Positions 1 to 64,000 of a stretch of 64,000 nucleotides of DNA are shown here, piece by piece. Position numbers and translations under genes: made by a program. The first letter of the stretch is position 1. Every line of letters begins with the position of its first letter. The notes beneath the pieces were generated by a model that saw only the letters and a program-made list of their open reading frames with translations, was not told where the DNA came from and did not search any database. The stretch covers positions 62,001 to 126,000 of the forward strand of contig NZ_WNDO01000010.1 in assembly GCF_009912395.1 (NCBI RefSeq). Direction: 5' to 3'. Source of the DNA: Luteibacter sp. Lineage in GTDB: Bacteria; Pseudomonadota; Gammaproteobacteria; Xanthomonadales; Rhodanobacteraceae.

Positions 1-774
1 ATGCGTCCCTGCGACGACCCCGACACCACCGAGCCGAACCGCCTTGGCTGCTATCCGCTGCTGCCCTGGAGCAACCGTATCGCGCGGGGCGGCTTCGTCC
101 ACGACGGCAGGGCGGTGACCTTGTCGCCGAACCGGAACGACGACCCGTATCCGATCCATGGCAGTGGCTGGCAACGGCCGTGGACGGTGGAACACCAGAC
201 CCGGAACGACATCGTCCTGTCGCTGCGCGACGCGACGGAAGGCGCCTATGCCTTCGAGGCGGAACAGCATTTTCGGCTCGATGGTCCCTCGCTGGAGATT
301 CGCCTGCGTGTCGTCAACACCGGGGCCTACGTGTTGCCGTTTGGTCTGGGCGTGCATCCGTTCTTTCCCCGCGATGCGGACACGCGCTTGCAGGCGGACG
401 CGGCATCGGTCTGGATGAACGATGGCGAAGATCCGCTGCCCATCGCCCTCATGCCGGTGCCTGGCGAGTGGGATTTCAGGGCGTCGCGTCAACTGCCGGG
501 TGGCGGCCTCAACCACGCCTTCACTGGTTGGTCGGGTAGGGCGTCGGTCCACTGGCCGCATCGGGCGCTGAGCCTGCATGTCGAAGCCGAGGCTGACGTG
601 TATGTGCTCTACGTGCCCGAAGGCGAAGATTTCTTCTGTTTCGAACCGGTGGACCACCCGATCAACGCGGTGCATCTTCCGGGAGGTGCCGTCGTCAACG
701 GCATGACGGCGCTGGCCCCGGGCCAGCAACTGGAACGCCGCTTTCGCTTCCGTGTTGAAGCCGGAGTGGCCTGA
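1..774 (+). CDS. Aldose 1-epimerase family protein, probably 5'-partial
   Basis: Likely interconverts alpha and beta anomers of aldoses such as galactose. The visible protein carries the family strand PWSNRI near residue 22, the motif GVHPFF near 117, and a C-terminal FEPVDHPINA segment, all typical of GalM-like beta-sandwich epimerases. The reading frame is open from the first base and the 257 residues lack the usual N-terminal strands of a roughly 300-residue enzyme, so the true start probably lies left of the window; the ATG at position 1 may be internal. It is followed 38 bp later by two alpha-galactosidases on the same strand, which fits release and anomerisation of galactose. Specificity within the family cannot be read from sequence. 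Confidence 0.8.
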   Translation: MRPCDDPDTTEPNRLGCYPLLPWSNRIARGGFVHDGRAVTLSPNRNDDPYPIHGSGWQRPWTVEHQTRNDIVLSLRDATEGAYAFEAEQHFRLDGPSLEIRLRVVNTGAYVLPFGLGVHPFFPRDADTRLQADAASVWMNDGEDPLPIALMPVPGEWDFRASRQLPGGGLNHAFTGWSGRASVHWPHRALSLHVEAEADVYVLYVPEGEDFFCFEPVDHPINAVHLPGGAVVNGMTALAPGQQLERRFRFRVEAGVA

Positions 775-812
775 CCGGGGCATCGCGCTCCACCGATCAC
801 GAGGATAGCCCG

Positions 813-3038
813 TTGAACACGCTCGCTCGTCACCTACGCATTCCATTCGCCCTGGCCGTCGTGGCTACCGTTCCCTGCGCCATGGCCGCCAGTCACGACG
901 CGAAGCCGCGCTTCGATGCGACGCAGAAGGTGTTTCGCCTGGATGCGGGCAAGGTGACCTATGCGATGGGGGTCAACGCGGACGGCATGCTCCAGAACAT
1001 CTACTGGGGCGCGCGGTTGGAAGATGCCGATCCGCTCGTGGCGCTGCCGGCGCCGGAGCGTTCGTCGTTCGATCCGAAGGGCGCGCTGAGTCTCCAGGAA
1101 TATGCCGGTTGGGGCGGTTCGCTGACCGCCACGCCCGCGCTGAAGCTGCGCTTCGACGACGGCAATCGCGACCTCGTGCTGCGTTACGACAGCTATCGCA
1201 TCGACGGCGGCGATCTCGCCATCCTGCTGCGCGATGCGCAGGCCGGCGTGAAGGTCACGCTGCATTACAGCGCCGACGCATCGACTGGCATCGTCGGACG
1301 TTCGGCACATATCGAGAACGGCAGCGGCCAGCCCATCACCATCGACAGCGCGGCCGCCGCCACCTGGAGCCTGCCGCCGGCCAACGATTACTCCCTGCGC
1401 TACCTCACGGGTACGTGGGCGGGCGAGTGGCATCTGCAGACGCGTCCCGTTGCTCCGGGTGCCACCGTGTTGGAAAGCCGTCGCGGTAGCACCGGCGACG
1501 AGAACAATCCCTGGTTCGCTATCGGCCGCGGCAGCGACTGGAACGAGGACCATGGCGATGTCTGGTTCGGCGCGCTCGCATGGAGCGGTTCGTGGCAGTT
1601 GCGCGTGGACGAGGACATCCTCGGCCAGGTGCGAGTCACTGGCGGCTTCAATCCGTTCGACTTCGGCTACCGCCTGAAACCCGGCGAGTCGTTGGATACA
1701 CCGGTCTTCTATGCGGGCTACACGGGCGATGGCGTGGGCGAAGCATCGCGCCTCATGCATCGTTTCGAGCGCACCCGCGTGCTGCCGGAAGGGCCGACGC
1801 CGAAGATCCGGCCGGTGCTCTACAACTCGTGGGAGGCCACGGAATTCAAGGTCGATGAAGTGGGGCAGGAGCGTCTCGCGGTGAAGGCCGCCGCGCTCGG
1901 TGTCGAGCGCTTCGTCGTCGACGACGGCTGGTTCGGTGCGCGCGACAGCGATCATGCTGGCCTTGGCGACTGGGTGGTCAACCGGCGCAAGTTCCCCAAC
2001 GGCCTGAAGCCACTGATCGACCGCGTCCACGGGCTCGGCATGAGCTTCGGCCTGTGGGTGGAACCGGAGATGGTCAATCCGGACAGCGACCTGTATCGCG
2101 CGCATCCGGACTGGGTACTCAATTTCACCGGCCGTGACCGCAGCCTGGGTCGCAACCAGATGGTGCTCAACCTGGCCCGCGAAGACGTGAAGGCACACGT
2201 GTTCGAGGTGCTTGACCGCTTGCTCGCCGAGAATGACATCCAGTTCCTGAAGTGGGACTACAACCGCAACTGGTCGGAGCCGGGTTGGCCGCAAATGGCG
2301 CCGGACGAGCAGCAGAAGGTGTACGTTGCCTACACGCGCAACCTCTACGACATCCTGCGCCGCCTGCGCGAGAAGCATCCGGGCGTGGAGATCGAATCCT
2401 GCTCCGGCGGCGGCGCGCGCGTGGACCTGGGCATCATGGCGCTCACCGACGAAGTGTGGCCGTCGGACAACACCGATCCTTCCGATCGCCTGTCGATCCA
2501 GGATGGCTTTAGCTACGCCTATGCGCCCGCGACGATGATGGCCTGGGTCACCGGCTCGCCGAACTGGGTGAATGGTCGCAGCAGTTCACTCGATTTCCGT
2601 TTCCTGTCCTCGATGCAGGGTGGCCTGGGCATCGGTGCCAACCTGCTCGAATGGACCGCGTCGGACGAGGAGGCCGCGCGTCGCTACATCGCCGAATACA
2701 AGACCATTCGCGCCACCGTGCAGCAGGGCGAGTTGTATCGCCTGCTATCGCCGCAGGGCAGGGCGCCGTGGTCGGCGACCGAATCCGTCTCGGCGGATCG
2801 CGCGCAGGCGGTGCTGTTCGCCTTCCAGCGACAGGGCGAGGAAGCGCGGGCTTTCCCGACGCTGCGCCTGCGCGGCCTTGATCCGAAGGCGCGCTACCGC
2901 ATGCGTTTCATCCACGGCAAGGCGGCGCCGGGCACACCCGACACGGCCAGCGGCGCCTACTGGATGCAACGTGGCATAGACATCGCGATCAAGGGCGACC
3001 TCCAGGCCGCCGGCGTGGTGTTCGACCGCGTGCGCTAA
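813..3038 (+). CDS. Alpha-galactosidase, GH36 family, exported
   Basis: Hydrolyses terminal alpha-galactosyl residues from oligosaccharides such as raffinose or from galactomannan side chains. The 741-residue protein begins with a Sec signal peptide (likely cleavage after AMA near residue 25). It then has an N-terminal beta-sandwich, the (beta/alpha)8 catalytic domain and a C-terminal beta domain. The GH36 nucleophile is seen in FLKWDYNRNW (about residue 480) and the acid/base Asp in PSDNTDPSDR (about residue 552). The start codon is TTG at 813, supported by GAGG 9 bases upstream; no ATG lies nearby in frame. It sits between an epimerase and a GH27 enzyme, so the three probably act together, with this enzyme in the periplasm or outside. 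Confidence 0.93.
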   Translation: MNTLARHLRIPFALAVVATVPCAMAASHDAKPRFDATQKVFRLDAGKVTYAMGVNADGMLQNIYWGARLEDADPLVALPAPERSSFDPKGALSLQEYAGWGGSLTATPALKLRFDDGNRDLVLRYDSYRIDGGDLAILLRDAQAGVKVTLHYSADASTGIVGRSAHIENGSGQPITIDSAAAATWSLPPANDYSLRYLTGTWAGEWHLQTRPVAPGATVLESRRGSTGDENNPWFAIGRGSDWNEDHGDVWFGALAWSGSWQLRVDEDILGQVRVTGGFNPFDFGYRLKPGESLDTPVFYAGYTGDGVGEASRLMHRFERTRVLPEGPTPKIRPVLYNSWEATEFKVDEVGQERLAVKAAALGVERFVVDDGWFGARDSDHAGLGDWVVNRRKFPNGLKPLIDRVHGLGMSFGLWVEPEMVNPDSDLYRAHPDWVLNFTGRDRSLGRNQMVLNLAREDVKAHVFEVLDRLLAENDIQFLKWDYNRNWSEPGWPQMAPDEQQKVYVAYTRNLYDILRRLREKHPGVEIESCSGGGARVDLGIMALTDEVWPSDNTDPSDRLSIQDGFSYAYAPATMMAWVTGSPNWVNGRSSSLDFRFLSSMQGGLGIGANLLEWTASDEEAARRYIAEYKTIRATVQQGELYRLLSPQGRAPWSATESVSADRAQAVLFAFQRQGEEARAFPTLRLRGLDPKARYRMRFIHGKAAPGTPDTASGAYWMQRGIDIAIKGDLQAAGVVFDRVR

Positions 3039-3095
3039 CCGATTCGTTCCACGCGCGGCGCGTCGCGCGGGAGCCGCAGGGGTTCTTCGACCGGT

Positions 3096-3111
3096 GCCCG
3101 CTTTCGCGGGC
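3096..3111. other. Hairpin between the two alpha-galactosidase genes
   Basis: Perfect 6-bp stem GCCCGC/GCGGGC with a TTTC loop in the 99-bp gap between the GH36 and GH27 genes. There is no downstream T-run, so it is more likely an mRNA-stabilising or processing hairpin than a terminator. Function is inference. Confidence 0.35.
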
Positions 3112-3137
3112 GCCTCCTTCAACCATGGAGTCGAACC

Positions 3138-5315
3138 ATGCACGACCGTAGCCGCCGTCCCGCGTTCCGCAGGCTTGCCATCGCCTGCGCGTTGTCCCTT
3201 GCCGCTCCCTACGCCATGGCGCAGGTCAATGGCGTGGCGCAGAAGCCCTACCTGGGCTGGAGCAGTTTCAGCCAGCAGACGATCGAACCCGATTTCCTCA
3301 CCCAGGCGAACATGATCCGACAGTCCGACGCGTTGAAATCGTCCGGACTGCAAGACCACGGTTACACCTACATCAACCTCGACTCGGGCTGGCAGGGCAG
3401 TTTCGATGCCAATGGCCGGCCCACACCGAACCTGGCGATCTTTCCAGACATCAAGGCGATGATCGACCACATCCATGCCAACGGCCAGAAGGCGGGCATC
3501 TACTGGATTCCCGGCGTGGAGGAACCGGCAGTGCAGGCGAACTCGCCGATCCTGGGCACCTCGTACCATATCCAGGACATCCTCGCGGTGCCGCATCGCG
3601 CGGGTAATGCCTTCGGTGGACCGGGCACCTCGCCGTACCACTACAAGATCGACTTCTCCAAACCGGGTGCGCAGGAGTACATGGACTCCGTCGTGGCGTT
3701 GTTCGCTTCGTGGGGCGTGGACTTCATCAAGCTGGATGGCGTGACGCCGGGTTCGTACAGCGATGATCTCAGCATCGACAATCGCGACGATGTCGCGGCA
3801 TGGTCGCGGGCGATCCAGCGCAGTGGACGACCCATGTGGTTCACGGTGTCCTGGCAGGTCGGCAAGGATTACCTCGATACCTGGCGTACGTACTCCAACG
3901 CACGACGCATCGACGACGACGTGGAATGCGAAGGCCGCTGCGCGACGCTGACCAACTGGCCGCGTATCGAAAAGCGCTTCCGCGACCTGCCCAACTGGCA
4001 GGATGCCGCCGGTCCGACGCAGGGCTGGAATGATCTCGATTCGCTCGATATCGGCGATGGCGCGCTCGACGGCCTCAGCCTCGACGAGAAGCGTTCCGCA
4101 TTCACCCTGTGGGCGATGGCGAATGCACCGATCTACCTGGGCGGCGATCTCACCCACCTCGACGACGACGGCAAGCGCCTGACCACCAACGACGAAGTGA
4201 TCGCGGTGAACCAGTCGGGCAAGCCTGCTCGCCAGTTACAGGCGGGTGATCTCCAGGTCTGGGTGAGCGACCTGGGTAACGGTCGTTACTACGTCGCGCT
4301 GTTCAATATGAACGCGACGCGCACCGTCGCGCAATGGCAGTGGCGACAGATGGGCATCAACGGCGCATTGCGCGTACGCGACCTGTGGACGCACAAGGAG
4401 CTCGGCCCATCCTTCGGCAACCACGTTACCGTGTTGCCTGGTCATGCGACGCAGTTGCTGTTGGTGGAGGCGATGCCGGGACAGGTCGCCGCCGATCCGT
4501 CGTCGGCCTTCGATGCCGAGGGTGCGACGCTCGCCGGCACGGCCGCCGTGTATGCATGCCCGGCGTGTTCGGGTGGCAGCAAGGTCGGTGGCCTGGGCCT
4601 GGGTGCGAACAACACCGTCACCTTCGGGCAGGTGCAGGCGCCACGCGACGGCAGCTACCTGCTGCGCATCGACTCACTGACCCAGGGGCTGCGTTCGTAC
4701 CTGTTCCAGGTGAACGATGGACCGCAGCAGACGTTCAACTCCGGTGGAGGCAGCTTCCAGTTGCCGTCGTCGGGCACGGTGCCGGTGTGCCTGCACAAGG
4801 GCGTCAACCGTATCCGCTTCGGCAATGCGGCGAGCTATCCGCCGGACCTCGATCGCATCGTGGTCTCCGGTCGTGGCGATGCGCCGCGTCCGGACAGCAC
4901 CACCTACGAGGCCGAATCCGCCGTGCTCGGCGGCACCGTCACGGCCGGCTTCAGTAATTACTTCTCGGGCCTGGCGAAGGCCGGCAACATCGGCGGCGGT
5001 GTTGCCAACTCGGTCACCTTCACCAACGTCACCGTGCCGGTGGCCGGTGTGTACCAACTGGAGATCGACTACGCGACCAAGGGCGCCCGTACCTTGCAGA
5101 TGTCGATCAACGGCGCGACGGCGACCGAGCTGGCGCTGGATGGCAGCAGCTTCGACGATCCGGTGGCGAAGGTGCTGGAGGTGGGCTTGAAGAAGGGCGT
5201 CAACACGATCCGCTTCGGCAACGCGAGCGGCGTCGCGCCCGACCTGGATCGCATCGTGGTGGCTCCGCGCGTGGTGCCGGCACTGCTGGGCGCCACCACA
5301 TCGCCCTGCCGATAG
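3138..5315 (+). CDS. Alpha-galactosidase, GH27 family, with two C-terminal carbohydrate-binding-like domains
   Basis: A second exported alpha-galactosidase, unrelated in fine fold to the GH36 neighbour. The signal peptide ends at AMA (about residue 30), followed by the GH27 opening PYLGWSSFS. The nucleophile lies in FIKLDG (about residue 198) and the probable acid/base Asp in RIDDDVEC (about residue 258). After the catalytic domain and its beta-sandwich come two similar modules, residues about 452-585 and 589-715. Both end in a strand of the form NTIRFGNA...PDLDRIVV, typical of CBM6/CBM35-like domains that bind sugar polymers. An SD (GGAG) lies 7 bases before the ATG. The added binding modules suggest action on a polymer such as galactomannan. 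The exact CBM family is inference. Confidence 0.9.
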   Translation: MHDRSRRPAFRRLAIACALSLAAPYAMAQVNGVAQKPYLGWSSFSQQTIEPDFLTQANMIRQSDALKSSGLQDHGYTYINLDSGWQGSFDANGRPTPNLAIFPDIKAMIDHIHANGQKAGIYWIPGVEEPAVQANSPILGTSYHIQDILAVPHRAGNAFGGPGTSPYHYKIDFSKPGAQEYMDSVVALFASWGVDFIKLDGVTPGSYSDDLSIDNRDDVAAWSRAIQRSGRPMWFTVSWQVGKDYLDTWRTYSNARRIDDDVECEGRCATLTNWPRIEKRFRDLPNWQDAAGPTQGWNDLDSLDIGDGALDGLSLDEKRSAFTLWAMANAPIYLGGDLTHLDDDGKRLTTNDEVIAVNQSGKPARQLQAGDLQVWVSDLGNGRYYVALFNMNATRTVAQWQWRQMGINGALRVRDLWTHKELGPSFGNHVTVLPGHATQLLLVEAMPGQVAADPSSAFDAEGATLAGTAAVYACPACSGGSKVGGLGLGANNTVTFGQVQAPRDGSYLLRIDSLTQGLRSYLFQVNDGPQQTFNSGGGSFQLPSSGTVPVCLHKGVNRIRFGNAASYPPDLDRIVVSGRGDAPRPDSTTYEAESAVLGGTVTAGFSNYFSGLAKAGNIGGGVANSVTFTNVTVPVAGVYQLEIDYATKGARTLQMSINGATATELALDGSSFDDPVAKVLEVGLKKGVNTIRFGNASGVAPDLDRIVVAPRVVPALLGATTSPCR

Positions 5316-5335
5316 GAGGTCGTTAGGCACATGGC

Positions 5336-5365
5336 GTCGCAGCCCGCCGCGTGCGAGGCTGCGAC
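5336..5365. other. Perfect 9-bp hairpin after the GH27 gene
   Basis: GTCGCAGCC and GGCTGCGAC form a perfect 9-bp stem around a 12-base loop in the gap before the next gene. It lacks a T-tract, so a rho-independent terminator is not proven; mRNA end protection is equally possible. Confidence 0.35.
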
Positions 5366-5388
5366 GATCATCACTGCGGGGGCACGAG

Positions 5389-6537
5389 ATGGTCAGTCGT
5401 CGTCAATTCATCCAGGCCATGCCGGCAGGGGCGGTGTCCCTTGCGCTGACATCCTTACCGGCTGCGGTGGCCGCGGCGCCGGCCGACAAGCCGATCCCGG
5501 TGGAGAAGGTGGTGGCGCTCGTCGGCGACGACATCCCTTATCGGGCCGTGCAGATGCCGGCGCGACTGGAAGCGGCGTTTCACGGTGAGACGAAGCTTGG
5601 CGACGGTTATCTCGCCAAGGGTATGGTCGGCCAGCTCGAACGACGTTTCGCCGACCTGCTGGGCAAGGACGATGCGGTCTTCATGCCAACGGGAACGATG
5701 GCGAACCAGATCGCGATCCACATCCTGTGCGGCGATTGGCGGCATGTCCTGTTGCAAAAAGAGAGTCACGTCTACCGCGACGAAGAGGACGGGGTGGCCG
5801 TGCTGAGCGGCATCAATCCCGTGCCCATCGACGGCGGTACGGACGACGCGCTGGTCGCTTCGGTCGAGGCCGAGTTCGGCAAGCGCAAGGACGATCCGTA
5901 CCCGATCGAGATCGGCGCGATATCGATCGAGAGTCCGGTGAGGCGGCTCGATGGCTCGTGTGTGTCGCCAGAGGTGATCGGGCGCATCGCTGCGCTGGCG
6001 AAGCAGAACGGCACGGGCATGCATCTGGATGGCGCCCGCCTGCTGTTGATGAGCGGTATGCCAGGATTCGATCCACGTACCTACGCGGCTCCGTTCGATA
6101 CGGTGTACGTCTCGCTCTACAAGTACCTCGGTGCGCCGTTCGGTGCGATCCTCGCCGGTAGCAAGGCGCAGATGGAGCGTGCGCGGCACCTGCGCCACAT
6201 CTTCGGTGGCACGATCTATCACGGCTGGACCTCGGCGCTACTGGCGTTGCGCAACCTCGACGGTTTTGCCGAGCGCTTCACGCGGGTCAGGTCGGCGGGC
6301 GAGGCGCTGCTGGCGAAGCTGGAAGGGATGCCGGGCATCCGCATCGAGCGCGTTCCCCGAGCGAGCAACATCGTCTTCCTGCACGTGGAGCCCTCGGTGG
6401 CCGAGGGACTGGTCAAGCGCGCCAGGGCGGCGGATATCGTCGTGGACGACGTGGAGAACGGTCGCCTGGAGGTCTCCTTCAACGAGACCCTGCTGCGCCG
6501 GCCCGTGGACGTGATCGCCCGGGTTTTTTCGGCCTGA
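5389..6537 (+). CDS. Tat-exported threonine-aldolase-like PLP enzyme
   Basis: Member of the aspartate-aminotransferase fold type I group close to low-specificity L-threonine aldolase and beta-eliminating lyases, which cleave beta-hydroxy amino acids to glycine plus an aldehyde. The family motif LDGAR is seen (about residue 211). The PLP-binding lysine is probable in SLYKYLGAPFGA (about residue 245). The N-terminus MVSRRQFIQ followed by a hydrophobic stretch and AVAAAPA is a twin-arginine signal, so the folded, PLP-loaded enzyme is likely exported to the periplasm. That is unusual for the family, whose members are normally cytoplasmic. The start at 5389 puts the RR pair at residues 4-5. Substrate is unknown; it is not clearly part of the galactosidase block. 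Confidence 0.8.
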   Translation: MVSRRQFIQAMPAGAVSLALTSLPAAVAAAPADKPIPVEKVVALVGDDIPYRAVQMPARLEAAFHGETKLGDGYLAKGMVGQLERRFADLLGKDDAVFMPTGTMANQIAIHILCGDWRHVLLQKESHVYRDEEDGVAVLSGINPVPIDGGTDDALVASVEAEFGKRKDDPYPIEIGAISIESPVRRLDGSCVSPEVIGRIAALAKQNGTGMHLDGARLLLMSGMPGFDPRTYAAPFDTVYVSLYKYLGAPFGAILAGSKAQMERARHLRHIFGGTIYHGWTSALLALRNLDGFAERFTRVRSAGEALLAKLEGMPGIRIERVPRASNIVFLHVEPSVAEGLVKRARAADIVVDDVENGRLEVSFNETLLRRPVDVIARVFSA

Positions 6538-6560
6538 GACGGCGAGTGGGGGGAGGGGGC

Positions 6561-6588
6561 TTGCACTATGCGTAAATCCCCCTATAAT
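6561..6588 (+). promoter_or_regulatory. Sigma-70 promoter of tRNA-Gly
   Basis: TTGCAC (-35, 6561-6566) and a perfect TATAAT (-10, 6583-6588) with 16-base spacing, ending 14 bases before the tRNA. Confidence 0.8.
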
Positions 6589-6602
6589 GGCCTACTCACG
6601 AT

Positions 6603-6678
<76 letters not shown>

Positions 6679-6706
6679 TATTCGCTCCGGTGGTTTCGGA
6701 GTAAGC

Positions 6707-6733
6707 AAAAAGCCCCTCTTGCAGGGGCTTTTT
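6707..6733 (+). terminator. Rho-independent terminator of tRNA-Gly
   Basis: AAAAAGCCCCT, a 5-base loop, then AGGGGCTTTTT: an 11-bp stem ending in T's, 28 bases after the tRNA. Confidence 0.9.
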
Positions 6734-6744
6734 GTCGTGTGGAC

Positions 6745-6828
6745 ATCGCGCGCAAGCGCGCTCCTACAGGGGGGGAGGGATACGCGTCAGGCGTTGGGGG
6801 CGGTTGTAGGAGCGCGCTTGCGCGCGAT
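6745..6828. repeat. REP pair (inverted copies)
   Basis: Two copies of the window's 24-bp REP unit in opposite orientation (6745-6768 reverse and 6805-6828 forward, consensus TGTAGGAGCGCGCTTGCGCG followed by CGAT), separated by 36 bases. It lies between the tRNA terminator and the end of the convergent phosphatase gene. No REP-associated transposase gene is in the window. Confidence 0.9.
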
Positions 6829-6861
6829 AGCCAACGAAGCGACGGATGCGTGCCCCGCCTA

Positions 6862-7482
6862 CTACGGACACGTCACCGGAAGACCATTCAACCCCTCACT
6901 ATCCTGCTGCAGGCTAGCGGTCGTCGTCTTCCCGCTACGCACGATCGTCAGCACGTAAAGACTGTCGAAATCACTGTCCGACCACTTGGGCACCATGCTG
7001 TCGTCACCCCCGGTGTCCTTCACCAGCTTCTTCACCAGCTTGACCAGCTGCGAGTGCTCCCAGGCGACAAAGACCGTGCTGGACCGCAGGTCGTCCCCCA
7101 GCAAGGTGTCTTTCATGTCGCTGATATCGGTGAAGCCGTAAGGCGTGTTCACCGGCATGCCAAGACGGATGGCGGTCGGTTCGATGGTGGCCAGCGGGCG
7201 GACGTAGTCGAACGTGCCTGCAGGATCCGAAACCTGGGTCGCCGCCGGGTCCGGCGCATAGATCGCATCCGGTTGGCCGTAGCGGGTGATCAGTACATCA
7301 GGCAACTTAAGCGAACGATTCAAGCCCTGGCAGGTCAGTTGTCCGTAACCACCGGCCGGCTTTTCGCCGTGCCGCATGAACACGATGGTCTCGGTGGTGG
7401 CGGTCTTCGTCTTCGCTGCCGCGAACGCGGAACACGAAAGACAGGCGATGGCCATGGGAATGATGAACGACTTCAGCTGCAT
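6862..7482 (-). CDS. Exported histidine phosphatase superfamily protein
   Basis: A 206-residue protein with signal peptide (hydrophobic core then AFAA near residue 22) and the phosphohistidine motif VFMRHGEKP (about residue 38), which marks the histidine phosphatase superfamily. A second candidate catalytic His is in WEHSQL. Substrate is unknown. I chose the ATG at 7482 because AGGGAG (7489-7494) is well placed before it; the frame is open further upstream but that part is basic and has no signal. It converges on the tRNA and REP pair to its left. Exported members of the family include phytase-like and broad phosphatases, but this one is shorter. Confidence 0.75.
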   Translation of the reverse strand: MQLKSFIIPMAIACLSCSAFAAAKTKTATTETIVFMRHGEKPAGGYGQLTCQGLNRSLKLPDVLITRYGQPDAIYAPDPAATQVSDPAGTFDYVRPLATIEPTAIRLGMPVNTPYGFTDISDMKDTLLGDDLRSSTVFVAWEHSQLVKLVKKLVKDTGGDDSMVPKWSDSDFDSLYVLTIVRSGKTTTASLQQDSEGLNGLPVTCP

Positions 7483-7918
7483 GCGAGGCTCCCTTGCTTG
7501 GCGGTGATGCGCGACGGTGTAGTCGTCGCGCTTTCGCGTTCCTTTCATCTATGTCAACGCGATGCCATTCATTCACATGCATGAACGCCATGGCGAAAAA
7601 AAGTGCCGTTTATGCACCCGTTCGTCGTGTCGCTGTAGCAAGCGATGCGCATGATTCGCGGAAGCGCGCAGGAATATGCGCAGTGGCGTGTGTCATCGGT
7701 TGATCGTGGCGTCTGTAAGCGTGCGCATGTTTATGCGAAAAGTGTGATGCACATCTTCGAAGGAATGAAAACCTAGTAGTTTCCCTAGCTGTTTTTGCGT
7801 CGATGGCCAACTAGAATGGCCCACCCATTCAATGCCGCGTCCCCAAAAAAAGCAGGCTCGACCTGCACGTCAGCGGCGGCGACATCACAATGATTCATCG
7901 ATAGATCGCATACCCATG

Positions 7919-7956
7919 TCATGAGTTTCGGGAGGATTCATGCGTTTCGGGAGGCT
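7919..7956. repeat. Tandem 19-bp direct repeat upstream of the NRPS operon
   Basis: TCATGAGTTTCGGGAGGAT (7919-7937) is followed directly by TCATGCGTTTCGGGAGGCT (7938-7956); 17 of 19 bases match. Each unit holds an ATG and a GGGAGG block. It could be a protein-binding site or a duplicated leader region; nothing else in the window matches it that I noticed. Confidence 0.6.
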
Positions 7957-8308
7957 TTTCGATTTCGTTGTCACGGTCAGGAGACGCGCCAGTCGCGGAG
8001 ACGATGACCGCCTGTCGTGTATCGGCGCCCATGCGGCGCGGCACGTCGATATCCTGCATCGCCGCGAGGCTTTCGCCGCTATTCCCTGTAGGGTGAGGTC
8101 GGCAAAATCCCCGTGTTAGCGCATTTCGTATCGCTCGCTGACGAAGCGGCGACACGGTCAGGCCATCCCCTTCGATGAGTCCGTCGATGTTCACGATGTT
8201 CTCGTGAACCGGATATCTCTGCGCGCCTGAAAAACCCACCGTCGACATATGCGCTGCTGCGGCGAGCGCAAGGGCGCCTATTGCCTGCCGAACGGATATT
8301 CCACTCAC
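7919..8308 (-). CDS. Possible small exported protein, weakly supported
   Basis: A frame open from a GTG at 8308 gives 129 residues that begin with a signal-like stretch (SVRQAIGALALAAAAHMS) and continue into a segment with normal high-GC codon use. The second half looks less gene-like. There is no clear SD, and the start is only 45 bases from the NRPS start on the other strand, so it would be a divergent neighbour. It may also be a gene remnant or chance. No family recognised. Confidence 0.25.
   Translation of the reverse strand: MSGISVRQAIGALALAAAAHMSTVGFSGAQRYPVHENIVNIDGLIEGDGLTVSPLRQRAIRNALTRGFCRPHPTGNSGESLAAMQDIDVPRRMGADTRQAVIVSATGASPDRDNEIEKPPETHESSRNS
7940..8119 (+). CDS. Possible 59-codon leader ORF, weakly supported
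   Basis: ATG at 7940 preceded by GGGAGG with 4-base spacing opens a 59-residue, arginine-rich frame. It conflicts with the antisense candidate 7919-8308; at most one is real. Could be a leader of the NRPS transcript. Product not recognised. Confidence 0.18.
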   Translation: MRFGRLFDFVVTVRRRASRGDDDRLSCIGAHAARHVDILHRREAFAAIPCRVRSAKSPC

Positions 8309-8352
8309 GCAACGCGATTTTACGCGTCGGCGGACCAGAGGATCTTCGTTAC

Positions 8353-11300
8353 ATGAACACGCAAGATCACATCGCGAATGAGATTCCCACGTCCTGGAAC
8401 GGTAACGACATCGAATTCCCAGCGGACCGATGCATCCATGAACTGTTCGAGAGAGAGGTCGATCGTGCGCCTGAGGCGACGGCGCTGCGCCTTGGCGGCG
8501 AACTCCTGACCTACGCGGAGCTCGACGCACGCGCGAATCGCCTGGCGTGGCGCTTGAGGGACGTCGGCGTCGGGCCGGATGTGCGTGTCGCGATCTGCAT
8601 GCCGAGTCGCATCGAGCGCGTGATCGCGGTACTTGCGACCTGGAAGGCGGGCGGTGCCTATGTACCGCTCGATCCCGGATATCCGGTGGATCGCCTGGCC
8701 TATCTACTGCATGACAGTAGCCCCGCCGTCATGCTGACCGATGGCGATGTGCCCCACGGCGTGCGCGATGCCTTGCGACAGGTGGCGAATGAAACGACGG
8801 CGATCCTGGATATCGACGACGAGATGTCCTCGCATGGCCTGTCCGACCAGCGCCTCGCACGCGACACGACCGGCGTGGCACCGGAACACATGGCCTATGT
8901 GATCTACACCTCCGGGTCCACCGGGCAGCCCAAGGGCGTCATGGTGGAACATCGTGGCGTATGCAACCTGGCGACCATGCAGCGCGAGGTCTTTGCCGTG
9001 GACGCGTCGAGCAGGGTGCTCCAGTGCGCCTCCTTCAGCTTCGACGCCTGCCTGTTCGAAATGGTGATGGCGCTGTGCAACGGTGCCTCGCTGCATCTTC
9101 CGCCATCAGGCGCGATGGTGGCCTCCGCGACGCTGGCCGGTCTGCTGCTGGATGAAGGCATCACCCATGCGACGCTGACACCGTCCGTGCTTTCCGGCGT
9201 GGATGCCGTGCCATCGAGCCTGCCCCTGTTGCGTGTGCTCGCGGTGGCAGGCGAAGCCTGCCCATCGGCACTGGTCGACCGTTGGGCGCCAGGTCGTACT
9301 TTCATCAACGCCTACGGGCCGACGGAAACCACGGTCTGGGCGACATGGCACGCCTGTGTCCCGGGCACGGATCAGCGCCCGCCGATCGGACGTCCGGTGG
9401 GCAATACGACAGTGTACGTGCTGGATGCGCATGGCAAGCCAGCGGCCCCCGGTGCTTCCGGCGAACTCTACATCGGTGGTGTGGGTGTGGCGCGCGGCTA
9501 CCTCGGGCGCGATGCGCTGACCCGGGAGCGGTTCGTCCCCGATGTGTTCTCCGATCGCGCCGGCGCGACGCTTTATCGAACAGGCGACCTGGTGCGCTGG
9601 CTGGACGATGGCACGCTCGATTTCCTGGGGCGCGTGGACGACCAGGTGAAGCTGCGTGGACTGCGCATCGAACCCGGTGAAGTGGAGGCACGGCTCGCGG
9701 ACGTGTCAGGGGTGCGCGAATGCGCGGTCGTGCTCCGCGAAGACACCCCCGGCGACGCACGGTTGGTGGCCTATGTCATCGGTGACGGAACCGTCGCGAT
9801 CGAGCCTCGCGCGTTGCGTCACGCGCTGTCCGGCGTATTGCCCGAATACATGGTGCCCTCCGCGTATGTGACGCTGGATGCGTTGCCACTGACGCCGAAC
9901 GGCAAGCTGGATCGCAAGGCGCTCCCCGTTCCCGGTGCCAACGCCGTCACGCGCCGCCCCTATGTGGCGCCGGTGGGTGAACTGGAGACAGCCATCGCGA
10001 CGATCTGGAACGAATTGCTGCGCACGGGCGACGTGGGAAGGGATGACCACTTCTTCGAACTGGGTGGCCATTCGCTGCTTGCCGTGCAGGTCAGTTCCCG
10101 GTTGCGCCAGCGCATGGGTCTCGACGTGCCGATGAGTGGCGTGTTCTCGCATCCAGTGCTGCGTGACTTCGCCAACGCCGCCGGGCAGTCCGAGCCGGTG
10201 GATAGCTCTCCGTTCGTTCCGGGCCACCGACCCGATGCGCTGCCCCTGTCGTTCGCCCAGCAACGCTTGTGGTTCATCGCGCGGACCGGCGACGAGGCGA
10301 GCAAGGCCTATAACCTGGCGCTTGCGTTGCGTCTGGGCGGTTCGCTTAACAGTACGGCGTTATCGTCGGCCCTCGCGCGTATCGTGCAGCGTCACGAAGC
10401 CCTGCGAACCTGTTTCGGAATGGTCGACGGGCATCCGGTGCAACGGATACAGAATGCCAGCGCAGAGGTGCTGTCCTTTCATACGGGTGACGCGGATATC
10501 GTCGCCCGCTGGCGGCGGATCGATGCCGATGCGGCATTCGACCTGGCGAACGGGCCGATGTTCAGGGCGCGTCTCATTCGTGTCGCGGAGGAAGAACACG
10601 TCCTGCTACTCACGATGCACCATATCGTCTCCGACGGATGGTCCATGGGTGTCCTCGCGCATGAGCTGGATACGCTTTATCGCGCCTACGGGTCCGATGG
10701 CATGCCGGACGACATCGATCCGCTGCCCTCCCTGAATGTGCAGTACGCCGATTACGCGCTGTGGCAGCGGCATCGGTTCGATGCTCCGGCCCAGGCGTCG
10801 CAGATCGAGTTCTGGCGCGGTGAACTGGCCTCGGTGCCCGAGTTGGTGGATCTACCGAGCGATCGCCCGCGACCCGCGAGGCAGGACTATCGGGGGCGGC
10901 GTGTCGATATCGCCTTCGATGGCGAACTGACCTCGGCGCTACGCTCGCTGTCGCAACGGCATGGCGCGACCTTGTACATGACCCTGCTGGCCGCCTGGGG
11001 CGCGGTCGTATCCTGGCTGTCGGGCCAGGACGAGGTGGTGATCGGTTCTCCGGTGGCGAACCGGACGCGGACCGAGGTGGAACCGCTGATCGGCTTCTTC
11101 GTGAATACCCTCGCATTGCGAGTCGATGTCGCCGACCGGCCCACCGTGGCCCAGCTTATCGCGCAAGTGCGCGATCGCGTGCTTCGCGCCCAGGCGCATC
11201 AAGACCTGCCGTTCGAGCAGCTCGTCGAAGCACTGCGGCCGCGACGGACACTGGCGCATACGCCGATTTTCCAGATCGCCTTTGCCTGGCAGAACCGCGC

Positions 11301-14300
11301 GACCTTCGCGCTGGGTGGGCTGCAGGTGGAGGCGTTGCCCGAGCTGGCGGACCAGGCCCGTTTCGACCTCACGCTGGATCTCGCCGAAGAGGGCGGCCGC
11401 ATCGTCGGTTCGATGATCTACGCGACCTCGCTCTACGACGAGGAAACGGTGCGTCGTCACCTGGGTTATCTGGAAGCGACGCTTCGCGGCATGGTGCGGG
11501 ACGATACGCTGGAGATCGACAGCATCGCGTTGATCTCCGACACCGAGCAGGCCGCCTTGGCCACGCTCGCCGGTATCGACCGGCCTTATCCCTGCGACGA
11601 GCCGGTGTATCGCCTGGTGGAACGGCAGGCCGCGTTGACACCGGATACCGTCGCGGTGGAGCAGGACGGTCACGCGCTGACGTATCGCATGCTCGACGAC
11701 GAGGCGGACGCATTGGCGTGGCTGCTGAAGGCGAATGGCGTGGGTCCGGAAGAACGGGTGGCTTTGTGCCTGCGTCGCGGTCCGGATCTGGTGCGCGCGA
11801 TGCTCGCGGTGTCGAAGGCCGGGGGCGCCTATGTGCCGCTCGATCCGGCCCATCCCGTGGACCGCCTGCGCGACACGCTGGTGGACTGTGCACCGCGCGT
11901 GGTGTTGACGCATGCCGATCTGGCGGAAGACGGCCGTTTCGACGGTTGGGCCGTTCTTCGCGTGGAAGACGACATGCCGTCGCTGCCTGCGATAGCCCTT
12001 CAGGCGGCGGCGCCGTCGAACCTTGCCTATGTGATCTACACCTCCGGTTCGACGGGTCGCCCGAACGGGGTGATGGTGGAGCATCGCCAGTTGGCGAACC
12101 TGATCGGCTGGCACGGCGAAGCGTTTCCGTTGTCGCCGGGCGAACGTACGTCATGCACGGCGGGCGTGGCATTCGATGCCTGCACGTGGGAAATCTGGCC
12201 GGCGCTGTGCCACGGTGCGACGCTGGTGCTGCCGCCCTTGGCCACGGTGGGTGATCCGTCCGCGCTGCTGGACTGGTGGGAAGGCGAAGACCTTCGCACC
12301 AGCTTCCTGGTGACGGCGCTGGCCGACGCGGCACTGTCGCGCGGGCAGGCGAGCAAGACCGGATTACGCCAGCTGCTGACCGGTGGCGACCGGCTGGGCC
12401 GGTTGCCATCGGCGGAGCTACCGTTCGAGCTGATCAATAACTACGGCCCCACGGAAACGACAGTGGTGGCGACCTCCGGCGTGCTGCGCACGGACGATGG
12501 GCTGGTACATATCGGCCGACCGATCGCGAACACGCGGATCCACTTGCTGGATCGGCATGGCCGCCCGGTGCCGATGGGCGCGCCGGGCGAGATCCATGTC
12601 GCTGGCGCGCAGGTGGCGCGGGGCTACCTCAACCGACCGGAGCTGACGGCAGCGCGCTTCCTGCCCGATCCGTTTGCGATCGAGGCGGGCGCGCGCATGT
12701 ACCGGACAGGCGACCTCGGACGTTGGCTGCCGGATGGACGGCTGGCCTACCTGGGCCGTAACGACCATCAGGTGAAGATCCGCGGCCTGCGCATCGAGCC
12801 GGGCGAGATCGAGGCGCGACTGCTAGCTATCGAAGGCGTACGGGAGGCGACGGTGCTGGCGCGGGAGGACGTGCCGGGCGAGCGCCGACTGGTGGCGTAC
12901 GTGGTGCCGACGGAGGGCGTAACGCTGGAGGCCTCTTCGCTGCGCGACGCGCTGGCGGCGGTGCTGCCTGGGTACATGGTGCCGGTGGCATACGTGACGC
13001 TGTCGGCGTTGCCGCTGACGGCGAACGGCAAGGTGGATCGTCGCGGGTTACCGGCACCGGACGACGCAGCGTACGCGCAGCGTGTGTACGAGGCGCCAGA
13101 GGGCGAGGTGGAGATCGCGCTGGCGCGGCTATGGAGCGAACTGCTGGGTGTGGAGCGGGTGGGGCGGCGGGATAATTTCTTCGAACTTGGCGGCCACTCG
13201 TTGCTGGCCGTGCAGTTGGTTGAACGCATGCGTTCGCAGGGGCTGCATGCCGATATCGCCGCGCTGTTCGCCCAGCCGACCCTCGCCGCGCTTGCGCAGG
13301 CGGTGTCGGGGGATCATGCCGTGGACGCGTTGCCGACCTCCGGTCCGATCCCGCCGGGAAGTACGGTGATCGTCCCGGACATGCTGTCGCTCGTGGCCCT
13401 CGACCAACCGACGATCGACCGTATCGTCGCCACCGTGCCCGGAGGCACCGAGAACGTACAGGACATCTATCCGCTGGCGCCGTTGCAGGAAGGCATCCTT
13501 TTCCACCATCTGATGCATCCGGACGACGATCCGTATCTTCTGTCGATCACGCTTGGCTTCGCCACGCGGAACGAATTGGACGCGTTCGTCGATGCGCTCC
13601 GCCACGTAGTCGCACGTCACGACGTGTTGCGAACGGCGATGCGGTGGGAAGGGCTCGACGCACCGCTACAGTTGGTGTGGCGCGAGGCGCGGCTCGACGT
13701 GACGGAGGTCGATGGGGCGATCGATCCCCGTGAGGCGGGGCTCGATCTTCGGCAGGCTCCGCTCGTGAAGGGATTCGTGGCGTCCGATACGGTCACGGGG
13801 CGCTGGTCGTTGCAACTGGTTCACCATCATCTGGTGCTCGACCATACCGCGCTGGACGTGCTGCTACGCGAGATCGCGATGATCCGTGCCGGTCGTGCCG
13901 ATGCACTGGGTGAACCGGTGCCCTTCCGACGGTTCGTGGCATGGTCGCGCCACGGCGTGGATATCGCAGCGCAGGAAGGATTCTTTCGAAGCATGCTGGG
14001 CGACGTGGACGAACCGACCGCGCCGTTCGGCCTGCTGGACGTGCACGGCGACGGGCGTGACACGGATCAGGCGCGACGCACCTTGTCGACGGCGCTTGCG
14101 GTCCGTCTGCGCGCGCAGGCCCGGCGTCTCGGCGTGAGTGTCGCCAGCCTGTTCCATTGGGCCTGGGCACAGGTGTTGGCGAAGACCACGGGACGCGACG
14201 ATGTCGTCTTCGGCACCGTACTGTTCGGTCGGCTCCATGCCGGTGATGGTGCGGACCGCGCCATGGGCCTGTTCATCAACACGTTGCCGATCCGTATCGG

Positions 14301-17300
14301 GCTGGGGGAGGTCGGCGTCCGCGATGGCGTCGTGAGAACGCAAGCGACCTTGTCGGGACTCGTTCGCCACGAGCACGCCTCGCTCGCGCTGGCACAGCGT
14401 TGCAGCGCGATACCTGGCGGTACGCCGTTGTTCTCCTCCTTGCTCAACTACCGGCATAGCGCCGAAGGCCACGACACGGATTGGACGCACGGCCACGATG
14501 TCGTGTCGACGCACGAGCGTACGAGTTATCCCATCGACCTGTCCGTCGACGATCACGGCGAAGGCTTCAATCTGAGCGCGCAGGCGGTCGTCGCCGTCGG
14601 CGCGGCGCGTGTCTGTGCCTATATGGAGCAGGCGTTGGTGGCGCTGGCCGACGCGCTGGACATCGATCCGTCACGGCCCTCGTGGCATGTCGACATCCTG
14701 GACGATGCGGCGCGCTCGCAGGTGCTGGCGATGGGGCGGGGTGACGCCATGATGGCGGCCGACGGTCTCATCCATGCGCTGTTCGAGGAACAGGCTCGCA
14801 GGACACCGCAGGCCGTCGCGCTGGAACACGCGGGCCGTCACCTGACCTATGAGGAACTGAACGCGCGGGCGAACCGCCTGGCACGCCACCTTCGCGATCA
14901 GGGGGTGGGGCCAGACGATCGCGTGGCGTTGTGCGTCGAACGCGGGATGGATGCGATCGTGGCGATCCTTGCCACGCTCAAGGCCGGTGGCGCTTACGTG
15001 CCGCTGGATCCGTCTTACCCCGACGACCGACTGGCGCACATCGTGCGTGACAGCGAACCGCGGGTGGTGCTGACGCTGGAGGCAATGGATCGCGTCACGC
15101 GGATCGCGCCGCATGTGCCGCGCATCGACCTGGACGCCGCCGAACCGGCATGGCAAGCGCTGGCCGCGCACGACGTGCCGGCCTCCGATGTCGGCCTGCA
15201 CGCAGGTCATCTGGCCTATGTGATCTACACCTCGGGCTCGACAGGTGTGCCGAAGGGCGTGGCGGTGGAGCATGGTGCCTTGCGTCGACGCATCGAGGGA
15301 CTGTCGGCCTGCTACGGCTTCCACGCATCGGACCGGATACTCCAGTTCGCCTCGATCAATTTCGACGCGTCGGTGGAAGAGATCTGCGGCGCCCTGACCC
15401 AGGGTGCGGCGCTGGTGTTGCGAACGCCCGAATGGCTGGTCGCGGCCGACGCGTTCTGGACCTTGTGCGAAGGCGCAGGTATCAGTGTCGTCGACCTGCC
15501 GACGAAGTTCTGGCAGCAGTTGGTGTCCGATAGCACCGCGACGGTACCCGAGGGCGTTCGCGCCGTCATCGTCGGTGGCGAGGCCATCGACCCGGTGACG
15601 GTGGGGCGCTGGATGGCGATGTCCGGTCATCGTCCGCGCCTGTTCAACACGTATGGGCCGACGGAGGCCATCGTCGTCGCCACGGTGCAGGAGGTGGTGG
15701 ACCGCGCCGACGTGCAGATCGGTCGGCCGGTGGCCGAGACCTCCATCTATGTGCTCGATGCGCACGGCGGGCCGGTGGCGCCCGGGGTCGCGGGCGAGAT
15801 CCATATCGGTGGCGCGACCCTGGCCCGCGGATACATCGGCCGTCCCGAACTGACACAGGAGCGTTTCGTCGACGATCCGTTTGCGAGCCATCGGGGGGGG
15901 CGCATGTACCGTACGGGCGATCTCGGTCGCTGGTCGGCCGATGGGCGGCTCGAATACATGGGGCGCAACGACCAGCAAGTGAAGATCCGCGGTTTCCGCG
16001 TCGAGCCGGCCGAGATCGAGGCCACGCTTCGCGGTCTTTCCTTGGTACGCGACGCGGCCGTGCTCGCATTGCCCGACGCGACGGGCGGCACGCAACTGGT
16101 GGCCTACGTGGTCGCCGTGTCGGGGGAGGCTCTCGATCCATCAGGCCTTCGCGCAGCTCTGTCGGCGGTGTTCCCCGAATACATGCTGCCGGCGGCCTAT
16201 GTGGCGCTCGACCGCTTGCCGCTCACGCCGGGCGGCAAGCTCGATCGTCGTGCGCTGCCCGTGCCGTCCGGCGACGCGTTCGTACGGCGTGCCTACGAGG
16301 CGCCGCGTGGCGATACCGAGGTCGCGCTCGCACATCTGTGGAGCGAGGTGCTCCAGGTGGAACGGGTAGGGCGCACCGACCACTTCTTCGAACTGGGTGG
16401 TCATTCGCTACTCGCGGTGCGTCTCATGGAGCGCATGCGTCGCGCATCGATGCATGCCGATATCCGCACGCTGTTCGCCCGGCCGACCCTCGCCGCGTTG
16501 GCCGAAGCCGTGGACGAGGCAAGGCGTGAAGGCTGGCAGGGCGTGGTCGTGCCGCCTGCTCGCATTCCCGTCGGCACGCAGGACATCACGCCGGCGATGC
16601 TGCCGCTGGTCGACCTCGACCAGGCGCAGATCGATCGTATCGTGGCCTCGGTTCCCGGGGGATCGAGCAACGTGCAGGACATCTACCCGCTCGCGCCGTT
16701 GCAGGAGGGCATCCTGTTCCATCACCTGCTGCAACGTCATGGCGACCCCTACCTGTTGTCGACCTTGCTGTCGTTCGCATCGCGGGATCGGCTGGATGCG
16801 TTCGTCGATGCCTTGCAGGCGGTGATCGATCGCCACGACGTACTCCGTACCGCGGTGCTGTGGGACGGCCTTCCGGAACCCGTACAGGTGGTGTGGCGCA
16901 ACGCGCGTCTCGAAATCGAGACGCCTGATCTCCCGAGCGACGACAGGGTCGCTGCCCTGAAGGCCCATACCGACCCGCGCGACCACCGTCTCGACATCAC
17001 GCGGGTGCCGTTGATGCGCGCCGTCGTCGCGCACGATCGCCAGACGGATCGCTGGCTTTTGTCGCTGCTACAGCACCACCTTGCCATGGACCATGTCACG
17101 GGCGACCTCATCCTGGAAGAGATCGGCCAGATCCTCGATGGCGATGAGGCGATGCTCGCGGCACCCTTGCCGTTCCGCGATTTCGTGGCGCAGGCCCGCC
17201 TGGGCGCGAGCATCCAGGAGCACGAGTCGTTCTTCCAGGCGATGCTGGGCGACGTGGACGAGCCGACGGCGCCGTTCGGCCTGCTGGACGTGCATGGCGA

Positions 17301-20300
17301 TGGCGAGGACGTACGCGAGTCCAGCTTGCGCATGCCATCGTCGCTTTGCCTGCGTTTGCGCCGCCAGGCGCGTGTTCTCGGCGTAAGCGCGGCGAGCCTG
17401 TTCCACTGGGCCTGGGCGCAGGTGCTGGCGAAGACCACGGGGCGAGAAGACGTTGTCTTCGGCACGGTGCTATTCGGCCGCCTCCAGGGCGGCGAAGGCG
17501 CCGACCGGGCGATGGGCCTGTTCATCAATACGTTGCCCGTGCGCGTGGCGCTAGGGGAGATCGGCGTGGCGGATGGCGTTCGCGCCACCCATGCCCGTCT
17601 GTCAGGTCTGGTACGCCATGAGCATGCGCCCTTGGCGGTCGCCCAGCGATGCAGCGCGCTTCCTTCCGGCACGCCCTTGTTCTCCGCCCTGCTGAACTAC
17701 CGGCATAGCGTGGACGAGCAGGGTACGTCGCCCGCCTGGATGCGTGGCGCGGAGCTGATGTCGGTGGAGGAACGCACCAATTACCCCATCACCCTGTCGG
17801 TGGACGATCTCGGCGACGGCTTCGCGCTCAGTGCGCAGGTGGTGGAAGCCGTCGATGCGGATCGCCTCTGCGTCTACATGCTGAATGCGCTGACGGGGCT
17901 CGCGGACGCGTTGGAACACTCGCCATCCTTGCCATCAAGGGATATCGGCATCCTCGGCGAAGAGGAGCGCAGGCAGGTATTACACGGCTGGAATGACACG
18001 CGGCACACCTGGAACGACCAGGGCCAGTGCATCCACCAGCTGTTCGAGCGGCAGGCACGGCGGACGCCAGATGCCACCGCCCTCGAATACGAAGCGCAAC
18101 GACTGAGCTATCGCGAACTCAACGAGCGCGCGAATCGCCTCGCCCATGAGCTTCGCGCGCGGGGTGTCGGTCCGGAGGAGCGCGTCGCACTGTGCCTGTG
18201 GCGAAGCATCGACATGGTGGTCGCGATTTTCGCCGTGCTCAAGGCGGGCGGTGGCTACGTCCCGCTCGATCCGTCGTATCCGGCGGATCGCATCGCCTAC
18301 ATGCTGGGTGACTGCCAGCCACGGGTCGTCCTGGCCCAGGCGGGCATGGACATCGATGCCCTGTCGGCGACGGCCGATGTTCTGCTGCTGGACGGTAAGC
18401 ACCGTCCATGGGACGACCGCCCGATCGACGATCCGGTGGATATCGGTCTGCACGACGGACACCTGGCCTATGTGATCTATACCTCCGGCTCCACCGGTCA
18501 GCCCAAGGGCGTGATGATCGAACATGCCGGCGTGGTCAACCGCATGGCCTGGATGCAGGAGGCGTATGGTCTGGATGCCTCGGACGCGGTGCTGCAGAAG
18601 ACCCCGTTCGGTTTCGATGTTTCCGTCTGGGAATTCTTCTGGCCGCTGACGGAAGGCGCGCGACTGGTGATGGCCAGGCCGGAAGGTCACAAGGACCCGG
18701 TCTACCTCGCCGAAACGATCCGTGAGTACGGGATTACCACGGCGCATTTCGTGCCATCGCTACTCCAGGTATTCATCGACGGTGACGAGGCGGCCGCGTG
18801 CACTGGCCTGCGTCGCGTCGTATGCAGTGGCGAGGCCTTGCCGGGCGCCGTCGCCAGGCGCTTCCGCCAGGTGCTTCCCGGTACCGCGCTGCACAACCTG
18901 TACGGCCCGACCGAAGCCACCGTGGACGTCACGGCGTGGACCTGTGACGTCACGCCGTTGCCGGACAACATTCCTATCGGCGCGCCCATCGCGAACACGT
19001 CGATCTATGTGCTCGATGCCCAGGACCGCCCGGTGCCGGCCGGCGTGCCTGGCGAGATCCATATCGGTGGCGTGCAGGTGGCGCGTGGTTACCTGAATCG
19101 CCCCGAGTTGACCCGTGAACGTTTCGTGCCCGATCCGTACGCGGAGCGGGCCGGCGCGCGCATGTATCGCACCGGCGACCTGGGACGCTGGCTCCCCGAT
19201 GGCACCGTGGAATATCTGGGCCGCAACGACCACCAGGTGAAGATCCGTGGCCTGCGCATCGAGCTGGGAGAGATCGAAGCGGGTATCGGGCGCCAGCCGG
19301 GAGTGCAGGCGGTCGCGGTCCTCGTACGCGAGGACGTGCCGGGCGACAAGCGCCTGGTCGCCTACGTCGTACCCACGCCCGAAAGCAGGCCCGAGGCGTC
19401 CGTGTTGCGCCAAGCGATCGGTCGGGATCTGCCCGATTACATGGTTCCATCCGCGTGGGTCTTTCTCGATGCGCTGCCGCTCACCCCGAACGGCAAGCTG
19501 GATCGTAGCGCGTTGCCCACGCCGGAAGGCGGCGCCTCCATCCAGCGTGGCTACACCGAACCGGTCGGTCCCACGGAGACCTTGCTGGCCGGGCTGTGGG
19601 CGGAGCTGCTGCGCGTCGAACAGGTAGGACGCGACGATCATTTCTTCGAACTCGGCGGCCATTCGCTGCTCGCGGTACGCATGATGTCGCGATTGCGCCA
19701 GCGCACGGGGCGGGACGTGGGGCTACCCAGCTTGTTCGCGCATCCCGTGTTGCGCGACTTCGCGGTGGCGGTCGACATCGCCGACGCGGTGGACGGACCG
19801 GCTCTTGTCCCGGTGGAACGATCCGGGACGTCGCCGTTGTCGTTTGCGCAACGGCGCCTCTGGCTCGCGGCCCAACTGGGCGAGGAGGCGAGCGCGGCTT
19901 ACCACATGCCGATCGGACTTCGCCTGCGGGGCCGGCTCGACGAAGCGGCGCTCGAGGCGACCCTTCGCCGTATCCGGCACCGGCACGACGTGTTGCGGAC
20001 CTCCTTCGTCCTCGACGGCGACGAGCCCGTGCAGCGGATCGCCCCGCCAGGAGATTTCGTCCTGCGGCGTGAAGCACTGGAGGCCCCCGAAGCCGATCGT
20101 GAGGCGATCATTCACCAGCATGGCCTCGCGGAAGCGAAGGCGCCCTTCGATCTCGCGACGGGGCCGCTCATCCGAGGGCGCCTGCTGCGCCTGGCCGACG
20201 ACGACCATGCGTTGCTGCTCACCATGCACCACATCGTGTCGGATGGTTGGTCGCTGGGCGTGCTGGCCGAGGAATTGAGCGTGCTCTACGCCGCCTACGT

Positions 20301-23300
20301 ATCCGGCGATGTCGCGTACGACCACGATCCGTTGCCTCCATTGCCGGTGCAATACGCCGACTACGCATCGTGGCAGCGCCGTCGCCTGGACGATGCGCGC
20401 CTCGAAGGGCACCTGGCCTACTGGACCACGCAGCTGGCGGATGCGCCATCGTTGTCCGCCTTACCGACCGATCGACCGCGTCCGGCGACACAGGGCTACG
20501 TGGGCGACATGGTGCATGCACGCGTACCGGAGACCACGACCGCGGCCGTCGGCGAGTTGGCGCGACGCCACGATGGCACGGTGTTCATGGTGTTGATGGC
20601 GGCTTTCCACGTGTTGCTGTCCCGGCATACGGGGCAGAACGACCTCAACGTTGGCACGGTGGTCGCCAACCGCGATCATGCCGAGCTGGAGCCGCTCATC
20701 GGCATGCTGCTGGACACGCAGGTCATCCGTGCGCGGATCGACCATGCGCAGAGCTTCGTCACCTTGCTGGACCAGGTGCGCGAGACGGTGATCCAGGCAC
20801 ATCGCCATCAGGAGCTGCCGTTCGATACCCTGCTGGAACGGCTCCGCCCCGAGCGTCATCCAGGCGCGACGCCGTTGTTCCAGGTCATGTTGCAGATGCA
20901 GAACATGCCGGATCGCACGGTGGAGCTGCCGGGCCTGGCGCTCGAGGTGCTTCCGGCCGCGTCGCATTCGGTCAAGTTCGACCTCACCATCTACGTGACC
21001 GAGCGCGATGGCCTCATGGACCTGGCATTCGAGTACGACGTGGCGTTGTTCGATCGCGCCACCGTCGAGCGCTTGGCGTCACGCTATGTCCTTCTGCTCG
21101 ACGCATTGCTCGCCATGCCTGCCGGTCGTCTCGCCGAGGTGTCCATGCTCGACGAGGCGGAGGAGGAAGCGCTTCGCGTTACCTGGAACGCCACGGCGAT
21201 GCCTCTGGCGGAGGTGCACGTCCACGAACGGTTTGCCGAGCAGGCCCGGCGAATGCCGGACCGGCCCGCGTTGCGGGCGGGCGATGTCGTGCTCACCTAT
21301 GCCCAGCTCGACGACCGCGCGACGCGCCTGGCCCGATATCTCGTCGAGTCGGGCGTGGCACCTGGTGAAACGGTGGGTCTCTATCTGCCGCGTTCGCCGG
21401 CCTTGCTTATCGCCGTGTTGGGCGTGCTCAAGGCCGGTGGCGCGTACGTGCCGCTGGAGCCGAGCCTTCCCGCGGAACGCATCGCCGACATGCTGGACGA
21501 TGCGGGCACGGGCTGGGTGCTGCTGGAATCGTCGGCAATGGCGACGCTACCCTTGCAGGGCGTCGACGTGGTGCTCATGGACGGTGCGGTCGATGACCCG
21601 TACTGGCTCGACGACTACGTCGATGGCGACTTGCCCGAGGTAGCCTGGGATGACCTTGCGTATGTGATGTACACCTCGGGTTCGACGGGGCGCCCGAAGG
21701 GCGTGATGGTGGAGCATCGATCGCTGGGCAACTACCTCGCGTACGCGGTCGATACCTATCTGCCGGGCATGGCCGGATCCGTCGTGAGCTCGCCGCTGTG
21801 CTTCGACGCCACGCTGACGACGCTGTTGCCGCCGTTGTTGACGGGCGGCCAGGTCTGGCTGTTGCCCGATGACGACGGTGTGCTTCCCGCCTTGGCGGAA
21901 CGCCTGTTCGCCGATGATGGCGACTGGTTGTTCAAGATCACGCCCGCCCATCTGGAGGCGTTGTCGTACATGGAACGAGCCCCGGACGCGGGGCATGCCG
22001 CGCACCGCATCGTTGTGGGTGGCGAGCAGTTGACGATGGCGACTTTGCATCGATGGAAGGGGACGTTGCTGCCCCGCGCCGTGTTCGTCAACGAGTACGG
22101 CCCCACCGAAACCGTCGTCGGCTGTAGCACCTGGACGCTGGCCTCGGCCGACCAACTGGAGTCGATACAGGGCGCCGCGGCGCCGATCGGACGTCCTATC
22201 GCCAACACCACGCTTTATGTGCTGGATGCGGCCGGCAAGCTCCGGCCTCCCGGCTGCGTGGGCGAGTTGTATATCGGTGGCGCCGGCGTGGCTCGCGGCT
22301 ATCTCGGTCGCGACGAGCTCACCCGGGAACGTTTCATCGCGAACCCCTTCGGCGAAGGACGGCTGTACCGGACGGGCGATCTCGTGCGCCATGTCGACGA
22401 TGGCGTGCTGTTGTTCCTGGGACGCATCGACGAGCAGGTGAAGATCCGTGGCTTCCGCATCGAGCTGGGCGAGATCGAATCGCTGCTGGTGACCCATGCG
22501 GGTGCAAGGGAGGCAGTGGTGCTGGTACGCGAGGACGTGCCGGGCGACCGGCGCCTCGTGGCCTATGTCGTGGCTGAGGCCATTGGGACGCTCGATCCCA
22601 TGGCGATGCGCGAGGTTCTGGCATCCCGGCTTCCGGACTACATGCTGCCCTCTGCATGGGTGACATTGGCCACGTTACCGCTCACCACCAATGGCAAGGT
22701 GGATCGTCGCGCACTGCCCGCACCGTCGTCTGCCGGTACGTCGGACGACGCGTTCGAGGCGCCGCAAGGCAGGGTGGAAACGCTGCTCGCCGCGATCTGG
22801 CGCGATCTGCTGCGCGTGGAACGTGTCGGTCGCCACGACCATTTCTTCCAGTTGGGCGGGCACTCCCTGCTAGCCGTGCAGCTCATGGAGCGCATGCGGC
22901 GTGAAGGACTTCACGTCGACATCCGTGCGTTGTTTGCCCGACCGACCCTCGCGGCCCTGGCGAAAGCGGTGAGCGAGGGAAGCGACCAGGGCGTGGCTGT
23001 CCCCGCCAACGGTATCCCCGCGGCGTGCGAAGCGATCGTGCCGGACATGTTGCCCTTGGTCACGCTGGCCCAGGCGTCCATCGACCGTATCGTCGCGACG
23101 GTGCCCGGCGGCGCGAGCAACGTGCAGGACATCTATCCGCTGGCGCCCTTGCAGGAAGGCATCCTGTTCCATCACTTGTTGCAGGAACGAGGCGACGCCT
23201 ATCTGTCGACGACCGTTCTCGCATTCGATACGCGCGAACGGATGGATGCGTTCGTCGCGGCGCTGCGCCAGGTCGTGGATCGTCACGACGTACTACGTAC

Positions 23301-26265
23301 GGCCGTACTCTGGGACGGCCTGCCCGAACCGGTGCAAGTGGTCTGGCGCCATGCGCGTTTCGACGTGGAGGAACTGGCGGTGTCGCCGGAGGAGGCGTTG
23401 TCGGCCCTGGTCGAATACACCGATTCGCGTCATTTCCGCCTCGACCTTCGCCAAGCCCCGCTGATCAGGGGCTACACCGCCCGGGATGATCAGGGGCGCG
23501 TGTTGCTGCAATTGGTCCATCATCATCTGGTGTTGGATCACACGGCGCTGGACGTGCTGTTGCAGGAGGTCGGCCTGATCCTGGACGGCCGCCACGCCGA
23601 ACTGCCGGAGGCGGTACCGTTCCGCAACTTCGTGGCCCAGGCCCGCCTCGGTGTCGGCCAGCACGAGCACGAGGCGTTTTTCCGGGACATGCTGGGCGAC
23701 GTGGACGAGCCGACGGCGCCCTTCGGACAACAGGATGTCCGTGGCGATGGTGCCGACGTGTACGAGGCCCACTTGCCGTTGTCGATGGATCTTGCGCGTC
23801 GTCTGCGTGCGCAGGCGCGTGGCCTGGGTGTCAGCGCGGCAAGCCTGTTCCAATGGGCCTGGGCGCAGGTGCTGGCGCGAACCACGGGACGCGACGATGT
23901 CGTCTTCGGCACCGTGCTGTTCGGACGCCTGCAAGGCGGTGCGGGCACTGATCGCACCATGGGCCTGCTGATCAACACGTTGCCGTTGCGCGTCCGGCTT
24001 GGTGACAGCGGCGTCCGGGACGCGGTCAGGCACGCGCACGATGCGTTATCCGGCCTCATGCGCCACGAGCACGCGTCGCTGGCGCTGGCCCAGCGATGCA
24101 GCGGTCTCGCTGCCGACGCACCGCTGTTTTCCTCGATCCTGAATTACCGGCATAGCGAAGAGCACGAGGGCGAGGCGCCCGCATGGGCGCAGGGCGTCGA
24201 CGTGCTGGCGGTGAAGGAGCGCACCAATTATCCCTTCATGATGTCGGTGGACGACCTCGGCGACGGCTTCGAACTGGGCGCGCAGGTGAGCGAGCCGATC
24301 GCCGCCTCGCGCATGTGCGAGTACATGCGACAGGCCCTCGAGCGCCTCGTTGATGCGCTGGAATCGGCGCCGGACACGCCGTGCTGGCGTATCGATGTGC
24401 TGGGCGACAAGGAGCGCCAGCAGCTGCTTGCCGGTTTCAACGACACGGGTCGCGAGTGGTCGGACGCCGTCACCGGCTTGCATGGATGGTTCGAACGCCA
24501 GGCCCGCGCGACTCCCGACGCGCCGGCCTTGGTCCATCTCGAACAGACGCTGAGCTATCGCGAGCTCGATGAGGCGTCGAACCGGCTGGGACATCACCTG
24601 CGCGCCCTCGGCGTCGGTACGGACGATCGTGTGGCCATCGCCGTGCGCAGGAACGCGTCGATGGTGATCGCGATGCTGGCGACGCTGAAGGCCGGTGGTG
24701 CCTACGTGTCGCTCGACCCGTCGTACCCAAGCGAACGGCTGGCCTACATGCTGGAAGACAGCCGGCCGCGCGTGGTGCTGGCGCAGCTCGACGTCGACAT
24801 GCCGTCGTTGCCGCCGGAGACGATGCGCGTTGACCTGGATGCCACGCATCGTCCATGGGAGTTGCTGTCCAAGGCTGCCTTGCCTGGGACGGTGACGTCC
24901 CGCGACCTCGCTTATGTGATCTACACCTCGGGATCGACGGGGCGTCCGAAGGGCGTCGCGATCGACCACGGTAACGCCGTGAACTTCATCGGCTGGGCGC
25001 TCGACGCTTTCTCCGCCGAGGCATTGCGCCACACGTTGTTCTCGACGTCGCTCAACTTCGATCTCGCCGTCTTCGAGTGTTTCGCGCCGCTGGCATGTGG
25101 AGGTTGCATCCATCTGGTGGACAACATCCTGGCGCTGGCGACGCACGACGTTCCGGTCACCCTGGTCAATACGGTGCCTTCCGCCCTCGCGGCGATCGTC
25201 GCGGAGGGCGTGGTACCCCCGAGTGTCCGTGTCGTCAACGTGGCGGGCGAGCCCTTGCGAGGATCACTGGCGGACGCACTGTTCGCGACCACGGATGTTG
25301 ACAGCCTGTGCAACCTGTACGGGCCCTCAGAAACCACGACGTATTCCACGTGGATTCGCATGGATCGTCGGAAAGGATTCGATCCGTCGATCGGGCGCCC
25401 TATCGCGAACACCTCGATCTACCTGCTCGACCGGCGCGGGCTGCCGGTGCCGATGGGCGCCGTGGGCGAGATCCATATCGGTGGCGCGGGCGTGGCACGG
25501 GGATACCTCGACCGTCCGTCGCTCACGGACGAGCGCTTCCTGCCCGATGCGTTCGCGTCCGCTCCCGCCGCGCGCATGTACCGCACGGGCGACCTGGGGC
25601 GGTGGCGTCCCGACGGCACGCTCGATTACCTGGGACGAAACGATCATCAGGTGAAGGTGCGTGGATTCCGTATCGAACCGGGCGAGGTGGAGGCGCACCT
25701 GATGGCGATCGACGGTGTGCGCGAAGCGCTGGTGATGGCCCGCGAAGAGGTGCCGGGCGACCGTTACCTCGCGGCCTACCTGGTGCCCTCGCTCGACACG
25801 ACCCTCGACACCCAGCATGTCCGCAAGGCGCTGGCCGCCACGCTACCTCCGCACATGCTGCCCACGGCATGGGTCGTGATGCCCTCGCTGCCCCTGACGC
25901 CGAACGGCAAGGTGGACAGGAAGGCGCTGCCCGTTCCCTCGGGAACGGCGGCAGGGCAGGGAACCTACGAGGCGCCCGCGGGCGAGGTGGAAACGACGCT
26001 GGCCTCGATATGGAGCGAACTGCTGCGTGTCGAACGGATCGGCCGGCATGACCGTTTCTTCGACCTGGGCGGTCACTCGCTGCTCGCCACGCAGTTGCTA
26101 TCCCGTGTCCGCGGCGAATGGGAGATCGACATGCCACTCACCACGGTCTTCACCCGCACGAGCCTGGCGGAATTCGCCGATGCCATCGTCGATTTCCAGC
26201 TTTCGCAATTCGACGCCGATGATCTCGAGCGGCTCGTCAACGAAGAGAGGGACTTGCTGTCATGA
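8353..26265 (+). CDS. Nonribosomal peptide synthetase, six modules (A-T start, then C/dual modules)
   Basis: A 5970-residue synthetase building the first six residues of a peptide. Domain order: A1-T1; C-A2-T2; E/C-A3-T3; E/C-A4-T4; C-A5-T5; E/C-A6-T6. YTSGSTG-type ATP motifs (YTSGSTG in all six) lie near residues 182, 1228, 2291, 3376, 4440 and 5523. Phosphopantetheine sites (GGHSLL) lie near 573, 1615, 2685, 3770, 4836 and 5908. Standard condensation domains show HHIVSDG (about 756 and 3960). The other three carry the dual epimerase/condensation opening QEGILFHHL followed by a GD- or DD-ending motif (about 1716, 2788, 4938). Binding-pocket residues aligned by eye to GrsA: A1 DAFTAAAVW (hydrophobic or aromatic, uncertain); A2 DAWFLGNVV (Leu); A3 DAEDIGTVV (basic, Lys/Orn/Arg class); A4 DVWHVSLVD (Ser); A5 DATKVGEVG (Asn); A6 DLFNNALTY (Ala). 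No starter C or formylation domain. The start at 8353 has an AGAGGAT SD; the gene's stop overlaps the next gene by 4 bases. Confidence 0.95.
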   Translation: MNTQDHIANEIPTSWNGNDIEFPADRCIHELFEREVDRAPEATALRLGGELLTYAELDARANRLAWRLRDVGVGPDVRVAICMPSRIERVIAVLATWKAGGAYVPLDPGYPVDRLAYLLHDSSPAVMLTDGDVPHGVRDALRQVANETTAILDIDDEMSSHGLSDQRLARDTTGVAPEHMAYVIYTSGSTGQPKGVMVEHRGVCNLATMQREVFAVDASSRVLQCASFSFDACLFEMVMALCNGASLHLPPSGAMVASATLAGLLLDEGITHATLTPSVLSGVDAVPSSLPLLRVLAVAGEACPSALVDRWAPGRTFINAYGPTETTVWATWHACVPGTDQRPPIGRPVGNTTVYVLDAHGKPAAPGASGELYIGGVGVARGYLGRDALTRERFVPDVFSDRAGATLYRTGDLVRWLDDGTLDFLGRVDDQVKLRGLRIEPGEVEARLADVSGVRECAVVLREDTPGDARLVAYVIGDGTVAIEPRALRHALSGVLPEYMVPSAYVTLDALPLTPNGKLDRKALPVPGANAVTRRPYVAPVGELETAIATIWNELLRTGDVGRDDHFFELGGHSLLAVQVSSRLRQRMGLDVPMSGVFSHPVLRDFANAAGQSEPVDSSPFVPGHRPDALPLSFAQQRLWFIARTGDEASKAYNLALALRLGGSLNSTALSSALARIVQRHEALRTCFGMVDGHPVQRIQNASAEVLSFHTGDADIVARWRRIDADAAFDLANGPMFRARLIRVAEEEHVLLLTMHHIVSDGWSMGVLAHELDTLYRAYGSDGMPDDIDPLPSLNVQYADYALWQRHRFDAPAQASQIEFWRGELASVPELVDLPSDRPRPARQDYRGRRVDIAFDGELTSALRSLSQRHGATLYMTLLAAWGAVVSWLSGQDEVVIGSPVANRTRTEVEPLIGFFVNTLALRVDVADRPTVAQLIAQVRDRVLRAQAHQDLPFEQLVEALRPRRTLAHTPIFQIAFAWQNRATFALGGLQVEALPELADQARFDLTLDLAEEGGRIVGSMIYATSLYDEETVRRHLGYLEATLRGMVRDDTLEIDSIALISDTEQAALATLAGIDRPYPCDEPVYRLVERQAALTPDTVAVEQDGHALTYRMLDDEADALAWLLKANGVGPEERVALCLRRGPDLVRAMLAVSKAGGAYVPLDPAHPVDRLRDTLVDCAPRVVLTHADLAEDGRFDGWAVLRVEDDMPSLPAIALQAAAPSNLAYVIYTSGSTGRPNGVMVEHRQLANLIGWHGEAFPLSPGERTSCTAGVAFDACTWEIWPALCHGATLVLPPLATVGDPSALLDWWEGEDLRTSFLVTALADAALSRGQASKTGLRQLLTGGDRLGRLPSAELPFELINNYGPTETTVVATSGVLRTDDGLVHIGRPIANTRIHLLDRHGRPVPMGAPGEIHVAGAQVARGYLNRPELTAARFLPDPFAIEAGARMYRTGDLGRWLPDGRLAYLGRNDHQVKIRGLRIEPGEIEARLLAIEGVREATVLAREDVPGERRLVAYVVPTEGVTLEASSLRDALAAVLPGYMVPVAYVTLSALPLTANGKVDRRGLPAPDDAAYAQRVYEAPEGEVEIALARLWSELLGVERVGRRDNFFELGGHSLLAVQLVERMRSQGLHADIAALFAQPTLAALAQAVSGDHAVDALPTSGPIPPGSTVIVPDMLSLVALDQPTIDRIVATVPGGTENVQDIYPLAPLQEGILFHHLMHPDDDPYLLSITLGFATRNELDAFVDALRHVVARHDVLRTAMRWEGLDAPLQLVWREARLDVTEVDGAIDPREAGLDLRQAPLVKGFVASDTVTGRWSLQLVHHHLVLDHTALDVLLREIAMIRAGRADALGEPVPFRRFVAWSRHGVDIAAQEGFFRSMLGDVDEPTAPFGLLDVHGDGRDTDQARRTLSTALAVRLRAQARRLGVSVASLFHWAWAQVLAKTTGRDDVVFGTVLFGRLHAGDGADRAMGLFINTLPIRIGLGEVGVRDGVVRTQATLSGLVRHEHASLALAQRCSAIPGGTPLFSSLLNYRHSAEGHDTDWTHGHDVVSTHERTSYPIDLSVDDHGEGFNLSAQAVVAVGAARVCAYMEQALVALADALDIDPSRPSWHVDILDDAARSQVLAMGRGDAMMAADGLIHALFEEQARRTPQAVALEHAGRHLTYEELNARANRLARHLRDQGVGPDDRVALCVERGMDAIVAILATLKAGGAYVPLDPSYPDDRLAHIVRDSEPRVVLTLEAMDRVTRIAPHVPRIDLDAAEPAWQALAAHDVPASDVGLHAGHLAYVIYTSGSTGVPKGVAVEHGALRRRIEGLSACYGFHASDRILQFASINFDASVEEICGALTQGAALVLRTPEWLVAADAFWTLCEGAGISVVDLPTKFWQQLVSDSTATVPEGVRAVIVGGEAIDPVTVGRWMAMSGHRPRLFNTYGPTEAIVVATVQEVVDRADVQIGRPVAETSIYVLDAHGGPVAPGVAGEIHIGGATLARGYIGRPELTQERFVDDPFASHRGGRMYRTGDLGRWSADGRLEYMGRNDQQVKIRGFRVEPAEIEATLRGLSLVRDAAVLALPDATGGTQLVAYVVAVSGEALDPSGLRAALSAVFPEYMLPAAYVALDRLPLTPGGKLDRRALPVPSGDAFVRRAYEAPRGDTEVALAHLWSEVLQVERVGRTDHFFELGGHSLLAVRLMERMRRASMHADIRTLFARPTLAALAEAVDEARREGWQGVVVPPARIPVGTQDITPAMLPLVDLDQAQIDRIVASVPGGSSNVQDIYPLAPLQEGILFHHLLQRHGDPYLLSTLLSFASRDRLDAFVDALQAVIDRHDVLRTAVLWDGLPEPVQVVWRNARLEIETPDLPSDDRVAALKAHTDPRDHRLDITRVPLMRAVVAHDRQTDRWLLSLLQHHLAMDHVTGDLILEEIGQILDGDEAMLAAPLPFRDFVAQARLGASIQEHESFFQAMLGDVDEPTAPFGLLDVHGDGEDVRESSLRMPSSLCLRLRRQARVLGVSAASLFHWAWAQVLAKTTGREDVVFGTVLFGRLQGGEGADRAMGLFINTLPVRVALGEIGVADGVRATHARLSGLVRHEHAPLAVAQRCSALPSGTPLFSALLNYRHSVDEQGTSPAWMRGAELMSVEERTNYPITLSVDDLGDGFALSAQVVEAVDADRLCVYMLNALTGLADALEHSPSLPSRDIGILGEEERRQVLHGWNDTRHTWNDQGQCIHQLFERQARRTPDATALEYEAQRLSYRELNERANRLAHELRARGVGPEERVALCLWRSIDMVVAIFAVLKAGGGYVPLDPSYPADRIAYMLGDCQPRVVLAQAGMDIDALSATADVLLLDGKHRPWDDRPIDDPVDIGLHDGHLAYVIYTSGSTGQPKGVMIEHAGVVNRMAWMQEAYGLDASDAVLQKTPFGFDVSVWEFFWPLTEGARLVMARPEGHKDPVYLAETIREYGITTAHFVPSLLQVFIDGDEAAACTGLRRVVCSGEALPGAVARRFRQVLPGTALHNLYGPTEATVDVTAWTCDVTPLPDNIPIGAPIANTSIYVLDAQDRPVPAGVPGEIHIGGVQVARGYLNRPELTRERFVPDPYAERAGARMYRTGDLGRWLPDGTVEYLGRNDHQVKIRGLRIELGEIEAGIGRQPGVQAVAVLVREDVPGDKRLVAYVVPTPESRPEASVLRQAIGRDLPDYMVPSAWVFLDALPLTPNGKLDRSALPTPEGGASIQRGYTEPVGPTETLLAGLWAELLRVEQVGRDDHFFELGGHSLLAVRMMSRLRQRTGRDVGLPSLFAHPVLRDFAVAVDIADAVDGPALVPVERSGTSPLSFAQRRLWLAAQLGEEASAAYHMPIGLRLRGRLDEAALEATLRRIRHRHDVLRTSFVLDGDEPVQRIAPPGDFVLRREALEAPEADREAIIHQHGLAEAKAPFDLATGPLIRGRLLRLADDDHALLLTMHHIVSDGWSLGVLAEELSVLYAAYVSGDVAYDHDPLPPLPVQYADYASWQRRRLDDARLEGHLAYWTTQLADAPSLSALPTDRPRPATQGYVGDMVHARVPETTTAAVGELARRHDGTVFMVLMAAFHVLLSRHTGQNDLNVGTVVANRDHAELEPLIGMLLDTQVIRARIDHAQSFVTLLDQVRETVIQAHRHQELPFDTLLERLRPERHPGATPLFQVMLQMQNMPDRTVELPGLALEVLPAASHSVKFDLTIYVTERDGLMDLAFEYDVALFDRATVERLASRYVLLLDALLAMPAGRLAEVSMLDEAEEEALRVTWNATAMPLAEVHVHERFAEQARRMPDRPALRAGDVVLTYAQLDDRATRLARYLVESGVAPGETVGLYLPRSPALLIAVLGVLKAGGAYVPLEPSLPAERIADMLDDAGTGWVLLESSAMATLPLQGVDVVLMDGAVDDPYWLDDYVDGDLPEVAWDDLAYVMYTSGSTGRPKGVMVEHRSLGNYLAYAVDTYLPGMAGSVVSSPLCFDATLTTLLPPLLTGGQVWLLPDDDGVLPALAERLFADDGDWLFKITPAHLEALSYMERAPDAGHAAHRIVVGGEQLTMATLHRWKGTLLPRAVFVNEYGPTETVVGCSTWTLASADQLESIQGAAAPIGRPIANTTLYVLDAAGKLRPPGCVGELYIGGAGVARGYLGRDELTRERFIANPFGEGRLYRTGDLVRHVDDGVLLFLGRIDEQVKIRGFRIELGEIESLLVTHAGAREAVVLVREDVPGDRRLVAYVVAEAIGTLDPMAMREVLASRLPDYMLPSAWVTLATLPLTTNGKVDRRALPAPSSAGTSDDAFEAPQGRVETLLAAIWRDLLRVERVGRHDHFFQLGGHSLLAVQLMERMRREGLHVDIRALFARPTLAALAKAVSEGSDQGVAVPANGIPAACEAIVPDMLPLVTLAQASIDRIVATVPGGASNVQDIYPLAPLQEGILFHHLLQERGDAYLSTTVLAFDTRERMDAFVAALRQVVDRHDVLRTAVLWDGLPEPVQVVWRHARFDVEELAVSPEEALSALVEYTDSRHFRLDLRQAPLIRGYTARDDQGRVLLQLVHHHLVLDHTALDVLLQEVGLILDGRHAELPEAVPFRNFVAQARLGVGQHEHEAFFRDMLGDVDEPTAPFGQQDVRGDGADVYEAHLPLSMDLARRLRAQARGLGVSAASLFQWAWAQVLARTTGRDDVVFGTVLFGRLQGGAGTDRTMGLLINTLPLRVRLGDSGVRDAVRHAHDALSGLMRHEHASLALAQRCSGLAADAPLFSSILNYRHSEEHEGEAPAWAQGVDVLAVKERTNYPFMMSVDDLGDGFELGAQVSEPIAASRMCEYMRQALERLVDALESAPDTPCWRIDVLGDKERQQLLAGFNDTGREWSDAVTGLHGWFERQARATPDAPALVHLEQTLSYRELDEASNRLGHHLRALGVGTDDRVAIAVRRNASMVIAMLATLKAGGAYVSLDPSYPSERLAYMLEDSRPRVVLAQLDVDMPSLPPETMRVDLDATHRPWELLSKAALPGTVTSRDLAYVIYTSGSTGRPKGVAIDHGNAVNFIGWALDAFSAEALRHTLFSTSLNFDLAVFECFAPLACGGCIHLVDNILALATHDVPVTLVNTVPSALAAIVAEGVVPPSVRVVNVAGEPLRGSLADALFATTDVDSLCNLYGPSETTTYSTWIRMDRRKGFDPSIGRPIANTSIYLLDRRGLPVPMGAVGEIHIGGAGVARGYLDRPSLTDERFLPDAFASAPAARMYRTGDLGRWRPDGTLDYLGRNDHQVKVRGFRIEPGEVEAHLMAIDGVREALVMAREEVPGDRYLAAYLVPSLDTTLDTQHVRKALAATLPPHMLPTAWVVMPSLPLTPNGKVDRKALPVPSGTAAGQGTYEAPAGEVETTLASIWSELLRVERIGRHDRFFDLGGHSLLATQLLSRVRGEWEIDMPLTTVFTRTSLAEFADAIVDFQLSQFDADDLERLVNEERDLLS

Positions 26266-29200
26266 ACGCCACGTTGGACAACATGAGCCGGGCGGCGCGC
26301 GAAGCGCTTTTCCTCAAGGCGCAAGCCGCGCGACGCAAGGGCGGTGCGGCTGCCCGACCGGTCGGCGTGCCCGCTCGCCAGGCCCCGCGTGATCATTGGC
26401 CCGTGTCGCATGCGCAGCGTCGCCTGTGGTTCATCGCGCACATGTGGCCGGCGGCCCACAACCTTCCAGCGGCCCTGCGTTTGCACGGAAGGCTCGATGA
26501 GGTGGCCTTGCAGGCGGCGATCGACCGGATCGTGCAGCGGCACGAAGCCTTGCGCACGCATTTTGACGTGGTGGACGAGCAACCCGTGCAACGTATCGCG
26601 GCGACGGGGCGCGTCGCATGGTGTCGCCATGACCTGTCCGGGGACGATGGCAAGTACGACGCCGTCGCGCATTGGCGGGATGTCGAGGCGAGCACGCCGT
26701 TCGATATCGCCACGGGTCCGTTGATCCGTGGCCGCCTGCTTCGGTTGCACGCGGACGAGCATGTGCTGCTGCTGACGATGCACCACATTGTCTCCGACGG
26801 CTGGTCGATGGGTGTGCTGGCCCATGAACTGGGTGAGCTCTATCGCGCCTATGCCGGTGGCCTGGCGGTCGATGTCGATCCGTTGCCGGCGCTGCCGATC
26901 CAGTACGCGGACTACGCCGCCTGGCAGTGTGACTGGCTCGTGGGCGATATCCGGCAGCGGCAGCTTGCCTACTGGACAGAACAGCTGTCCGGCGCGCCGA
27001 CGAAGGTCGAATTGCCGACGGATCGTCCGCGCCCATCCGTCCAGGATCATCGCGGGGCCGGGATCGCCTTCGAACTGGACGTGTCGCTGACGACAGCGCT
27101 GAAAGCGCTGTCCCAGCGCCATGGCACGACGTTGTACATGACCTTGCTGGGTGCATGGGCGGCGGTCGTGTCGCGGCTGTCCGGGCAGGATGACGTGGTG
27201 ATCGGCTCCCCGGTGGCGAATCGAACGCGTACCGAGGTGGAACCGTTGATCGGCTTCTTCGTGAACACGCTCGCGCTGCGGGTCGGGTTCGGGGACAGGC
27301 CCAGTGTGGCGCAACTTTTGGCGCAGGTGCGCGATGCCGTGCTCCAGGCACAGGATCACCAGGACCTGCCGTTCGAACAAGTGGTGGAGGCGTTGAGTCC
27401 GCGCCGGACCCTGGCGCATACGCCGATCTTCCAGCTGGCCTTTGCGTGGCAGAACACCCCGGGTGACACGTCCGCCTGGGGCGATGTCGCGGTCGACTCC
27501 CTGCCATCGCGCGAAGGGGAACAGCTCGCACAGTACGACTTGACGCTTGAACTGCGCGAAGAGGAAAACGGTGTCGCCGGTACGCTGGTCTACGCGACCG
27601 CGCTCTTCGATGAAGCAACGATGCGTCGGCACCTGGGTTACCTGCGCGCGATGCTGCGTGGCATGGTCGAGGACGATGCGCTGGCCATGGACGCGATGCC
27701 ACTCGTGGACGATGAAGAACGAGACCAGCTGGCGGCATTCGATGGCGCCGCGCGCGTCTATCCCGTGGATCGACCGATCCATGCATGGTTCGAAGCACAG
27801 GCACGTTCGTCGCCCGATGCGGTGGCCATGGAGCAGGATGGCCGGACCTGGCGCTTCCGTGCGCTGGACGAGGAAGCCAACGGCCTCGCGCACGCCCTGC
27901 GCGATAGGGGCGTGGGTCCGGAGGAACGCGTGGCGTTATGCCTGCGTCGCGGTCCGGACCTGATACGCGCGATGCTTGCGGTGTCGAAGGCCGGAGGCGC
28001 CTATGTGCCGCTCGACCCCGCGTATCCGTCGGAACGGTTGCGCGACACGCTGGCGGATTGCGCGCCGCGCGTGGTGCTGACGCATGCCGACCTCGCCGAA
28101 GACGATGCCTTGTCGGGCGAATGGTCGATCCTGGCCATCGACGGGGCGGATCGTCCGGCGCCCATGAGTGATGCGCCGGTCTCCGACGACTTCGACGGAA
28201 GCCGGCTCGCCTATGTGATCTACACCTCCGGCTCGACGGGTCGCCCGAATGGGGTGATGGTGGAGCATCGCCAGCTAGTGAATCTGGTCGGCTGGCACGG
28301 CGAAGCCTTTCCGCTGTCGCCGGGCGAACGGACGTCATGCACGGCGGGCGTGGCGTTCGATGCCTGCACGTGGGAAATCTGGCCGGCGTTGTGCCACGGT
28401 GCGACGCTAGTGCTGCCGCCATCAACGACGGTGGGCGATCCGTCCGCGCTGCTGGACTGGTGGGAAGGCGAAGACCTTCGCACCAGTTTCCTGGTGACGG
28501 CGCTGGCCGACGCGGCACTGTCGCGCGGGCAGGCGAACAAGATCGGACTACGCCAGCTGCTGACCGGTGGCGATCGGCTGGGCCGGTTGCCATCGGCGGA
28601 GCTGCCGTTCGAGCTGGTCAACAACTACGGCCCCACGGAAACGACGGTGGTGGCGACCTCCGGCGTGCTGCGCGCGGACGATGGGCTGGTGCATATCGGC
28701 CGGCCGATCGCGAACACGCGAATCCACTTGCTGGATCGGCATGGCCGCCCGGTGCCGATGGGCGCGCCGGGTGAGATCCATATTGCTGGCGCGCAGGTGG
28801 CGCGGGGCTACCTCAACCGTCCGGAGCTGACGGCGGCGCGCTTCCTGCCCGATCCGTTCGCGACCGAGGCGAATGCGCGCATGTACCGGACCGGCGACCT
28901 CGGACGTTGGCTGCCGGATGGACGGCTGGCCTACCTGGGCCGTAACGACCATCAGGTGAAGATCCGCGGCCTGCGCATCGAGCCGGGCGAGATCGAAGCA
29001 CGGCTGCTCGCTATCCAAGGCGTGCGCGAGGCGACGGTGCTGGCGCGGGAGGACGTGCCGGGCGAGCGCCGACTGGTGGCGTACGTGGTGCCGACGGCCG
29101 GCGTGACGCTGGAGGCCTCGTCGCTGCGCGACGCGCTGGCGGCGGTGCTGCCTGGGTACATGGTGCCGGTGGCATACGTGACGCTGTCGGCGTTGCCGCT

Positions 29201-32200
29201 GACGGCGAACGGCAAGGTGGATCGTCGCGGGTTACCGGCTCCGGACGACGCCGCGTACGCGCAGCGTGCGTACGAGGCGCCAGAGGGCGAGGTGGAGATT
29301 GCGCTGGCACGGCTATGGAGCGAACTGCTGGGTGTGGAGCGGGTGGGGCGACAGGACGATTTCTTCGATCTTGGCGGTCACTCTCTGCTTGCGGTGCGCA
29401 TGACCTCGCGACTCCGGCAGCGCTCAGGTCTGGATGTGCCGGTCTCTGCGGTCTTCATGCATCCGACGCTGCGGGAATTCGCCCGGATCGCCGCCGAAGC
29501 GCGACCGGACGACGTGCCACCCCTCGTGGCCGGTGCGCGTCCGCGCGTGTTGCCCTTGTCGTTTGCCCAGCAACGCCTGTGGTTTATCGCGCACATGGGT
29601 GACGGAGCGAGTAGTGCCTATCACGTGCCCGGCGCGCTGCGTTTGCATGGCGAACTCGATATCGGCGCAATGCAGGCGGCACTGGATCGGATCATCCAGC
29701 GACACGAGGCCTTGCGCACCCGATTCGAATCCGTCGAAGGCCTGCCCGTGCAGCGGATCGACCATGACGCGACCTTCGCGCTTGCCCACCACGACCTGCG
29801 CGACGAGATCGATCGTGACGAAGCCGTGGAGCGCTGGCGTCGCCACGATGCGGAGACGCCTTTCGACTTGTCGCGAGGCCCGCTTGCGCGTGGCTATCTG
29901 CTCCGGGTCGCGGATCGCGAGCATGTGCTGCTACTGACGATGCACCACATCGTTTCCGATGGCTGGTCGATTGGCGTCTTCATGGAGGAGCTGGACACCT
30001 TGTACCAGGCTTATGCGAAGGGCGATGTGCATCCAGGTGTGGACCCGTTGCCGGCGCTGCCCATCCAGTATGCCGACTACGCGCTGTGGCAACGCCGCTG
30101 GCTGACGGGCACGGCGCAGCGCAGGCTCGTCGAGTTCTGGCGGAATCATCTGGCGAAGGCACCCTCGCTGGTTGGACTGCCCACCGACCTGCCCCGGCCG
30201 TCGGTACAGGATTACCGTGGCGCGTCGATCGATGTCGTGCTCGACGCGGCACTGACGGCCGGGCTGCGTCACCTGTCCCAGCGTCACGGCACGACGCTCT
30301 ACATGACCTTGCTCGCCGCTTGGGCCGCCTTGGTCGCAAGGCTCTCCGGTGACGAGGACGTGGTGATCGGTTCCGCGCTAGCCAATCGTACGCGTGCGGA
30401 GATGGAACCCCTGATCGGCTTCTTCGTGAACACCGTGGCATTGCGGGTGGCCTTTGGCGACCGTCCCACCGTCGCCCAGTTGCTCGCCCAGGTGCGCGAT
30501 AGCGCGACCCAGGCCCAGGGGCACCAGGACCTGCCGTTCGAACAGGTGGTGGAGGCGCTGAAGCCGCCTCGTACCCTGGCGCACACGCCGCTTTTCCAGC
30601 TCATGTTCGCCTGGCAGGGGGCATCGTCTGGCACGACGACCCTGGGCGGCCTCGACCGGGAGGCATTGTCGCCGGATCACGTGGCGGCGAAGTTCGACCT
30701 CACGCTGGAACTGGGCGAAGAAGGCGACACGATCGCCGGTACGATCGTGTACGCCTCGGCACTGTATGCGGAGGACACGATCCGGCGTCACGTCGCGTAT
30801 CTGGTCGCCCTGCTGCGCGGCATGGTGGACGACGATACGCGTGCGGTGGACGCGATACCGATCGTGTGCGGCAGGGAGGCTCGCCGCCTGGCCCAACTGC
30901 ACGTGACCGAGCGTTCCTACCCGCAGGATCGCTATGTGCACGAAGGGTTCGAGCGACAGGCCAGGGCGACGCCCGATATCGTCGCCGTCGAACAGGATGG
31001 TCACGTACTGACCTATCGCGAACTGGACGAGGCCGCGAACCGCCTCGCGCATGTGCTGCGCGCATATGGCGTGGGTCCGGAGGTGCGGGTGGCGTTGTGC
31101 CTGCGTCGCGGCGAAGCGTTGGTGCTCGCGATGCTCGCGGTGCTGAAGGCCGGTGGCCCGTATGTCCCGCTTGATCCTGCCTATCCGGCCGAGCGCCTGC
31201 GGGCCACCTTGCATGACTGCGGGCCACGGGTCGTACTGACGCAGAAGGATCTTGCGATCGACGGAAACCTCGATGGCGACTGGCAGGTGCTCTTGCTGGA
31301 TGATCCGGACAGCCGGTGGAAGGAGTCGTCCGGCGAGGTGCCGACGGCGGACGACGTCGACGGAAGTCGGCTGGCCTACGTGATCTACACGTCGGGTTCA
31401 ACGGGTCGTCCGAACGGCGTGCTTGTCGAGCACCGTCAGTTGGCGAACCTGATCGGTTGGCATGGCGACGCCTTCCCGCTGTCGCCGGGCGAGCGCACGT
31501 CATGCATGGCGGGCGTGGCGTTCGATGCCTGCACCTGGGAGATATGGCCCGCGCTATGCCGTGGTGCGACCCTGGTGCTGCCGCCGTTGGTGACGACCGG
31601 CGATCCGGTCGCGTTGCTGGACTGGTGGGAGCAGGAGGATCTGCAAACCAGTTTCCTGGTGACGGCGCTGGCGGACGCGGCGTTGTCGCGCGGGCAAGCC
31701 GAGCGCGGAAACCTCCGCCAGCTATTGACCGGTGGCGATCGCCTTGGCCGCCTACCGTCCGCCGATCTGCCCTTCGAGCTGATCAACAACTACGGCCCGA
31801 CGGAGACGACCGTGGTGGCGACTTCCGGCGTGCTTCGCGCCGACGACACGCTGCCGCATATTGGCCGACCGGTGGCGAACACACGGATCTACCTGCTGGA
31901 TCGCCATGGTCATCCGGTGCCGCACGGCGCGCCCGGCGAGATCCATATCGGTGGCGCGCAGGTCGCTCGCGGCTACTTGAATCGCCCGGAGCTGACGGCC
32001 GCGCGCTTCCTGTCCGATCCCTTCGCGGACGGGGCCGAGGCGCGCATGTACAAGACCGGTGATCTGGGTCGCTGGCTACCTGACGGTCGCCTGGCGTATC
32101 TGGGTCGCAACGATCACCAGGTGAAGATCCGTGGTTTGCGCATTGAACCGGGCGAGATCGAATCCCGCCTGCTGGAGATCGACGCGGTGCGCGAAGCGGC

Positions 32201-33521
32201 GGTGCTCGCGCGCGAAGATGTTCCCGGTGAACAGCGGCTCGTCGCGTACGTGGTGCAGGGTGACGGCGTCCGCCTGGAAAACGCGTCGCTACGGGACGCG
32301 CTGACGCGCACGCTTCCGGCCTATATGTTGCCCTCGGCTTATGTGTCGCTCGACGCATTGCCGCTGACCCCGAACGGGAAGGTGGATCGCCGGGCATTGC
32401 CGGCACCCGACGCGCACGCCTATGTGCAACGCGGTTACGACGCACCCCAGGGGGATGCGGAGATTGCGCTGGCCCATCTGTGGTGCGAACTGCTCGGTGT
32501 CGACACCGTGGGACGCCGGGACAATTTCTTCGAACTCGGTGGGCACTCGATGTTGCTGTCGCGTCTGGTGGATGGAGCGCGTAAAGCTGGGTTGGCGATG
32601 GACCTTCGCCAGGTGTTCGATGCACCGGACCTGATGTCGCTTGCCGCTATCGTCGGCGTGGCCGACCGCGTGGCGGACATGCACTCGACGATGGTGCCGA
32701 TCCGTTCGGCGGGTGACGAGGCTCCGCTATTCTGTTTCCACGAGGGCTTCGGCACGATCCTCGCGTACGAACGGCTTGCGCGGTTCGTCGATCCCCGGAT
32801 TCCCGTGTATGCGCTCGAGGCCAGGGGCTTGCACGAAGATCTGCCCGTCTACCGCACGGTCGAGGCGATGGCGGCGGACTACCTCGCGCAACTGGAACGC
32901 ATCCAGTCTGCCGGGCCCTATCGCCTGACTGGATGGTCCAGCGGTGGACTCATCGCCTACGAGGTCGCCCATCAGTTGATGACGAAGGGCGAGACGGTCG
33001 AATTCCTCGGCCTCATCGACACCTACAACATCGCGGTGGAGGACCTGGAGGGCGACATCGCCGAAACTACGCATTACCTCGTGCGCACGCTGGAGTACCT
33101 GAGGCCCGACCTCGCGCCGGAAATCTTGCGGGCCCTGCTGTCGCTGGGTGGCCTCGATGCCACGGTCGAGGAATGCCATCGCAACGGATGGTTGCCAGTC
33201 GACGTGACCGCACGCGATATGGATCGGCGATTCCAGGTCGCAAAGGACATCGGTCGCGCTTGCGCGGCCTATACGCCACCGCCCCTCGTGCTGGACGTGG
33301 ACCTGTTCAGCGCCAGCGAGCCGGCGCGCGAGGACCGAAGCAATGGCTGGGCCGACGTGATCGGCGCTTGCCTCGACGTGACCCGGATGGAGGGATCGCA
33401 CATGTCGATCATGCAGGACGAAACGCTCATCCGTCGGGTCACCGATGTCATGAACCGGGCGATGATGGGAACGCGTGACAAGGCACGCGACGAGCGTCTG
33501 TCGAAGGAGCGTTGGGCATGA
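26262..33521 (+). CDS. Nonribosomal peptide synthetase, two modules plus thioesterase
   Basis: A 2419-residue synthetase that adds residues 7 and 8 and releases the peptide: C-A7-T7-C-A8-T8-TE. Both condensation domains have HHIVSDGWS (about residues 174 and 1228) and lack the dual-domain opening, so they should accept L-residues. Both adenylation pockets read DAWFLGNVV, the leucine code. Carrier sites are GGHSLLAV (about 1038) and GGHSMLL (about 2093). The terminal thioesterase has GWSSGG (Ser about 2225), a candidate Asp in GLIDTYN and His in GSHMS. Whether TE hydrolyses or cyclises cannot be read. It starts in an ATGA overlap with the first synthetase and ends in one with the exporter, so all are one transcript and probably translationally coupled. 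Module 7 is almost identical in DNA to module 2 of the first protein over the A-T region. Confidence 0.95.
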   Translation: MNATLDNMSRAAREALFLKAQAARRKGGAAARPVGVPARQAPRDHWPVSHAQRRLWFIAHMWPAAHNLPAALRLHGRLDEVALQAAIDRIVQRHEALRTHFDVVDEQPVQRIAATGRVAWCRHDLSGDDGKYDAVAHWRDVEASTPFDIATGPLIRGRLLRLHADEHVLLLTMHHIVSDGWSMGVLAHELGELYRAYAGGLAVDVDPLPALPIQYADYAAWQCDWLVGDIRQRQLAYWTEQLSGAPTKVELPTDRPRPSVQDHRGAGIAFELDVSLTTALKALSQRHGTTLYMTLLGAWAAVVSRLSGQDDVVIGSPVANRTRTEVEPLIGFFVNTLALRVGFGDRPSVAQLLAQVRDAVLQAQDHQDLPFEQVVEALSPRRTLAHTPIFQLAFAWQNTPGDTSAWGDVAVDSLPSREGEQLAQYDLTLELREEENGVAGTLVYATALFDEATMRRHLGYLRAMLRGMVEDDALAMDAMPLVDDEERDQLAAFDGAARVYPVDRPIHAWFEAQARSSPDAVAMEQDGRTWRFRALDEEANGLAHALRDRGVGPEERVALCLRRGPDLIRAMLAVSKAGGAYVPLDPAYPSERLRDTLADCAPRVVLTHADLAEDDALSGEWSILAIDGADRPAPMSDAPVSDDFDGSRLAYVIYTSGSTGRPNGVMVEHRQLVNLVGWHGEAFPLSPGERTSCTAGVAFDACTWEIWPALCHGATLVLPPSTTVGDPSALLDWWEGEDLRTSFLVTALADAALSRGQANKIGLRQLLTGGDRLGRLPSAELPFELVNNYGPTETTVVATSGVLRADDGLVHIGRPIANTRIHLLDRHGRPVPMGAPGEIHIAGAQVARGYLNRPELTAARFLPDPFATEANARMYRTGDLGRWLPDGRLAYLGRNDHQVKIRGLRIEPGEIEARLLAIQGVREATVLAREDVPGERRLVAYVVPTAGVTLEASSLRDALAAVLPGYMVPVAYVTLSALPLTANGKVDRRGLPAPDDAAYAQRAYEAPEGEVEIALARLWSELLGVERVGRQDDFFDLGGHSLLAVRMTSRLRQRSGLDVPVSAVFMHPTLREFARIAAEARPDDVPPLVAGARPRVLPLSFAQQRLWFIAHMGDGASSAYHVPGALRLHGELDIGAMQAALDRIIQRHEALRTRFESVEGLPVQRIDHDATFALAHHDLRDEIDRDEAVERWRRHDAETPFDLSRGPLARGYLLRVADREHVLLLTMHHIVSDGWSIGVFMEELDTLYQAYAKGDVHPGVDPLPALPIQYADYALWQRRWLTGTAQRRLVEFWRNHLAKAPSLVGLPTDLPRPSVQDYRGASIDVVLDAALTAGLRHLSQRHGTTLYMTLLAAWAALVARLSGDEDVVIGSALANRTRAEMEPLIGFFVNTVALRVAFGDRPTVAQLLAQVRDSATQAQGHQDLPFEQVVEALKPPRTLAHTPLFQLMFAWQGASSGTTTLGGLDREALSPDHVAAKFDLTLELGEEGDTIAGTIVYASALYAEDTIRRHVAYLVALLRGMVDDDTRAVDAIPIVCGREARRLAQLHVTERSYPQDRYVHEGFERQARATPDIVAVEQDGHVLTYRELDEAANRLAHVLRAYGVGPEVRVALCLRRGEALVLAMLAVLKAGGPYVPLDPAYPAERLRATLHDCGPRVVLTQKDLAIDGNLDGDWQVLLLDDPDSRWKESSGEVPTADDVDGSRLAYVIYTSGSTGRPNGVLVEHRQLANLIGWHGDAFPLSPGERTSCMAGVAFDACTWEIWPALCRGATLVLPPLVTTGDPVALLDWWEQEDLQTSFLVTALADAALSRGQAERGNLRQLLTGGDRLGRLPSADLPFELINNYGPTETTVVATSGVLRADDTLPHIGRPVANTRIYLLDRHGHPVPHGAPGEIHIGGAQVARGYLNRPELTAARFLSDPFADGAEARMYKTGDLGRWLPDGRLAYLGRNDHQVKIRGLRIEPGEIESRLLEIDAVREAAVLAREDVPGEQRLVAYVVQGDGVRLENASLRDALTRTLPAYMLPSAYVSLDALPLTPNGKVDRRALPAPDAHAYVQRGYDAPQGDAEIALAHLWCELLGVDTVGRRDNFFELGGHSMLLSRLVDGARKAGLAMDLRQVFDAPDLMSLAAIVGVADRVADMHSTMVPIRSAGDEAPLFCFHEGFGTILAYERLARFVDPRIPVYALEARGLHEDLPVYRTVEAMAADYLAQLERIQSAGPYRLTGWSSGGLIAYEVAHQLMTKGETVEFLGLIDTYNIAVEDLEGDIAETTHYLVRTLEYLRPDLAPEILRALLSLGGLDATVEECHRNGWLPVDVTARDMDRRFQVAKDIGRACAAYTPPPLVLDVDLFSASEPAREDRSNGWADVIGACLDVTRMEGSHMSIMQDETLIRRVTDVMNRAMMGTRDKARDERLSKERWA

Positions 33522-35266
33522 GCGCGGCTTCGGTATCCCGTTCGTCGCTATGGTCGCTCCTGCGCATGGCGCGTCCATCCCGGCCATTGCTGGGGGCGGC
33601 AATGGGCATGACCCTGCTGTCGGTGGCCGGCACGCTCGGGTTTCCCGTATTGACCCGCCGCTTGGTGGACACGCTTGCCCACGGGGCGCCGGACATCGCC
33701 GGCATCGCGCTGCTGGCCTGCGTCATGGCGGGGTCGGCCATCGCATCGGCCGTGTCGGGCTATCTGCTCAGTCGCGTCGGTCACGACATGATCGCCTCGT
33801 TGCGTACGTTGCTCGTGGAGAAGCTGTTGCGCCTTCCCGTGGCCGCCTTCGATCGGGAGAGCACCGGTGAACGTGTCAGTCGCGTCTTGAGCGATTGCCA
33901 GTCGATCTCCGAACTGGCGACACGGCAGATGGTCAACCTCGTGAGCGGTGTGTTGGTTCTCACTGGCTCGATCGTCGTGCTGCTGTATTTGGATATTCGC
34001 CTGACGCTCACCGTGCTGGGGTGCATCGTCCTTGCCTTCGGCGTGGCGATTCCTCTCGCGGCGATGCTCGAAGGTCTCGCCTTGAGCACGCAGGATCGCA
34101 CGGCGAAGCTGGGCGGCATCCTCACCCACGTGCTGTCGGAGATCCGCCTGGTGAAGGCGTTCACGGCGGAAACCCGCGAGCGCGAGCGGAGCCGCGCGGA
34201 GATCCTGGACATCCGACGGCTCGGTATCCGCGTGGCGAAGATCAGCGCGGTGCTTGGGCCCCTGATCAGTCTTTCGCTGACCGCCGCCATCCTGGTCATC
34301 CTCGTCTACGGTAGTTCGCGCGTGGGCAGCGGCAGCATCAGCATCGGCACGCTCACGGCCTTTATCCTCTACATCTTCAACGTCGCGTTGCCCCTGGTGC
34401 AGCTGACGACCTTCCTGGAGGAATGGCAGAAGGCGAAGGGCGCGTCGACGCGTATCGCGGTGCTGCTCCATGAAGAGGAAGAGAGCACGGTCGGCGATGA
34501 CGTGGAAGGCATCGACGGCCTGCTGGAGTTCCGTAACGTCTCCTTCGGCTACCCGGGGCGGGAGGCGACCGTGCTGCACGGCATCGACCTGGTGTTCCGA
34601 CCTGGTACCACCACCGCGTTGGTGGGCGCCAGCGGCAACGGCAAGACCACCGTGCTGTCGTTGATCGAACGTTTCTATTCGCCCGGATTCGGGGCGGTGT
34701 TGTGTGATGGCAGACCGATCGGCGACTTCGCCTTGCCCGCATGGCGCAGCCGCATCGGCTACGTGGCGCAGAGCGCGCCCATCATGCCTGGCACCGTACG
34801 CGACAACATCGTCTACGGTCTCGATCGCGCCTGTTCCGACGATGAGGTATGGGATGCCGCGGCGCAGGCGGGGGCGATGGAATTCATCGGACAGATGCCG
34901 CAAGGCCTGGACACCGTGCTCAGCGAGCAGGGGGGCAACCTCTCCGGCGGGCAACGGCAACGCATCGCCATCGCGCGCATGTTCCTGCGCAATCCCGATG
35001 TGCTGATCCTCGACGAAGCCACCTCCAGTCTCGACAGCGAAACCGAGCACCGCGTGAAGACGGCGCTGGAGTCGTTGATGCAAGGGCGCACCAATATCGT
35101 GGTGGCGCACCGGCTAGCCACCGTGATGCATGCGGATCGGATCTATTTCCTCGAGAACGGCCGGATATCCGGCGCAGGCAACCACGAGGAGCTGCTTTCG
35201 ACGCACGCCCCGTATGCGCGCCTGGTCGCCAGGCAGTTCCGCCGTCCGGAAAAGGAGAGCGCATGA
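33518..35266 (+). CDS. ABC exporter, fused membrane and ATPase domains
   Basis: A 582-residue half-transporter of the MsbA/LmrA type, most likely exporting the NRPS product as a homodimer. Six membrane segments occupy about residues 15-300. The ATPase follows with Walker A GASGNGKTT, signature LSGGQRQRIAIARM, Walker B VLILDEATSSLD and H-loop VAHRL. The ATG at 33518 overlaps the synthetase stop (ATGA) and has AAGGAG 8 bases upstream; an in-frame ATG two codons earlier is less well placed. Context gives the substrate; the sequence alone does not. Confidence 0.9.
   Translation: MSAASVSRSSLWSLLRMARPSRPLLGAAMGMTLLSVAGTLGFPVLTRRLVDTLAHGAPDIAGIALLACVMAGSAIASAVSGYLLSRVGHDMIASLRTLLVEKLLRLPVAAFDRESTGERVSRVLSDCQSISELATRQMVNLVSGVLVLTGSIVVLLYLDIRLTLTVLGCIVLAFGVAIPLAAMLEGLALSTQDRTAKLGGILTHVLSEIRLVKAFTAETRERERSRAEILDIRRLGIRVAKISAVLGPLISLSLTAAILVILVYGSSRVGSGSISIGTLTAFILYIFNVALPLVQLTTFLEEWQKAKGASTRIAVLLHEEEESTVGDDVEGIDGLLEFRNVSFGYPGREATVLHGIDLVFRPGTTTALVGASGNGKTTVLSLIERFYSPGFGAVLCDGRPIGDFALPAWRSRIGYVAQSAPIMPGTVRDNIVYGLDRACSDDEVWDAAAQAGAMEFIGQMPQGLDTVLSEQGGNLSGGQRQRIAIARMFLRNPDVLILDEATSSLDSETEHRVKTALESLMQGRTNIVVAHRLATVMHADRIYFLENGRISGAGNHEELLSTHAPYARLVARQFRRPEKESA
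35251..35257 (+). promoter_or_regulatory. Strong Shine-Dalgarno for the 20-codon mini-ORF
   Basis: AAAGGAG with 5-base spacing to the ATG at 35263. The dioxygenase start at 35322 has no comparable site, so this SD probably drives both by coupling. Confidence 0.6.
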
Positions 35267-35325
35267 CGCCTCGCACCCTTGACGGCACCCCGCCTCCCTC
35301 CACCCTTACCGGACTCGCACCATGA
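35263..35325 (+). CDS. 20-codon mini-ORF linking exporter and dioxygenase
   Basis: The frame starts with ATGA overlapping the exporter stop and ends in TGA overlapping the ATG of the dioxygenase at 35322. It has a strong, well-spaced SD. It encodes 20 residues rich in Pro and Thr (MTPRTLDGTPPPS...) with no recognised function. The likely role is a coupling leader that delivers ribosomes to the dioxygenase start, which lacks its own SD. It is not in the same frame as the dioxygenase, so it is not an N-terminal extension of it unless a frameshift is present. Confidence 0.55.
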   Translation: MTPRTLDGTPPPSTLTGLAP

Positions 35326-36299
35326 CGACCGCCACGCTCGATTCGCATGACTTCACCATCGACGACCTCGTTCCCGTCGGGGGCATGCCCCTGCGGTTGG
35401 ACGTGGCGGGTGCGGGTAGCGCCGTGGCCTGGGCCACGGAACACCAGGACGCGGTACGGGCCATTCTCCACACGCATGGCGCGATGCTTATTCGCGGCCT
35501 CAACGTGCCGGGGAGCAGTCAGTTCGGCAAGATCCTGTCGACCTTGTTCGGCGGCGAGCTGGTCGAATACGTCTACCGTTCGACGCCACGTACCGGGCTT
35601 CGCGGCAACGTCTACACAGCCACCGAATACCCTGCGAGCGAGGTCATTCCCCAGCACAACGAAAACGCCTATTCGCGACAGTGGCCACTTCGCATCGGCT
35701 TCCTCTGCATGCTGCCTTCGGAGACGGGCGGGGAAACGCCCATCGGCGACAGCCAGCTCATCCACGACATGCTTCCGGCCTCCATCCGCGAGCGCTTCGA
35801 GGCGAAGGGGGTGATGTACGTGCGCAACTACTCCGATCTCGACCTGCCGTGGTCCGTGGTCTTCCAGACCGAGGACAGGGACGAGGTGGAGGCCTATGGC
35901 CGTGCCAACGGCATGACCTGCGAATGGCAGCCGGACGGTAGCCTGCGCACCGTGCAGGTGAACCCGGCCACGGCGATCCATCCGGTGACGGGGCAGCGCC
36001 TGTGGTTCAATCAGGCGCATTTGTTCCATGTGTCCAGCCTGGGCGAGGGTGCCGCCGCCAGCCTTGTCGCATCGGTGGGCGAGGAGAACCTGCCGCGTAA
36101 CGCCTACTATGGTGACGGCACGCCCATCGAGGCGGAGACGCTCGCGTTCATCCGATCGGCCTACGAAAGCACCCGGATCCGGTTTCCGTGGGAGCGAAAC
36201 GACCTGCTGCTACTGGACAACATGCGCTTTACCCACGGCAGGGAGTCCTTCACCGGTGCGCGCAAGGTGCTGACGGGCATGGCGTGCCCAAATCGCTAG
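35322..36299 (+). CDS. SyrP/AsnO-like Fe(II)/2-oxoglutarate dioxygenase
   Basis: A 325-residue TauD/clavaminate-synthase-like oxygenase. The iron ligands are visible as the HxE pair in QHNENAY (about residues 112-114) and the distal His in THGRESF (near residue 306), followed by a likely 2-oxoglutarate-binding Arg in GARKVL. The HxE variant is the one known for AsnO and clavaminate synthase, as opposed to HxD of most relatives. Family knowledge: SyrP hydroxylates Asp and AsnO hydroxylates Asn at the beta carbon during peptide antibiotic synthesis. Here the fifth adenylation domain reads as Asn, so beta-hydroxylation of that residue is the natural guess. Its start overlaps the mini-ORF stop. 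Its own stop overlaps the stop of the convergent gene by 4 bases. Confidence 0.85.
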   Translation: MTTATLDSHDFTIDDLVPVGGMPLRLDVAGAGSAVAWATEHQDAVRAILHTHGAMLIRGLNVPGSSQFGKILSTLFGGELVEYVYRSTPRTGLRGNVYTATEYPASEVIPQHNENAYSRQWPLRIGFLCMLPSETGGETPIGDSQLIHDMLPASIRERFEAKGVMYVRNYSDLDLPWSVVFQTEDRDEVEAYGRANGMTCEWQPDGSLRTVQVNPATAIHPVTGQRLWFNQAHLFHVSSLGEGAAASLVASVGEENLPRNAYYGDGTPIEAETLAFIRSAYESTRIRFPWERNDLLLLDNMRFTHGRESFTGARKVLTGMACPNR

Positions 36300-36547
36300 G
36301 ATCCGCCGACCTTCGCCGCCTTGGGCTTGCCGGCGCAGATCGACCGGTTCAGGGCCTTGTCGGCATCGCCCTGGTCGGCGGCGGTCAGCCGCGCGATGCA
36401 GCTTTCGTAGGTCTCGGGTGCCGGCGCCGTGGAGCGGGTGTCGAAGTACACGGCCGCCACGACCACCGCCAGGACGATGGCGATCCACGGGAGGTAATCG
36501 GTGAGGCTTCTCGGCACGGCGGGGTGGGGCAGTTGAGCTGACGGCAA
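36296..36547 (-). CDS. Small single-pass membrane protein, unknown function
   Basis: An 83-residue protein with one membrane segment (WIAIVLAVVVAAVYF, about residues 21-35) and a short C-terminal domain with two cysteines (YESCIARL and RSICAGK). Family not recognised. It converges on the dioxygenase and the two stop codons share the palindrome CTAG. It reads in the direction opposite to the NRPS operon and is probably not part of the pathway. Confidence 0.6.
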   Translation of the reverse strand: MPSAQLPHPAVPRSLTDYLPWIAIVLAVVVAAVYFDTRSTAPAPETYESCIARLTAADQGDADKALNRSICAGKPKAAKVGGS

Positions 36548-36656
36548 TCATACGACGCCAGCCGGTAGCGTGTGCACGTGGAGTCGGCACGGCCTTCACG
36601 CCGCGCCCATCGGGCTGCGGCAAGGCTGGGTACCTGGTGACGGAGAGGGGAATCCC

Positions 36657-36869
36657 ATGGCGAACGATCACAAGAACAGCCTGGGGGCCCTTGCCGCGGG
36701 ACGGCTGCTGACGGAGGCGGCGGGCGGTAAATGGGGGTCCGCGATTGTCATCCTGGCCGGCATCATCCTGTTGCGTCGCTGGGCGGCCGCACGTGCGGTC
36801 AGGCGGAACCGATTGGCCGCGCCAGACGGCTCCCCACGGGCCTCCGTGCCCCATCGGCACGATTTGTAA
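36657..36869 (+). CDS. Small membrane protein, unknown function
   Basis: A 70-residue protein from the ATG at 36657, preceded by GGAGAGGGG. It has one hydrophobic segment (GSAIVILAGIILL, about residues 26-38) flanked by basic residues and a polar tail. Longer in-frame starts exist but lack an SD. No family recognised. Its right-hand neighbour is the broken response regulator. Confidence 0.55.
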   Translation: MANDHKNSLGALAAGRLLTEAAGGKWGSAIVILAGIILLRRWAAARAVRRNRLAAPDGSPRASVPHRHDL

Positions 36870-37088
36870 GAAAGGCCTCACACAGGCCCCGGGCGAAGGA
36901 TGACAATATCCAAGGATATCTCTGCCCTGCGAGTGAGTGGGAACCCCACTACATGCCGTCGACCGCCGCCCCGATCATAGACATCCGCTGGTTGTCTCGC
37001 CTGCACATCTGGCATTGTATGTGTTCGCAGGCTGTGCTCCTCCGATGGGGAGGCGCTCAGAAGTACATCGGCCCAGGGAGGGCTTCTG

Positions 37089-37742
37089 ATGATTAACGTA
37101 GTTTTGGTCGATGACCATGAATTGGTCAGGACCGGTTTCCGGATGATCCTGCAGCAGCAGGCGGATATCCGGATTTGAGGGGAGGCGTCATCGGCCGAGG
37201 AAGGCCTTCGCCTGATCCGCTCACAGGCACCGGATATCGCACTGGTCGACGTCCACATGCCGGGTATGAGTGGCGTGGAACTGACCGAGCGCGTCATCCG
37301 CGCCAAGCTTCGCACCAATATCGTCATCCTGACGGTGGTGGACGACGCGCGATTCCCCAAGCGCCTGCTCGATGCTGGCGCGCTGGGCTACCTCACCAAG
37401 GGCTGCTCCGCGGACGAACTCCTGAGCGCCGTGCGCCAGGTCGCGTCCGGCCGTCGTTACCTCGCACCCACGGTGGCCCAGCAACTCGCGCTCGCCACGC
37501 TCGATGGCTCGGATTCGCCGTTCGATACGCTGTCCACCCGTGAGATGGAGGTCTCCATGATGCTGGTGCGTGGCATGCCGCTCACCTCCATCGGCGAACG
37601 GCTCAACCTGAGCCCGAAGACCGTCTCTACGTACAAGCAGCGCCTGATGGAAAAGCTCCACGTCGATCACGTCGTGGGCCTCGCCCACCTGATGACCGTG
37701 CACGGATTGCTGGATACGCACAACCACCAGGTCGGTAGCTGA
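37089..37742 (+). pseudogene. GacA/UvrY-type response regulator interrupted by an in-frame TGA
   Basis: The frame starts at ATG 37089 (GGGAGGG just upstream) with MINVVLVDDHELVRTGFRM, the receiver acidic pair. At codon 30 it hits TGA (37176-37178), exactly where the conserved GEA strand should begin. The same frame then runs on uninterrupted: phospho-acceptor Asp in ALVDVHMPG, KG in YLTKG, and a LuxR-type HTH with LSTREMEV and LNLSPKTVSTYKQRLMEKL, ending at 37742. Without the stop it would be a normal 217-residue regulator of the GacA/UvrY kind, which in relatives works with a GacS/BarA kinase to control small RNAs, secondary metabolites and exoproducts. A restart at ATG 37257 would lack the phosphorylation site and has no SD. 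Everything else is intact, so the change is recent, a population variant, or a sequencing error. Confidence 0.85.
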
Positions 37743-37760
37743 TTCGATTCGATAGGGTTC

Positions 37761-37795
37761 AACGAAAACGCCGGGCATAGCCCGGCGTTTTCGTT
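37761..37795 (+). terminator. Rho-independent terminator after the response regulator
   Basis: Perfect 15-bp stem AACGAAAACGCCGGG / CCCGGCGTTTTCGTT around CATAG, with T-rich 3' side. Its symmetry may let it also act for leftward transcripts. Confidence 0.9.
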
Positions 37796-37810
37796 TGGAA
37801 CGTATCCGTC

Positions 37811-37846
37811 GAAAACCGGCCTGCCCGAAGGGACATGCCGGTTTTC
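37811..37846 (-). terminator. Probable terminator of rne
   Basis: On the minus strand AAAACCGGC pairs with GCCGGTTTT, with an inner stem closed by a TTCG loop and T's following. It lies directly after the rne stop codon. Confidence 0.75.
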
Positions 37847-37853
37847 CTGGCGA

Positions 37854-40800
37854 TTACGACTGGGCGTTGTGGGACGACTCGTCGTTGCCGTGCGGTTCCT
37901 GGCGCGGACGGGTCAGGAGGTCGCCCTGGGTGGGCGGCGTCCAGCTCGGCCTTTCCGAAGGAGCGGCCGGCGCATGCGAGACATGCGACACGTTCGAGGC
38001 TTCGGGCGACTTGGGCGTCGGTGCCGCCGGCGGCTGAGGCGCGGCGACCGGGGTGACGTCCTGCGTCGGGGCAGGGGCGACCACCTTTTCGGTCTTCTCC
38101 GCCTCGGCGTCGTCCTTGGCGACAGGCTCGATCGGAGCCGAGACCGGCGAGGCTTCGGGCGCCGGGGCCGTCTCGATCACGGGCGTCGGAGCCGGGATCG
38201 GCGCGGCTTCAGGTGTCGGAGCCGCTTCGGCTACGGGCGTCGGGGCCGGTGCTTCGTGCTTCTCTTCGACCGGCGTCATCGCGACATCCTCGGCCTGGAC
38301 CGTCGGTGCCTCAACCGTCTCGACCTTCACGGGCTCGACGTTCTTCTCGACCTTTTCCGCCTTCGGCGCTTCGTCGGCTTCCGGGATCAGGCCCCGGGCC
38401 GGCGTATCGAGCGCCGAGATGGCCTCGTCCGGAGAGGAGACCGGAGCCGGAGCGGCGGCCTGCACGATGGTTTCCACGGCCGGAGCCGTGGCCTCGACCA
38501 CCGGTGCCGGTGCGGGTGCGGCGACGGGTGCCACCGACTCGGCGGCCACGTCGGTCACCTGGGCTGCCGACACGTCCTTCCGCGGCGCGTCCGATTCGGT
38601 CTGGCGACGTTCGGTCGTGCGGAGCTCGGCCGACTCGGCCGGCGTCGCGGCGACATCGACTGGTGCATCATGCGAGGTCGGCGTGGTGGCCGATGCGCCC
38701 GGGATGGGCGGCAGCTTCGGCAGCGAGGGCAGGGTCAGCGCTGAGGGCACCTTCTCGCCATCTTCTTCCGCCTGCGCCGGAGCGGGGCGGGTCGCCTCGT
38801 TGCGGGGCGGCTGCACCTTGAACGCGTTCTCGTTGGCTTCCGCAGTGTCGAGCACCGGCGGCACGCTGTCGCTGTCGCGCGCGGTGACCGGGGCGGCCTC
38901 GTCGCCGTCCTCGTCGTCGAGTTCGTCGGAACCTGAGCCTTCGATCGCGCCAGCCTGCGTGCCATCGTCCTGGCGACGGCGGCGACGACCACCGCGACGA
39001 CCGCGACGACGACGCTGGCCGCCTTCACCGACGTCCTTCGTGCCGTCGGCGGACAGGTCGGCGTCTTCGCTCGTGATGTCGGTGGTCGAGGCGTTGGGCG
39101 CATCGACCTCGGCCACGACGGTAGCGGTGACCACCGCGGCACCGGCCGTGCCGGCCGCGAGCAGCTTTTCGTCGACCGCCGCCGGAGCGACAGGTGCGAC
39201 GGCCTTCTCGGCGCGCGGCTGCTGCGGGGCCTGGGTGGCGGCGACCTTCTCGGTCTTCTCCGTCACCGGCTTGTCGACCTTCTCGCCCTGCGGCTGGCGC
39301 TCGCCGCGCGGCTGCTGCTGGCGACGGTTCTCGTTGCCGGCCTGGTTGGCGTTCTTGTCCTGCTTGTCCTGTTCCGGACGACCGCCCTGGCGACCGCCCT
39401 GGGCGGGCTGGCCGTCCTTCTGGCGATTCTTTTCCTCGCCCTGGCGCGGCTGCTGCTGGCCCTGCTTGTTGCCCTTGGCCTGCTGCTGGCCACCCTTGCC
39501 CTGCTGGACCTGGGTGTTGTCCTTGTCCTTGTTGCGCTGACCCTGCTGGCCCTGACGCGGTTCGCCCTTGCCACGACCTTCACCACGACGCTCGTCGCGG
39601 CGACCGTTACGGTCGTTGCGCTCGTTGCGACCACCCGAACGCGATTCCTCGCGACGGCTGCTCGGGGTCGGCTGCGCGGCCGGGGCCGGCTGCGAGGTGC
39701 CGCCGCCGAACAGGCTGCTGAACAGGCGCGAGAAGAAGCCGCCGGTGGGCGCGGCCGGTGCGGCCGTGCGGGCCGGCTGGGCGACCGGGGCGATCGGCTC
39801 CGGGGCTTCGTCGCGGATGGGGGCAGGCGAGGACGGCACGACGCCGGTCACCAGCGGCTGCTCGCCACTGCCCGGCATCTGGCCCATCTTCGGCAGCGGG
39901 GTTGCCGTAACCGGGGTGGTGCGCTCGTAGCTGGGCTTGCTGTGCTCGCCCATGTCCGCCTCGCGGATACGGGTGATCTCGAGATGCGGGGTCTCCAGCT
40001 TGTGGTCGGCGACCACCACCACGTGCACGTTGTGGCGGAGTTCGATCTCGACGATGCTGGCGCGCTTCTCGTTGAGAAGGAAGTTGGCGACCGACGGCGG
40101 CGCCTGCACCAGGACCTGCCCGGTGTTTTCCTTCATCGCGTGTTCTTCGATCAGGCGCAGGGTGGACAGCGCCAGGGATTCCACGCTGCGGATGTGGCCA
40201 TGGCCTTCGCAACGCGGGCAGACGATCTGGGTGGCTTCGCCGAGGCTCGGGCGCAGGCGCTGGCGGGACATCTCCAGCAGGCCGAAGCGCGAGATGCGGC
40301 CGATCTGGACACGGGCGCGGTCGGCCTTGAGGGCGTCCTTCAGGCGCTCTTCCACCTCGCGCTGGTGGCGCGGGCTATCCATGTCGATGAAGTCGATCAC
40401 GATCAGGCCACCGGCATCGCGGATGCGCAGCTGGCGGGCGATCTCGGTTGCGGCCTCGAGGTTGGTGTTGAACGCCGTTTCCTCGATGTCGCTGCCCTTG
40501 GTGGCCTTCGACGAGTTGATGTCGATGGCAGTGAGGGCTTCGGTCTGGTCGATCACGATCGATCCGCCCGACGGCAGGCGCACGTTGCGCTCGAAGATGC
40601 TCTCGATCTGCGTTTCGATCTGGTACCGCGAGAAGAGCGGGGTGGGATCCTGGTAGAGCTTGAGCTTGCGCAGGTTGTTCGGCATGACCTGCTGGACGAA
40701 ATCGCGGGCGTCCTTGAAGAGGGACTCCTCGTCGATAAGGATCTCGCCAATGTCGTTGCGCAGGTAGTCGCGCAGAGCGCGGATGAACAGCTTGGATTCC

Positions 40801-41420
40801 TGGTAGATCAGGAACGGCGCCTTCTGCGAATTCGCGGCGGCCGAAATCGACTTCCACAGCTGCAGGAGGTAGTCGAGATCCCACTGGAGTTCCTCGGCGT
40901 CGCGGCCCATGCCGGCAGTACGCACGATGAGGCCCATCTCGTCGGGCACCGACAGATGCTCCATGGCCTCCTTGAGGGCCTGCCGGTCTTCACCCTCGAT
41001 GCGACGCGAGACGCCGCCTGCACGGGGGTTGTTCGGCATCAGCACCATGTAGCGACCGGCGAGGCTGATGAAGGTGGTGAGAGCCGCGCCCTTGTTGCCG
41101 CGTTCTTCCTTCTCGACCTGGACGATGATTTCCTGGCCTTCCTTCAACAGTTCGCGGATGTTGGATTTGCCTTCCGCGTTCGGGTTGAAATACTCGCGGG
41201 CGACTTCCTTCAGCGGCAGGAAGCCGTGGCGCTCGGCGCCGTAATCGACGAAGCAGGCTTCCAGGGAGGGTTCGACGCGGGTGATGCGACCCTTGTAGAT
41301 GTTGGCCTTTTTCTGTTCGCGGGACGGAATCTCGATATCGAGATCGTAGAGGTTCTGTCCGTCGACGATGGCCACGCGCAACTCTTCGCGCTGAGTCGCG
41401 TTGATCAACATACGCTTCAT
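37854..41420 (-). CDS. rne: Ribonuclease E
   Basis: Essential endonuclease for mRNA decay and rRNA/tRNA processing, and scaffold of the degradosome. The N-terminal half follows E. coli RNase E closely: [10 protein letters not shown] start, S1 RNA-binding domain (about residues 35-125), catalytic aspartates in AIDINS (about 303) and VIDFIDM (about 346), and the Zn-link CPRCEGHG (about 404-407). The 1188-residue total is longer than the E. coli protein (1061). The tail from about residue 500 is low-complexity: an Arg/Gln/Gly/Asn-rich region (about 600-710), then long Ala/Pro/Glu/Val repeats to the end. Such tails bind RNA and partner proteins and diverge quickly. It is divergent from rluC across 351 bp, a common gammaproteobacterial arrangement. 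Confidence 0.97.
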
Positions 41421-41771
41421 TGTAGGTTCCTCGGCCTTGCCGCGCGGCCGCGCGCCGCGGTGGCGCCCATGTGGCGGCCTGCCGGGGATCGCGCCGCTGC
41501 GATGAGGCTTAAAGCGGCATAAGATCCGGGACCGATACCTGGGCCCGGCGTGATTCGTGAATAAGCGCCTTGCAACCGGACCGCATCCCTACGGATGAAC
41601 CGGACAACCGCAACCCGAACCGTTACGATGTGGGGTGCCATTCGCCCCCCGACCCCTCGGACGGGTTGACGCGACACTCGCCTTACGCGACGGAACCGGC
41701 ACCCCGCGAGAGACGAGTCTTCAGCGGAGCCTGGCGCTGGCCGAGTATCCTATCAATTTCGAGTTTTATCA
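41421..41771. promoter_or_regulatory. Divergent rne/rluC intergenic region
   Basis: 351 bases with no gene that I can support. It must contain the promoters of both genes and, by analogy with E. coli, a long rne 5' untranslated region that RNase E itself cleaves for autoregulation. TTGACG at 41666-41671 is a possible rluC -35 but no good -10 follows, so I do not call a promoter. Confidence 0.5.
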
Positions 41772-42719
41772 ATGCAGACGGTAACTTCCCTCGACGGCGG
41801 CCAAGGTGTGCGCCTGCTCGAAATCGGTCCCGAGAGGGATGGCCAGCGTGTCGACAATGCCCTCATGACCCTCCTGAAGGGGGTGCCGAAGAGCCTTGTC
41901 TATCGCATTCTTCGCACGGGTCAGGTGCGGATCAACGGCAAGCGGGCGAAGCCGGAAACGCGCCTGGCCGCCGGCGATATGCTGCGAATTCCCCCGGTCC
42001 GGGTGGCTGAACGCGAGGAGGGCGTGGCCCCGGCGGGCATGGTCAAGGCCGTCGTTGACGCCGTGATCTTCGAGGACAAGCACTTTCTGGTGATCGACAA
42101 GCCGGTCGGCATCGCGGCCCACGGCGGCAGCGGCGTGAGCCATGGCGCCATCGAGCTGCTCCGGGCGGCCCGTCCCAAGGATCACCTGGAGCTCGTCCAC
42201 CGCCTCGACCGCGACACCAGCGGCGTGCTGGTGCTGGCCAAGTCCCGATCGGGGCTGACTGGGTTGCAGGCCCTGATCCGCGACAACGCGGTCATCAAGC
42301 AGTACCTCTGCCTGATGGTCGGCACCCCGCGCCGAGCCAAGTTCGACGTGAACGAGCCCCTGCTGAAGTCGGTGATGCATGGCGGCGAGCGCATGGTGCG
42401 GGTAGACGACGCCGGCAAGCCGTCGTTGACCTTCTTCCAGGAGGTCGAGCAGTACAAGGGCTCCCGCCTAATGCAGGCCACGCTCGGCACGGGCCGCACC
42501 CACCAGATTCGCGTCCACGCCCAGTACATCGGTCATCCGCTGGCCGGCGACCCGAAGTACGGCGACGAAGAGGCCAACAAGCGCTTCCGCGGCCTGGGCC
42601 TGAAGCGGATGTTCCTGCACGCGTCGCGGATGAGTTTCGACCTGGATGGCCGAAACTACGACTTTTCGGCGCCGTTACCGGACGAATTGAAGACGTTCCT
42701 AGACAATCTCCGCGGCTAA
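41772..42719 (+). CDS. rluC: 23S rRNA pseudouridine synthase RluC
   Basis: Makes pseudouridine at 955, 2504 and 2580 of 23S rRNA (E. coli numbering) in known RluC enzymes. The 315-residue protein has an N-terminal S4 RNA-binding domain (about residues 18-75, with GQVRINGKRAKP) and the RluA-type catalytic motif HRLDRDTSGVLVLAKS (Asp about residue 145). The later motif GRTHQIRVHAQYIGHPLAGDP is also family-typical. Divergent placement next to rne supports RluC over RluD. It is followed by a cluster of four REP elements. Confidence 0.95.
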   Translation: MQTVTSLDGGQGVRLLEIGPERDGQRVDNALMTLLKGVPKSLVYRILRTGQVRINGKRAKPETRLAAGDMLRIPPVRVAEREEGVAPAGMVKAVVDAVIFEDKHFLVIDKPVGIAAHGGSGVSHGAIELLRAARPKDHLELVHRLDRDTSGVLVLAKSRSGLTGLQALIRDNAVIKQYLCLMVGTPRRAKFDVNEPLLKSVMHGGERMVRVDDAGKPSLTFFQEVEQYKGSRLMQATLGTGRTHQIRVHAQYIGHPLAGDPKYGDEEANKRFRGLGLKRMFLHASRMSFDLDGRNYDFSAPLPDELKTFLDNLRG

Positions 42720-42722
42720 TCC

Positions 42723-42900
42723 TGTAGGAGCGCGCTTGCGCGCGACCCATGCAGGGCGGCCCGTTGGTCTGTAGGAGCGCGCTTGCGCGCGATGGGTCGA
42801 CTCACCGTTTCGGCCCATCGCGCACAAGCGCGCTCCTACAAGGCTGCGTCAGGGTCGACCCAATCGCTTTGCCCTGGTCGCGCGCAAGCGCGCTCCTACA
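42723..42900. repeat. Cluster of four REP elements
   Basis: Two forward copies (42723-42745 and 42770-42793) face two reverse copies (42817-42840 and 42878-42900). The third carries one change (GCACAAGCG for GCGCAAGCG). The cluster lies between convergent rluC and the CPBP-like gene, and the last copy supplies the latter's TAG stop. Confidence 0.9.
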
Positions 42901-44293
42901 TCAGGTAGCGGGCGCTGACTTCGAGGGAGCGGAGGATGCCGCCGGTCAGGTCGGCCTGGAGCATCACGGCGGCCGCGGCGTGGGCCAGCGCCACCGGCAG
43001 CAGCGAGCGATGGTAGGTGTACCACCAGGCCCAGCCCAGTTCGGCGACGAAGCACAGCTGCATCAACAGCCCGTTGGGCGTATGCAGCAGGGCGAAGGCG
43101 AGCGCCGTCAGCAGCACGGCGAAGGGGCGGGGCATGGCGCGGTCCAGCAGGCTGCCGGCCACGGCCAGCAGCAACCACTGCTGGAACAACGCCCAACCTA
43201 TATAGAGTGCGGCGCGCCCCGGCGACGGCCACGCCAGTGGATGCCCGGCCACCGCGACCAGGCCAATGGCCACGGGGATTGCCAGGAGCGGCCAGCCAGC
43301 CATACGCCACGCGCCCGACCAGTGCCACTCGGGAATGAGACGCCGCCAGGTCAGGGCACCGGCGTAGGCCACGCCGAGCGCGAACATCAGCGATCCCGGA
43401 ATCGACAACACGGGGCCCAAGCCCATGCCTGCGATGAGCCAGAGCGGGCCGGCCAGCACCAGGAGTGCGTCGGCGCCCCCGGCGCTGCCGCGCCGATGGG
43501 CTCGACGACCGGACACCAGGATCAGCACCAGGTAGATGGGTAGCGGAATCCAGGGCCATCCCGTCCAGTGCGACGCCGGCGGCGGAAGATCGCCGAAGGT
43601 CGCCAGTGGATCGTTGACGTACCGGGCGTCGCGCCAATGCAGCAGCGCCTCGGTGGGCAGTCCAGCGGGAAGCGGCGTGCCGCGTGTCGTGACCGGACCG
43701 GTACCGGCCGCAAGCCAGGCCTCGCGCAGGGTCAGGGTGGACTGGGCCGGAAGCTGCACGGTCAGCCGCAGCATCGCCAGGCGAGGCGGCAGGGCCACGG
43801 GTGCGCCGTCCGCCCCTTTCCAGGCCAACTGGTCGAGTCGGACCGTGCCCGGCAGGGGGCCGGCGGGAAGCGTGCCGATATCGGCGGAGAGCAGGGGAGA
43901 GATCAGAGTCTGCCGGGCGAGCAAGGCGTACTTGCCCCGGGCGGACGCCTTGATGTCCAGGTGCAGGGTGTCCAGTCGGCGAAGATCGACGGTACGGGCC
44001 AGCGGAAAACCGAGCTGGTTGACGCTGTCGTCCACGGTCTCCAGCAGGAGTCCTGCCGAGGACGAAGCCAGCACGCCCGTGCCGAAAGCGCGCCCGGCGA
44101 CCAGGTCGTCCTTATCCGTGAAGTGCCAGTGCCACGGCGAATCGCCCGCCGCCAGAGCGGCGCGATCGGCCGCGCCGTTGTGCGCCAGGGTCTGGCGCAC
44201 CACCCGGGAGGCGAAGGGCTGGATCAGGACGAACAGGGTCGCGGCCAGCAGGGCCGTTACCACCATGCTCCACAGGGGCGCGCGAGGTCTCAC
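42896..44293 (-). CDS. CPBP-like intramembrane protease family protein
   Basis: A 465-residue membrane protein. After one N-terminal membrane segment comes a large soluble region (about residues 35-245), then about eight membrane segments. The C-terminal part resembles CPBP (CAAX protease and bacteriocin-processing) proteins: FALLHTPN matches the FxxxH motif and LAHAAAAVM the last His motif. The first motif, normally EExxxR, reads ALFQQWLL here, so both catalytic glutamates are absent. It is either inactive, mechanistically different, or only distantly related. GTG start at 44293, one base after the stop of the dehydratase gene, suggests translation coupling. The stop codon TAG comes from the REP element at 42878-42900, so the original C-terminus may have been different. 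Confidence 0.6.
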   Translation of the reverse strand: MRPRAPLWSMVVTALLAATLFVLIQPFASRVVRQTLAHNGAADRAALAAGDSPWHWHFTDKDDLVAGRAFGTGVLASSSAGLLLETVDDSVNQLGFPLARTVDLRRLDTLHLDIKASARGKYALLARQTLISPLLSADIGTLPAGPLPGTVRLDQLAWKGADGAPVALPPRLAMLRLTVQLPAQSTLTLREAWLAAGTGPVTTRGTPLPAGLPTEALLHWRDARYVNDPLATFGDLPPPASHWTGWPWIPLPIYLVLILVSGRRAHRRGSAGGADALLVLAGPLWLIAGMGLGPVLSIPGSLMFALGVAYAGALTWRRLIPEWHWSGAWRMAGWPLLAIPVAIGLVAVAGHPLAWPSPGRAALYIGWALFQQWLLLAVAGSLLDRAMPRPFAVLLTALAFALLHTPNGLLMQLCFVAELGWAWWYTYHRSLLPVALAHAAAAVMLQADLTGGILRSLEVSARYLM

Positions 44294-44294
44294 G

Positions 44295-44636
44295 TCAGCG
44301 ATCGAGCAGGGCCTCGACGCGCGCGGCGCAGATGAAGTCGTTCAGCGACAGGCCGCCGACATCGTGGGTCGACCACAGCACATGGCAGTGGCCGTAGCCG
44401 GCTTCGAGGTCGGGGTGGTGGTCTTCCTGGTTGGCCATGAAGCCCACGGCGTTGATGAAACCGAGGGTGTGGTGGAAGTCCTTGAACGGGAAATCCTTGA
44501 CGATGGCCTTGCCGTCGGCCGTGACCTTCCAGCCCGGCAGCGTGGCGAGATGGCCGTCGATGGCGGTGCGATCGAGCGCGTGCTCCGCGCCCTTGCGCGG
44601 CTGGCAGTGCTGGGTGGCGAGGGGGGAAAGCGTCAT
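44295..44636 (-). CDS. Pterin-4a-carbinolamine dehydratase
   Basis: Dehydrates 4a-hydroxytetrahydrobiopterin, recycling the pterin cofactor of phenylalanine hydroxylase. The 113-residue protein has the full family signature: LPGWKV, then NQEDHHPDLEAGYGHCHVLW (the HHPD active-site histidines) and STHDVGGLSLNDF. The start at 44636 matches the length of known PCD/PhhB proteins; the longer open frame upstream does not look coding. No phenylalanine hydroxylase gene is nearby. The CPBP-like gene follows with a one-base gap. Confidence 0.93.
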   Translation of the reverse strand: MTLSPLATQHCQPRKGAEHALDRTAIDGHLATLPGWKVTADGKAIVKDFPFKDFHHTLGFINAVGFMANQEDHHPDLEAGYGHCHVLWSTHDVGGLSLNDFICAARVEALLDR

Positions 44637-44778
44637 GGCCGGGTGTCCCTGGGAACGAAAGCGTGAAGCGTGGCGTGACGACGGTTGAATTGTCAAAACG
44701 GCGCGCTCATCTCGAAACCGTACTAAAATGGTGCTGTTTTCCGGCGGCCGTACGGCCGGACCCTGTTTCGGAGTTCCC

Positions 44779-45372
44779 ATGATCGACATTTCGGAGCGCG
44801 CCCAGGCGCATTTCCAGCGTCTGCTGTCCCAGCAAGGCGAGGACGGCCTCGGTATCCGCCTGCGCGTGGTGTCCGCCGGCACGCCGGCCGCCCAGTGCGA
44901 ACTCGAGTTCTGCGCCGCCGCGGAACTGGCCGGCGACGAGTGGACCATCGAGTGCGAGGGTTTCAACCTCTACGTCGATGGCGACAGCATGCGCTGGCTC
45001 GACCCGGCCAATATCGACTACGAGATGACGCCGACCGGCAGCCAGCTCAACATCCGCGCGCCGCGCATCAAGGGCGAGGCACCGGGCGAGGGCGCGGGGT
45101 TGGTCGAGCGCGTCCGCTACGTGCTGGAGTCGGAGATCGCGCCGCAGATCGCCTCGCATGGCGGCCGCATCTCGCTGGTGGAGGTCACGGCCGAGGGCGT
45201 GGTCGTGCTGCGTTTCGGCGGCGGTTGCCACGGCTGCGGCATGGTCGATGTCACGCTGAAGAACGGCGTTGAGAAGACCCTGCGCGAGCGGATTCCCGAG
45301 GTGACCGAGGTTCGCGACGTTACCGACCACGAAACGGGCGAGAAGCCGTATTTCGAGCGGAAGGCAGGATAA
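44779..45372 (+). CDS. nfuA: Fe-S biogenesis protein NfuA
   Basis: Iron-sulfur cluster carrier that delivers 4Fe-4S clusters to target enzymes. The 197-residue protein has a degenerate A-type-carrier domain at the N-terminus (about residues 1-95). The C-terminal Nfu domain has the cluster-binding GGGCHGCGM (cysteines about 150 and 153). Start ATG at 44779 follows GGAG; a longer in-frame start at 44728 is less likely. A TAAAAT at 44724-44729 may be its -10. It is divergent from the dehydratase gene. Confidence 0.95.
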   Translation: MIDISERAQAHFQRLLSQQGEDGLGIRLRVVSAGTPAAQCELEFCAAAELAGDEWTIECEGFNLYVDGDSMRWLDPANIDYEMTPTGSQLNIRAPRIKGEAPGEGAGLVERVRYVLESEIAPQIASHGGRISLVEVTAEGVVVLRFGGGCHGCGMVDVTLKNGVEKTLRERIPEVTEVRDVTDHETGEKPYFERKAG

Positions 45373-45389
45373 CCCGCAACGATTTTCTC

Positions 45390-45435
45390 TGTAGGAGCGC
45401 GCTTGCGCGCGATCGCGCGCAAGCGCGCTCCTACA
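45390..45435. repeat. REP pair fused into a 46-bp perfect palindrome
   Basis: Two REP units in opposite orientation share their central GATC, giving one uninterrupted 46-base palindrome between convergent nfuA and the cytochrome c gene. It may terminate both transcripts. Confidence 0.9.
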
Positions 45436-45445
45436 GAGGGTGGCG

Positions 45446-45793
45446 TTATTGCTGCACGTGGCCTTCCAGCCCCTGCAACTTCGTCGGCAGGCTGGAGAAG
45501 TAGGCGGAGATGTCGCTGATGTCCTGGTCGGACAGCGTGGCGGCGAAGCCCTTCATGATGGCGTTGTTGCGGCGGCCGTCCTTGTACTCGTGCAGCGACT
45601 GCGCAAGGTAGTCGGCGTACTGGCCGGCCAGGCGCGGGTACTGCGGATCGACGGCGTTGCCGTCCTTGCCATGGCAGGCCACGCAGGTGGCAACTTTTTT
45701 GGCGCCCTCGGCGGGGTCGCCAGCGGCGATGGAGGAGGTGGCGGTCAGCGCCAGCAGGGCGGCGATGGCGGTCAGGGTGATCCCACGGATCAT
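45446..45793 (-). CDS. Small periplasmic cytochrome c (class I)
   Basis: A 115-residue c-type cytochrome: signal peptide ending near SIAAG (about residue 24), one haem site CVACH (about residues 37-41), and a later axial Met candidate in AIMKGFAATLSDQDISDISAYF. The length and the DISAYFSSL end are typical of cytochrome c4/c5-type domains that carry electrons to terminal oxidases. The ATG at 45793 gives the signal peptide; the open frame upstream is not coding. It lies 19 bases after a second cytochrome gene. Confidence 0.9.
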   Translation of the reverse strand: MIRGITLTAIAALLALTATSSIAAGDPAEGAKKVATCVACHGKDGNAVDPQYPRLAGQYADYLAQSLHEYKDGRRNNAIMKGFAATLSDQDISDISAYFSSLPTKLQGLEGHVQQ

Positions 45794-45812
45794 CGTATGC
45801 GTCCTCGGCGGC

Positions 45813-46133
45813 TTACTTGGCGAGACTGGAGAGATAGGCGGCGATGTCGGCGATTTCCTGGTCCGACATGCTCTGTGCCTGGGCGCCCATCGTCGGGTGC
45901 GTGCGCTCACCACTCTTGTAGGCCTTCAGCGCATTGACGAGGTATTGCTCGTTCTGGCCCGCGATATGGGGCACGTGGTAACTGGGATAGGCGTTCGAGT
46001 ACCCGGGAATGCCGTGGCACCCCTGGCACGTATAGACGAGCGTTCGCCCGTTGGCCTTGTTTCCTTCGGCGTGCGTCGCGAAAGCGGCGCACATGGCTAC
46101 AGCGGTCAGACCAATCAGATGCAAACGCTTCAT
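45813..46133 (-). CDS. Small periplasmic cytochrome c (class I)
   Basis: A 106-residue cytochrome with signal peptide (cleavage near THAEG, about residue 23), haem motif CQGCH (about 36-40), and a candidate Met ligand in THPTMGAQAQSMSDQEIADIAAY. It is related to its downstream neighbour, and together they resemble the two halves of a di-haem cytochrome c4 encoded as separate proteins. That comparison is inference. Start ATG at 46133 fixed by the signal peptide. Confidence 0.9.
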   Translation of the reverse strand: MKRLHLIGLTAVAMCAAFATHAEGNKANGRTLVYTCQGCHGIPGYSNAYPSYHVPHIAGQNEQYLVNALKAYKSGERTHPTMGAQAQSMSDQEIADIAAYLSSLAK

Positions 46134-46231
46134 CAATGGGTTCCCTGGGTGCCGGGCGGGGCCGGGGTAAAAGTAGCCCCCGGAGTATAGAAGCGGTCCG
46201 CGACGCGGGACAACTCGGCCCAGGGCTGGCC

Positions 46232-47467
46232 CTAGAAAAGCGAACGCAGGATATAGAACCCGGCGATGTACTCGCCCGCGATGGTGCCGACGCAGACCAG
46301 GAAGAAATTCAGCAGCGTGCGCGCCACCCGGTTCTTCCACCAGCCGGTCCAGTGGGTGATGTCGTCGCGCAGGCGTTCGAAGTCGCCCACGCGCGGCTTG
46401 CGGATCCAGGCCTCGACCATCGCGCTGATGGCGCCCGACGGGATGCCCGGCCGGAAGGGCTTGATCGGGCCGGCGACGAAGGCGGCCACGATGCTGAGCG
46501 GATGCGCGCCCGCGATGAGCGCGCCCAGTGCCGACAGACCGCCAGTGAGCAGTACCCAGCTCATCAGCGCGTCCTTGCCGAGGCTCGGGTTGCGATAGAA
46601 GGCGAAGCCGATGACGGCGAAGATCGCCAGCACGACACCCACCACGAGGTACTTCGGCCACTTCGCCGCGGGCGGGGTCACGGCGAGGTCGTCGGCCGTG
46701 GCGCGTGCGTCGCCGTGCTGGTTGGCGAGCTGCTCGCTCATGCCCTTCAGATGACCGGCACCGATCACCACGAGCACCTTGCGCGACGGCGCGTCGACAT
46801 CCATGCGCTCGCCGTTCTCGCGTAGGCGGGCGGCCATGAACTGGTCGCGTTCGGCGATCAGCGCGTGATAAAGCGGGGCAGACCCTTGGGCGAAATCGCT
46901 GAAGGCGCTTTCGAGCAGGTCGGACTGCTTGAGTTTCTCGATGTCTTCCTCGGCGATGTCCTCGCGCTCGAACACGCTGCCCAGCATGCCGGCGAGCAGG
47001 CCGAAGCGCTGGAAGAAGCCGATGCTGCGCCAGGCGCGCTTGAGCGTGGTGCCCACTTCGCGATCCACCAGCCACACCGGCGTGCCGCGCGCCTCGGCGC
47101 CGTCCATCGCGGCCTTCATTTCCGCGCCGGGCTCGATGCCGTACTGCGAGGCAAGGCGCTTCTGGAACGAGCCGAGCACGAGGCTCGCCGCGACCATGCC
47201 GGCCTTGCCCTGGCGGATGACCTGGAACAGGTCCATCTGCTTGAACGCTTCCGGATCGCGGATGCCATGAGCACGGCTGGCACACAGCTCGACCGCCACG
47301 GCGTCGAAGTGCTCGGTGTCGAGCAGGGCCTCGACGGCCTGCACGCTCGCCCGCGACACATGCGCGGTGCCGAGGATGACGTACTGGACGCCGTCGCGCT
47401 CCATGCGCTGGATCGGTTGGCCTTCCAGGGCTGCTACTTCGGTTTGGGTCATCTCGTCCGGGAGCAT
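46232..47467 (-). CDS. TraB family protein
   Basis: A 411-residue protein of the TraB family (TraB/PrgY-type, related to GumN/Tiki). The N-terminal domain opens with YVILGTAHVSRASVQAVEALL, contains VAVELCASR, and ends with VVIGAGHLKGM, the conserved family elements. The C-terminal third holds several membrane segments (from about residue 265, YLVVGVVLAIFAVIGF). In enterococci PrgY/TraB blocks pheromone signalling; the function in proteobacteria is not established, and protease-like activity is proposed for relatives. Either M1 or M6 could be the start. Confidence 0.85.
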   Translation of the reverse strand: MLPDEMTQTEVAALEGQPIQRMERDGVQYVILGTAHVSRASVQAVEALLDTEHFDAVAVELCASRAHGIRDPEAFKQMDLFQVIRQGKAGMVAASLVLGSFQKRLASQYGIEPGAEMKAAMDGAEARGTPVWLVDREVGTTLKRAWRSIGFFQRFGLLAGMLGSVFEREDIAEEDIEKLKQSDLLESAFSDFAQGSAPLYHALIAERDQFMAARLRENGERMDVDAPSRKVLVVIGAGHLKGMSEQLANQHGDARATADDLAVTPPAAKWPKYLVVGVVLAIFAVIGFAFYRNPSLGKDALMSWVLLTGGLSALGALIAGAHPLSIVAAFVAGPIKPFRPGIPSGAISAMVEAWIRKPRVGDFERLRDDITHWTGWWKNRVARTLLNFFLVCVGTIAGEYIAGFYILRSLF

Positions 47468-47572
47468 TCGGTATTCCAGCGCGTGGGAATGGAGCGTAAG
47501 GCGTGAATCAACCGTAGTGGGGCGTGAACCGCGAAGCGCAAGGGGCGCGTCGGCGGTTCGCGCGATAGGCGG

Positions 47573-48463
47573 TCAGTCGCGGAAACGCTTCGTCAGGTCA
47601 CCGTAGGCGTCGATGCGGCGATCGCGCAGGAACGGCCAGATCCGGCGCACGTGTTCGCTGCGCTCCATGTCCACCTCGCAGATCAGCAACTCGGCCGCGT
47701 CGGTGCTCGCCTGGGCGAGGAACTCGCCCTGCGGACCCGCGACGAAGCTCGAACCCCAGAACTGGATGCCGCTGCCCACGTTGGTCGGGTCGGCTTCGTA
47801 GCCCGTGCGGTTGCACGACAGCAGGGGCAGGCCGTTGGCGACGGCGTGGCCGCGCTGCACCGTGATCCAGGCCTCGCGCTGACGGGCCTTCTCGGGGTCG
47901 TTGTCGTTGGGGTCCCAGCCGATCGCGGTGGGATAGAACAGCAGGTCGGCGCCGGCCAGCGCCATGAGACGCGCGGCTTCCGGATACCACTGGTCCCAGC
48001 ACACCAGCACGCCGAGCTTGCCCACCGAGGTGCGGATCGGCTCAAAGCCGATGTCGCCCGGCGTGAAGTAGAACTTCTCGTAGAACGCCGGATCGTCGGG
48101 GATGTGCATCTTGCGGTATTTGCCGGCGATCTCGCGCGAGCGATCGAAGACCACGGCGGTGTTGTGGTACAGGCCGGTGGCGCGCTTCTCGAAGATCGAG
48201 GCGACGACGACGAGCTTCAGCTCTTCCGCGAGCGTGCCGATGCGATCGGTGCCCGGGCCAGGGATGGTCTCGGCCAGGTCGAACACGTCGACGCTTTCGT
48301 GCTGGCAGAAGTACGGGCCGTTGTGCAGTTCCTGCAGCAGCACCAGTTCCACGCCGGCCGCGGCGGCCTTGCGCAGGCCGGCCTCGATCGCGTCGAGGTT
48401 GGCGTCGCGGCTGCCGTGGTCGGTTTCCTGGAGGAGGGCGACCTTGAGGGTCTTGCGGGTCAT
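47573..48463 (-). CDS. aguB: N-carbamoylputrescine amidase
   Basis: Hydrolyses N-carbamoylputrescine to putrescine, CO2 and ammonia, the second step of the agmatine route to polyamines. The 296-residue nitrilase-fold protein shows the Glu-Lys-Cys triad: LLQELHNGPYFCQ (Glu near 44), GKYRKMHIPDD (Lys near 118) and VCWDQWYPEAARL (Cys near 155). Start ATG at 48463 chosen because the family begins directly with the first beta strand; the open frame further upstream is the antisense of aguA. aguA lies just upstream on the same strand with a 47-base gap, confirming the assignment. Confidence 0.95.
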   Translation of the reverse strand: MTRKTLKVALLQETDHGSRDANLDAIEAGLRKAAAAGVELVLLQELHNGPYFCQHESVDVFDLAETIPGPGTDRIGTLAEELKLVVVASIFEKRATGLYHNTAVVFDRSREIAGKYRKMHIPDDPAFYEKFYFTPGDIGFEPIRTSVGKLGVLVCWDQWYPEAARLMALAGADLLFYPTAIGWDPNDNDPEKARQREAWITVQRGHAVANGLPLLSCNRTGYEADPTNVGSGIQFWGSSFVAGPQGEFLAQASTDAAELLICEVDMERSEHVRRIWPFLRDRRIDAYGDLTKRFRD

Positions 48464-48510
48464 GTCGTCGATCCTCGCGCGGCCAGCGCCGCGCCGGTGA
48501 TGAAAGGGAA

Positions 48511-49548
48511 TTACTTGGCGATGTCGGCCGGCAACTGCATCGTGATGCAGTGCAGGCTGCCGTTCTGCCAGATCAGCGGACGGCACGGCACCTGCACCAC
48601 TTCGCGGCCCGGATGGGCTAGGCCGATGATGCGGGCCGCCTCGTCGTCCACACGGTCGCCGTAGGCCGGCACGAGCACCGCGCCGTTGACGATCAGGTAG
48701 TTCGCATAGGACGCCGCGAGGCGGCGACCCTCGTCGAGGATCGGCTGCGCCCAGGGCAGCGGATGCAGCGGGTACGGCTTGCCTTCCGGCGAACGCAGCG
48801 CGGCAAGCTCTTCGCCCATGCGGCCCAGCTCCGCGTGATGCGGGTCGCTGGCGTCGTCGCAGGCCTGGTAGACGATGCCGCCGTCCGGGCTGAAGCGCGC
48901 GAGCGTGTCGATGTGGGCGTCGGTGTCGTCGCCCTCGAGGTAGCCGTGGTCCAGCCACAGCACGCGATCGGCGTGCAGGGTGGTGGCCAGCGTCTCGGTC
49001 ATCGATTCGCGCGACAGCTGGGGGTGGCGCTGGGTGAGGCACTTCCAGGTGGTGAGGATGGTGCCCTTGCCGTCGCTTTCGATGCCGCCGCCTTCCAGCG
49101 CCCAGTCGATGCGCTGGTGCGGCAGGCCGGAGAGCACGCCGCGCTGGAGCAGGCCCGCGATGATCGCGTCGTCCTGTTCCGCGCCGAACTTGCCGCCCCA
49201 GCCGGTGAAGCGGTAATCGTTGAGCAGCACGCCGTCCGGGCCGGTGAGGGTAATCGGACCCGAATCGCGCAGCCAGGTGTCGTCGTACGGCAGCTCGATG
49301 AAGTGCAGTCGCGACATGTCGGCACCGGCCTGCTCGGCCAGCAGGCGCGCACGTTCACGCAATTCGGCGTCGGCCACGATGACGTGGAGCGGCTCGAAGC
49401 GGGTCACGGCGGCGGCCAGGGCGACGTAGGTGGTCTCCACCTCGGCCAGGCGGTCGGCCCAGTCGGTGTCCGCGTGCGGCCAGGCGATGAGGACGCCGGC
49501 CTGCGGCTCCCATTCGGCGGGCAGGCGGTAGGAGGAGCGATCGGTCAT
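48511..49548 (-). CDS. aguA: Agmatine deiminase
   Basis: Converts agmatine to N-carbamoylputrescine and ammonia. The 345-residue protein belongs to the Porphyromonas-type peptidyl-arginine deiminase fold. It has the early LPAEWEPQAGVLIAWPH, the substrate loop DTWLRDSGP, EGGGIESDGKGT, a His in DHGYLEGDDTDAHID, and the catalytic Cys in GSLHCITMQLP close to the C-terminus. Start ATG at 49548 (MTDRSS) gives the usual N-terminus. First gene of the aguA-aguB pair. Confidence 0.95.
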   Translation of the reverse strand: MTDRSSYRLPAEWEPQAGVLIAWPHADTDWADRLAEVETTYVALAAAVTRFEPLHVIVADAELRERARLLAEQAGADMSRLHFIELPYDDTWLRDSGPITLTGPDGVLLNDYRFTGWGGKFGAEQDDAIIAGLLQRGVLSGLPHQRIDWALEGGGIESDGKGTILTTWKCLTQRHPQLSRESMTETLATTLHADRVLWLDHGYLEGDDTDAHIDTLARFSPDGGIVYQACDDASDPHHAELGRMGEELAALRSPEGKPYPLHPLPWAQPILDEGRRLAASYANYLIVNGAVLVPAYGDRVDDEAARIIGLAHPGREVVQVPCRPLIWQNGSLHCITMQLPADIAK

Positions 49549-49629
49549 GGTCGTGAAGAGGCTGCTTGGGGGAAGCCGCCTATTGTAAGGCTTCCGCATG
49601 ACCCGTGCTTTTCACCCGCAACGGCTGTC

Positions 49630-49696
49630 GTAGGAGCGCGCTTGCGCGCGATTCACGGTTGCCGCCAGCCCCATCGCGCGCAAGCGCGCTCCTACA
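49630..49696. repeat. REP pair (inverted copies)
   Basis: Forward copy beginning at GTAGGAGCG (49630-49652) and reverse copy (49673-49696) between the aguA start and the next gene's end. The reverse copy contains the TAG stop of the small secreted protein gene at 49692. Confidence 0.88.
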
Positions 49697-50024
49697 AGGG
49701 GTTGGAGGGGTTCTTGTTGTTGCCGGCCGGCGTGTTCAGCACGGTGTGGATCACCCGGCTGCGCTCGAAATAGACGATATAGCCCGGATACATCCAGCGA
49801 TTGATCACCGGCTGCTTCGGGTGGCCCCCGCCGCGGGCGTCGAGCTTCGATGTGGGCGTGCCGAAGCGGCGCTCGACCTCGGTCATGCTCATGCCCTTGG
49901 CCGGCAGGTTCATGGCCTGCTCCTGCTGCACGCGCTGGACGAGTAGGTTGTCGCCGGCATGGGCGGACGAGGCCGAGGCGATCGCCAGGGCGAGCGCAGC
50001 GAAAACAGGCTTGAACATGGACAT
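49692..50024 (-). CDS. Small secreted protein, unknown function
   Basis: A 110-residue protein with signal peptide (cleavage near AHAGD, about residue 24). The short soluble domain reads MSMTEVERRFGTPTSKLDARGGG, then PVINRWMYPGYIVYFERSRVIHTVL. The pattern of an 'EVERRFG' helix followed by a 'W.Y....YFE...V' beta sheet resembles small BamE/SmpA-like lipoproteins, but there is no lipobox Cys. That resemblance is inference. Its last codons and TAG stop lie at or in a REP element, which may have trimmed the C-terminus. ATG at 50018 is an alternative start. Confidence 0.6.
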   Translation of the reverse strand: MSMFKPVFAALALAIASASSAHAGDNLLVQRVQQEQAMNLPAKGMSMTEVERRFGTPTSKLDARGGGHPKQPVINRWMYPGYIVYFERSRVIHTVLNTPAGNNKNPSNPL

Positions 50025-50199
50025 AAAGGCTCCGTCGCGCTCCCCAAGGCGGCGCAGGACGCCGTTGTAGCAGATCGCCCCCGGCCGTGCCATGGGCGGC
50101 GCGCGGCGGCCTTCACGGCTGTGTGCTGCGTCGCGTTTCGGGCGACGCGGCGCGGCCGGGCCGCTATCATGCGCAGTCGCCTATCGCTGATTGCCTGCC

Positions 50200-52089
50200 A
50201 TGATCTCCTTCCGCAACCTCGCCCTGCGCCGGGGCAGCCGCACGCTGCTCTCGCAGATGGACCTCACGATCCAGTCCGGATGGAGCCTCGGCGTCATCGG
50301 CCGCAACGGCTGTGGCAAGTCCACGCTGTTCGCCGCGCTGAAGGGCGAGCTGGAGCCGGAGGTCGGCGACCTCGACATGCCGTCCAAGGTCCGCCTGGCC
50401 TCGGTGGCGCAGGAAACCCCGGCACTGCCGGACCCGGCCATCGAGTACGTGCTGGGCGGTGACGTGGACGTGGCCGCGGCCCTCAAGGCCGAGCAGGACG
50501 CCTATATCGCGGAAGATCACGAAGCCGTCGCCCGCGCCCACCATCGCATCGAAGAACTCAACGGCTACGACGCGCGTGCCCGCGCCGGCCGCCTCATGCA
50601 CGGCCTGGGCTTCAGCCCCGAGACTCACAAACAGGCCGTCGCCTCGTTCTCCGGCGGCTGGCGTGTGCGCCTCAACCTGGCCCGCGCCCTGATGGCGCCG
50701 TCCGACCTGCTGCTGCTCGACGAGCCCACCAACCATCTCGATCTCGATGCCGTGCTGTGGCTGGAGGAATGGCTGCGCCGCTACCAGGGCACGCTGCTGA
50801 TCATCTCGCACGATCGCGAATTCCTCGACGCGGTCACCTCGCACACGATGCACCTGCACGACGGCACCGCGAAGCTCTACACCGGCAACTACACGGCCTT
50901 CGAACGCCAGCGCGCCGAGCACCTGCGCCAGCAGCAGATCGCGCACGAGCGCGAGCAGGCCGAGCGCGCCCACCTGCAATCCTTCATCGACCGCTTCAAG
51001 GCGAAGGCCAGCAAGGCCAAGCAGGCGCAGTCGCGCATGAAGCGCCTGGAGAAGATGGCCGGCACCGAAGCCGTGCGCGCCGAGCGTTCCTTCAGCTTCG
51101 CGTTCCCCACGCCGGATCGCCTGCCCACCTCCATGTTGCAGCTCGACCACATCGACGCCGGCTACGGCTCGCACGTGGTGCTGCGCGACGTCGCCTTCGG
51201 TCTGGAATCGGGCGACCGTATCGGCCTGCTGGGACCGAACGGCGCCGGCAAGTCCACGATGGTGAAGTCGCTGATGGGCGAGCTGGAACCACTGGTAGGC
51301 GAACGCGGTTTCCACAAGGACACCAAGATCGGCTACTTCGCCCAGCACACGGTGGAAAGCTTGATCGAAGGCGCGAGCCCGTTCGACCATCTCCAGCAGA
51401 AGGCGCCCACCACCGGCGCACAGATCCTGCGCGATTACCTCGGCACCTGGAACTTCCCCGGCGATCGCGCCTTCGAACCGGTGGACGCGTTCTCCGGTGG
51501 CGAGCGCGCTCGCCTGGCGCTGGCGCTGATCGCGTGGGACAAGCCCAACCTGCTGCTGCTTGACGAACCGACGAACCATCTCGACCTCGACATGCGCGAA
51601 GCCCTGGCCGACGCGCTCGCCGCGTTCGACGGTGCGCTGGTGCTGGTCTCGCATGATCGCCACCTGCTCGGCATGGTGTGCGACGAATTCTGGCGCGTGG
51701 CCGATGGCGACGTCGCGCCATTCGATGGCGACCTCGACGACTACGCGAAGTGGCTGCGCACGCGCGCCACGACACGCAAGACGGCGGCCGTGGCTTCCGC
51801 CGCAGCCGAGGCGCCTATTCAGAGTTCCGCGAAGGAAAAGCGCAAGCTCAGCGCCGAGGAGCGCGAAAAGGAAAAGCCGCTGCGCGCGCGGGTGAAGAAG
51901 ATCGAAACGCTCATCGCCACCATGGACAAGGAGCTGACCCAGATCGAGGGCAAGCTCGCCGACCCCGCCGTATACGGCGGTCCCACGACCGAGCTGATGC
52001 GTCTTGGCCAGCGCCAGGCCGAACTGCGCGGCGAGAAGGAAGCCCTCGAATTGGAATGGCTCGAACTCCTCGAAAAGCTCGACGCCTGA
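50200..52089 (+). CDS. ABC-F family ATPase, YheS type
   Basis: A 629-residue cytoplasmic protein with two ATPase domains and no membrane segments, as in ABC-F translation factors that act at the ribosomal E site. Walker A GRNGCGKST and GPNGAGKST, signatures SFSGGWRVR and AFSGGERAR, and Walker B LLLLDEPTNHLDLD in both domains. The inter-domain linker is lysine/arginine-rich, and a coiled-coil C-terminal extension (about residues 545-629) is present. Length and order match E. coli YheS (637 residues). The ATG at 50200 is preferred over the TTG nine bases earlier. Confidence 0.93.
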   Translation: MISFRNLALRRGSRTLLSQMDLTIQSGWSLGVIGRNGCGKSTLFAALKGELEPEVGDLDMPSKVRLASVAQETPALPDPAIEYVLGGDVDVAAALKAEQDAYIAEDHEAVARAHHRIEELNGYDARARAGRLMHGLGFSPETHKQAVASFSGGWRVRLNLARALMAPSDLLLLDEPTNHLDLDAVLWLEEWLRRYQGTLLIISHDREFLDAVTSHTMHLHDGTAKLYTGNYTAFERQRAEHLRQQQIAHEREQAERAHLQSFIDRFKAKASKAKQAQSRMKRLEKMAGTEAVRAERSFSFAFPTPDRLPTSMLQLDHIDAGYGSHVVLRDVAFGLESGDRIGLLGPNGAGKSTMVKSLMGELEPLVGERGFHKDTKIGYFAQHTVESLIEGASPFDHLQQKAPTTGAQILRDYLGTWNFPGDRAFEPVDAFSGGERARLALALIAWDKPNLLLLDEPTNHLDLDMREALADALAAFDGALVLVSHDRHLLGMVCDEFWRVADGDVAPFDGDLDDYAKWLRTRATTRKTAAVASAAAEAPIQSSAKEKRKLSAEEREKEKPLRARVKKIETLIATMDKELTQIEGKLADPAVYGGPTTELMRLGQRQAELRGEKEALELEWLELLEKLDA

Positions 52090-52090
52090 C

Positions 52091-53080
52091 ATGGCCAACG
52101 TCCTGCATCTGCTGCTGCCGGGACGCGACAAGCTCGCGCATATCCCTGAATTCACGGCATGGCTGGCACGCGGTACGTCGCTGCCATCGGCGGTGCCGGG
52201 TTACCTCGCCGCGCTGGCCGAACATTTCCGCTGGCCCTCGGGGCCACTGCCCGCCGCCGCGCTGATTCGTCAGGCGGTGGCCGGCGATGCAGGCGATGCG
52301 CTCTGGTTGTGCGCCGATCCTGCCTGGGTGCAGCCGGAACTCAACGGTGCGCGTCTGCTCGGTTGCGGCAATCTTGGTGTCTTGCCGGAAGAGGCCGAGG
52401 GCATGGTGGTGGCGCTCGCCGAAACCTTCTCCGCCGAAGGCATGAGCCTGTCCGTGGGCGACCCGCAGCACTGGCAGCTTCGCGTGCCCGAGTACGTCGG
52501 CGTGCCTGCGTTCCCCGAGCCCGAGGAGGCACTGGGCGCCGATCTGTTCGAACAGCTTCCGCAAGGCGAGGAGGGCCGACGCTGGCGCGCGCTGCTCAAC
52601 GAAGCGCAGGTCGTGCTGCACAACCATCCCACCAACGCGCTGCGCACACGCGAAGGCCTGCCGCCGATCAACAGCGTCTGGCTATGGGGCGCGGGCGTGC
52701 TGCCCGATTGGGTGGAGTGCGGACAGCAACGCATCTATAGCGACGACCTGCTGGTGTGGGCTCTGGCGCAGAAAGCCGACGTCGAAGTCCAACCCCGTTC
52801 GGCCCTGCTTTCCGGTGGCACTAACGAAACCCGGACTTCTGTAGGAGCGCGCTTGCGCGCGATGCACGCTGGCGACACCCCCGAATCGCGCGCAAGCGCG
52901 CTCCTACAGATAAGCCTGCTCGACCTCCAGGACATCCAACCCACCGCCTTCGAACGCGACTGGTGGCCCATGCTCCAGTCCCACCTCGACGCCGGCACCG
53001 AACTGCGTCTCTCTTTCGCCGACGGACGCCGCATGGTGCTGCGCAAGCGGCATCGCCTGCGTTTCTGGCGCAAGGCATGA
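52091..53080 (+). CDS. RpfE-like / phosphoglycerate-mutase-like protein with in-frame REP insert
   Basis: A 329-residue protein starting one base after the ABC-F stop and overlapping recJ by ATGA. In Xanthomonas a gene called rpfE sits directly before recJ and encodes a protein of this size; features here such as VLHLLLPGRDKL at the N-terminus, NEAQVVLHNHPTN and INSVWLWGAG fit my memory of that family. The assignment rests partly on position. Biochemical role is not known to me. Residues about 251-273 (VGARLRAMHAGDTPES...) are encoded by a complete REP pair (52840-52908, 69 bases, exactly 23 codons). The insert keeps the frame and separates a variable stretch from the conserved LLDLQDIQPTAFERDWWPML tail. 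Confidence 0.6.
   Translation: MANVLHLLLPGRDKLAHIPEFTAWLARGTSLPSAVPGYLAALAEHFRWPSGPLPAAALIRQAVAGDAGDALWLCADPAWVQPELNGARLLGCGNLGVLPEEAEGMVVALAETFSAEGMSLSVGDPQHWQLRVPEYVGVPAFPEPEEALGADLFEQLPQGEEGRRWRALLNEAQVVLHNHPTNALRTREGLPPINSVWLWGAGVLPDWVECGQQRIYSDDLLVWALAQKADVEVQPRSALLSGGTNETRTSVGARLRAMHAGDTPESRASALLQISLLDLQDIQPTAFERDWWPMLQSHLDAGTELRLSFADGRRMVLRKRHRLRFWRKA
52840..52908. repeat. REP pair inside the rpfE-like coding sequence
   Basis: Forward unit 52840-52863 and reverse unit 52885-52908 with a 21-base loop. Total length is a multiple of three and no stop is read in the gene's frame. Confidence 0.92.
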
Positions 53081-54786
53081 CCGGCAAGCTCTGGTATCGC
53101 CGCGCCGTCGCCACCGCACCCAGCGGCTGGCCCGCGTGGGCGCATCCGGTGATCCAGCGCATCTACGCCGCGCGCGGCGTCTGCACGCCCGACGAGGCGG
53201 ACCACAAGCTGGCGCGCATGCTTTCACCGGCCCAGATGGGCGGCATGGAGCGCGCCGTGGCCCTGCTCGCGCAGGCCATCGACGAAGGCTGGCGCATCGT
53301 GGTCGCGGGCGACTACGACTGCGACGGCGCGACCGGCACGGCCGTGGCGGTGCGCGGCCTGCGCTTGCTTGGCGCGAGTCAGGTTCGCCACATGGTACCG
53401 AATCGTTTCGTCCACGGCTACGGTCTCAGCGAAGCGCTTGTCGCCTCGCTCGACCCCGCACCGGACCTCATCGTCACCGTCGACAACGGCGTAGCGAGCA
53501 TCGCCGGTGTCGAAGCGGCGCACGCACGTGGCATCCGCGTGCTCGTCACCGATCATCATCTGCCGGGCGACGTGCTGCCCAACGCCGATGCGATGGTGAA
53601 TCCGAATCTCTCCGGCGACGGCTTCCCGAGCAAGGCGCTCGCGGGTGTCGGCGTCATGTTCTATCTTCTGCTCGGCTTGCGCGCGGCGTTGCGCGAGCAA
53701 GGTCGTTTCCCACAAGGCGAGCCGGACCTCGGCGCGTTGCTCGACCTGGTCGCATTGGGCACGGTGGCCGATCTCGTGCCGCTGGACTTCAACAACCGCG
53801 TGCTGGTGGAAGCGGGCCTGAAGCGCATGCGCGCTGGCAAGGCCTGCGCAGGTATCACAGCGCTGGTCGAGGCGAGCAACCGTTCCATCGCCACCGTGGC
53901 CGCCACCGACCTGGGTTTCGCCATCGGTCCGCGTCTCAACGCGGCGGGGCGCCTGGAAGACATGTCGCTCGGCGTCGCGTGCCTGCTCACCGACGACATC
54001 GCCATCGCCCGCCGTTACGCCGAACAGCTCTCCGCGATCAACCAGGAACGCCGTGAGATGCAGGCGGGCATGGTGGACGAGGCCGAGCGCATGGTCACCA
54101 AGGCGGCGCATGTGGACGCGGTGGGCGTGGCGCTGTTCGATCCCGGCTGGCACGCGGGCGTCGTCGGCCTGGTCGCCTCGAAGCTCAAGGACAAGCTGCA
54201 TCGCCCTGTCATGGCCTTCGCGCCCGCCGGCGACGACAGCGACGAACTGCGTGGCTCGGCGCGTTCCATCGCTGGCTTCCACATCCGCGACGCGCTGGCC
54301 GAGATCGACGCGAAGCACCCTGGGTTGATCCTGCGTTTTGGCGGCCACGCGATGGCCGCCGGCATGAGCCTGCGCGCGGCGGACTTCGCACGCTTCGTCG
54401 CCGCTTTCGACGCCGTAGCCACCGCGCACCTCGACGAGGAGCGCTTGCAGGCCTCGATCCACACGGACGGCGAACTCGACTACCGCGACCACACCCTCGA
54501 CCTGGCACGGCAACTGCGCCATGCCGGGCCGTGGGGCCAGGGCTTCCCGCCGCCGCTGTTCGAGAACGTTTTCGAATGCGCGTCATGGAAGCCGATGGGC
54601 ACGCGCCACCTGCGTTTCCAGCTTCGTCACGAACAAGGCGGCGCACCGCTGGATGCCGTGATGTTCAGCTGCTACGACGGCACGCCACCCCCGCAGCGCT
54701 TCCGCGCGGCGTACGAACTCACCGTCAACGACTGGCAGGGCAGGGAAAGCGTGCGGCTGCTGCTGACGCACCTCGAGCCGCTCTGA
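53077..54786 (+). CDS. recJ: Single-stranded-DNA exonuclease RecJ
   Basis: 5'-3' exonuclease on single-stranded DNA for recombination and mismatch repair. The 569-residue protein has the DHH-family metal-binding motifs DYDCDGATG (about residue 75), VDNGVASI, VTDHHLPGD (DHH) and the DHHA1 motif RFGGHAMAAGMSL, and a C-terminal OB-fold. E. coli RecJ is 577 residues. It starts in an ATGA overlap with the rpfE-like gene, so the two are co-translated. Confidence 0.96.
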   Translation: MTGKLWYRRAVATAPSGWPAWAHPVIQRIYAARGVCTPDEADHKLARMLSPAQMGGMERAVALLAQAIDEGWRIVVAGDYDCDGATGTAVAVRGLRLLGASQVRHMVPNRFVHGYGLSEALVASLDPAPDLIVTVDNGVASIAGVEAAHARGIRVLVTDHHLPGDVLPNADAMVNPNLSGDGFPSKALAGVGVMFYLLLGLRAALREQGRFPQGEPDLGALLDLVALGTVADLVPLDFNNRVLVEAGLKRMRAGKACAGITALVEASNRSIATVAATDLGFAIGPRLNAAGRLEDMSLGVACLLTDDIAIARRYAEQLSAINQERREMQAGMVDEAERMVTKAAHVDAVGVALFDPGWHAGVVGLVASKLKDKLHRPVMAFAPAGDDSDELRGSARSIAGFHIRDALAEIDAKHPGLILRFGGHAMAAGMSLRAADFARFVAAFDAVATAHLDEERLQASIHTDGELDYRDHTLDLARQLRHAGPWGQGFPPPLFENVFECASWKPMGTRHLRFQLRHEQGGAPLDAVMFSCYDGTPPPQRFRAAYELTVNDWQGRESVRLLLTHLEPL

Positions 54787-54801
54787 CCGGGCGACGGCTT
54801 T

Positions 54802-54829
54802 TGTAGGAGCGCGCAAGCGCGCTCCTACA
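54802..54829. repeat. Compact REP palindrome
   Basis: A 28-base near-perfect palindrome TGTAGGAGCGCGCAAGCGCG...CTACA made of two REP arms joined without a spacer, 15 bases after recJ. May act as its terminator. Confidence 0.85.
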
Positions 54830-54894
54830 GAAAAACGGGTCGCGTCCCGCAGTCGGGATGCATGTCGCCTCGATCTGGCATAGTCGACCCACCC

Positions 54895-55890
54895 ATGTCG
54901 ATCATCAATGTCCCCATGCGTCCTACTGCCCTCAAAGCCGTGGCGATCGCGCTGTTGTCGGCGCTGTTCTTCGCGTGCACCTATGTGTTCAACCGTGCCA
55001 TCGTCAGTGGCGGTGGTCATTGGCAATGGGCGGTGATCCTGCGCTACCTCATCACGTTGCCGTTGCTCGCGGCGGTGCTGCCGTTCCAGGGCGGCCTGGG
55101 CAAGCTGCCCTATGAGTTACGTACGTACCCGCGTACCTGGTGGTTGTGGAGCAGCGTGGGCTTCGTGCTGTTCAGCATCCCGCTGACCTGGGCCGCCACC
55201 AGTGGTCCGTCCTGGCTGGTGGCGGGGAGTTTCCAGACCACCGTGCTTGCCGGGCCATTGCTCGCCCCGTTCATCTATCGCGACGAGCGCGCCCGGTGGC
55301 AGGTCGGTGCCCTGGCGATCGGCGCGCTGATCGTGGGCGGCGTGATGTTGCTCCAGGTGGGGCATGCGAACGGTTCGCTCGACGCCGCCGCATGGCTGGC
55401 CGTGGCGGCGGTGATGTTCTCGGCGTTCGCCTATCCGCTGGGCAACCGCATGATCCTCCTGCACCTGGAGCGCAGCGGCACCCGGCTGGGCGCCGTGCAA
55501 CGGGTCTTCGGCATGACGCTGGCGAGCTGGCCGCTGTGGCTGTTGCTGGCCGTGGTGACCTGGGCCACCGTCGGGCCGCCGACGGGGCGCGAGGTGCTGC
55601 TCGCGGGCGGTGTGGCCCTGTCCTCGGGTGTCATCGCTACGGTGCTGTTCTTCCACGCGACCGAGAGTGTGGGCCGGAATCCGACCGCGCTGGCGGCGGT
55701 GGAGGCCATGCAGGCCGCCGAATTGCTGTTTGCCACAGGGATCGGCGTCGCCTTCCTCGGCGAGCCGTTCCCGGACGCGCTGGCCGCGTTCGGCGCAGTC
55801 GCCATCGTGCTGGGCATCGTGCTGTTTGCCTGGGTGAGCGGCCGCGAATCAGCCATCGACCCGGCATCGGCGAGCGACAGGGGCGCCTGA
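54895..55890 (+). CDS. DMT/EamA-type membrane transporter (multidrug-resistance efflux family)
   Basis: A 331-residue protein with about ten membrane segments arranged as two repeats, ending in the second-repeat signature of DMT transporters (AALAAVEAMQAAELLFATGIGVAFLGE-like segment, about residues 267-290). It resembles the 'putative multidrug resistance efflux transporter' subfamily of drug/metabolite transporters. Substrate unknown. Starts at 54862, 54895 and 54916 are all in frame; none has a good SD. I took 54895 because it leaves a short cytoplasmic N-terminus. Confidence 0.75.
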   Translation: MSIINVPMRPTALKAVAIALLSALFFACTYVFNRAIVSGGGHWQWAVILRYLITLPLLAAVLPFQGGLGKLPYELRTYPRTWWLWSSVGFVLFSIPLTWAATSGPSWLVAGSFQTTVLAGPLLAPFIYRDERARWQVGALAIGALIVGGVMLLQVGHANGSLDAAAWLAVAAVMFSAFAYPLGNRMILLHLERSGTRLGAVQRVFGMTLASWPLWLLLAVVTWATVGPPTGREVLLAGGVALSSGVIATVLFFHATESVGRNPTALAAVEAMQAAELLFATGIGVAFLGEPFPDALAAFGAVAIVLGIVLFAWVSGRESAIDPASASDRGA

Positions 55891-55932
55891 CACACGGACG
55901 GCGTAGGCTGTGTGCTCCTTCCGGAGTCCGTC

Positions 55933-56364
55933 ATGAAAGCTGTCGCGCTCGCCTTGTTCCTTTCCCTTCCGGCTTTCGCCCAGGCCGGGCCGCCGCCCGG
56001 CACCCATGGCGAGCCCGCGCCGGCCGCCGAGCCGATGCGCCGTTTCGAGTGGCGGGACGCCAAGGCGGGGTTCACCTTTGTCGGGCCGGAGCGCTGGGCG
56101 GGGGTGGTGCAGGCCGTCGCCTTGACGCACGGGGATGGCGTGCGCTTCGTCGCCGCCGGGAAGACCGTGGCTACCTTGCATAGCGAGGATAAGAAGGGGT
56201 TGTCGATCGACGAGGCGTCGGCTGATCGGGTGCTCTCCCGCCATGGGAATCGGGTGGTGACCTTTACCCTTGGTGACGACGCCGGTGACCTGGGGTTGTC
56301 CGATGAAGAGCTGGCGGCGGCGGTGCGGTGGGATGGGGCCGTGAGCGGCGAGGCTTCCCGGTAG
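55933..56364 (+). CDS. Small secreted protein, unknown function
   Basis: A 143-residue protein with signal peptide (cleavage after AFAQA, about residue 18), a Pro/Ala-rich spacer, and a domain beginning RFEWRDAKAGFTFVGPERWAG, which looks like a short beta-sheet domain. No family recognised. Start ATG at 55933 follows a CCGGAG SD. It is 42 bases after the transporter gene on the same strand. Confidence 0.65.
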   Translation: MKAVALALFLSLPAFAQAGPPPGTHGEPAPAAEPMRRFEWRDAKAGFTFVGPERWAGVVQAVALTHGDGVRFVAAGKTVATLHSEDKKGLSIDEASADRVLSRHGNRVVTFTLGDDAGDLGLSDEELAAAVRWDGAVSGEASR

Positions 56365-56366
56365 GG

Positions 56367-56389
56367 TCGCGCGCAAGCGCGTTCCTACA
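56367..56389. repeat. Single REP element, one mismatch
   Basis: A reverse-orientation unit, TCGCGCGCAAGCGCG then TTCCTACA; the T at 56381 departs from the consensus C. It has no partner nearby. Confidence 0.75.
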
Positions 56390-56493
56390 CATACATTGAT
56401 TCGTCCTGAGTATTGAACGGGAGCTTTTGCTCTATCGATTCGACTCAATTCAGGGTCTAACCTTTTCTTATGGTTCATTCCCTGGAGGTTCTT

Positions 56494-57720
56494 GTGGACG
56501 GCTCGTCGTCCGCCGCGCCGGCGGTGTTGGTTGATCGGCGCATTCGTCATGGCACGCCGGCGTTTCGGCGCACCAACCTGGCCCTGTTCTCGTCGGGCTT
56601 CGCCACGTTCGGGCTGCTGTACTGCGTGCAGCCGTTGCTCCCTGCCTTCTCGCGTGCCTTCGGTGTCGATGCCGCCGGTAGTTCGCTGTCGCTGTCGGTC
56701 ACCACGGGCGTGCTCGCCGTGGCGATGCTGTTCGCGGGCGCGCTGTCGGATATGTGGGGGCGCAAGCCGGTGATGCTTGCATCATTGCTGGGGTCATCGT
56801 TGCTGGTGCTGGCGACGGCGATGGCGCCGAACTGGACGAGCCTGCTGGTGCTGCGCGCAATGCTCGGTGTGACGCTGGCTGGCTTGCCCGCTGTGGCGAT
56901 GACGTATGTCAGTGAGGAGATCCACGCCGATTCGCTCGGTTTCGCCATGGGCCTCTATATCGGTGGCAATGCCATCGGTGGCATGGGTGGTCGCCTCATC
57001 TCCGGCTTTGCGGCGGATCATTCCTCTTGGCGTGTTGCCGTCGGCGTGATCGGTGCGCTGGGTCTGGTCGCTTGTGCGCTGGTGGCGAAAGGGCTGCCGC
57101 CCTCGTTGCATTTCGAGCCGCGTCGCGCGCATCCGCGTGCGTTGTTGTCGTCGTTCGGCTCGTTGTGGCGTGACAAGGGCTTGCCGTGGCTGTTTGCCGA
57201 GGCGTTCCTGCTGATGGGCGCCTTCGTCACGATTTACAACTATGCGTCGTATCGACTGCTGGCGCCGCCGTTCTCGCTGTCACAGTCGCATGTGGGTGCG
57301 ATCTTCATGGTGTACCTGATCGGCGTGGGTAGTTCCGCGTGGATGGGGGCGATTGCCGGCAAGCTGGGGCGCCGTCGTGTGTTGTGGACGGCGTTCGTGA
57401 TCACCCTGGCGGGTGTGGCGCTGACGGCGACGCAGTCGCTGTGGGCCATTGTCACCGGCATCGCGCTGGTGACCTTTGGGTTCTTCGGCGGGCATTCCAT
57501 TGCGAGTAGTTGGGTGGGCAAGCGGGCGCCGCTGGCTAAGGCGCATGCGTCGTCGTGCTATCTGTTTTCGTATTACATGGGGTCGAGTATCGCCGGGTCG
57601 TTGGGTGGCTTTGCGTGGACGCATGCGGGGTGGAATGGTGTCGCTATGTACGTAGGTGTGCTGGTGGTGGCGGGGTTGGTGATTTCGTTGAAACTTCGGC
57701 GGTTGGAGCCGTTGGGGTAG
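56494..57720 (+). CDS. MFS transporter, YnfM-like
   Basis: A 408-residue, 12-helix major facilitator. The N-half has LYCVQPLLPAFSRAF, SVTTGVLAVAMLFAGALSD and the loop 2-3 motif DMWGRKPVM. The second half has GKLGRRRVLW. The pattern YCVQPLLP...SLSLSVTTG is that of the YnfM group of E. coli, of unknown physiological substrate. I place the start at GTG 56494 because a perfect GGAGG lies 5 bases before it. The ATG at 56470, which adds 8 residues, has no SD. Confidence 0.85.
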   Translation: MDGSSSAAPAVLVDRRIRHGTPAFRRTNLALFSSGFATFGLLYCVQPLLPAFSRAFGVDAAGSSLSLSVTTGVLAVAMLFAGALSDMWGRKPVMLASLLGSSLLVLATAMAPNWTSLLVLRAMLGVTLAGLPAVAMTYVSEEIHADSLGFAMGLYIGGNAIGGMGGRLISGFAADHSSWRVAVGVIGALGLVACALVAKGLPPSLHFEPRRAHPRALLSSFGSLWRDKGLPWLFAEAFLLMGAFVTIYNYASYRLLAPPFSLSQSHVGAIFMVYLIGVGSSAWMGAIAGKLGRRRVLWTAFVITLAGVALTATQSLWAIVTGIALVTFGFFGGHSIASSWVGKRAPLAKAHASSCYLFSYYMGSSIAGSLGGFAWTHAGWNGVAMYVGVLVVAGLVISLKLRRLEPLG

Positions 57721-57777
57721 GGGAGCGTTGCCCGGGATGTTGGGCATGGCTTCATTCGCGTTGGCTGTGCTGAGGGG

Positions 57778-57800
57778 TCGCGCGCAAGCGCGCTCCTACA
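57778..57800. repeat. Single REP element
   Basis: One reverse-orientation unit between the convergent MFS and S9 peptidase genes. Confidence 0.85.
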
Positions 57801-57833
57801 AGGGGGGGAGTCGCCGGGATAGAGCGCGCGTGG

Positions 57834-59678
57834 TCAGGGGAGGTGGGTGTAGAAGGTGTGTTCGTGTTCCAGGGCGTGGGCGAGGGTGGTGGCCTGGCGG
57901 AAGCCGTGTCGTTCTTCGGGGTAGGCGTGGTATTCGCAAGGGATGCCGCGTTCGCGGAGTGCGGCGACCATCGCTTCGGTTTGTGCGGGTACGACCACCG
58001 CGTCGCGCAGGCCCTGGAAGAAGATCACCGGTACGTCGATGTCCTGCGCATGGAGCAGGGGCGTGCGTTCGCGGTAGATCGCGGCGTCGGCCACGGGGTC
58101 GCCGATCAGCCAGTCCATGTAGTCCGCTTCGAATTTGTGGGTGTCCTTCGCCAGCGCGATGGGGTCGCTCACACCGTAGAGGCTCGCGCCGCCGCGGAAG
58201 ACATCGCGGAAGGCCAGGGCACATAACACCGTATAGCCACCTGCGCTGCCGCCGCGGATATAGGCGCGCTTCGGATCGATCAGCCCCTGTTCGGCGAGCC
58301 AGGGTACGAGGGAGCAGACATCGTCGACGTCCGCTTCGCCCCAGGCGCCACGCAACGCGTCGCGATACGCGCGGCCGTAGCCGGTGCTGCCCCGGTAGTT
58401 GACGTCGGCCACGGCGAAACCTTGGCCGGTCCAGAACTGGATGCGCGGGTCGAAGGCGGGATGTGTCGCCGAGGTCGGGCCGCCGTGGACGAAGACGAGC
58501 AGGGGCGGCGGCGTGGTGGTGCGTGGCAGATAAAGGAAACCGTGAGCTTCTGTAGGAGCGCGCTTGCGCGCGATCGCGCGCAAGCGCGCTCCTACGACGG
58601 GCCAGGTGATGGGTTGAGGTGGCGTGATGTCCTCATCGGGCAATGGCGATCCCCCGCCAGCGATGATGTCCAACTCGCCCGTGCCACGATCGATCGCGAT
58701 GATGGTCGAGGAGCGAGTGGCGGATGCGGCTATCGCGTAGAGACGTCGCTCGTCCGCTGCGATGGCGCGGAAGCGTGTGTAGGACGGCGCGAGCTCATGG
58801 ACATCCTCGCCGTCGAGCAACGACAGCCGCCCGAAATCCTTGTCGAACCAGGTGACGAACCGTCGGCCGTCGTCGAGTCCGAGCCACGTATGGGCGCCTA
58901 GTTGCCAAGAGGCGCCAGCGTGATCGGCTTGCGGCGAGGGGATGGCCATGGCTGCGCCATGAACGGGAAAACGCCAGGGTTGCCACCAGCCATCCCGATC
59001 GGTCAGTGCGATCAGATCGCCGTTCCTGGCGAAGGCGGGCTGCTGGATCGATTCGTCACCGGCCGCGACGACTACGGGTGCGCCGGAGGGCATGCCAGAT
59101 CCATCCAAGGCAACACGCATCAAACGCGTTCGGGTCCAGGGTTGATGAGGACGATCCCATTCGATCCAGGCGAGCGACAGGCCGTCATTCGCGACGCGAG
59201 GCGACGCATAGAAATCGGTGCCTTCCGCGAGTACTTGTCGTTGTCCTCGTGCATCCATGGCGATGATCCGATGCACCGGCAGCCGAGCACCTTCGTCATG
59301 CTCTTCCACGGCGAGCACCCGTTCGTGTGCTTGGTCGTACACAAGGTCGCCATGGCGCGCCTCGTCGATGCCACCGAAGCGCTCCGGCGCACCTGCATCA
59401 AGCGCCTGTCGATAGACCTGCTGGTCCTTCTCGTTGACGAAGCACACTGCGCTCCCTGCGACACAGAAACTGCCACCGCCATATTCGTAGACGCGGCTGC
59501 GCATGCTGTATCCGTCCGGCGTCAGGCAGCGTGCTTGTCCATCGCGCCAGATCCAGAGGCGGGTCGCACCATCGGCGGGATCGAAGCGTCCGAAAACGAG
59601 ACCTTCCGGTCCTGCGGCCAGTTCGGTGAAGTCGGCACCGGCCGCGACGGCCTGCGCTGCGCTGAGGCGTTGGGTCAT
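57834..59678 (-). CDS. S9 prolyl-oligopeptidase family peptidase in the PQQ operon, with in-frame REP insert
   Basis: A 614-residue serine peptidase: seven-bladed-propeller-like N-terminal half (to about residue 360) and alpha/beta-hydrolase half. Catalytic Ser in [10 protein letters not shown], Asp in FQGLRDAVV, His in EERHGFRQ. Its ATG overlaps the pqqE stop (ATGA), so it is the last gene of the pqq operon. In pseudomonads a peptidase of this type is often found with pqq genes; whether it processes PqqA or its products is inference. Residues about 362-376 ([15 protein letters not shown]) are encoded by a complete REP palindrome (58551-58595, 45 bases, 15 codons), placed exactly at the junction of the two domains. 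No stop results. Confidence 0.88.
58551..58595. repeat. REP pair inside the S9 peptidase coding sequence
   Basis: Two arms fused at GATC as at 45390-45435, 45 bases, read through in frame on the minus strand. Confidence 0.92.
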
Positions 59679-60835
59679 GTCGGCGTGACGCGTGCAATGA
59701 GGCGTGAGTTGGGTGCGTTGCGAAAGGTCAGCTCATCGATACGACGGGTTGCCGTTTCCGCTTCGGCGCGTGCGGCGAGAATCAGGTCGTGGTGTGTCGA
59801 TTTCGCACACACGGGGTCCGTCGCGGCGGCGTCGCCGGTGAGCATGAAGGCCTGGCATCGGCAGCCGCCGAAGTCCTTCGCTTTCTCGTCGCAGGACCGG
59901 CATGGCTCGGGCATCCAGCCATCACCACGAAAATGGTTGAAGCCGGGCGAGTTGTACCAGATGTGCGAGAGCGAGTGCTCGCGGACATTCGGGAACGCGA
60001 TGGGCAACTGGCGGGCGCCATGGCATGGCAGGGCCGTGCCATCCGGGGTTACGGTCAGGAAAATGCTGCCCCAGCCGCTCATGCACGGCTTGGGGCACTC
60101 CTCGTAGTAGTCGGGGGTGACGAAGATCAGCTGGCAGGGATGATCTTCCCGCGCTAACCGTTCGCGATAGTCATTGGTGATCCGCTCGGCGCGTTCCAGT
60201 TGCTCGCGCGTGGGCAGTAGGCCGAGCCGGTTGAGGTGGGCCCAGCCGTAGAACTGGCAGGTGGCCAGTTCCACGTAGTCGGCCTCCAGCGCGAGGCACA
60301 GGTCGATGATGCGGTCGATGCGATCGATGTTGTGCCGGTGCGTCACGAAGTTCAGCACCATGGGATACCCCTGTGCCTTCACCATGCGCGCCATCGCGAG
60401 TTTCTGGGCGAAGGCCTTCGGCGATCCCGCGATGAGGTTGTTCATGTCCTCGTCGCTGGCCTGGAAGCTGATCTGGATATGGTCGAGCCCACGCTCGCGG
60501 AAGTCGGCGATCTTCGCTTCCGTCAGGCCAATGCCGGAGGTGATGAGGTTGGTATAGAAACCGAGCCGGCGCGCCTCGCTGATCAGCTCGGGCAGGTCCT
60601 GCCGTACCAGCGGTTCCCCACCGGAGAAACCCAGTTGCGCCGCGCCCATGGCGCGCGCCTCTCGCAGTACGCGGAACCAGTCCTCCGTCGTCAACTCCTT
60701 GCCCTGTGCGGCGAAGTCGAGCGGGTTGGAGCAATAGGGGCATTGCAGCGGGCAGCGGTAGGTCAGCTCGGCGAGCAGCCAGAACGGCATGCCGGGACGC
60801 GTGGTGTCAGGCGAACTGGAGCCAGTGCTTTTCAT
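59675..60835 (-). CDS. pqqE: PqqE, radical SAM enzyme of PQQ synthesis
   Basis: Forms the first carbon-carbon bond between Glu and Tyr of PqqA while PqqD presents the peptide. The 386-residue protein has the radical SAM cysteines in CPLQCPYC (residues 28, 32, 35), the GGEP motif in [10 protein letters not shown], and a SPASM-type cysteine-rich C-terminus including [29 protein letters not shown]. It overlaps the end of pqqD by 29 bases if the ATG at 60835 is used. The ATG at 60790 is an alternative that removes 15 residues but has no SD. Confidence 0.96.
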
Positions 60836-61073
60836 GGGCCACCTGCATGAAGTCGTCCACGTCGCCGCCGATATCCTCGTCGGGGAATTCGTCCGACAGC
60901 GTAGTGATGATCTGCGCGATGCTGCGCTGGCCGTCGATCAGCTCGCCGACCATGCCGGCACCGTCATTGAGCCGGACCATGCCTTCGGGATACAGCAGAA
61001 CGAAAGCTTCTTGCGCCGGCTCCCACTGGAAGCGGTAGCCGGGGCGCCAGCGGGGGATGCGTTCACGACTCAC
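60807..61073 (-). CDS. pqqD: PqqD, PqqA-binding chaperone
   Basis: An 88-residue RiPP recognition protein that binds PqqA and delivers it to PqqE. Contains the family pattern [28 protein letters not shown] and [18 protein letters not shown] start at 61073 overlaps the pqqC stop (GTGA). Confidence 0.94.
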
Positions 61074-61819
61074 AGGGCGATTCCCTTGTGCCAGGCGCGA
61101 TCCGCCGTGACCGTGTGATACGGCGGTCGCTGGAGTTCATACGCCATGCTCATCGCATCGAGCATGGTCCAGAGGATGTCGAGCTTGAACTGGAGGATTT
61201 CCAGCATGCGCTGCTGGGCATCGTGCGTGGTGTAGTGGTCAAGCGTGATCGACAGGCCGTGCTCCACGTCCCGACGTGCCTGCCCGAGACGGGTACGGAA
61301 ATAGGCGTAACCCTCCTGATCGATCCACGGATAGTGCTGCGGCCAGCTGCTCAGGCGCGACTGGTGGATCTCCGGCGCGAACAGTTCGGTCAGAGAACTG
61401 CTGGCCGCTTCCTGCCAGGTCGCACGGCGCGCGAAGTTCACGTAGGCATCCACGGCGAAGCGCACGCCGGGCAACACCAGCTCTTGCGAAAGCACCTGTT
61501 CGCGATCGAGGCCGACCGCTTCGCCGAGCTTCAGCCATGCTTCGATGCCGCCACCTTCGCCCGGCGCACCGTCGTGGTCGAGGATGCGCTGCAGCCATTC
61601 GCGGCGCACGTCGCGATCCGGGCAGTTGGCGAGGATCGCCGCGTCCTTCAGGGGAATGTTCACCTGGTAATAGAAGCGGTTCGCCACCCAACCCTGGATC
61701 TGCTCGCGCGTGGCGCGACCTTCATACATGGCGACGTGGTACGGGTGATGGATATGGTAGTAGCGGCCCTTGTCGCGAAGGGCCTGTTCGAACGCTTGCC
61801 GGGAGAGCGCCTGTGTCAC
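61070..61819 (-). CDS. pqqC: PqqC, final cyclising oxidase of PQQ synthesis
   Basis: Cofactor-free oxidase that performs ring closure and the eight-electron oxidation of the last intermediate. The 249-residue helical protein has the expected [25 protein letters not shown] and [15 protein letters not shown] blocks with active-site His, Arg and Tyr residues. GTG start at 61819, 9 bases after pqqB. Confidence 0.96.
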
Positions 61820-61828
61820 GTCGTCCGC

Positions 61829-62740
61829 CTAGAGGGTGATACCCATGCCGTCCCAGGCGACGTCGATGCCACGGCGCGTCAGTTCCGCGCGCTCGGGCGA
61901 GTCGTTGTCCAGGATCGGATTGGTGTTGTTGATATGGATGAGGATCTTGCGCGGTACGTTCAGCGTATCCAGCACGTCGAGCATGCCGCCCGGTCCGTGC
62001 TGGGCGAGGTGGCCCATCTCGCGCCCGGTGCGTGTGCCGACGCCGCGTCGTTGCATCTCGTCGTCGTGCCAGAGCGTGCCGTCCACGAGCAGGCAATTCG
62101 CGCTGGCCATGACGGCGCGTAGCGCGTCGTCCACCTCGCCAAGTCCCGGGGCGTAGAACAGCCGACCACCGGTCTCGATGTCGTCGACCACGAGGCCGAT
62201 GTTGTCGCCGGGGTGCGGATCGCCACGGTGCGGGGAATAGGGCGGTGCCGCGCTGCGCAGCGCGAAGGGGGTGAAGCGCAGGCGGGGGCAGGTGGCGATG
62301 GTGAAATCCTCACCCGGAATGATGCGCCGGCGCACGAGCCCGCCGTTCCAATGCGAAAGCATGCGGAACAGCGGGAATCCATGGCTGAGGTCTTCATGGA
62401 CCATGTCCGTGCACCACACTTCGTGCGGGCATCCCTCGCGCAGGCTCAGCAGCCCCGTCGTATGGTCGATCTGGCTGTCCAGCAGCACCACCGCCGAGAT
62501 GCCGGTGTCGCGCAGCGCACGGTTCGGCTGCATCGGCGCGAAGCTCGCGAGTTGCGCGCGGATGTCGGGTGAGGCGTTGCAGAGCACCCAATGCACACCG
62601 TCGTCGGACAGGGCGATGGACGATTGTGTCCTCGCGGTGGCGCGCAGCGTGCCGGCACGAAAGCCAGCGCAGTTGGCGCAGTTGCAGTTCCATTGCGGAA
62701 AGCCGCCGCCGGCGGCGGAACCCAGAACCTGGATGTGCAC
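61829..62740 (-). CDS. pqqB: PqqB, metallo-beta-lactamase-fold oxygenase
   Basis: Hydroxylates the cross-linked Glu-Tyr intermediate. The 303-residue protein begins [18 protein letters not shown], with the zinc-binding CNCANC, and carries [11 protein letters not shown] and INNTNPILD, the family's metal-ligand regions. GTG start at 62740. A terminator-like hairpin lies between pqqA and this gene. Confidence 0.96.
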
Positions 62741-62762
62741 GGTGATCCGTTCGTCCGTTGCA

Positions 62763-62793
62763 GGAAAGAAAACGCCCCGGAAGGCCGGGGCGT
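62763..62793 (-). terminator. Terminator or attenuator between pqqA and pqqB
   Basis: On the minus strand ACGCCCCGG, a 4-base loop and CCGGGGCGT form a 9-bp stem followed by a T-rich run. It lies 13 bases after the pqqA stop. Partial termination here would give far more pqqA message than pqqBCDE, which suits a precursor peptide consumed one per PQQ. Confidence 0.85.
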
Positions 62794-62806
62794 CGACGCC
62801 GATGTG

Positions 62807-62884
62807 TCAGCGATTCGAAACGTACATCGTCACTTCGAAGCCGAGACGCAGATCGGTGTAGGCGGGCTTGTTCCACTTACGCAT
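62807..62884 (-). CDS. pqqA: PqqA, precursor peptide of PQQ
   Basis: A 25-residue peptide too short for most gene callers: it starts [13 protein letters not shown] and ends [11 protein letters not shown]. The conserved E-V-T-M-Y core supplies Glu17 and Tyr21, the two residues fused into PQQ. An SD (GAGGA) precedes the ATG at 62884. Confidence 0.97.
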
Positions 62885-62927
62885 AAGGTCGATCCTCGGG
62901 TGGGCGCCAGACAGCCTGGCTTCTTCG

Positions 62928-62954
62928 AGATTAACACCCACCCCGCGTGGTCAA
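62928..62954 (-). promoter_or_regulatory. Possible pqqA promoter
   Basis: On the minus strand TTGACC (62949-62954) and TAATCT (62928-62933) with 15-base spacing, 44 bases before pqqA. The spacing is short and the -10 match is weak. Confidence 0.3.
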
Positions 62955-63008
62955 ACTGTGTACTGGACGGCAGTTTCGTGCTTCGCGATAGAAACGTCCA
63001 AAGCGCCT

Positions 63009-63914
63009 TTAACGCGAGGTGTCGGCCGCGTCGAACATGAGCTTGGCGAAGGCTTTCACCAGCGGTGACGTATCGTCGCGACGGTGCACCAGATGCAGCT
63101 GACTTGCCGAATCCGGTGAATCGATGGCTACATAGGCGATGCCTTTGATGTGTACGTGGCGCATCGACTCGGGCAGCACGGCGACGCCGAGTCCGGCGGC
63201 GACGAGGCTCACCATCGTCGACGACTCTCCGGCCTCCTGTGCGATGCGCGGCATGAAGCCGGCGTTTCGGCACATGGTGAGCAACTGGTCGTAGACCCCG
63301 GTACCCGCTCCGCGTGAGAACACCACGAAATGTTCGTCGGCGAGTTCTTCCATGCGCAGCCCCTTGCGCTTGCGCGTGGCCAGCGGATGGTCGGCGCGCA
63401 GCACGGCCACCAGCGGATCGGACACCAGTGTCTGCGATACCAACGGGGCGGGCAGGTGGCCGCCGCGTAGCAGCCCCACCTGTTGGCTGCCGTCGAGCAA
63501 GGACTCGATCTGTTGCAGCGTGTTGCGTTCGACGAGCACGAGCCGCACCGCCGGATAGGCTTCGCGGAACGCGCGGATGGCGCGCGGAAACGATTCGATC
63601 AGCGGCGTGGAGCGAGTGAAGGCGACCTGCAGTTCGCCGATCTCCCCGCGTTCCGCGCGGCGTGCCACGTCGCCGGCATCGTCCACGCGGGCGATGATGT
63701 CGCGGGCCGCGTCGAGATAGGCGCGACCGGCGTCGGTGAGTTCCACGCGTCGGTTGGTGCGGCGTAGCAGGCGCACGCCAAGCATCGATTCGAGATCGCG
63801 GATCTGCTGGCTGAGTGGCGGCTGGGACATGCCCAGCCGCTCGGCGGCGCGACTGAAATGCAACTCGTCGGCCACGGCGATGAAATAACGTAGGTGCCGC
63901 AGCTCGACGCTCAT
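63009..63914 (-). CDS. LysR-type transcriptional regulator
   Basis: A 301-residue LTTR. The N-terminal winged HTH (residues about 1-62) reads LRHLRYFIAVADELHFSRAA then MSQPPLSQQIRDLE, close to the CatM/BenM/AlsR branch; the rest is a periplasmic-binding-protein-like effector domain. It lies 124 bases upstream of pqqA on the same strand, so control of the pqq operon is possible but LTTRs more often act on a divergent neighbour. Effector unknown. Confidence 0.93.
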   Translation of the reverse strand: MSVELRHLRYFIAVADELHFSRAAERLGMSQPPLSQQIRDLESMLGVRLLRRTNRRVELTDAGRAYLDAARDIIARVDDAGDVARRAERGEIGELQVAFTRSTPLIESFPRAIRAFREAYPAVRLVLVERNTLQQIESLLDGSQQVGLLRGGHLPAPLVSQTLVSDPLVAVLRADHPLATRKRKGLRMEELADEHFVVFSRGAGTGVYDQLLTMCRNAGFMPRIAQEAGESSTMVSLVAAGLGVAVLPESMRHVHIKGIAYVAIDSPDSASQLHLVHRRDDTSPLVKAFAKLMFDAADTSR

Positions 63915-63916
63915 GC

Positions 63917-64000
63917 TCAGTCCGGACGGACGCGGATCAGGCCTTCCTGTGCGGTCGAGGCGATCAGTCTGCCGTCGCGCGTGTAGATCATGCCGCGCGC
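63917..64000 (-). CDS. Acyl-CoA thioesterase II-like protein, C-terminal fragment
   Basis: Only the last 27 residues are inside the window: GMIYTRDGRLIASTAQEGLI then RVRPD and a stop. The D/R-GxLxASxAQEGLxR ending is characteristic of TesB-type acyl-CoA thioesterases, which hydrolyse acyl-CoA to free acid. The stop is two bases from the LysR start. The rest lies to the right of the window. Confidence 0.7.
   Translation of the reverse strand, partial: ARGMIYTRDGRLIASTAQEGLIRVRPD

Follow-up and report, generated by a model that had tools for sequence, protein, structure and literature searches.

Which peptide is assembled by the eight-module NRPS operon located at 8353-36299 in the 64,000-nucleotide Luteibacter sp. 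stretch analysed here (the window)? The initial annotation had described a possible octapeptide whose residue order matched no known peptide. The present analysis points to a clovibactin-type depsipeptide assembly line, a reading to which we assign a probability of about 0.88. A domain scan of the window frames revealed an operon of the order NRPS-NRPS-ABC-TauD with eight A domains, seven C domains and one TE, thereby bearing out the eight modules and single thioesterase claimed earlier. The modules are split 6+2, the line starts with A-T and ends in its only TE, and an ABC exporter and a TauD gene follow NRPS2, as in the clovibactin/hypeptin depsi-octapeptide lines. These two last genes lay inside the coordinates of the initial annotation but were absent from its reasoning. 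The features are listed below, the module edges being calculated from module lengths and cut 40 residues past the T-domain motif.

6603..6678, + strand: tRNA-Gly(gcc), left edge of the insertion
8353..26265, + strand: NRPS1, modules 1-6, A-T-[C-A-T]-[Cdual-A-T]-[Cdual-A-T]-[C-A-T]-[Cdual-A-T], ATG start at 8353 (domain scan)
8353..10182, + strand: module 1, A-T lacking a C domain, code DAFTAAAVW (aromatic residue, Phe being probable; DAFTVAAVW in E. terrae)
10183..13308, + strand: module 2, C(LCL)-A-T, Leu code DAWFLGNVV (codes and C-domain class)
13309..16515, + strand: module 3, C(dual E/C, about 13459-14724)-A-T, code DAEDIGTVV (same code as E. terrae module 3, Lys in clovibactin)
16516..19773, + strand: module 4, C(dual E/C, about 16675-17979)-A-T, Ser code DVWHVSLVD (codes and C-domain class)
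19774..22974, + strand: module 5, C(LCL, about 19822-21174)-A-T, Asn code DATKVGEVG, without interface-like domain (codes and comparison with relatives)
22975..26262, + strand: module 6, C(dual E/C, about 23125-24426)-A-T, Ala code DLFNNALTY (codes and C-domain class)
26262..33521, + strand: NRPS2, modules 7 and 8 (both Leu, DAWFLGNVV), terminal thioesterase at about 32658-33518, motif GWSSGG
33512..35266, + strand: ABC exporter (PF00664 and PF00005)
35322..36299, + strand: TauD-family Fe(II)/2OG oxygenase, predicted Asn beta-hydroxylase (H-x-E...H and Arg conserved)
37257..37742, + strand: conserved regulator frame (Response_reg/GerE), right edge

The A-domain codes of modules 1 to 8 (M1-M8), which cover nine positions without the tenth (Lys517), were obtained twice, by hand and via HMM columns, and both approaches agree. 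As for the C domains, C3, C4 and C6 belong to the dual E/C class (N-terminus QDIYPLAPLQEGILF), which is found at modules 3, 4 and 6 only, and C2, C5, C7 and C8 to the LCL class. Codes and classes predict the peptide aromatic1, D-Leu2, D-Lys3, L-Ser4, D-(OH)Asn5, L-Ala6, L-Leu7, L-Leu8. The residue order and D/L pattern proposed earlier, with three dual epimerase/condensation domains, are thereby fully reproduced, and the amphipathic prediction holds. At position 5, the code does support the Asn put forward initially, but beta-hydroxy-Asn would be the better assignment since a TauD hydroxylase gene closes the operon.

Clovibactin (Novo29) is given as L-Phe, D-Leu, D-Lys, L-Ser, D-hydroxyAsn, L-Ala, L-Leu, L-Leu (PMC12481569), with a lactone joining OH-Asn5 to Leu8 (PMC9942206). 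The window codes follow this very order, Phe-Leu-Lys-Ser-Asn-Ala-Leu-Leu, with residue 1 as the weak point, and the claim of an order without known match therefore falls. Judging from this succession of building blocks, the line would make clovibactin or a very close relative. Residue 1 is uncertain because position 299 of the M1 code is Ala instead of Val. Regarding residue 3, the M3 code agrees at 7/9 positions with the Lys code DGEDHGTVV and likewise at 7/9 with the Arg consensus (PMC12283262), and is by itself ambiguous between the two; Arg, allowed by the code alone, was decided against and Lys chosen solely because the code is identical to that of E. terrae. No match to the M1 and M3 codes was found in the literature searched, structure searches with A1, A3 and TauD against solved structures returned general family matches that do not point to particular substrates, and neither an MbtH gene nor a 16S sequence was found in the strain's own genome.

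The comparison that carries this reading is with a cluster on plasmid NZ_CP106952.1 (record 469035-498858) of Eleftheria terrae P9846-PB, which we take to be the clovibactin producer and whose record metadata, giving North Carolina soil as its origin, are consistent with that role. The two clusters are collinear and share module number, 6+2 split, A-T start, dual C domains at modules 3, 4 and 6, one TE, code order, an ABC exporter and a TauD gene in last position. For every one of the nine window units (eight modules and TE), the E. terrae unit in the corresponding position is the best match, with 53-73% identity; in the reverse search, 2/9 E. terrae units (E2 and E8) prefer another Leu module. 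NRPS1 is 66% identical to N7L95_RS26205 across the best match of 4322 columns. The nine-residue codes are identical in 6/8 modules, and the other two differ from those of E. terrae at position 299 only (V to A in M1, I to V in M4). In a quick tree including L. psychrotolerans, C4 and C5 cluster by position across the three clusters with starred support, C3 and C6 do so at 90, unstarred, and C2, C7 and C8 show no grouping by position. This close match of the whole module order, together with the published clovibactin sequence, rules out an unknown octapeptide.

Nevertheless, the two loci are not equal in every respect. The gene order is the same except for one small gene ahead of ABC in E. terrae, and for three small genes close to the E. 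terrae operon the window shows no clear counterpart. Besides, the E. terrae cluster is borne by a plasmid, whereas the window is part of a 169-kb contig whose neighbouring genes are of housekeeping type, in a Rhodanobacteraceae-type genome where the cluster adjoins a tRNA-Gly. Two genus relatives have an empty site, with about 1.0-1.2 kb from the tRNA-Gly to the regulator frame and without the cluster. The tRNA-Gly was rejected as attachment site, its last 15, 18, 20 or 25 bases not being repeated elsewhere in the window.

In the proposed pathway, module 1 would load an aromatic amino acid with a free amine and modules 2-8 would add Leu, Lys, Ser, Asn, Ala, Leu and Leu, residues 2, 3 and 5 being inverted during condensation by the dual E/C domains of modules 3, 4 and 6. 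Asn5 would be hydroxylated on the carrier domain by the TauD oxygenase. The product should be a macrolactone, in which the TE would close a four-residue ring by joining Leu8 onto the beta-hydroxyl of OH-Asn5, and it may be exported by the ABC protein. By analogy, its target would be the pyrophosphate of lipid II, lipid III and C55-PP. With Phe as residue 1, the computed formula is C43H70N10O11 ([M+H]+ 903.530), the same as the clovibactin formula given in PMC12566907.

What is new here is the hydroxylation step. In E. terrae, as in the sister, hypeptin-like cluster of Lysobacter psychrotolerans ZS60 (G487, contig NZ_RIBS01000005.1), an extra C-like domain, probably an 'interface' domain, lies between C5 and A5 of module 5; it is absent from the window, its presence not being known to be defining for such lines. 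The window TauD holds the same operon position as the TauDs of these two relatives, to which it is only 51% (E. terrae) and 53% (L. psychrotolerans) identical, whereas they share 83% with each other. In a tree of 52 of 92 TauDs, it falls in another clade than theirs, and a grouping of the window, E. terrae, L. psychrotolerans and G227 sequences has an AU p of 0.008; it is therefore not regarded as their ortholog, orthology being likewise not known to be defining. Because the interface-like domain is missing and the TauD is of another clade, the window holds a clovibactin-type line with a displaced beta-hydroxylase. The idea that the interface-like domain and module 5 were swapped as one block was discarded: C5 and A5 are 67 and 74% identical to the same-position E. 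terrae domains, and only the extra domain and the TauD differ. A natural exchange, in which the line lost an interface-dependent beta-hydroxylase along with its docking domain and gained an interface-independent TauD in its place, has in our view an even chance of being correct, and would yield the same antibiotic or a C3 diastereomer with changed activity.

How close the product is to clovibactin depends on residues 1 and 5. The M1 code DAFTAAAVW, compared to DAFTVAAVW in E. terrae, and the identity of 65.6% for A1, the second lowest among the eight A domains when the two clusters are compared, would fit an analogue with Tyr, Trp or mixed residues at position 1, V299A enlarging the pocket. 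We nevertheless consider this unlikely, the remaining eight M1 positions being identical to those of E. terrae module 1, which is expected to load Phe, and a single code change of such kind often leaving A-domain specificity unaltered. For residue 5, since the hydroxylase is no ortholog of the E. terrae one, neither the hydroxylation site nor the C3 configuration is assured. With a TauD from a different clade that works without interface-like domain, the line might yield the C3 epimer of clovibactin, or a peptide that is hydroxylated or cyclised in another way, as the clade split and the AU test would allow. Indeed, the OH-Asn configuration varies among TauD pathways, being reported as (2R,3R) in clovibactin (PMC9942206) and, as the larger of two diastereomer peaks, (2R,3S) in flavipulchrin 1 (PMC12819058). 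This outcome is however doubtful, as the TE (60-61% identical to those of the relatives) and the ABC protein (78%) are of the family and a TE fitted to one configuration might be unable to cyclise the other. In addition, the (2R,3S) epimer of clovibactin (epi-Novo29) is described as inactive, with an MIC over 32 ug/mL (PMC9942206), so that selection should disfavour it.

That the peptide is linear or otherwise used, for example as a signalling peptide or siderophore, instead of being a cell-wall antibiotic, appears highly improbable. Function is deduced here from sequence, and TauD-family beta-hydroxylases serve siderophores too (PMC12971057), but the collinearity with a clovibactin-type cluster, the terminal TE and the adjoining exporter argue against such a use, and a Pfam scan of 28 window frames brought up no siderophore transport family.

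The L. psychrotolerans cluster resembles the window in its 6+2 architecture, its dual C domains at modules 3, 4 and 6 and its order NRPS1-NRPS2-ABC-TauD, with 77% identity for ABC, 60% for the TE and 61-68% for the C domains. By contrast, its A domains of modules 1, 4, 6 and 8 are merely 45-50% identical to those of the window, in addition to its interface-like domain and other TauD. About 1.6 kb separates NRPS2 from ABC in that cluster. Its codes read Ala-Leu-basic-Asn-Asn-Tyr-Leu-Ile, where the Tyr and Ile assignments, like the hypeptin sequence used for comparison, are assumed by us. Hypeptin is characterised by Arg3, Tyr6 and two Asn modules, whereas the window has DAEDIGTVV at M3, Ser at M4 and Ala at M6; with codes differing at positions 1, 3, 4, 6 and 8, hypeptin itself was dismissed. 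The ABC proteins are 78% (window-E. terrae), 77% (window-L. psychrotolerans) and 80% (E. terrae-L. psychrotolerans) identical, and in a six-row tree the three group at 92/95, unstarred, the tree singling out no earliest branch among them.

Two clusters (G460 and G470), presumably of the WAP-8294A type as named from their codes, have an ABC exporter 64-65% identical and an adjoining TauD, but are longer, with another order and a distant TauD (42%). The clusters of the TauD relatives G076, G209 and G533 were set aside as other, longer NRPSs, and those of the Xanthomonas or SyrP/Asp-hydroxylase type because window module 5 has an Asn code, not Asp. No clovibactin-like code order occurs in 12 other NRPS stretches of the L001 and L006 genomes, the L. 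maris genome being fragmented into small pieces; NRPS stretches of L001 and L006 end at the contig end within the last module. Finally, clovibactin is described as related to teixobactin, with a similar ring (PMC9942206, PMC12481569), the latter differing by its eleven residues and by D-Thr8 at the ring position of OH-Asn5 (PMC9942206).

The described source of clovibactin, Eleftheria terrae ssp. carolina, is an uncultured soil betaproteobacterium (PMC12566907, PMC12481569), and the present cluster sits in another bacterial family than this known producer. It would thereby represent a second possible source, and its A domains, TE and exporter would give heterologous production a second set of parts. 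In addition, the three clusters, with their about equally related exporters (77-80%), separate two kinds of change: other A domains at modules 1, 4, 6 and 8 in the hypeptin-like line, and, in the window, a different hydroxylase combined with the absence of a docking-type domain. The window cluster therefore offers a direct test of whether Asn hydroxylation requires the interface-like domain, and of what governs the activity-determining C3 configuration.

The plus-strand operon of the window comprises four genes:

8353-26265, plus strand, NRPS1
26262-33521, plus strand, NRPS2
33512-35266, plus strand, ABC exporter
35322-36299, plus strand, TauD-family oxygenase

HMM and motif analysis resolves the two synthetases into the domain string A-T / C-A-T / Cdual-A-T / Cdual-A-T / C-A-T / Cdual-A-T // C-A-T / C-A-T-TE. 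The specificity codes of its modules (M1-M8) were read twice, by hand and via HMM column mapping, with the same outcome.

Table. Specificity codes in the window and in Eleftheria terrae P9846-PB, with the identity of each pair of units.
M1: DAFTAAAVW; DAFTVAAVW; 62.6%
M2: DAWFLGNVV; DAWFLGNVV; 66.3%
M3: DAEDIGTVV; DAEDIGTVV; 63.3%
M4: DVWHVSLVD; DVWHISLVD; 72.7%
M5: DATKVGEVG; DATKVGEVG; 53.0%
M6: DLFNNALTY; DLFNNALTY; 67.0%
M7: DAWFLGNVV; DAWFLGNVV; 69.5%
M8: DAWFLGNVV; DAWFLGNVV; 66.3%
TE: 60.6%

The codes of M5 and M6 are assigned to Asn and Ala, in agreement with the E. terrae cluster. For its part, DAWFLGNVVK has appeared in print as a Leu code (PMC12283262). The predicted peptide carries D residues at positions 2, 3 and 5, and its residue order is that of clovibactin (Novo29), described as L-Phe1, D-Leu2, D-Lys3, L-Ser4, D-hydroxyAsn5, L-Ala6, L-Leu7, L-Leu8 (PMC12481569), with a lactone joining OH-Asn5 and Leu8 (PMC9942206). 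The formula computed for the cyclic peptide with Phe1/Lys3 and one OH-Asn, C43H70N10O11, is also the one printed for clovibactin (PMC12566907). The initial annotation had soundly observed the NRPS line, and its stereochemical prediction was good, the D positions being those of clovibactin; its statement that the peptide could not be recognised fails, since the order is that of clovibactin and a collinear cluster exists in E. terrae. In the accessible portions of the open-licence literature on clovibactin (also in combination with candidate genera), hypeptin, the codes and interface domains, no account of another clovibactin-type cluster was found.

A tblastn search of 72,556 plasmid records with the exporter (E up to 1e-100) matched 16 of them, and the sole match above 60% identity was E. 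terrae P9846-PB (NZ_CP106952.1; exporter 78.5%), where the gene order is NRPS, NRPS, small gene, ABC exporter, TauD. Six of the eight codes are identical to those of the window, M1 and M4 differing at position 299 only. All nine window units (eight modules and the TE) are best matched by the E. terrae unit at the same position, and seven of nine are in the reverse comparison, in which E. terrae modules 2 and 8 score slightly higher with window module 7 than with their own position. The condensation domains C2, C7 and C8 of the window's NRPS1/NRPS2, which are LCL domains preceding Leu A domains, cluster mutually rather than by position (support 87, in a quick tree with a long-branch warning), a grouping that suggests gene conversion inside the line. 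Strain P9846 is presumably the clovibactin producer. The source of clovibactin is reported as E. terrae ssp. carolina (PMC12566907), and a North Carolina soil origin is given in PMC11565595.

Across the order, the exporter was matched in five of 398 genomes, the own one included (E <= 1e-150; three best candidates per genome scored), and the nearest among these matches is Lysobacter psychrotolerans ZS60 (G487). Its cluster (G487:C15:326001-386000, stretches L141-L143) has the same architecture as that of the window; its codes specify Ala, Leu, a basic residue, Asn, Asn and Tyr // Leu and Ile, and a TE ends the line. It is taken to be hypeptin-like, on what we assume to be the hypeptin sequence. 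Domain identities for window-E. terrae, window-Lysobacter and E. terrae-Lysobacter are, respectively, 62-72, 61-68 and 74-78% for the C domains, and 66-78, 45-50 and 48-54% for A1, A4, A6 and A8, the latter as would be expected if the Lysobacter A domains had been replaced at those modules. Hypeptin is described as coming from a Lysobacter and as having features in common with teixobactin (PMC8868522), and other Lysobacter genomes examined in PMC11451712 are given as devoid of its cluster.

The exporter was found in one of 230 family genomes and in one of 274 genomes of the class sample, each time the own genome of 5.39 Mb (E <= 1e-150; at most five candidates scored per genome). The family also includes Rudaea sp. 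3F27F6 (G209), and Rudaea belongs to Rhodanobacteraceae according to NCBI. NRPS2, ABC and TauD were found in none of the four site stretches from same-genus genomes (G104, G106, G111, G120). The left flank (melibiases, a threonine-aldolase-like gene and tRNA-Gly) lies ~1.0-1.2 kb from the right flank (a regulator frame and RNase E) in G104 and G111, while G106 has other DNA between the flanks and the left flank of G120 falls outside the stretch. From this flank comparison, the cluster is an insertion adjoining tRNA-Gly, presumably of horizontal origin; a repeat of the tRNA-Gly end was searched for in the window and not found. An MbtH gene was not found in the own genome, the control search being positive in E. 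coli and B. subtilis.

NRPS clusters abound in this strain, since smaller NRPS genes also occur on its contigs C54 (at 10-30 kb and at 118-132 kb) and C55 (at 143-162 kb). Contig C14 carries a second very long NRPS (~8755-40533 of L112+L113+L114), a 10593-aa frame that holds nine A domains and several C domains of the dual E/C type, with codes including Leu, Ser and Asn. Two further genes of the window adjoin each other and possibly form a separate peptide-modifying locus:

57834-59678, minus strand, prolyl-oligopeptidase-family gene
59675-60835, minus strand, radical SAM/SPASM protein

An additional C-like domain separates C5 from A5 in E. terrae, at nrps1 residues 4357-4800, and in L. psychrotolerans, at residues 4360-4803, whereas in the window C5 runs directly into A5. 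The two domains are 62% identical and form a separate branch in the C-domain tree; of the two motif His, E. terrae keeps both, while L. psychrotolerans has Arg in place of the second. We infer an interface domain of the beta-hydroxylase-partner kind, a term ("interface domain") that occurs in the antiSMASH 8 paper (PMC12230676). In a weak scan of 90 TauD loci, whose profile was built from these two domains themselves and in which many loci are cut within 10 kb, often leaving the hydroxylated module outside view, only E. terrae and L. psychrotolerans had such a domain immediately 5' of an Asn-coding A domain. Locus L032 has one before a non-Asn code and L058 one following a T domain, and a plain C-A precedes the Asn code at some loci (e.g. 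L005, L052 and those of genomes G076 and G470).

TauD identity is 51% for window-E. terrae, 53% for window-Lysobacter and 83% for E. terrae-Lysobacter; the adjoining ABC exporters give 78, 77 and 80% for the same pairs. A TauD tree was built from 52 of the 92 extracted stretches (40 were dropped by hand, including many near-duplicate Pseudoalteromonas rows and also cyanobacterial ones). The window TauD clusters there with that of G076 (97/80) and with that of Lysobacter maris L001 (100/97), and those of E. terrae and L. psychrotolerans with genome G227 (100/99); Pseudoalteromonas flavipulchra (L048) forms no supported group with E. terrae and L. psychrotolerans. A constraint placing the window TauD in one group with those of E. 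terrae, L. psychrotolerans and G227 was rejected (AU p = 0.008), as was the same constraint without G227 (p = 2.5e-6), which is harsher since the G227 group is also broken. Because the interface-like domain is absent and the window TauD belongs to another clade while having the catalytic H-x-E...H and Arg, hydroxylation is probably performed by a displaced, interface-independent TauD.

Among the other TauD loci, the nearest relative of the window enzyme (69%; L001, 1-2515) stands straight after a TE-bearing NRPS end, and a relative of the window exporter was not found in this 12.5-kb locus, whose contig ends upstream. The G227 TauD (L107, G227:C12:183001-203000, ~7150-8010), from a genome of the window's own family, is 76% identical to those of E. 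terrae and L. psychrotolerans and part of a longer 561-aa frame; an A domain was not found in the 20-kb stretch that contains it. Nostoc sp. NMS8 (L064, 2452 and 9955) has an NRPS code, DAFTTAAVW, close to that of window M1, in an NRPS next to a TauD and a module with an Asn code.

Clovibactin's (2R,3S) epimer is reported as inactive, with an MIC over 32 ug/mL versus 0.125-0.25 for the natural compound against two Gram-positive species (PMC9942206), and the C3 outcome is for this reason the chief chemical question for the predicted product. Judged from its sequence, the operon is a clovibactin-type line whose host lineage and hydroxylation equipment are new.
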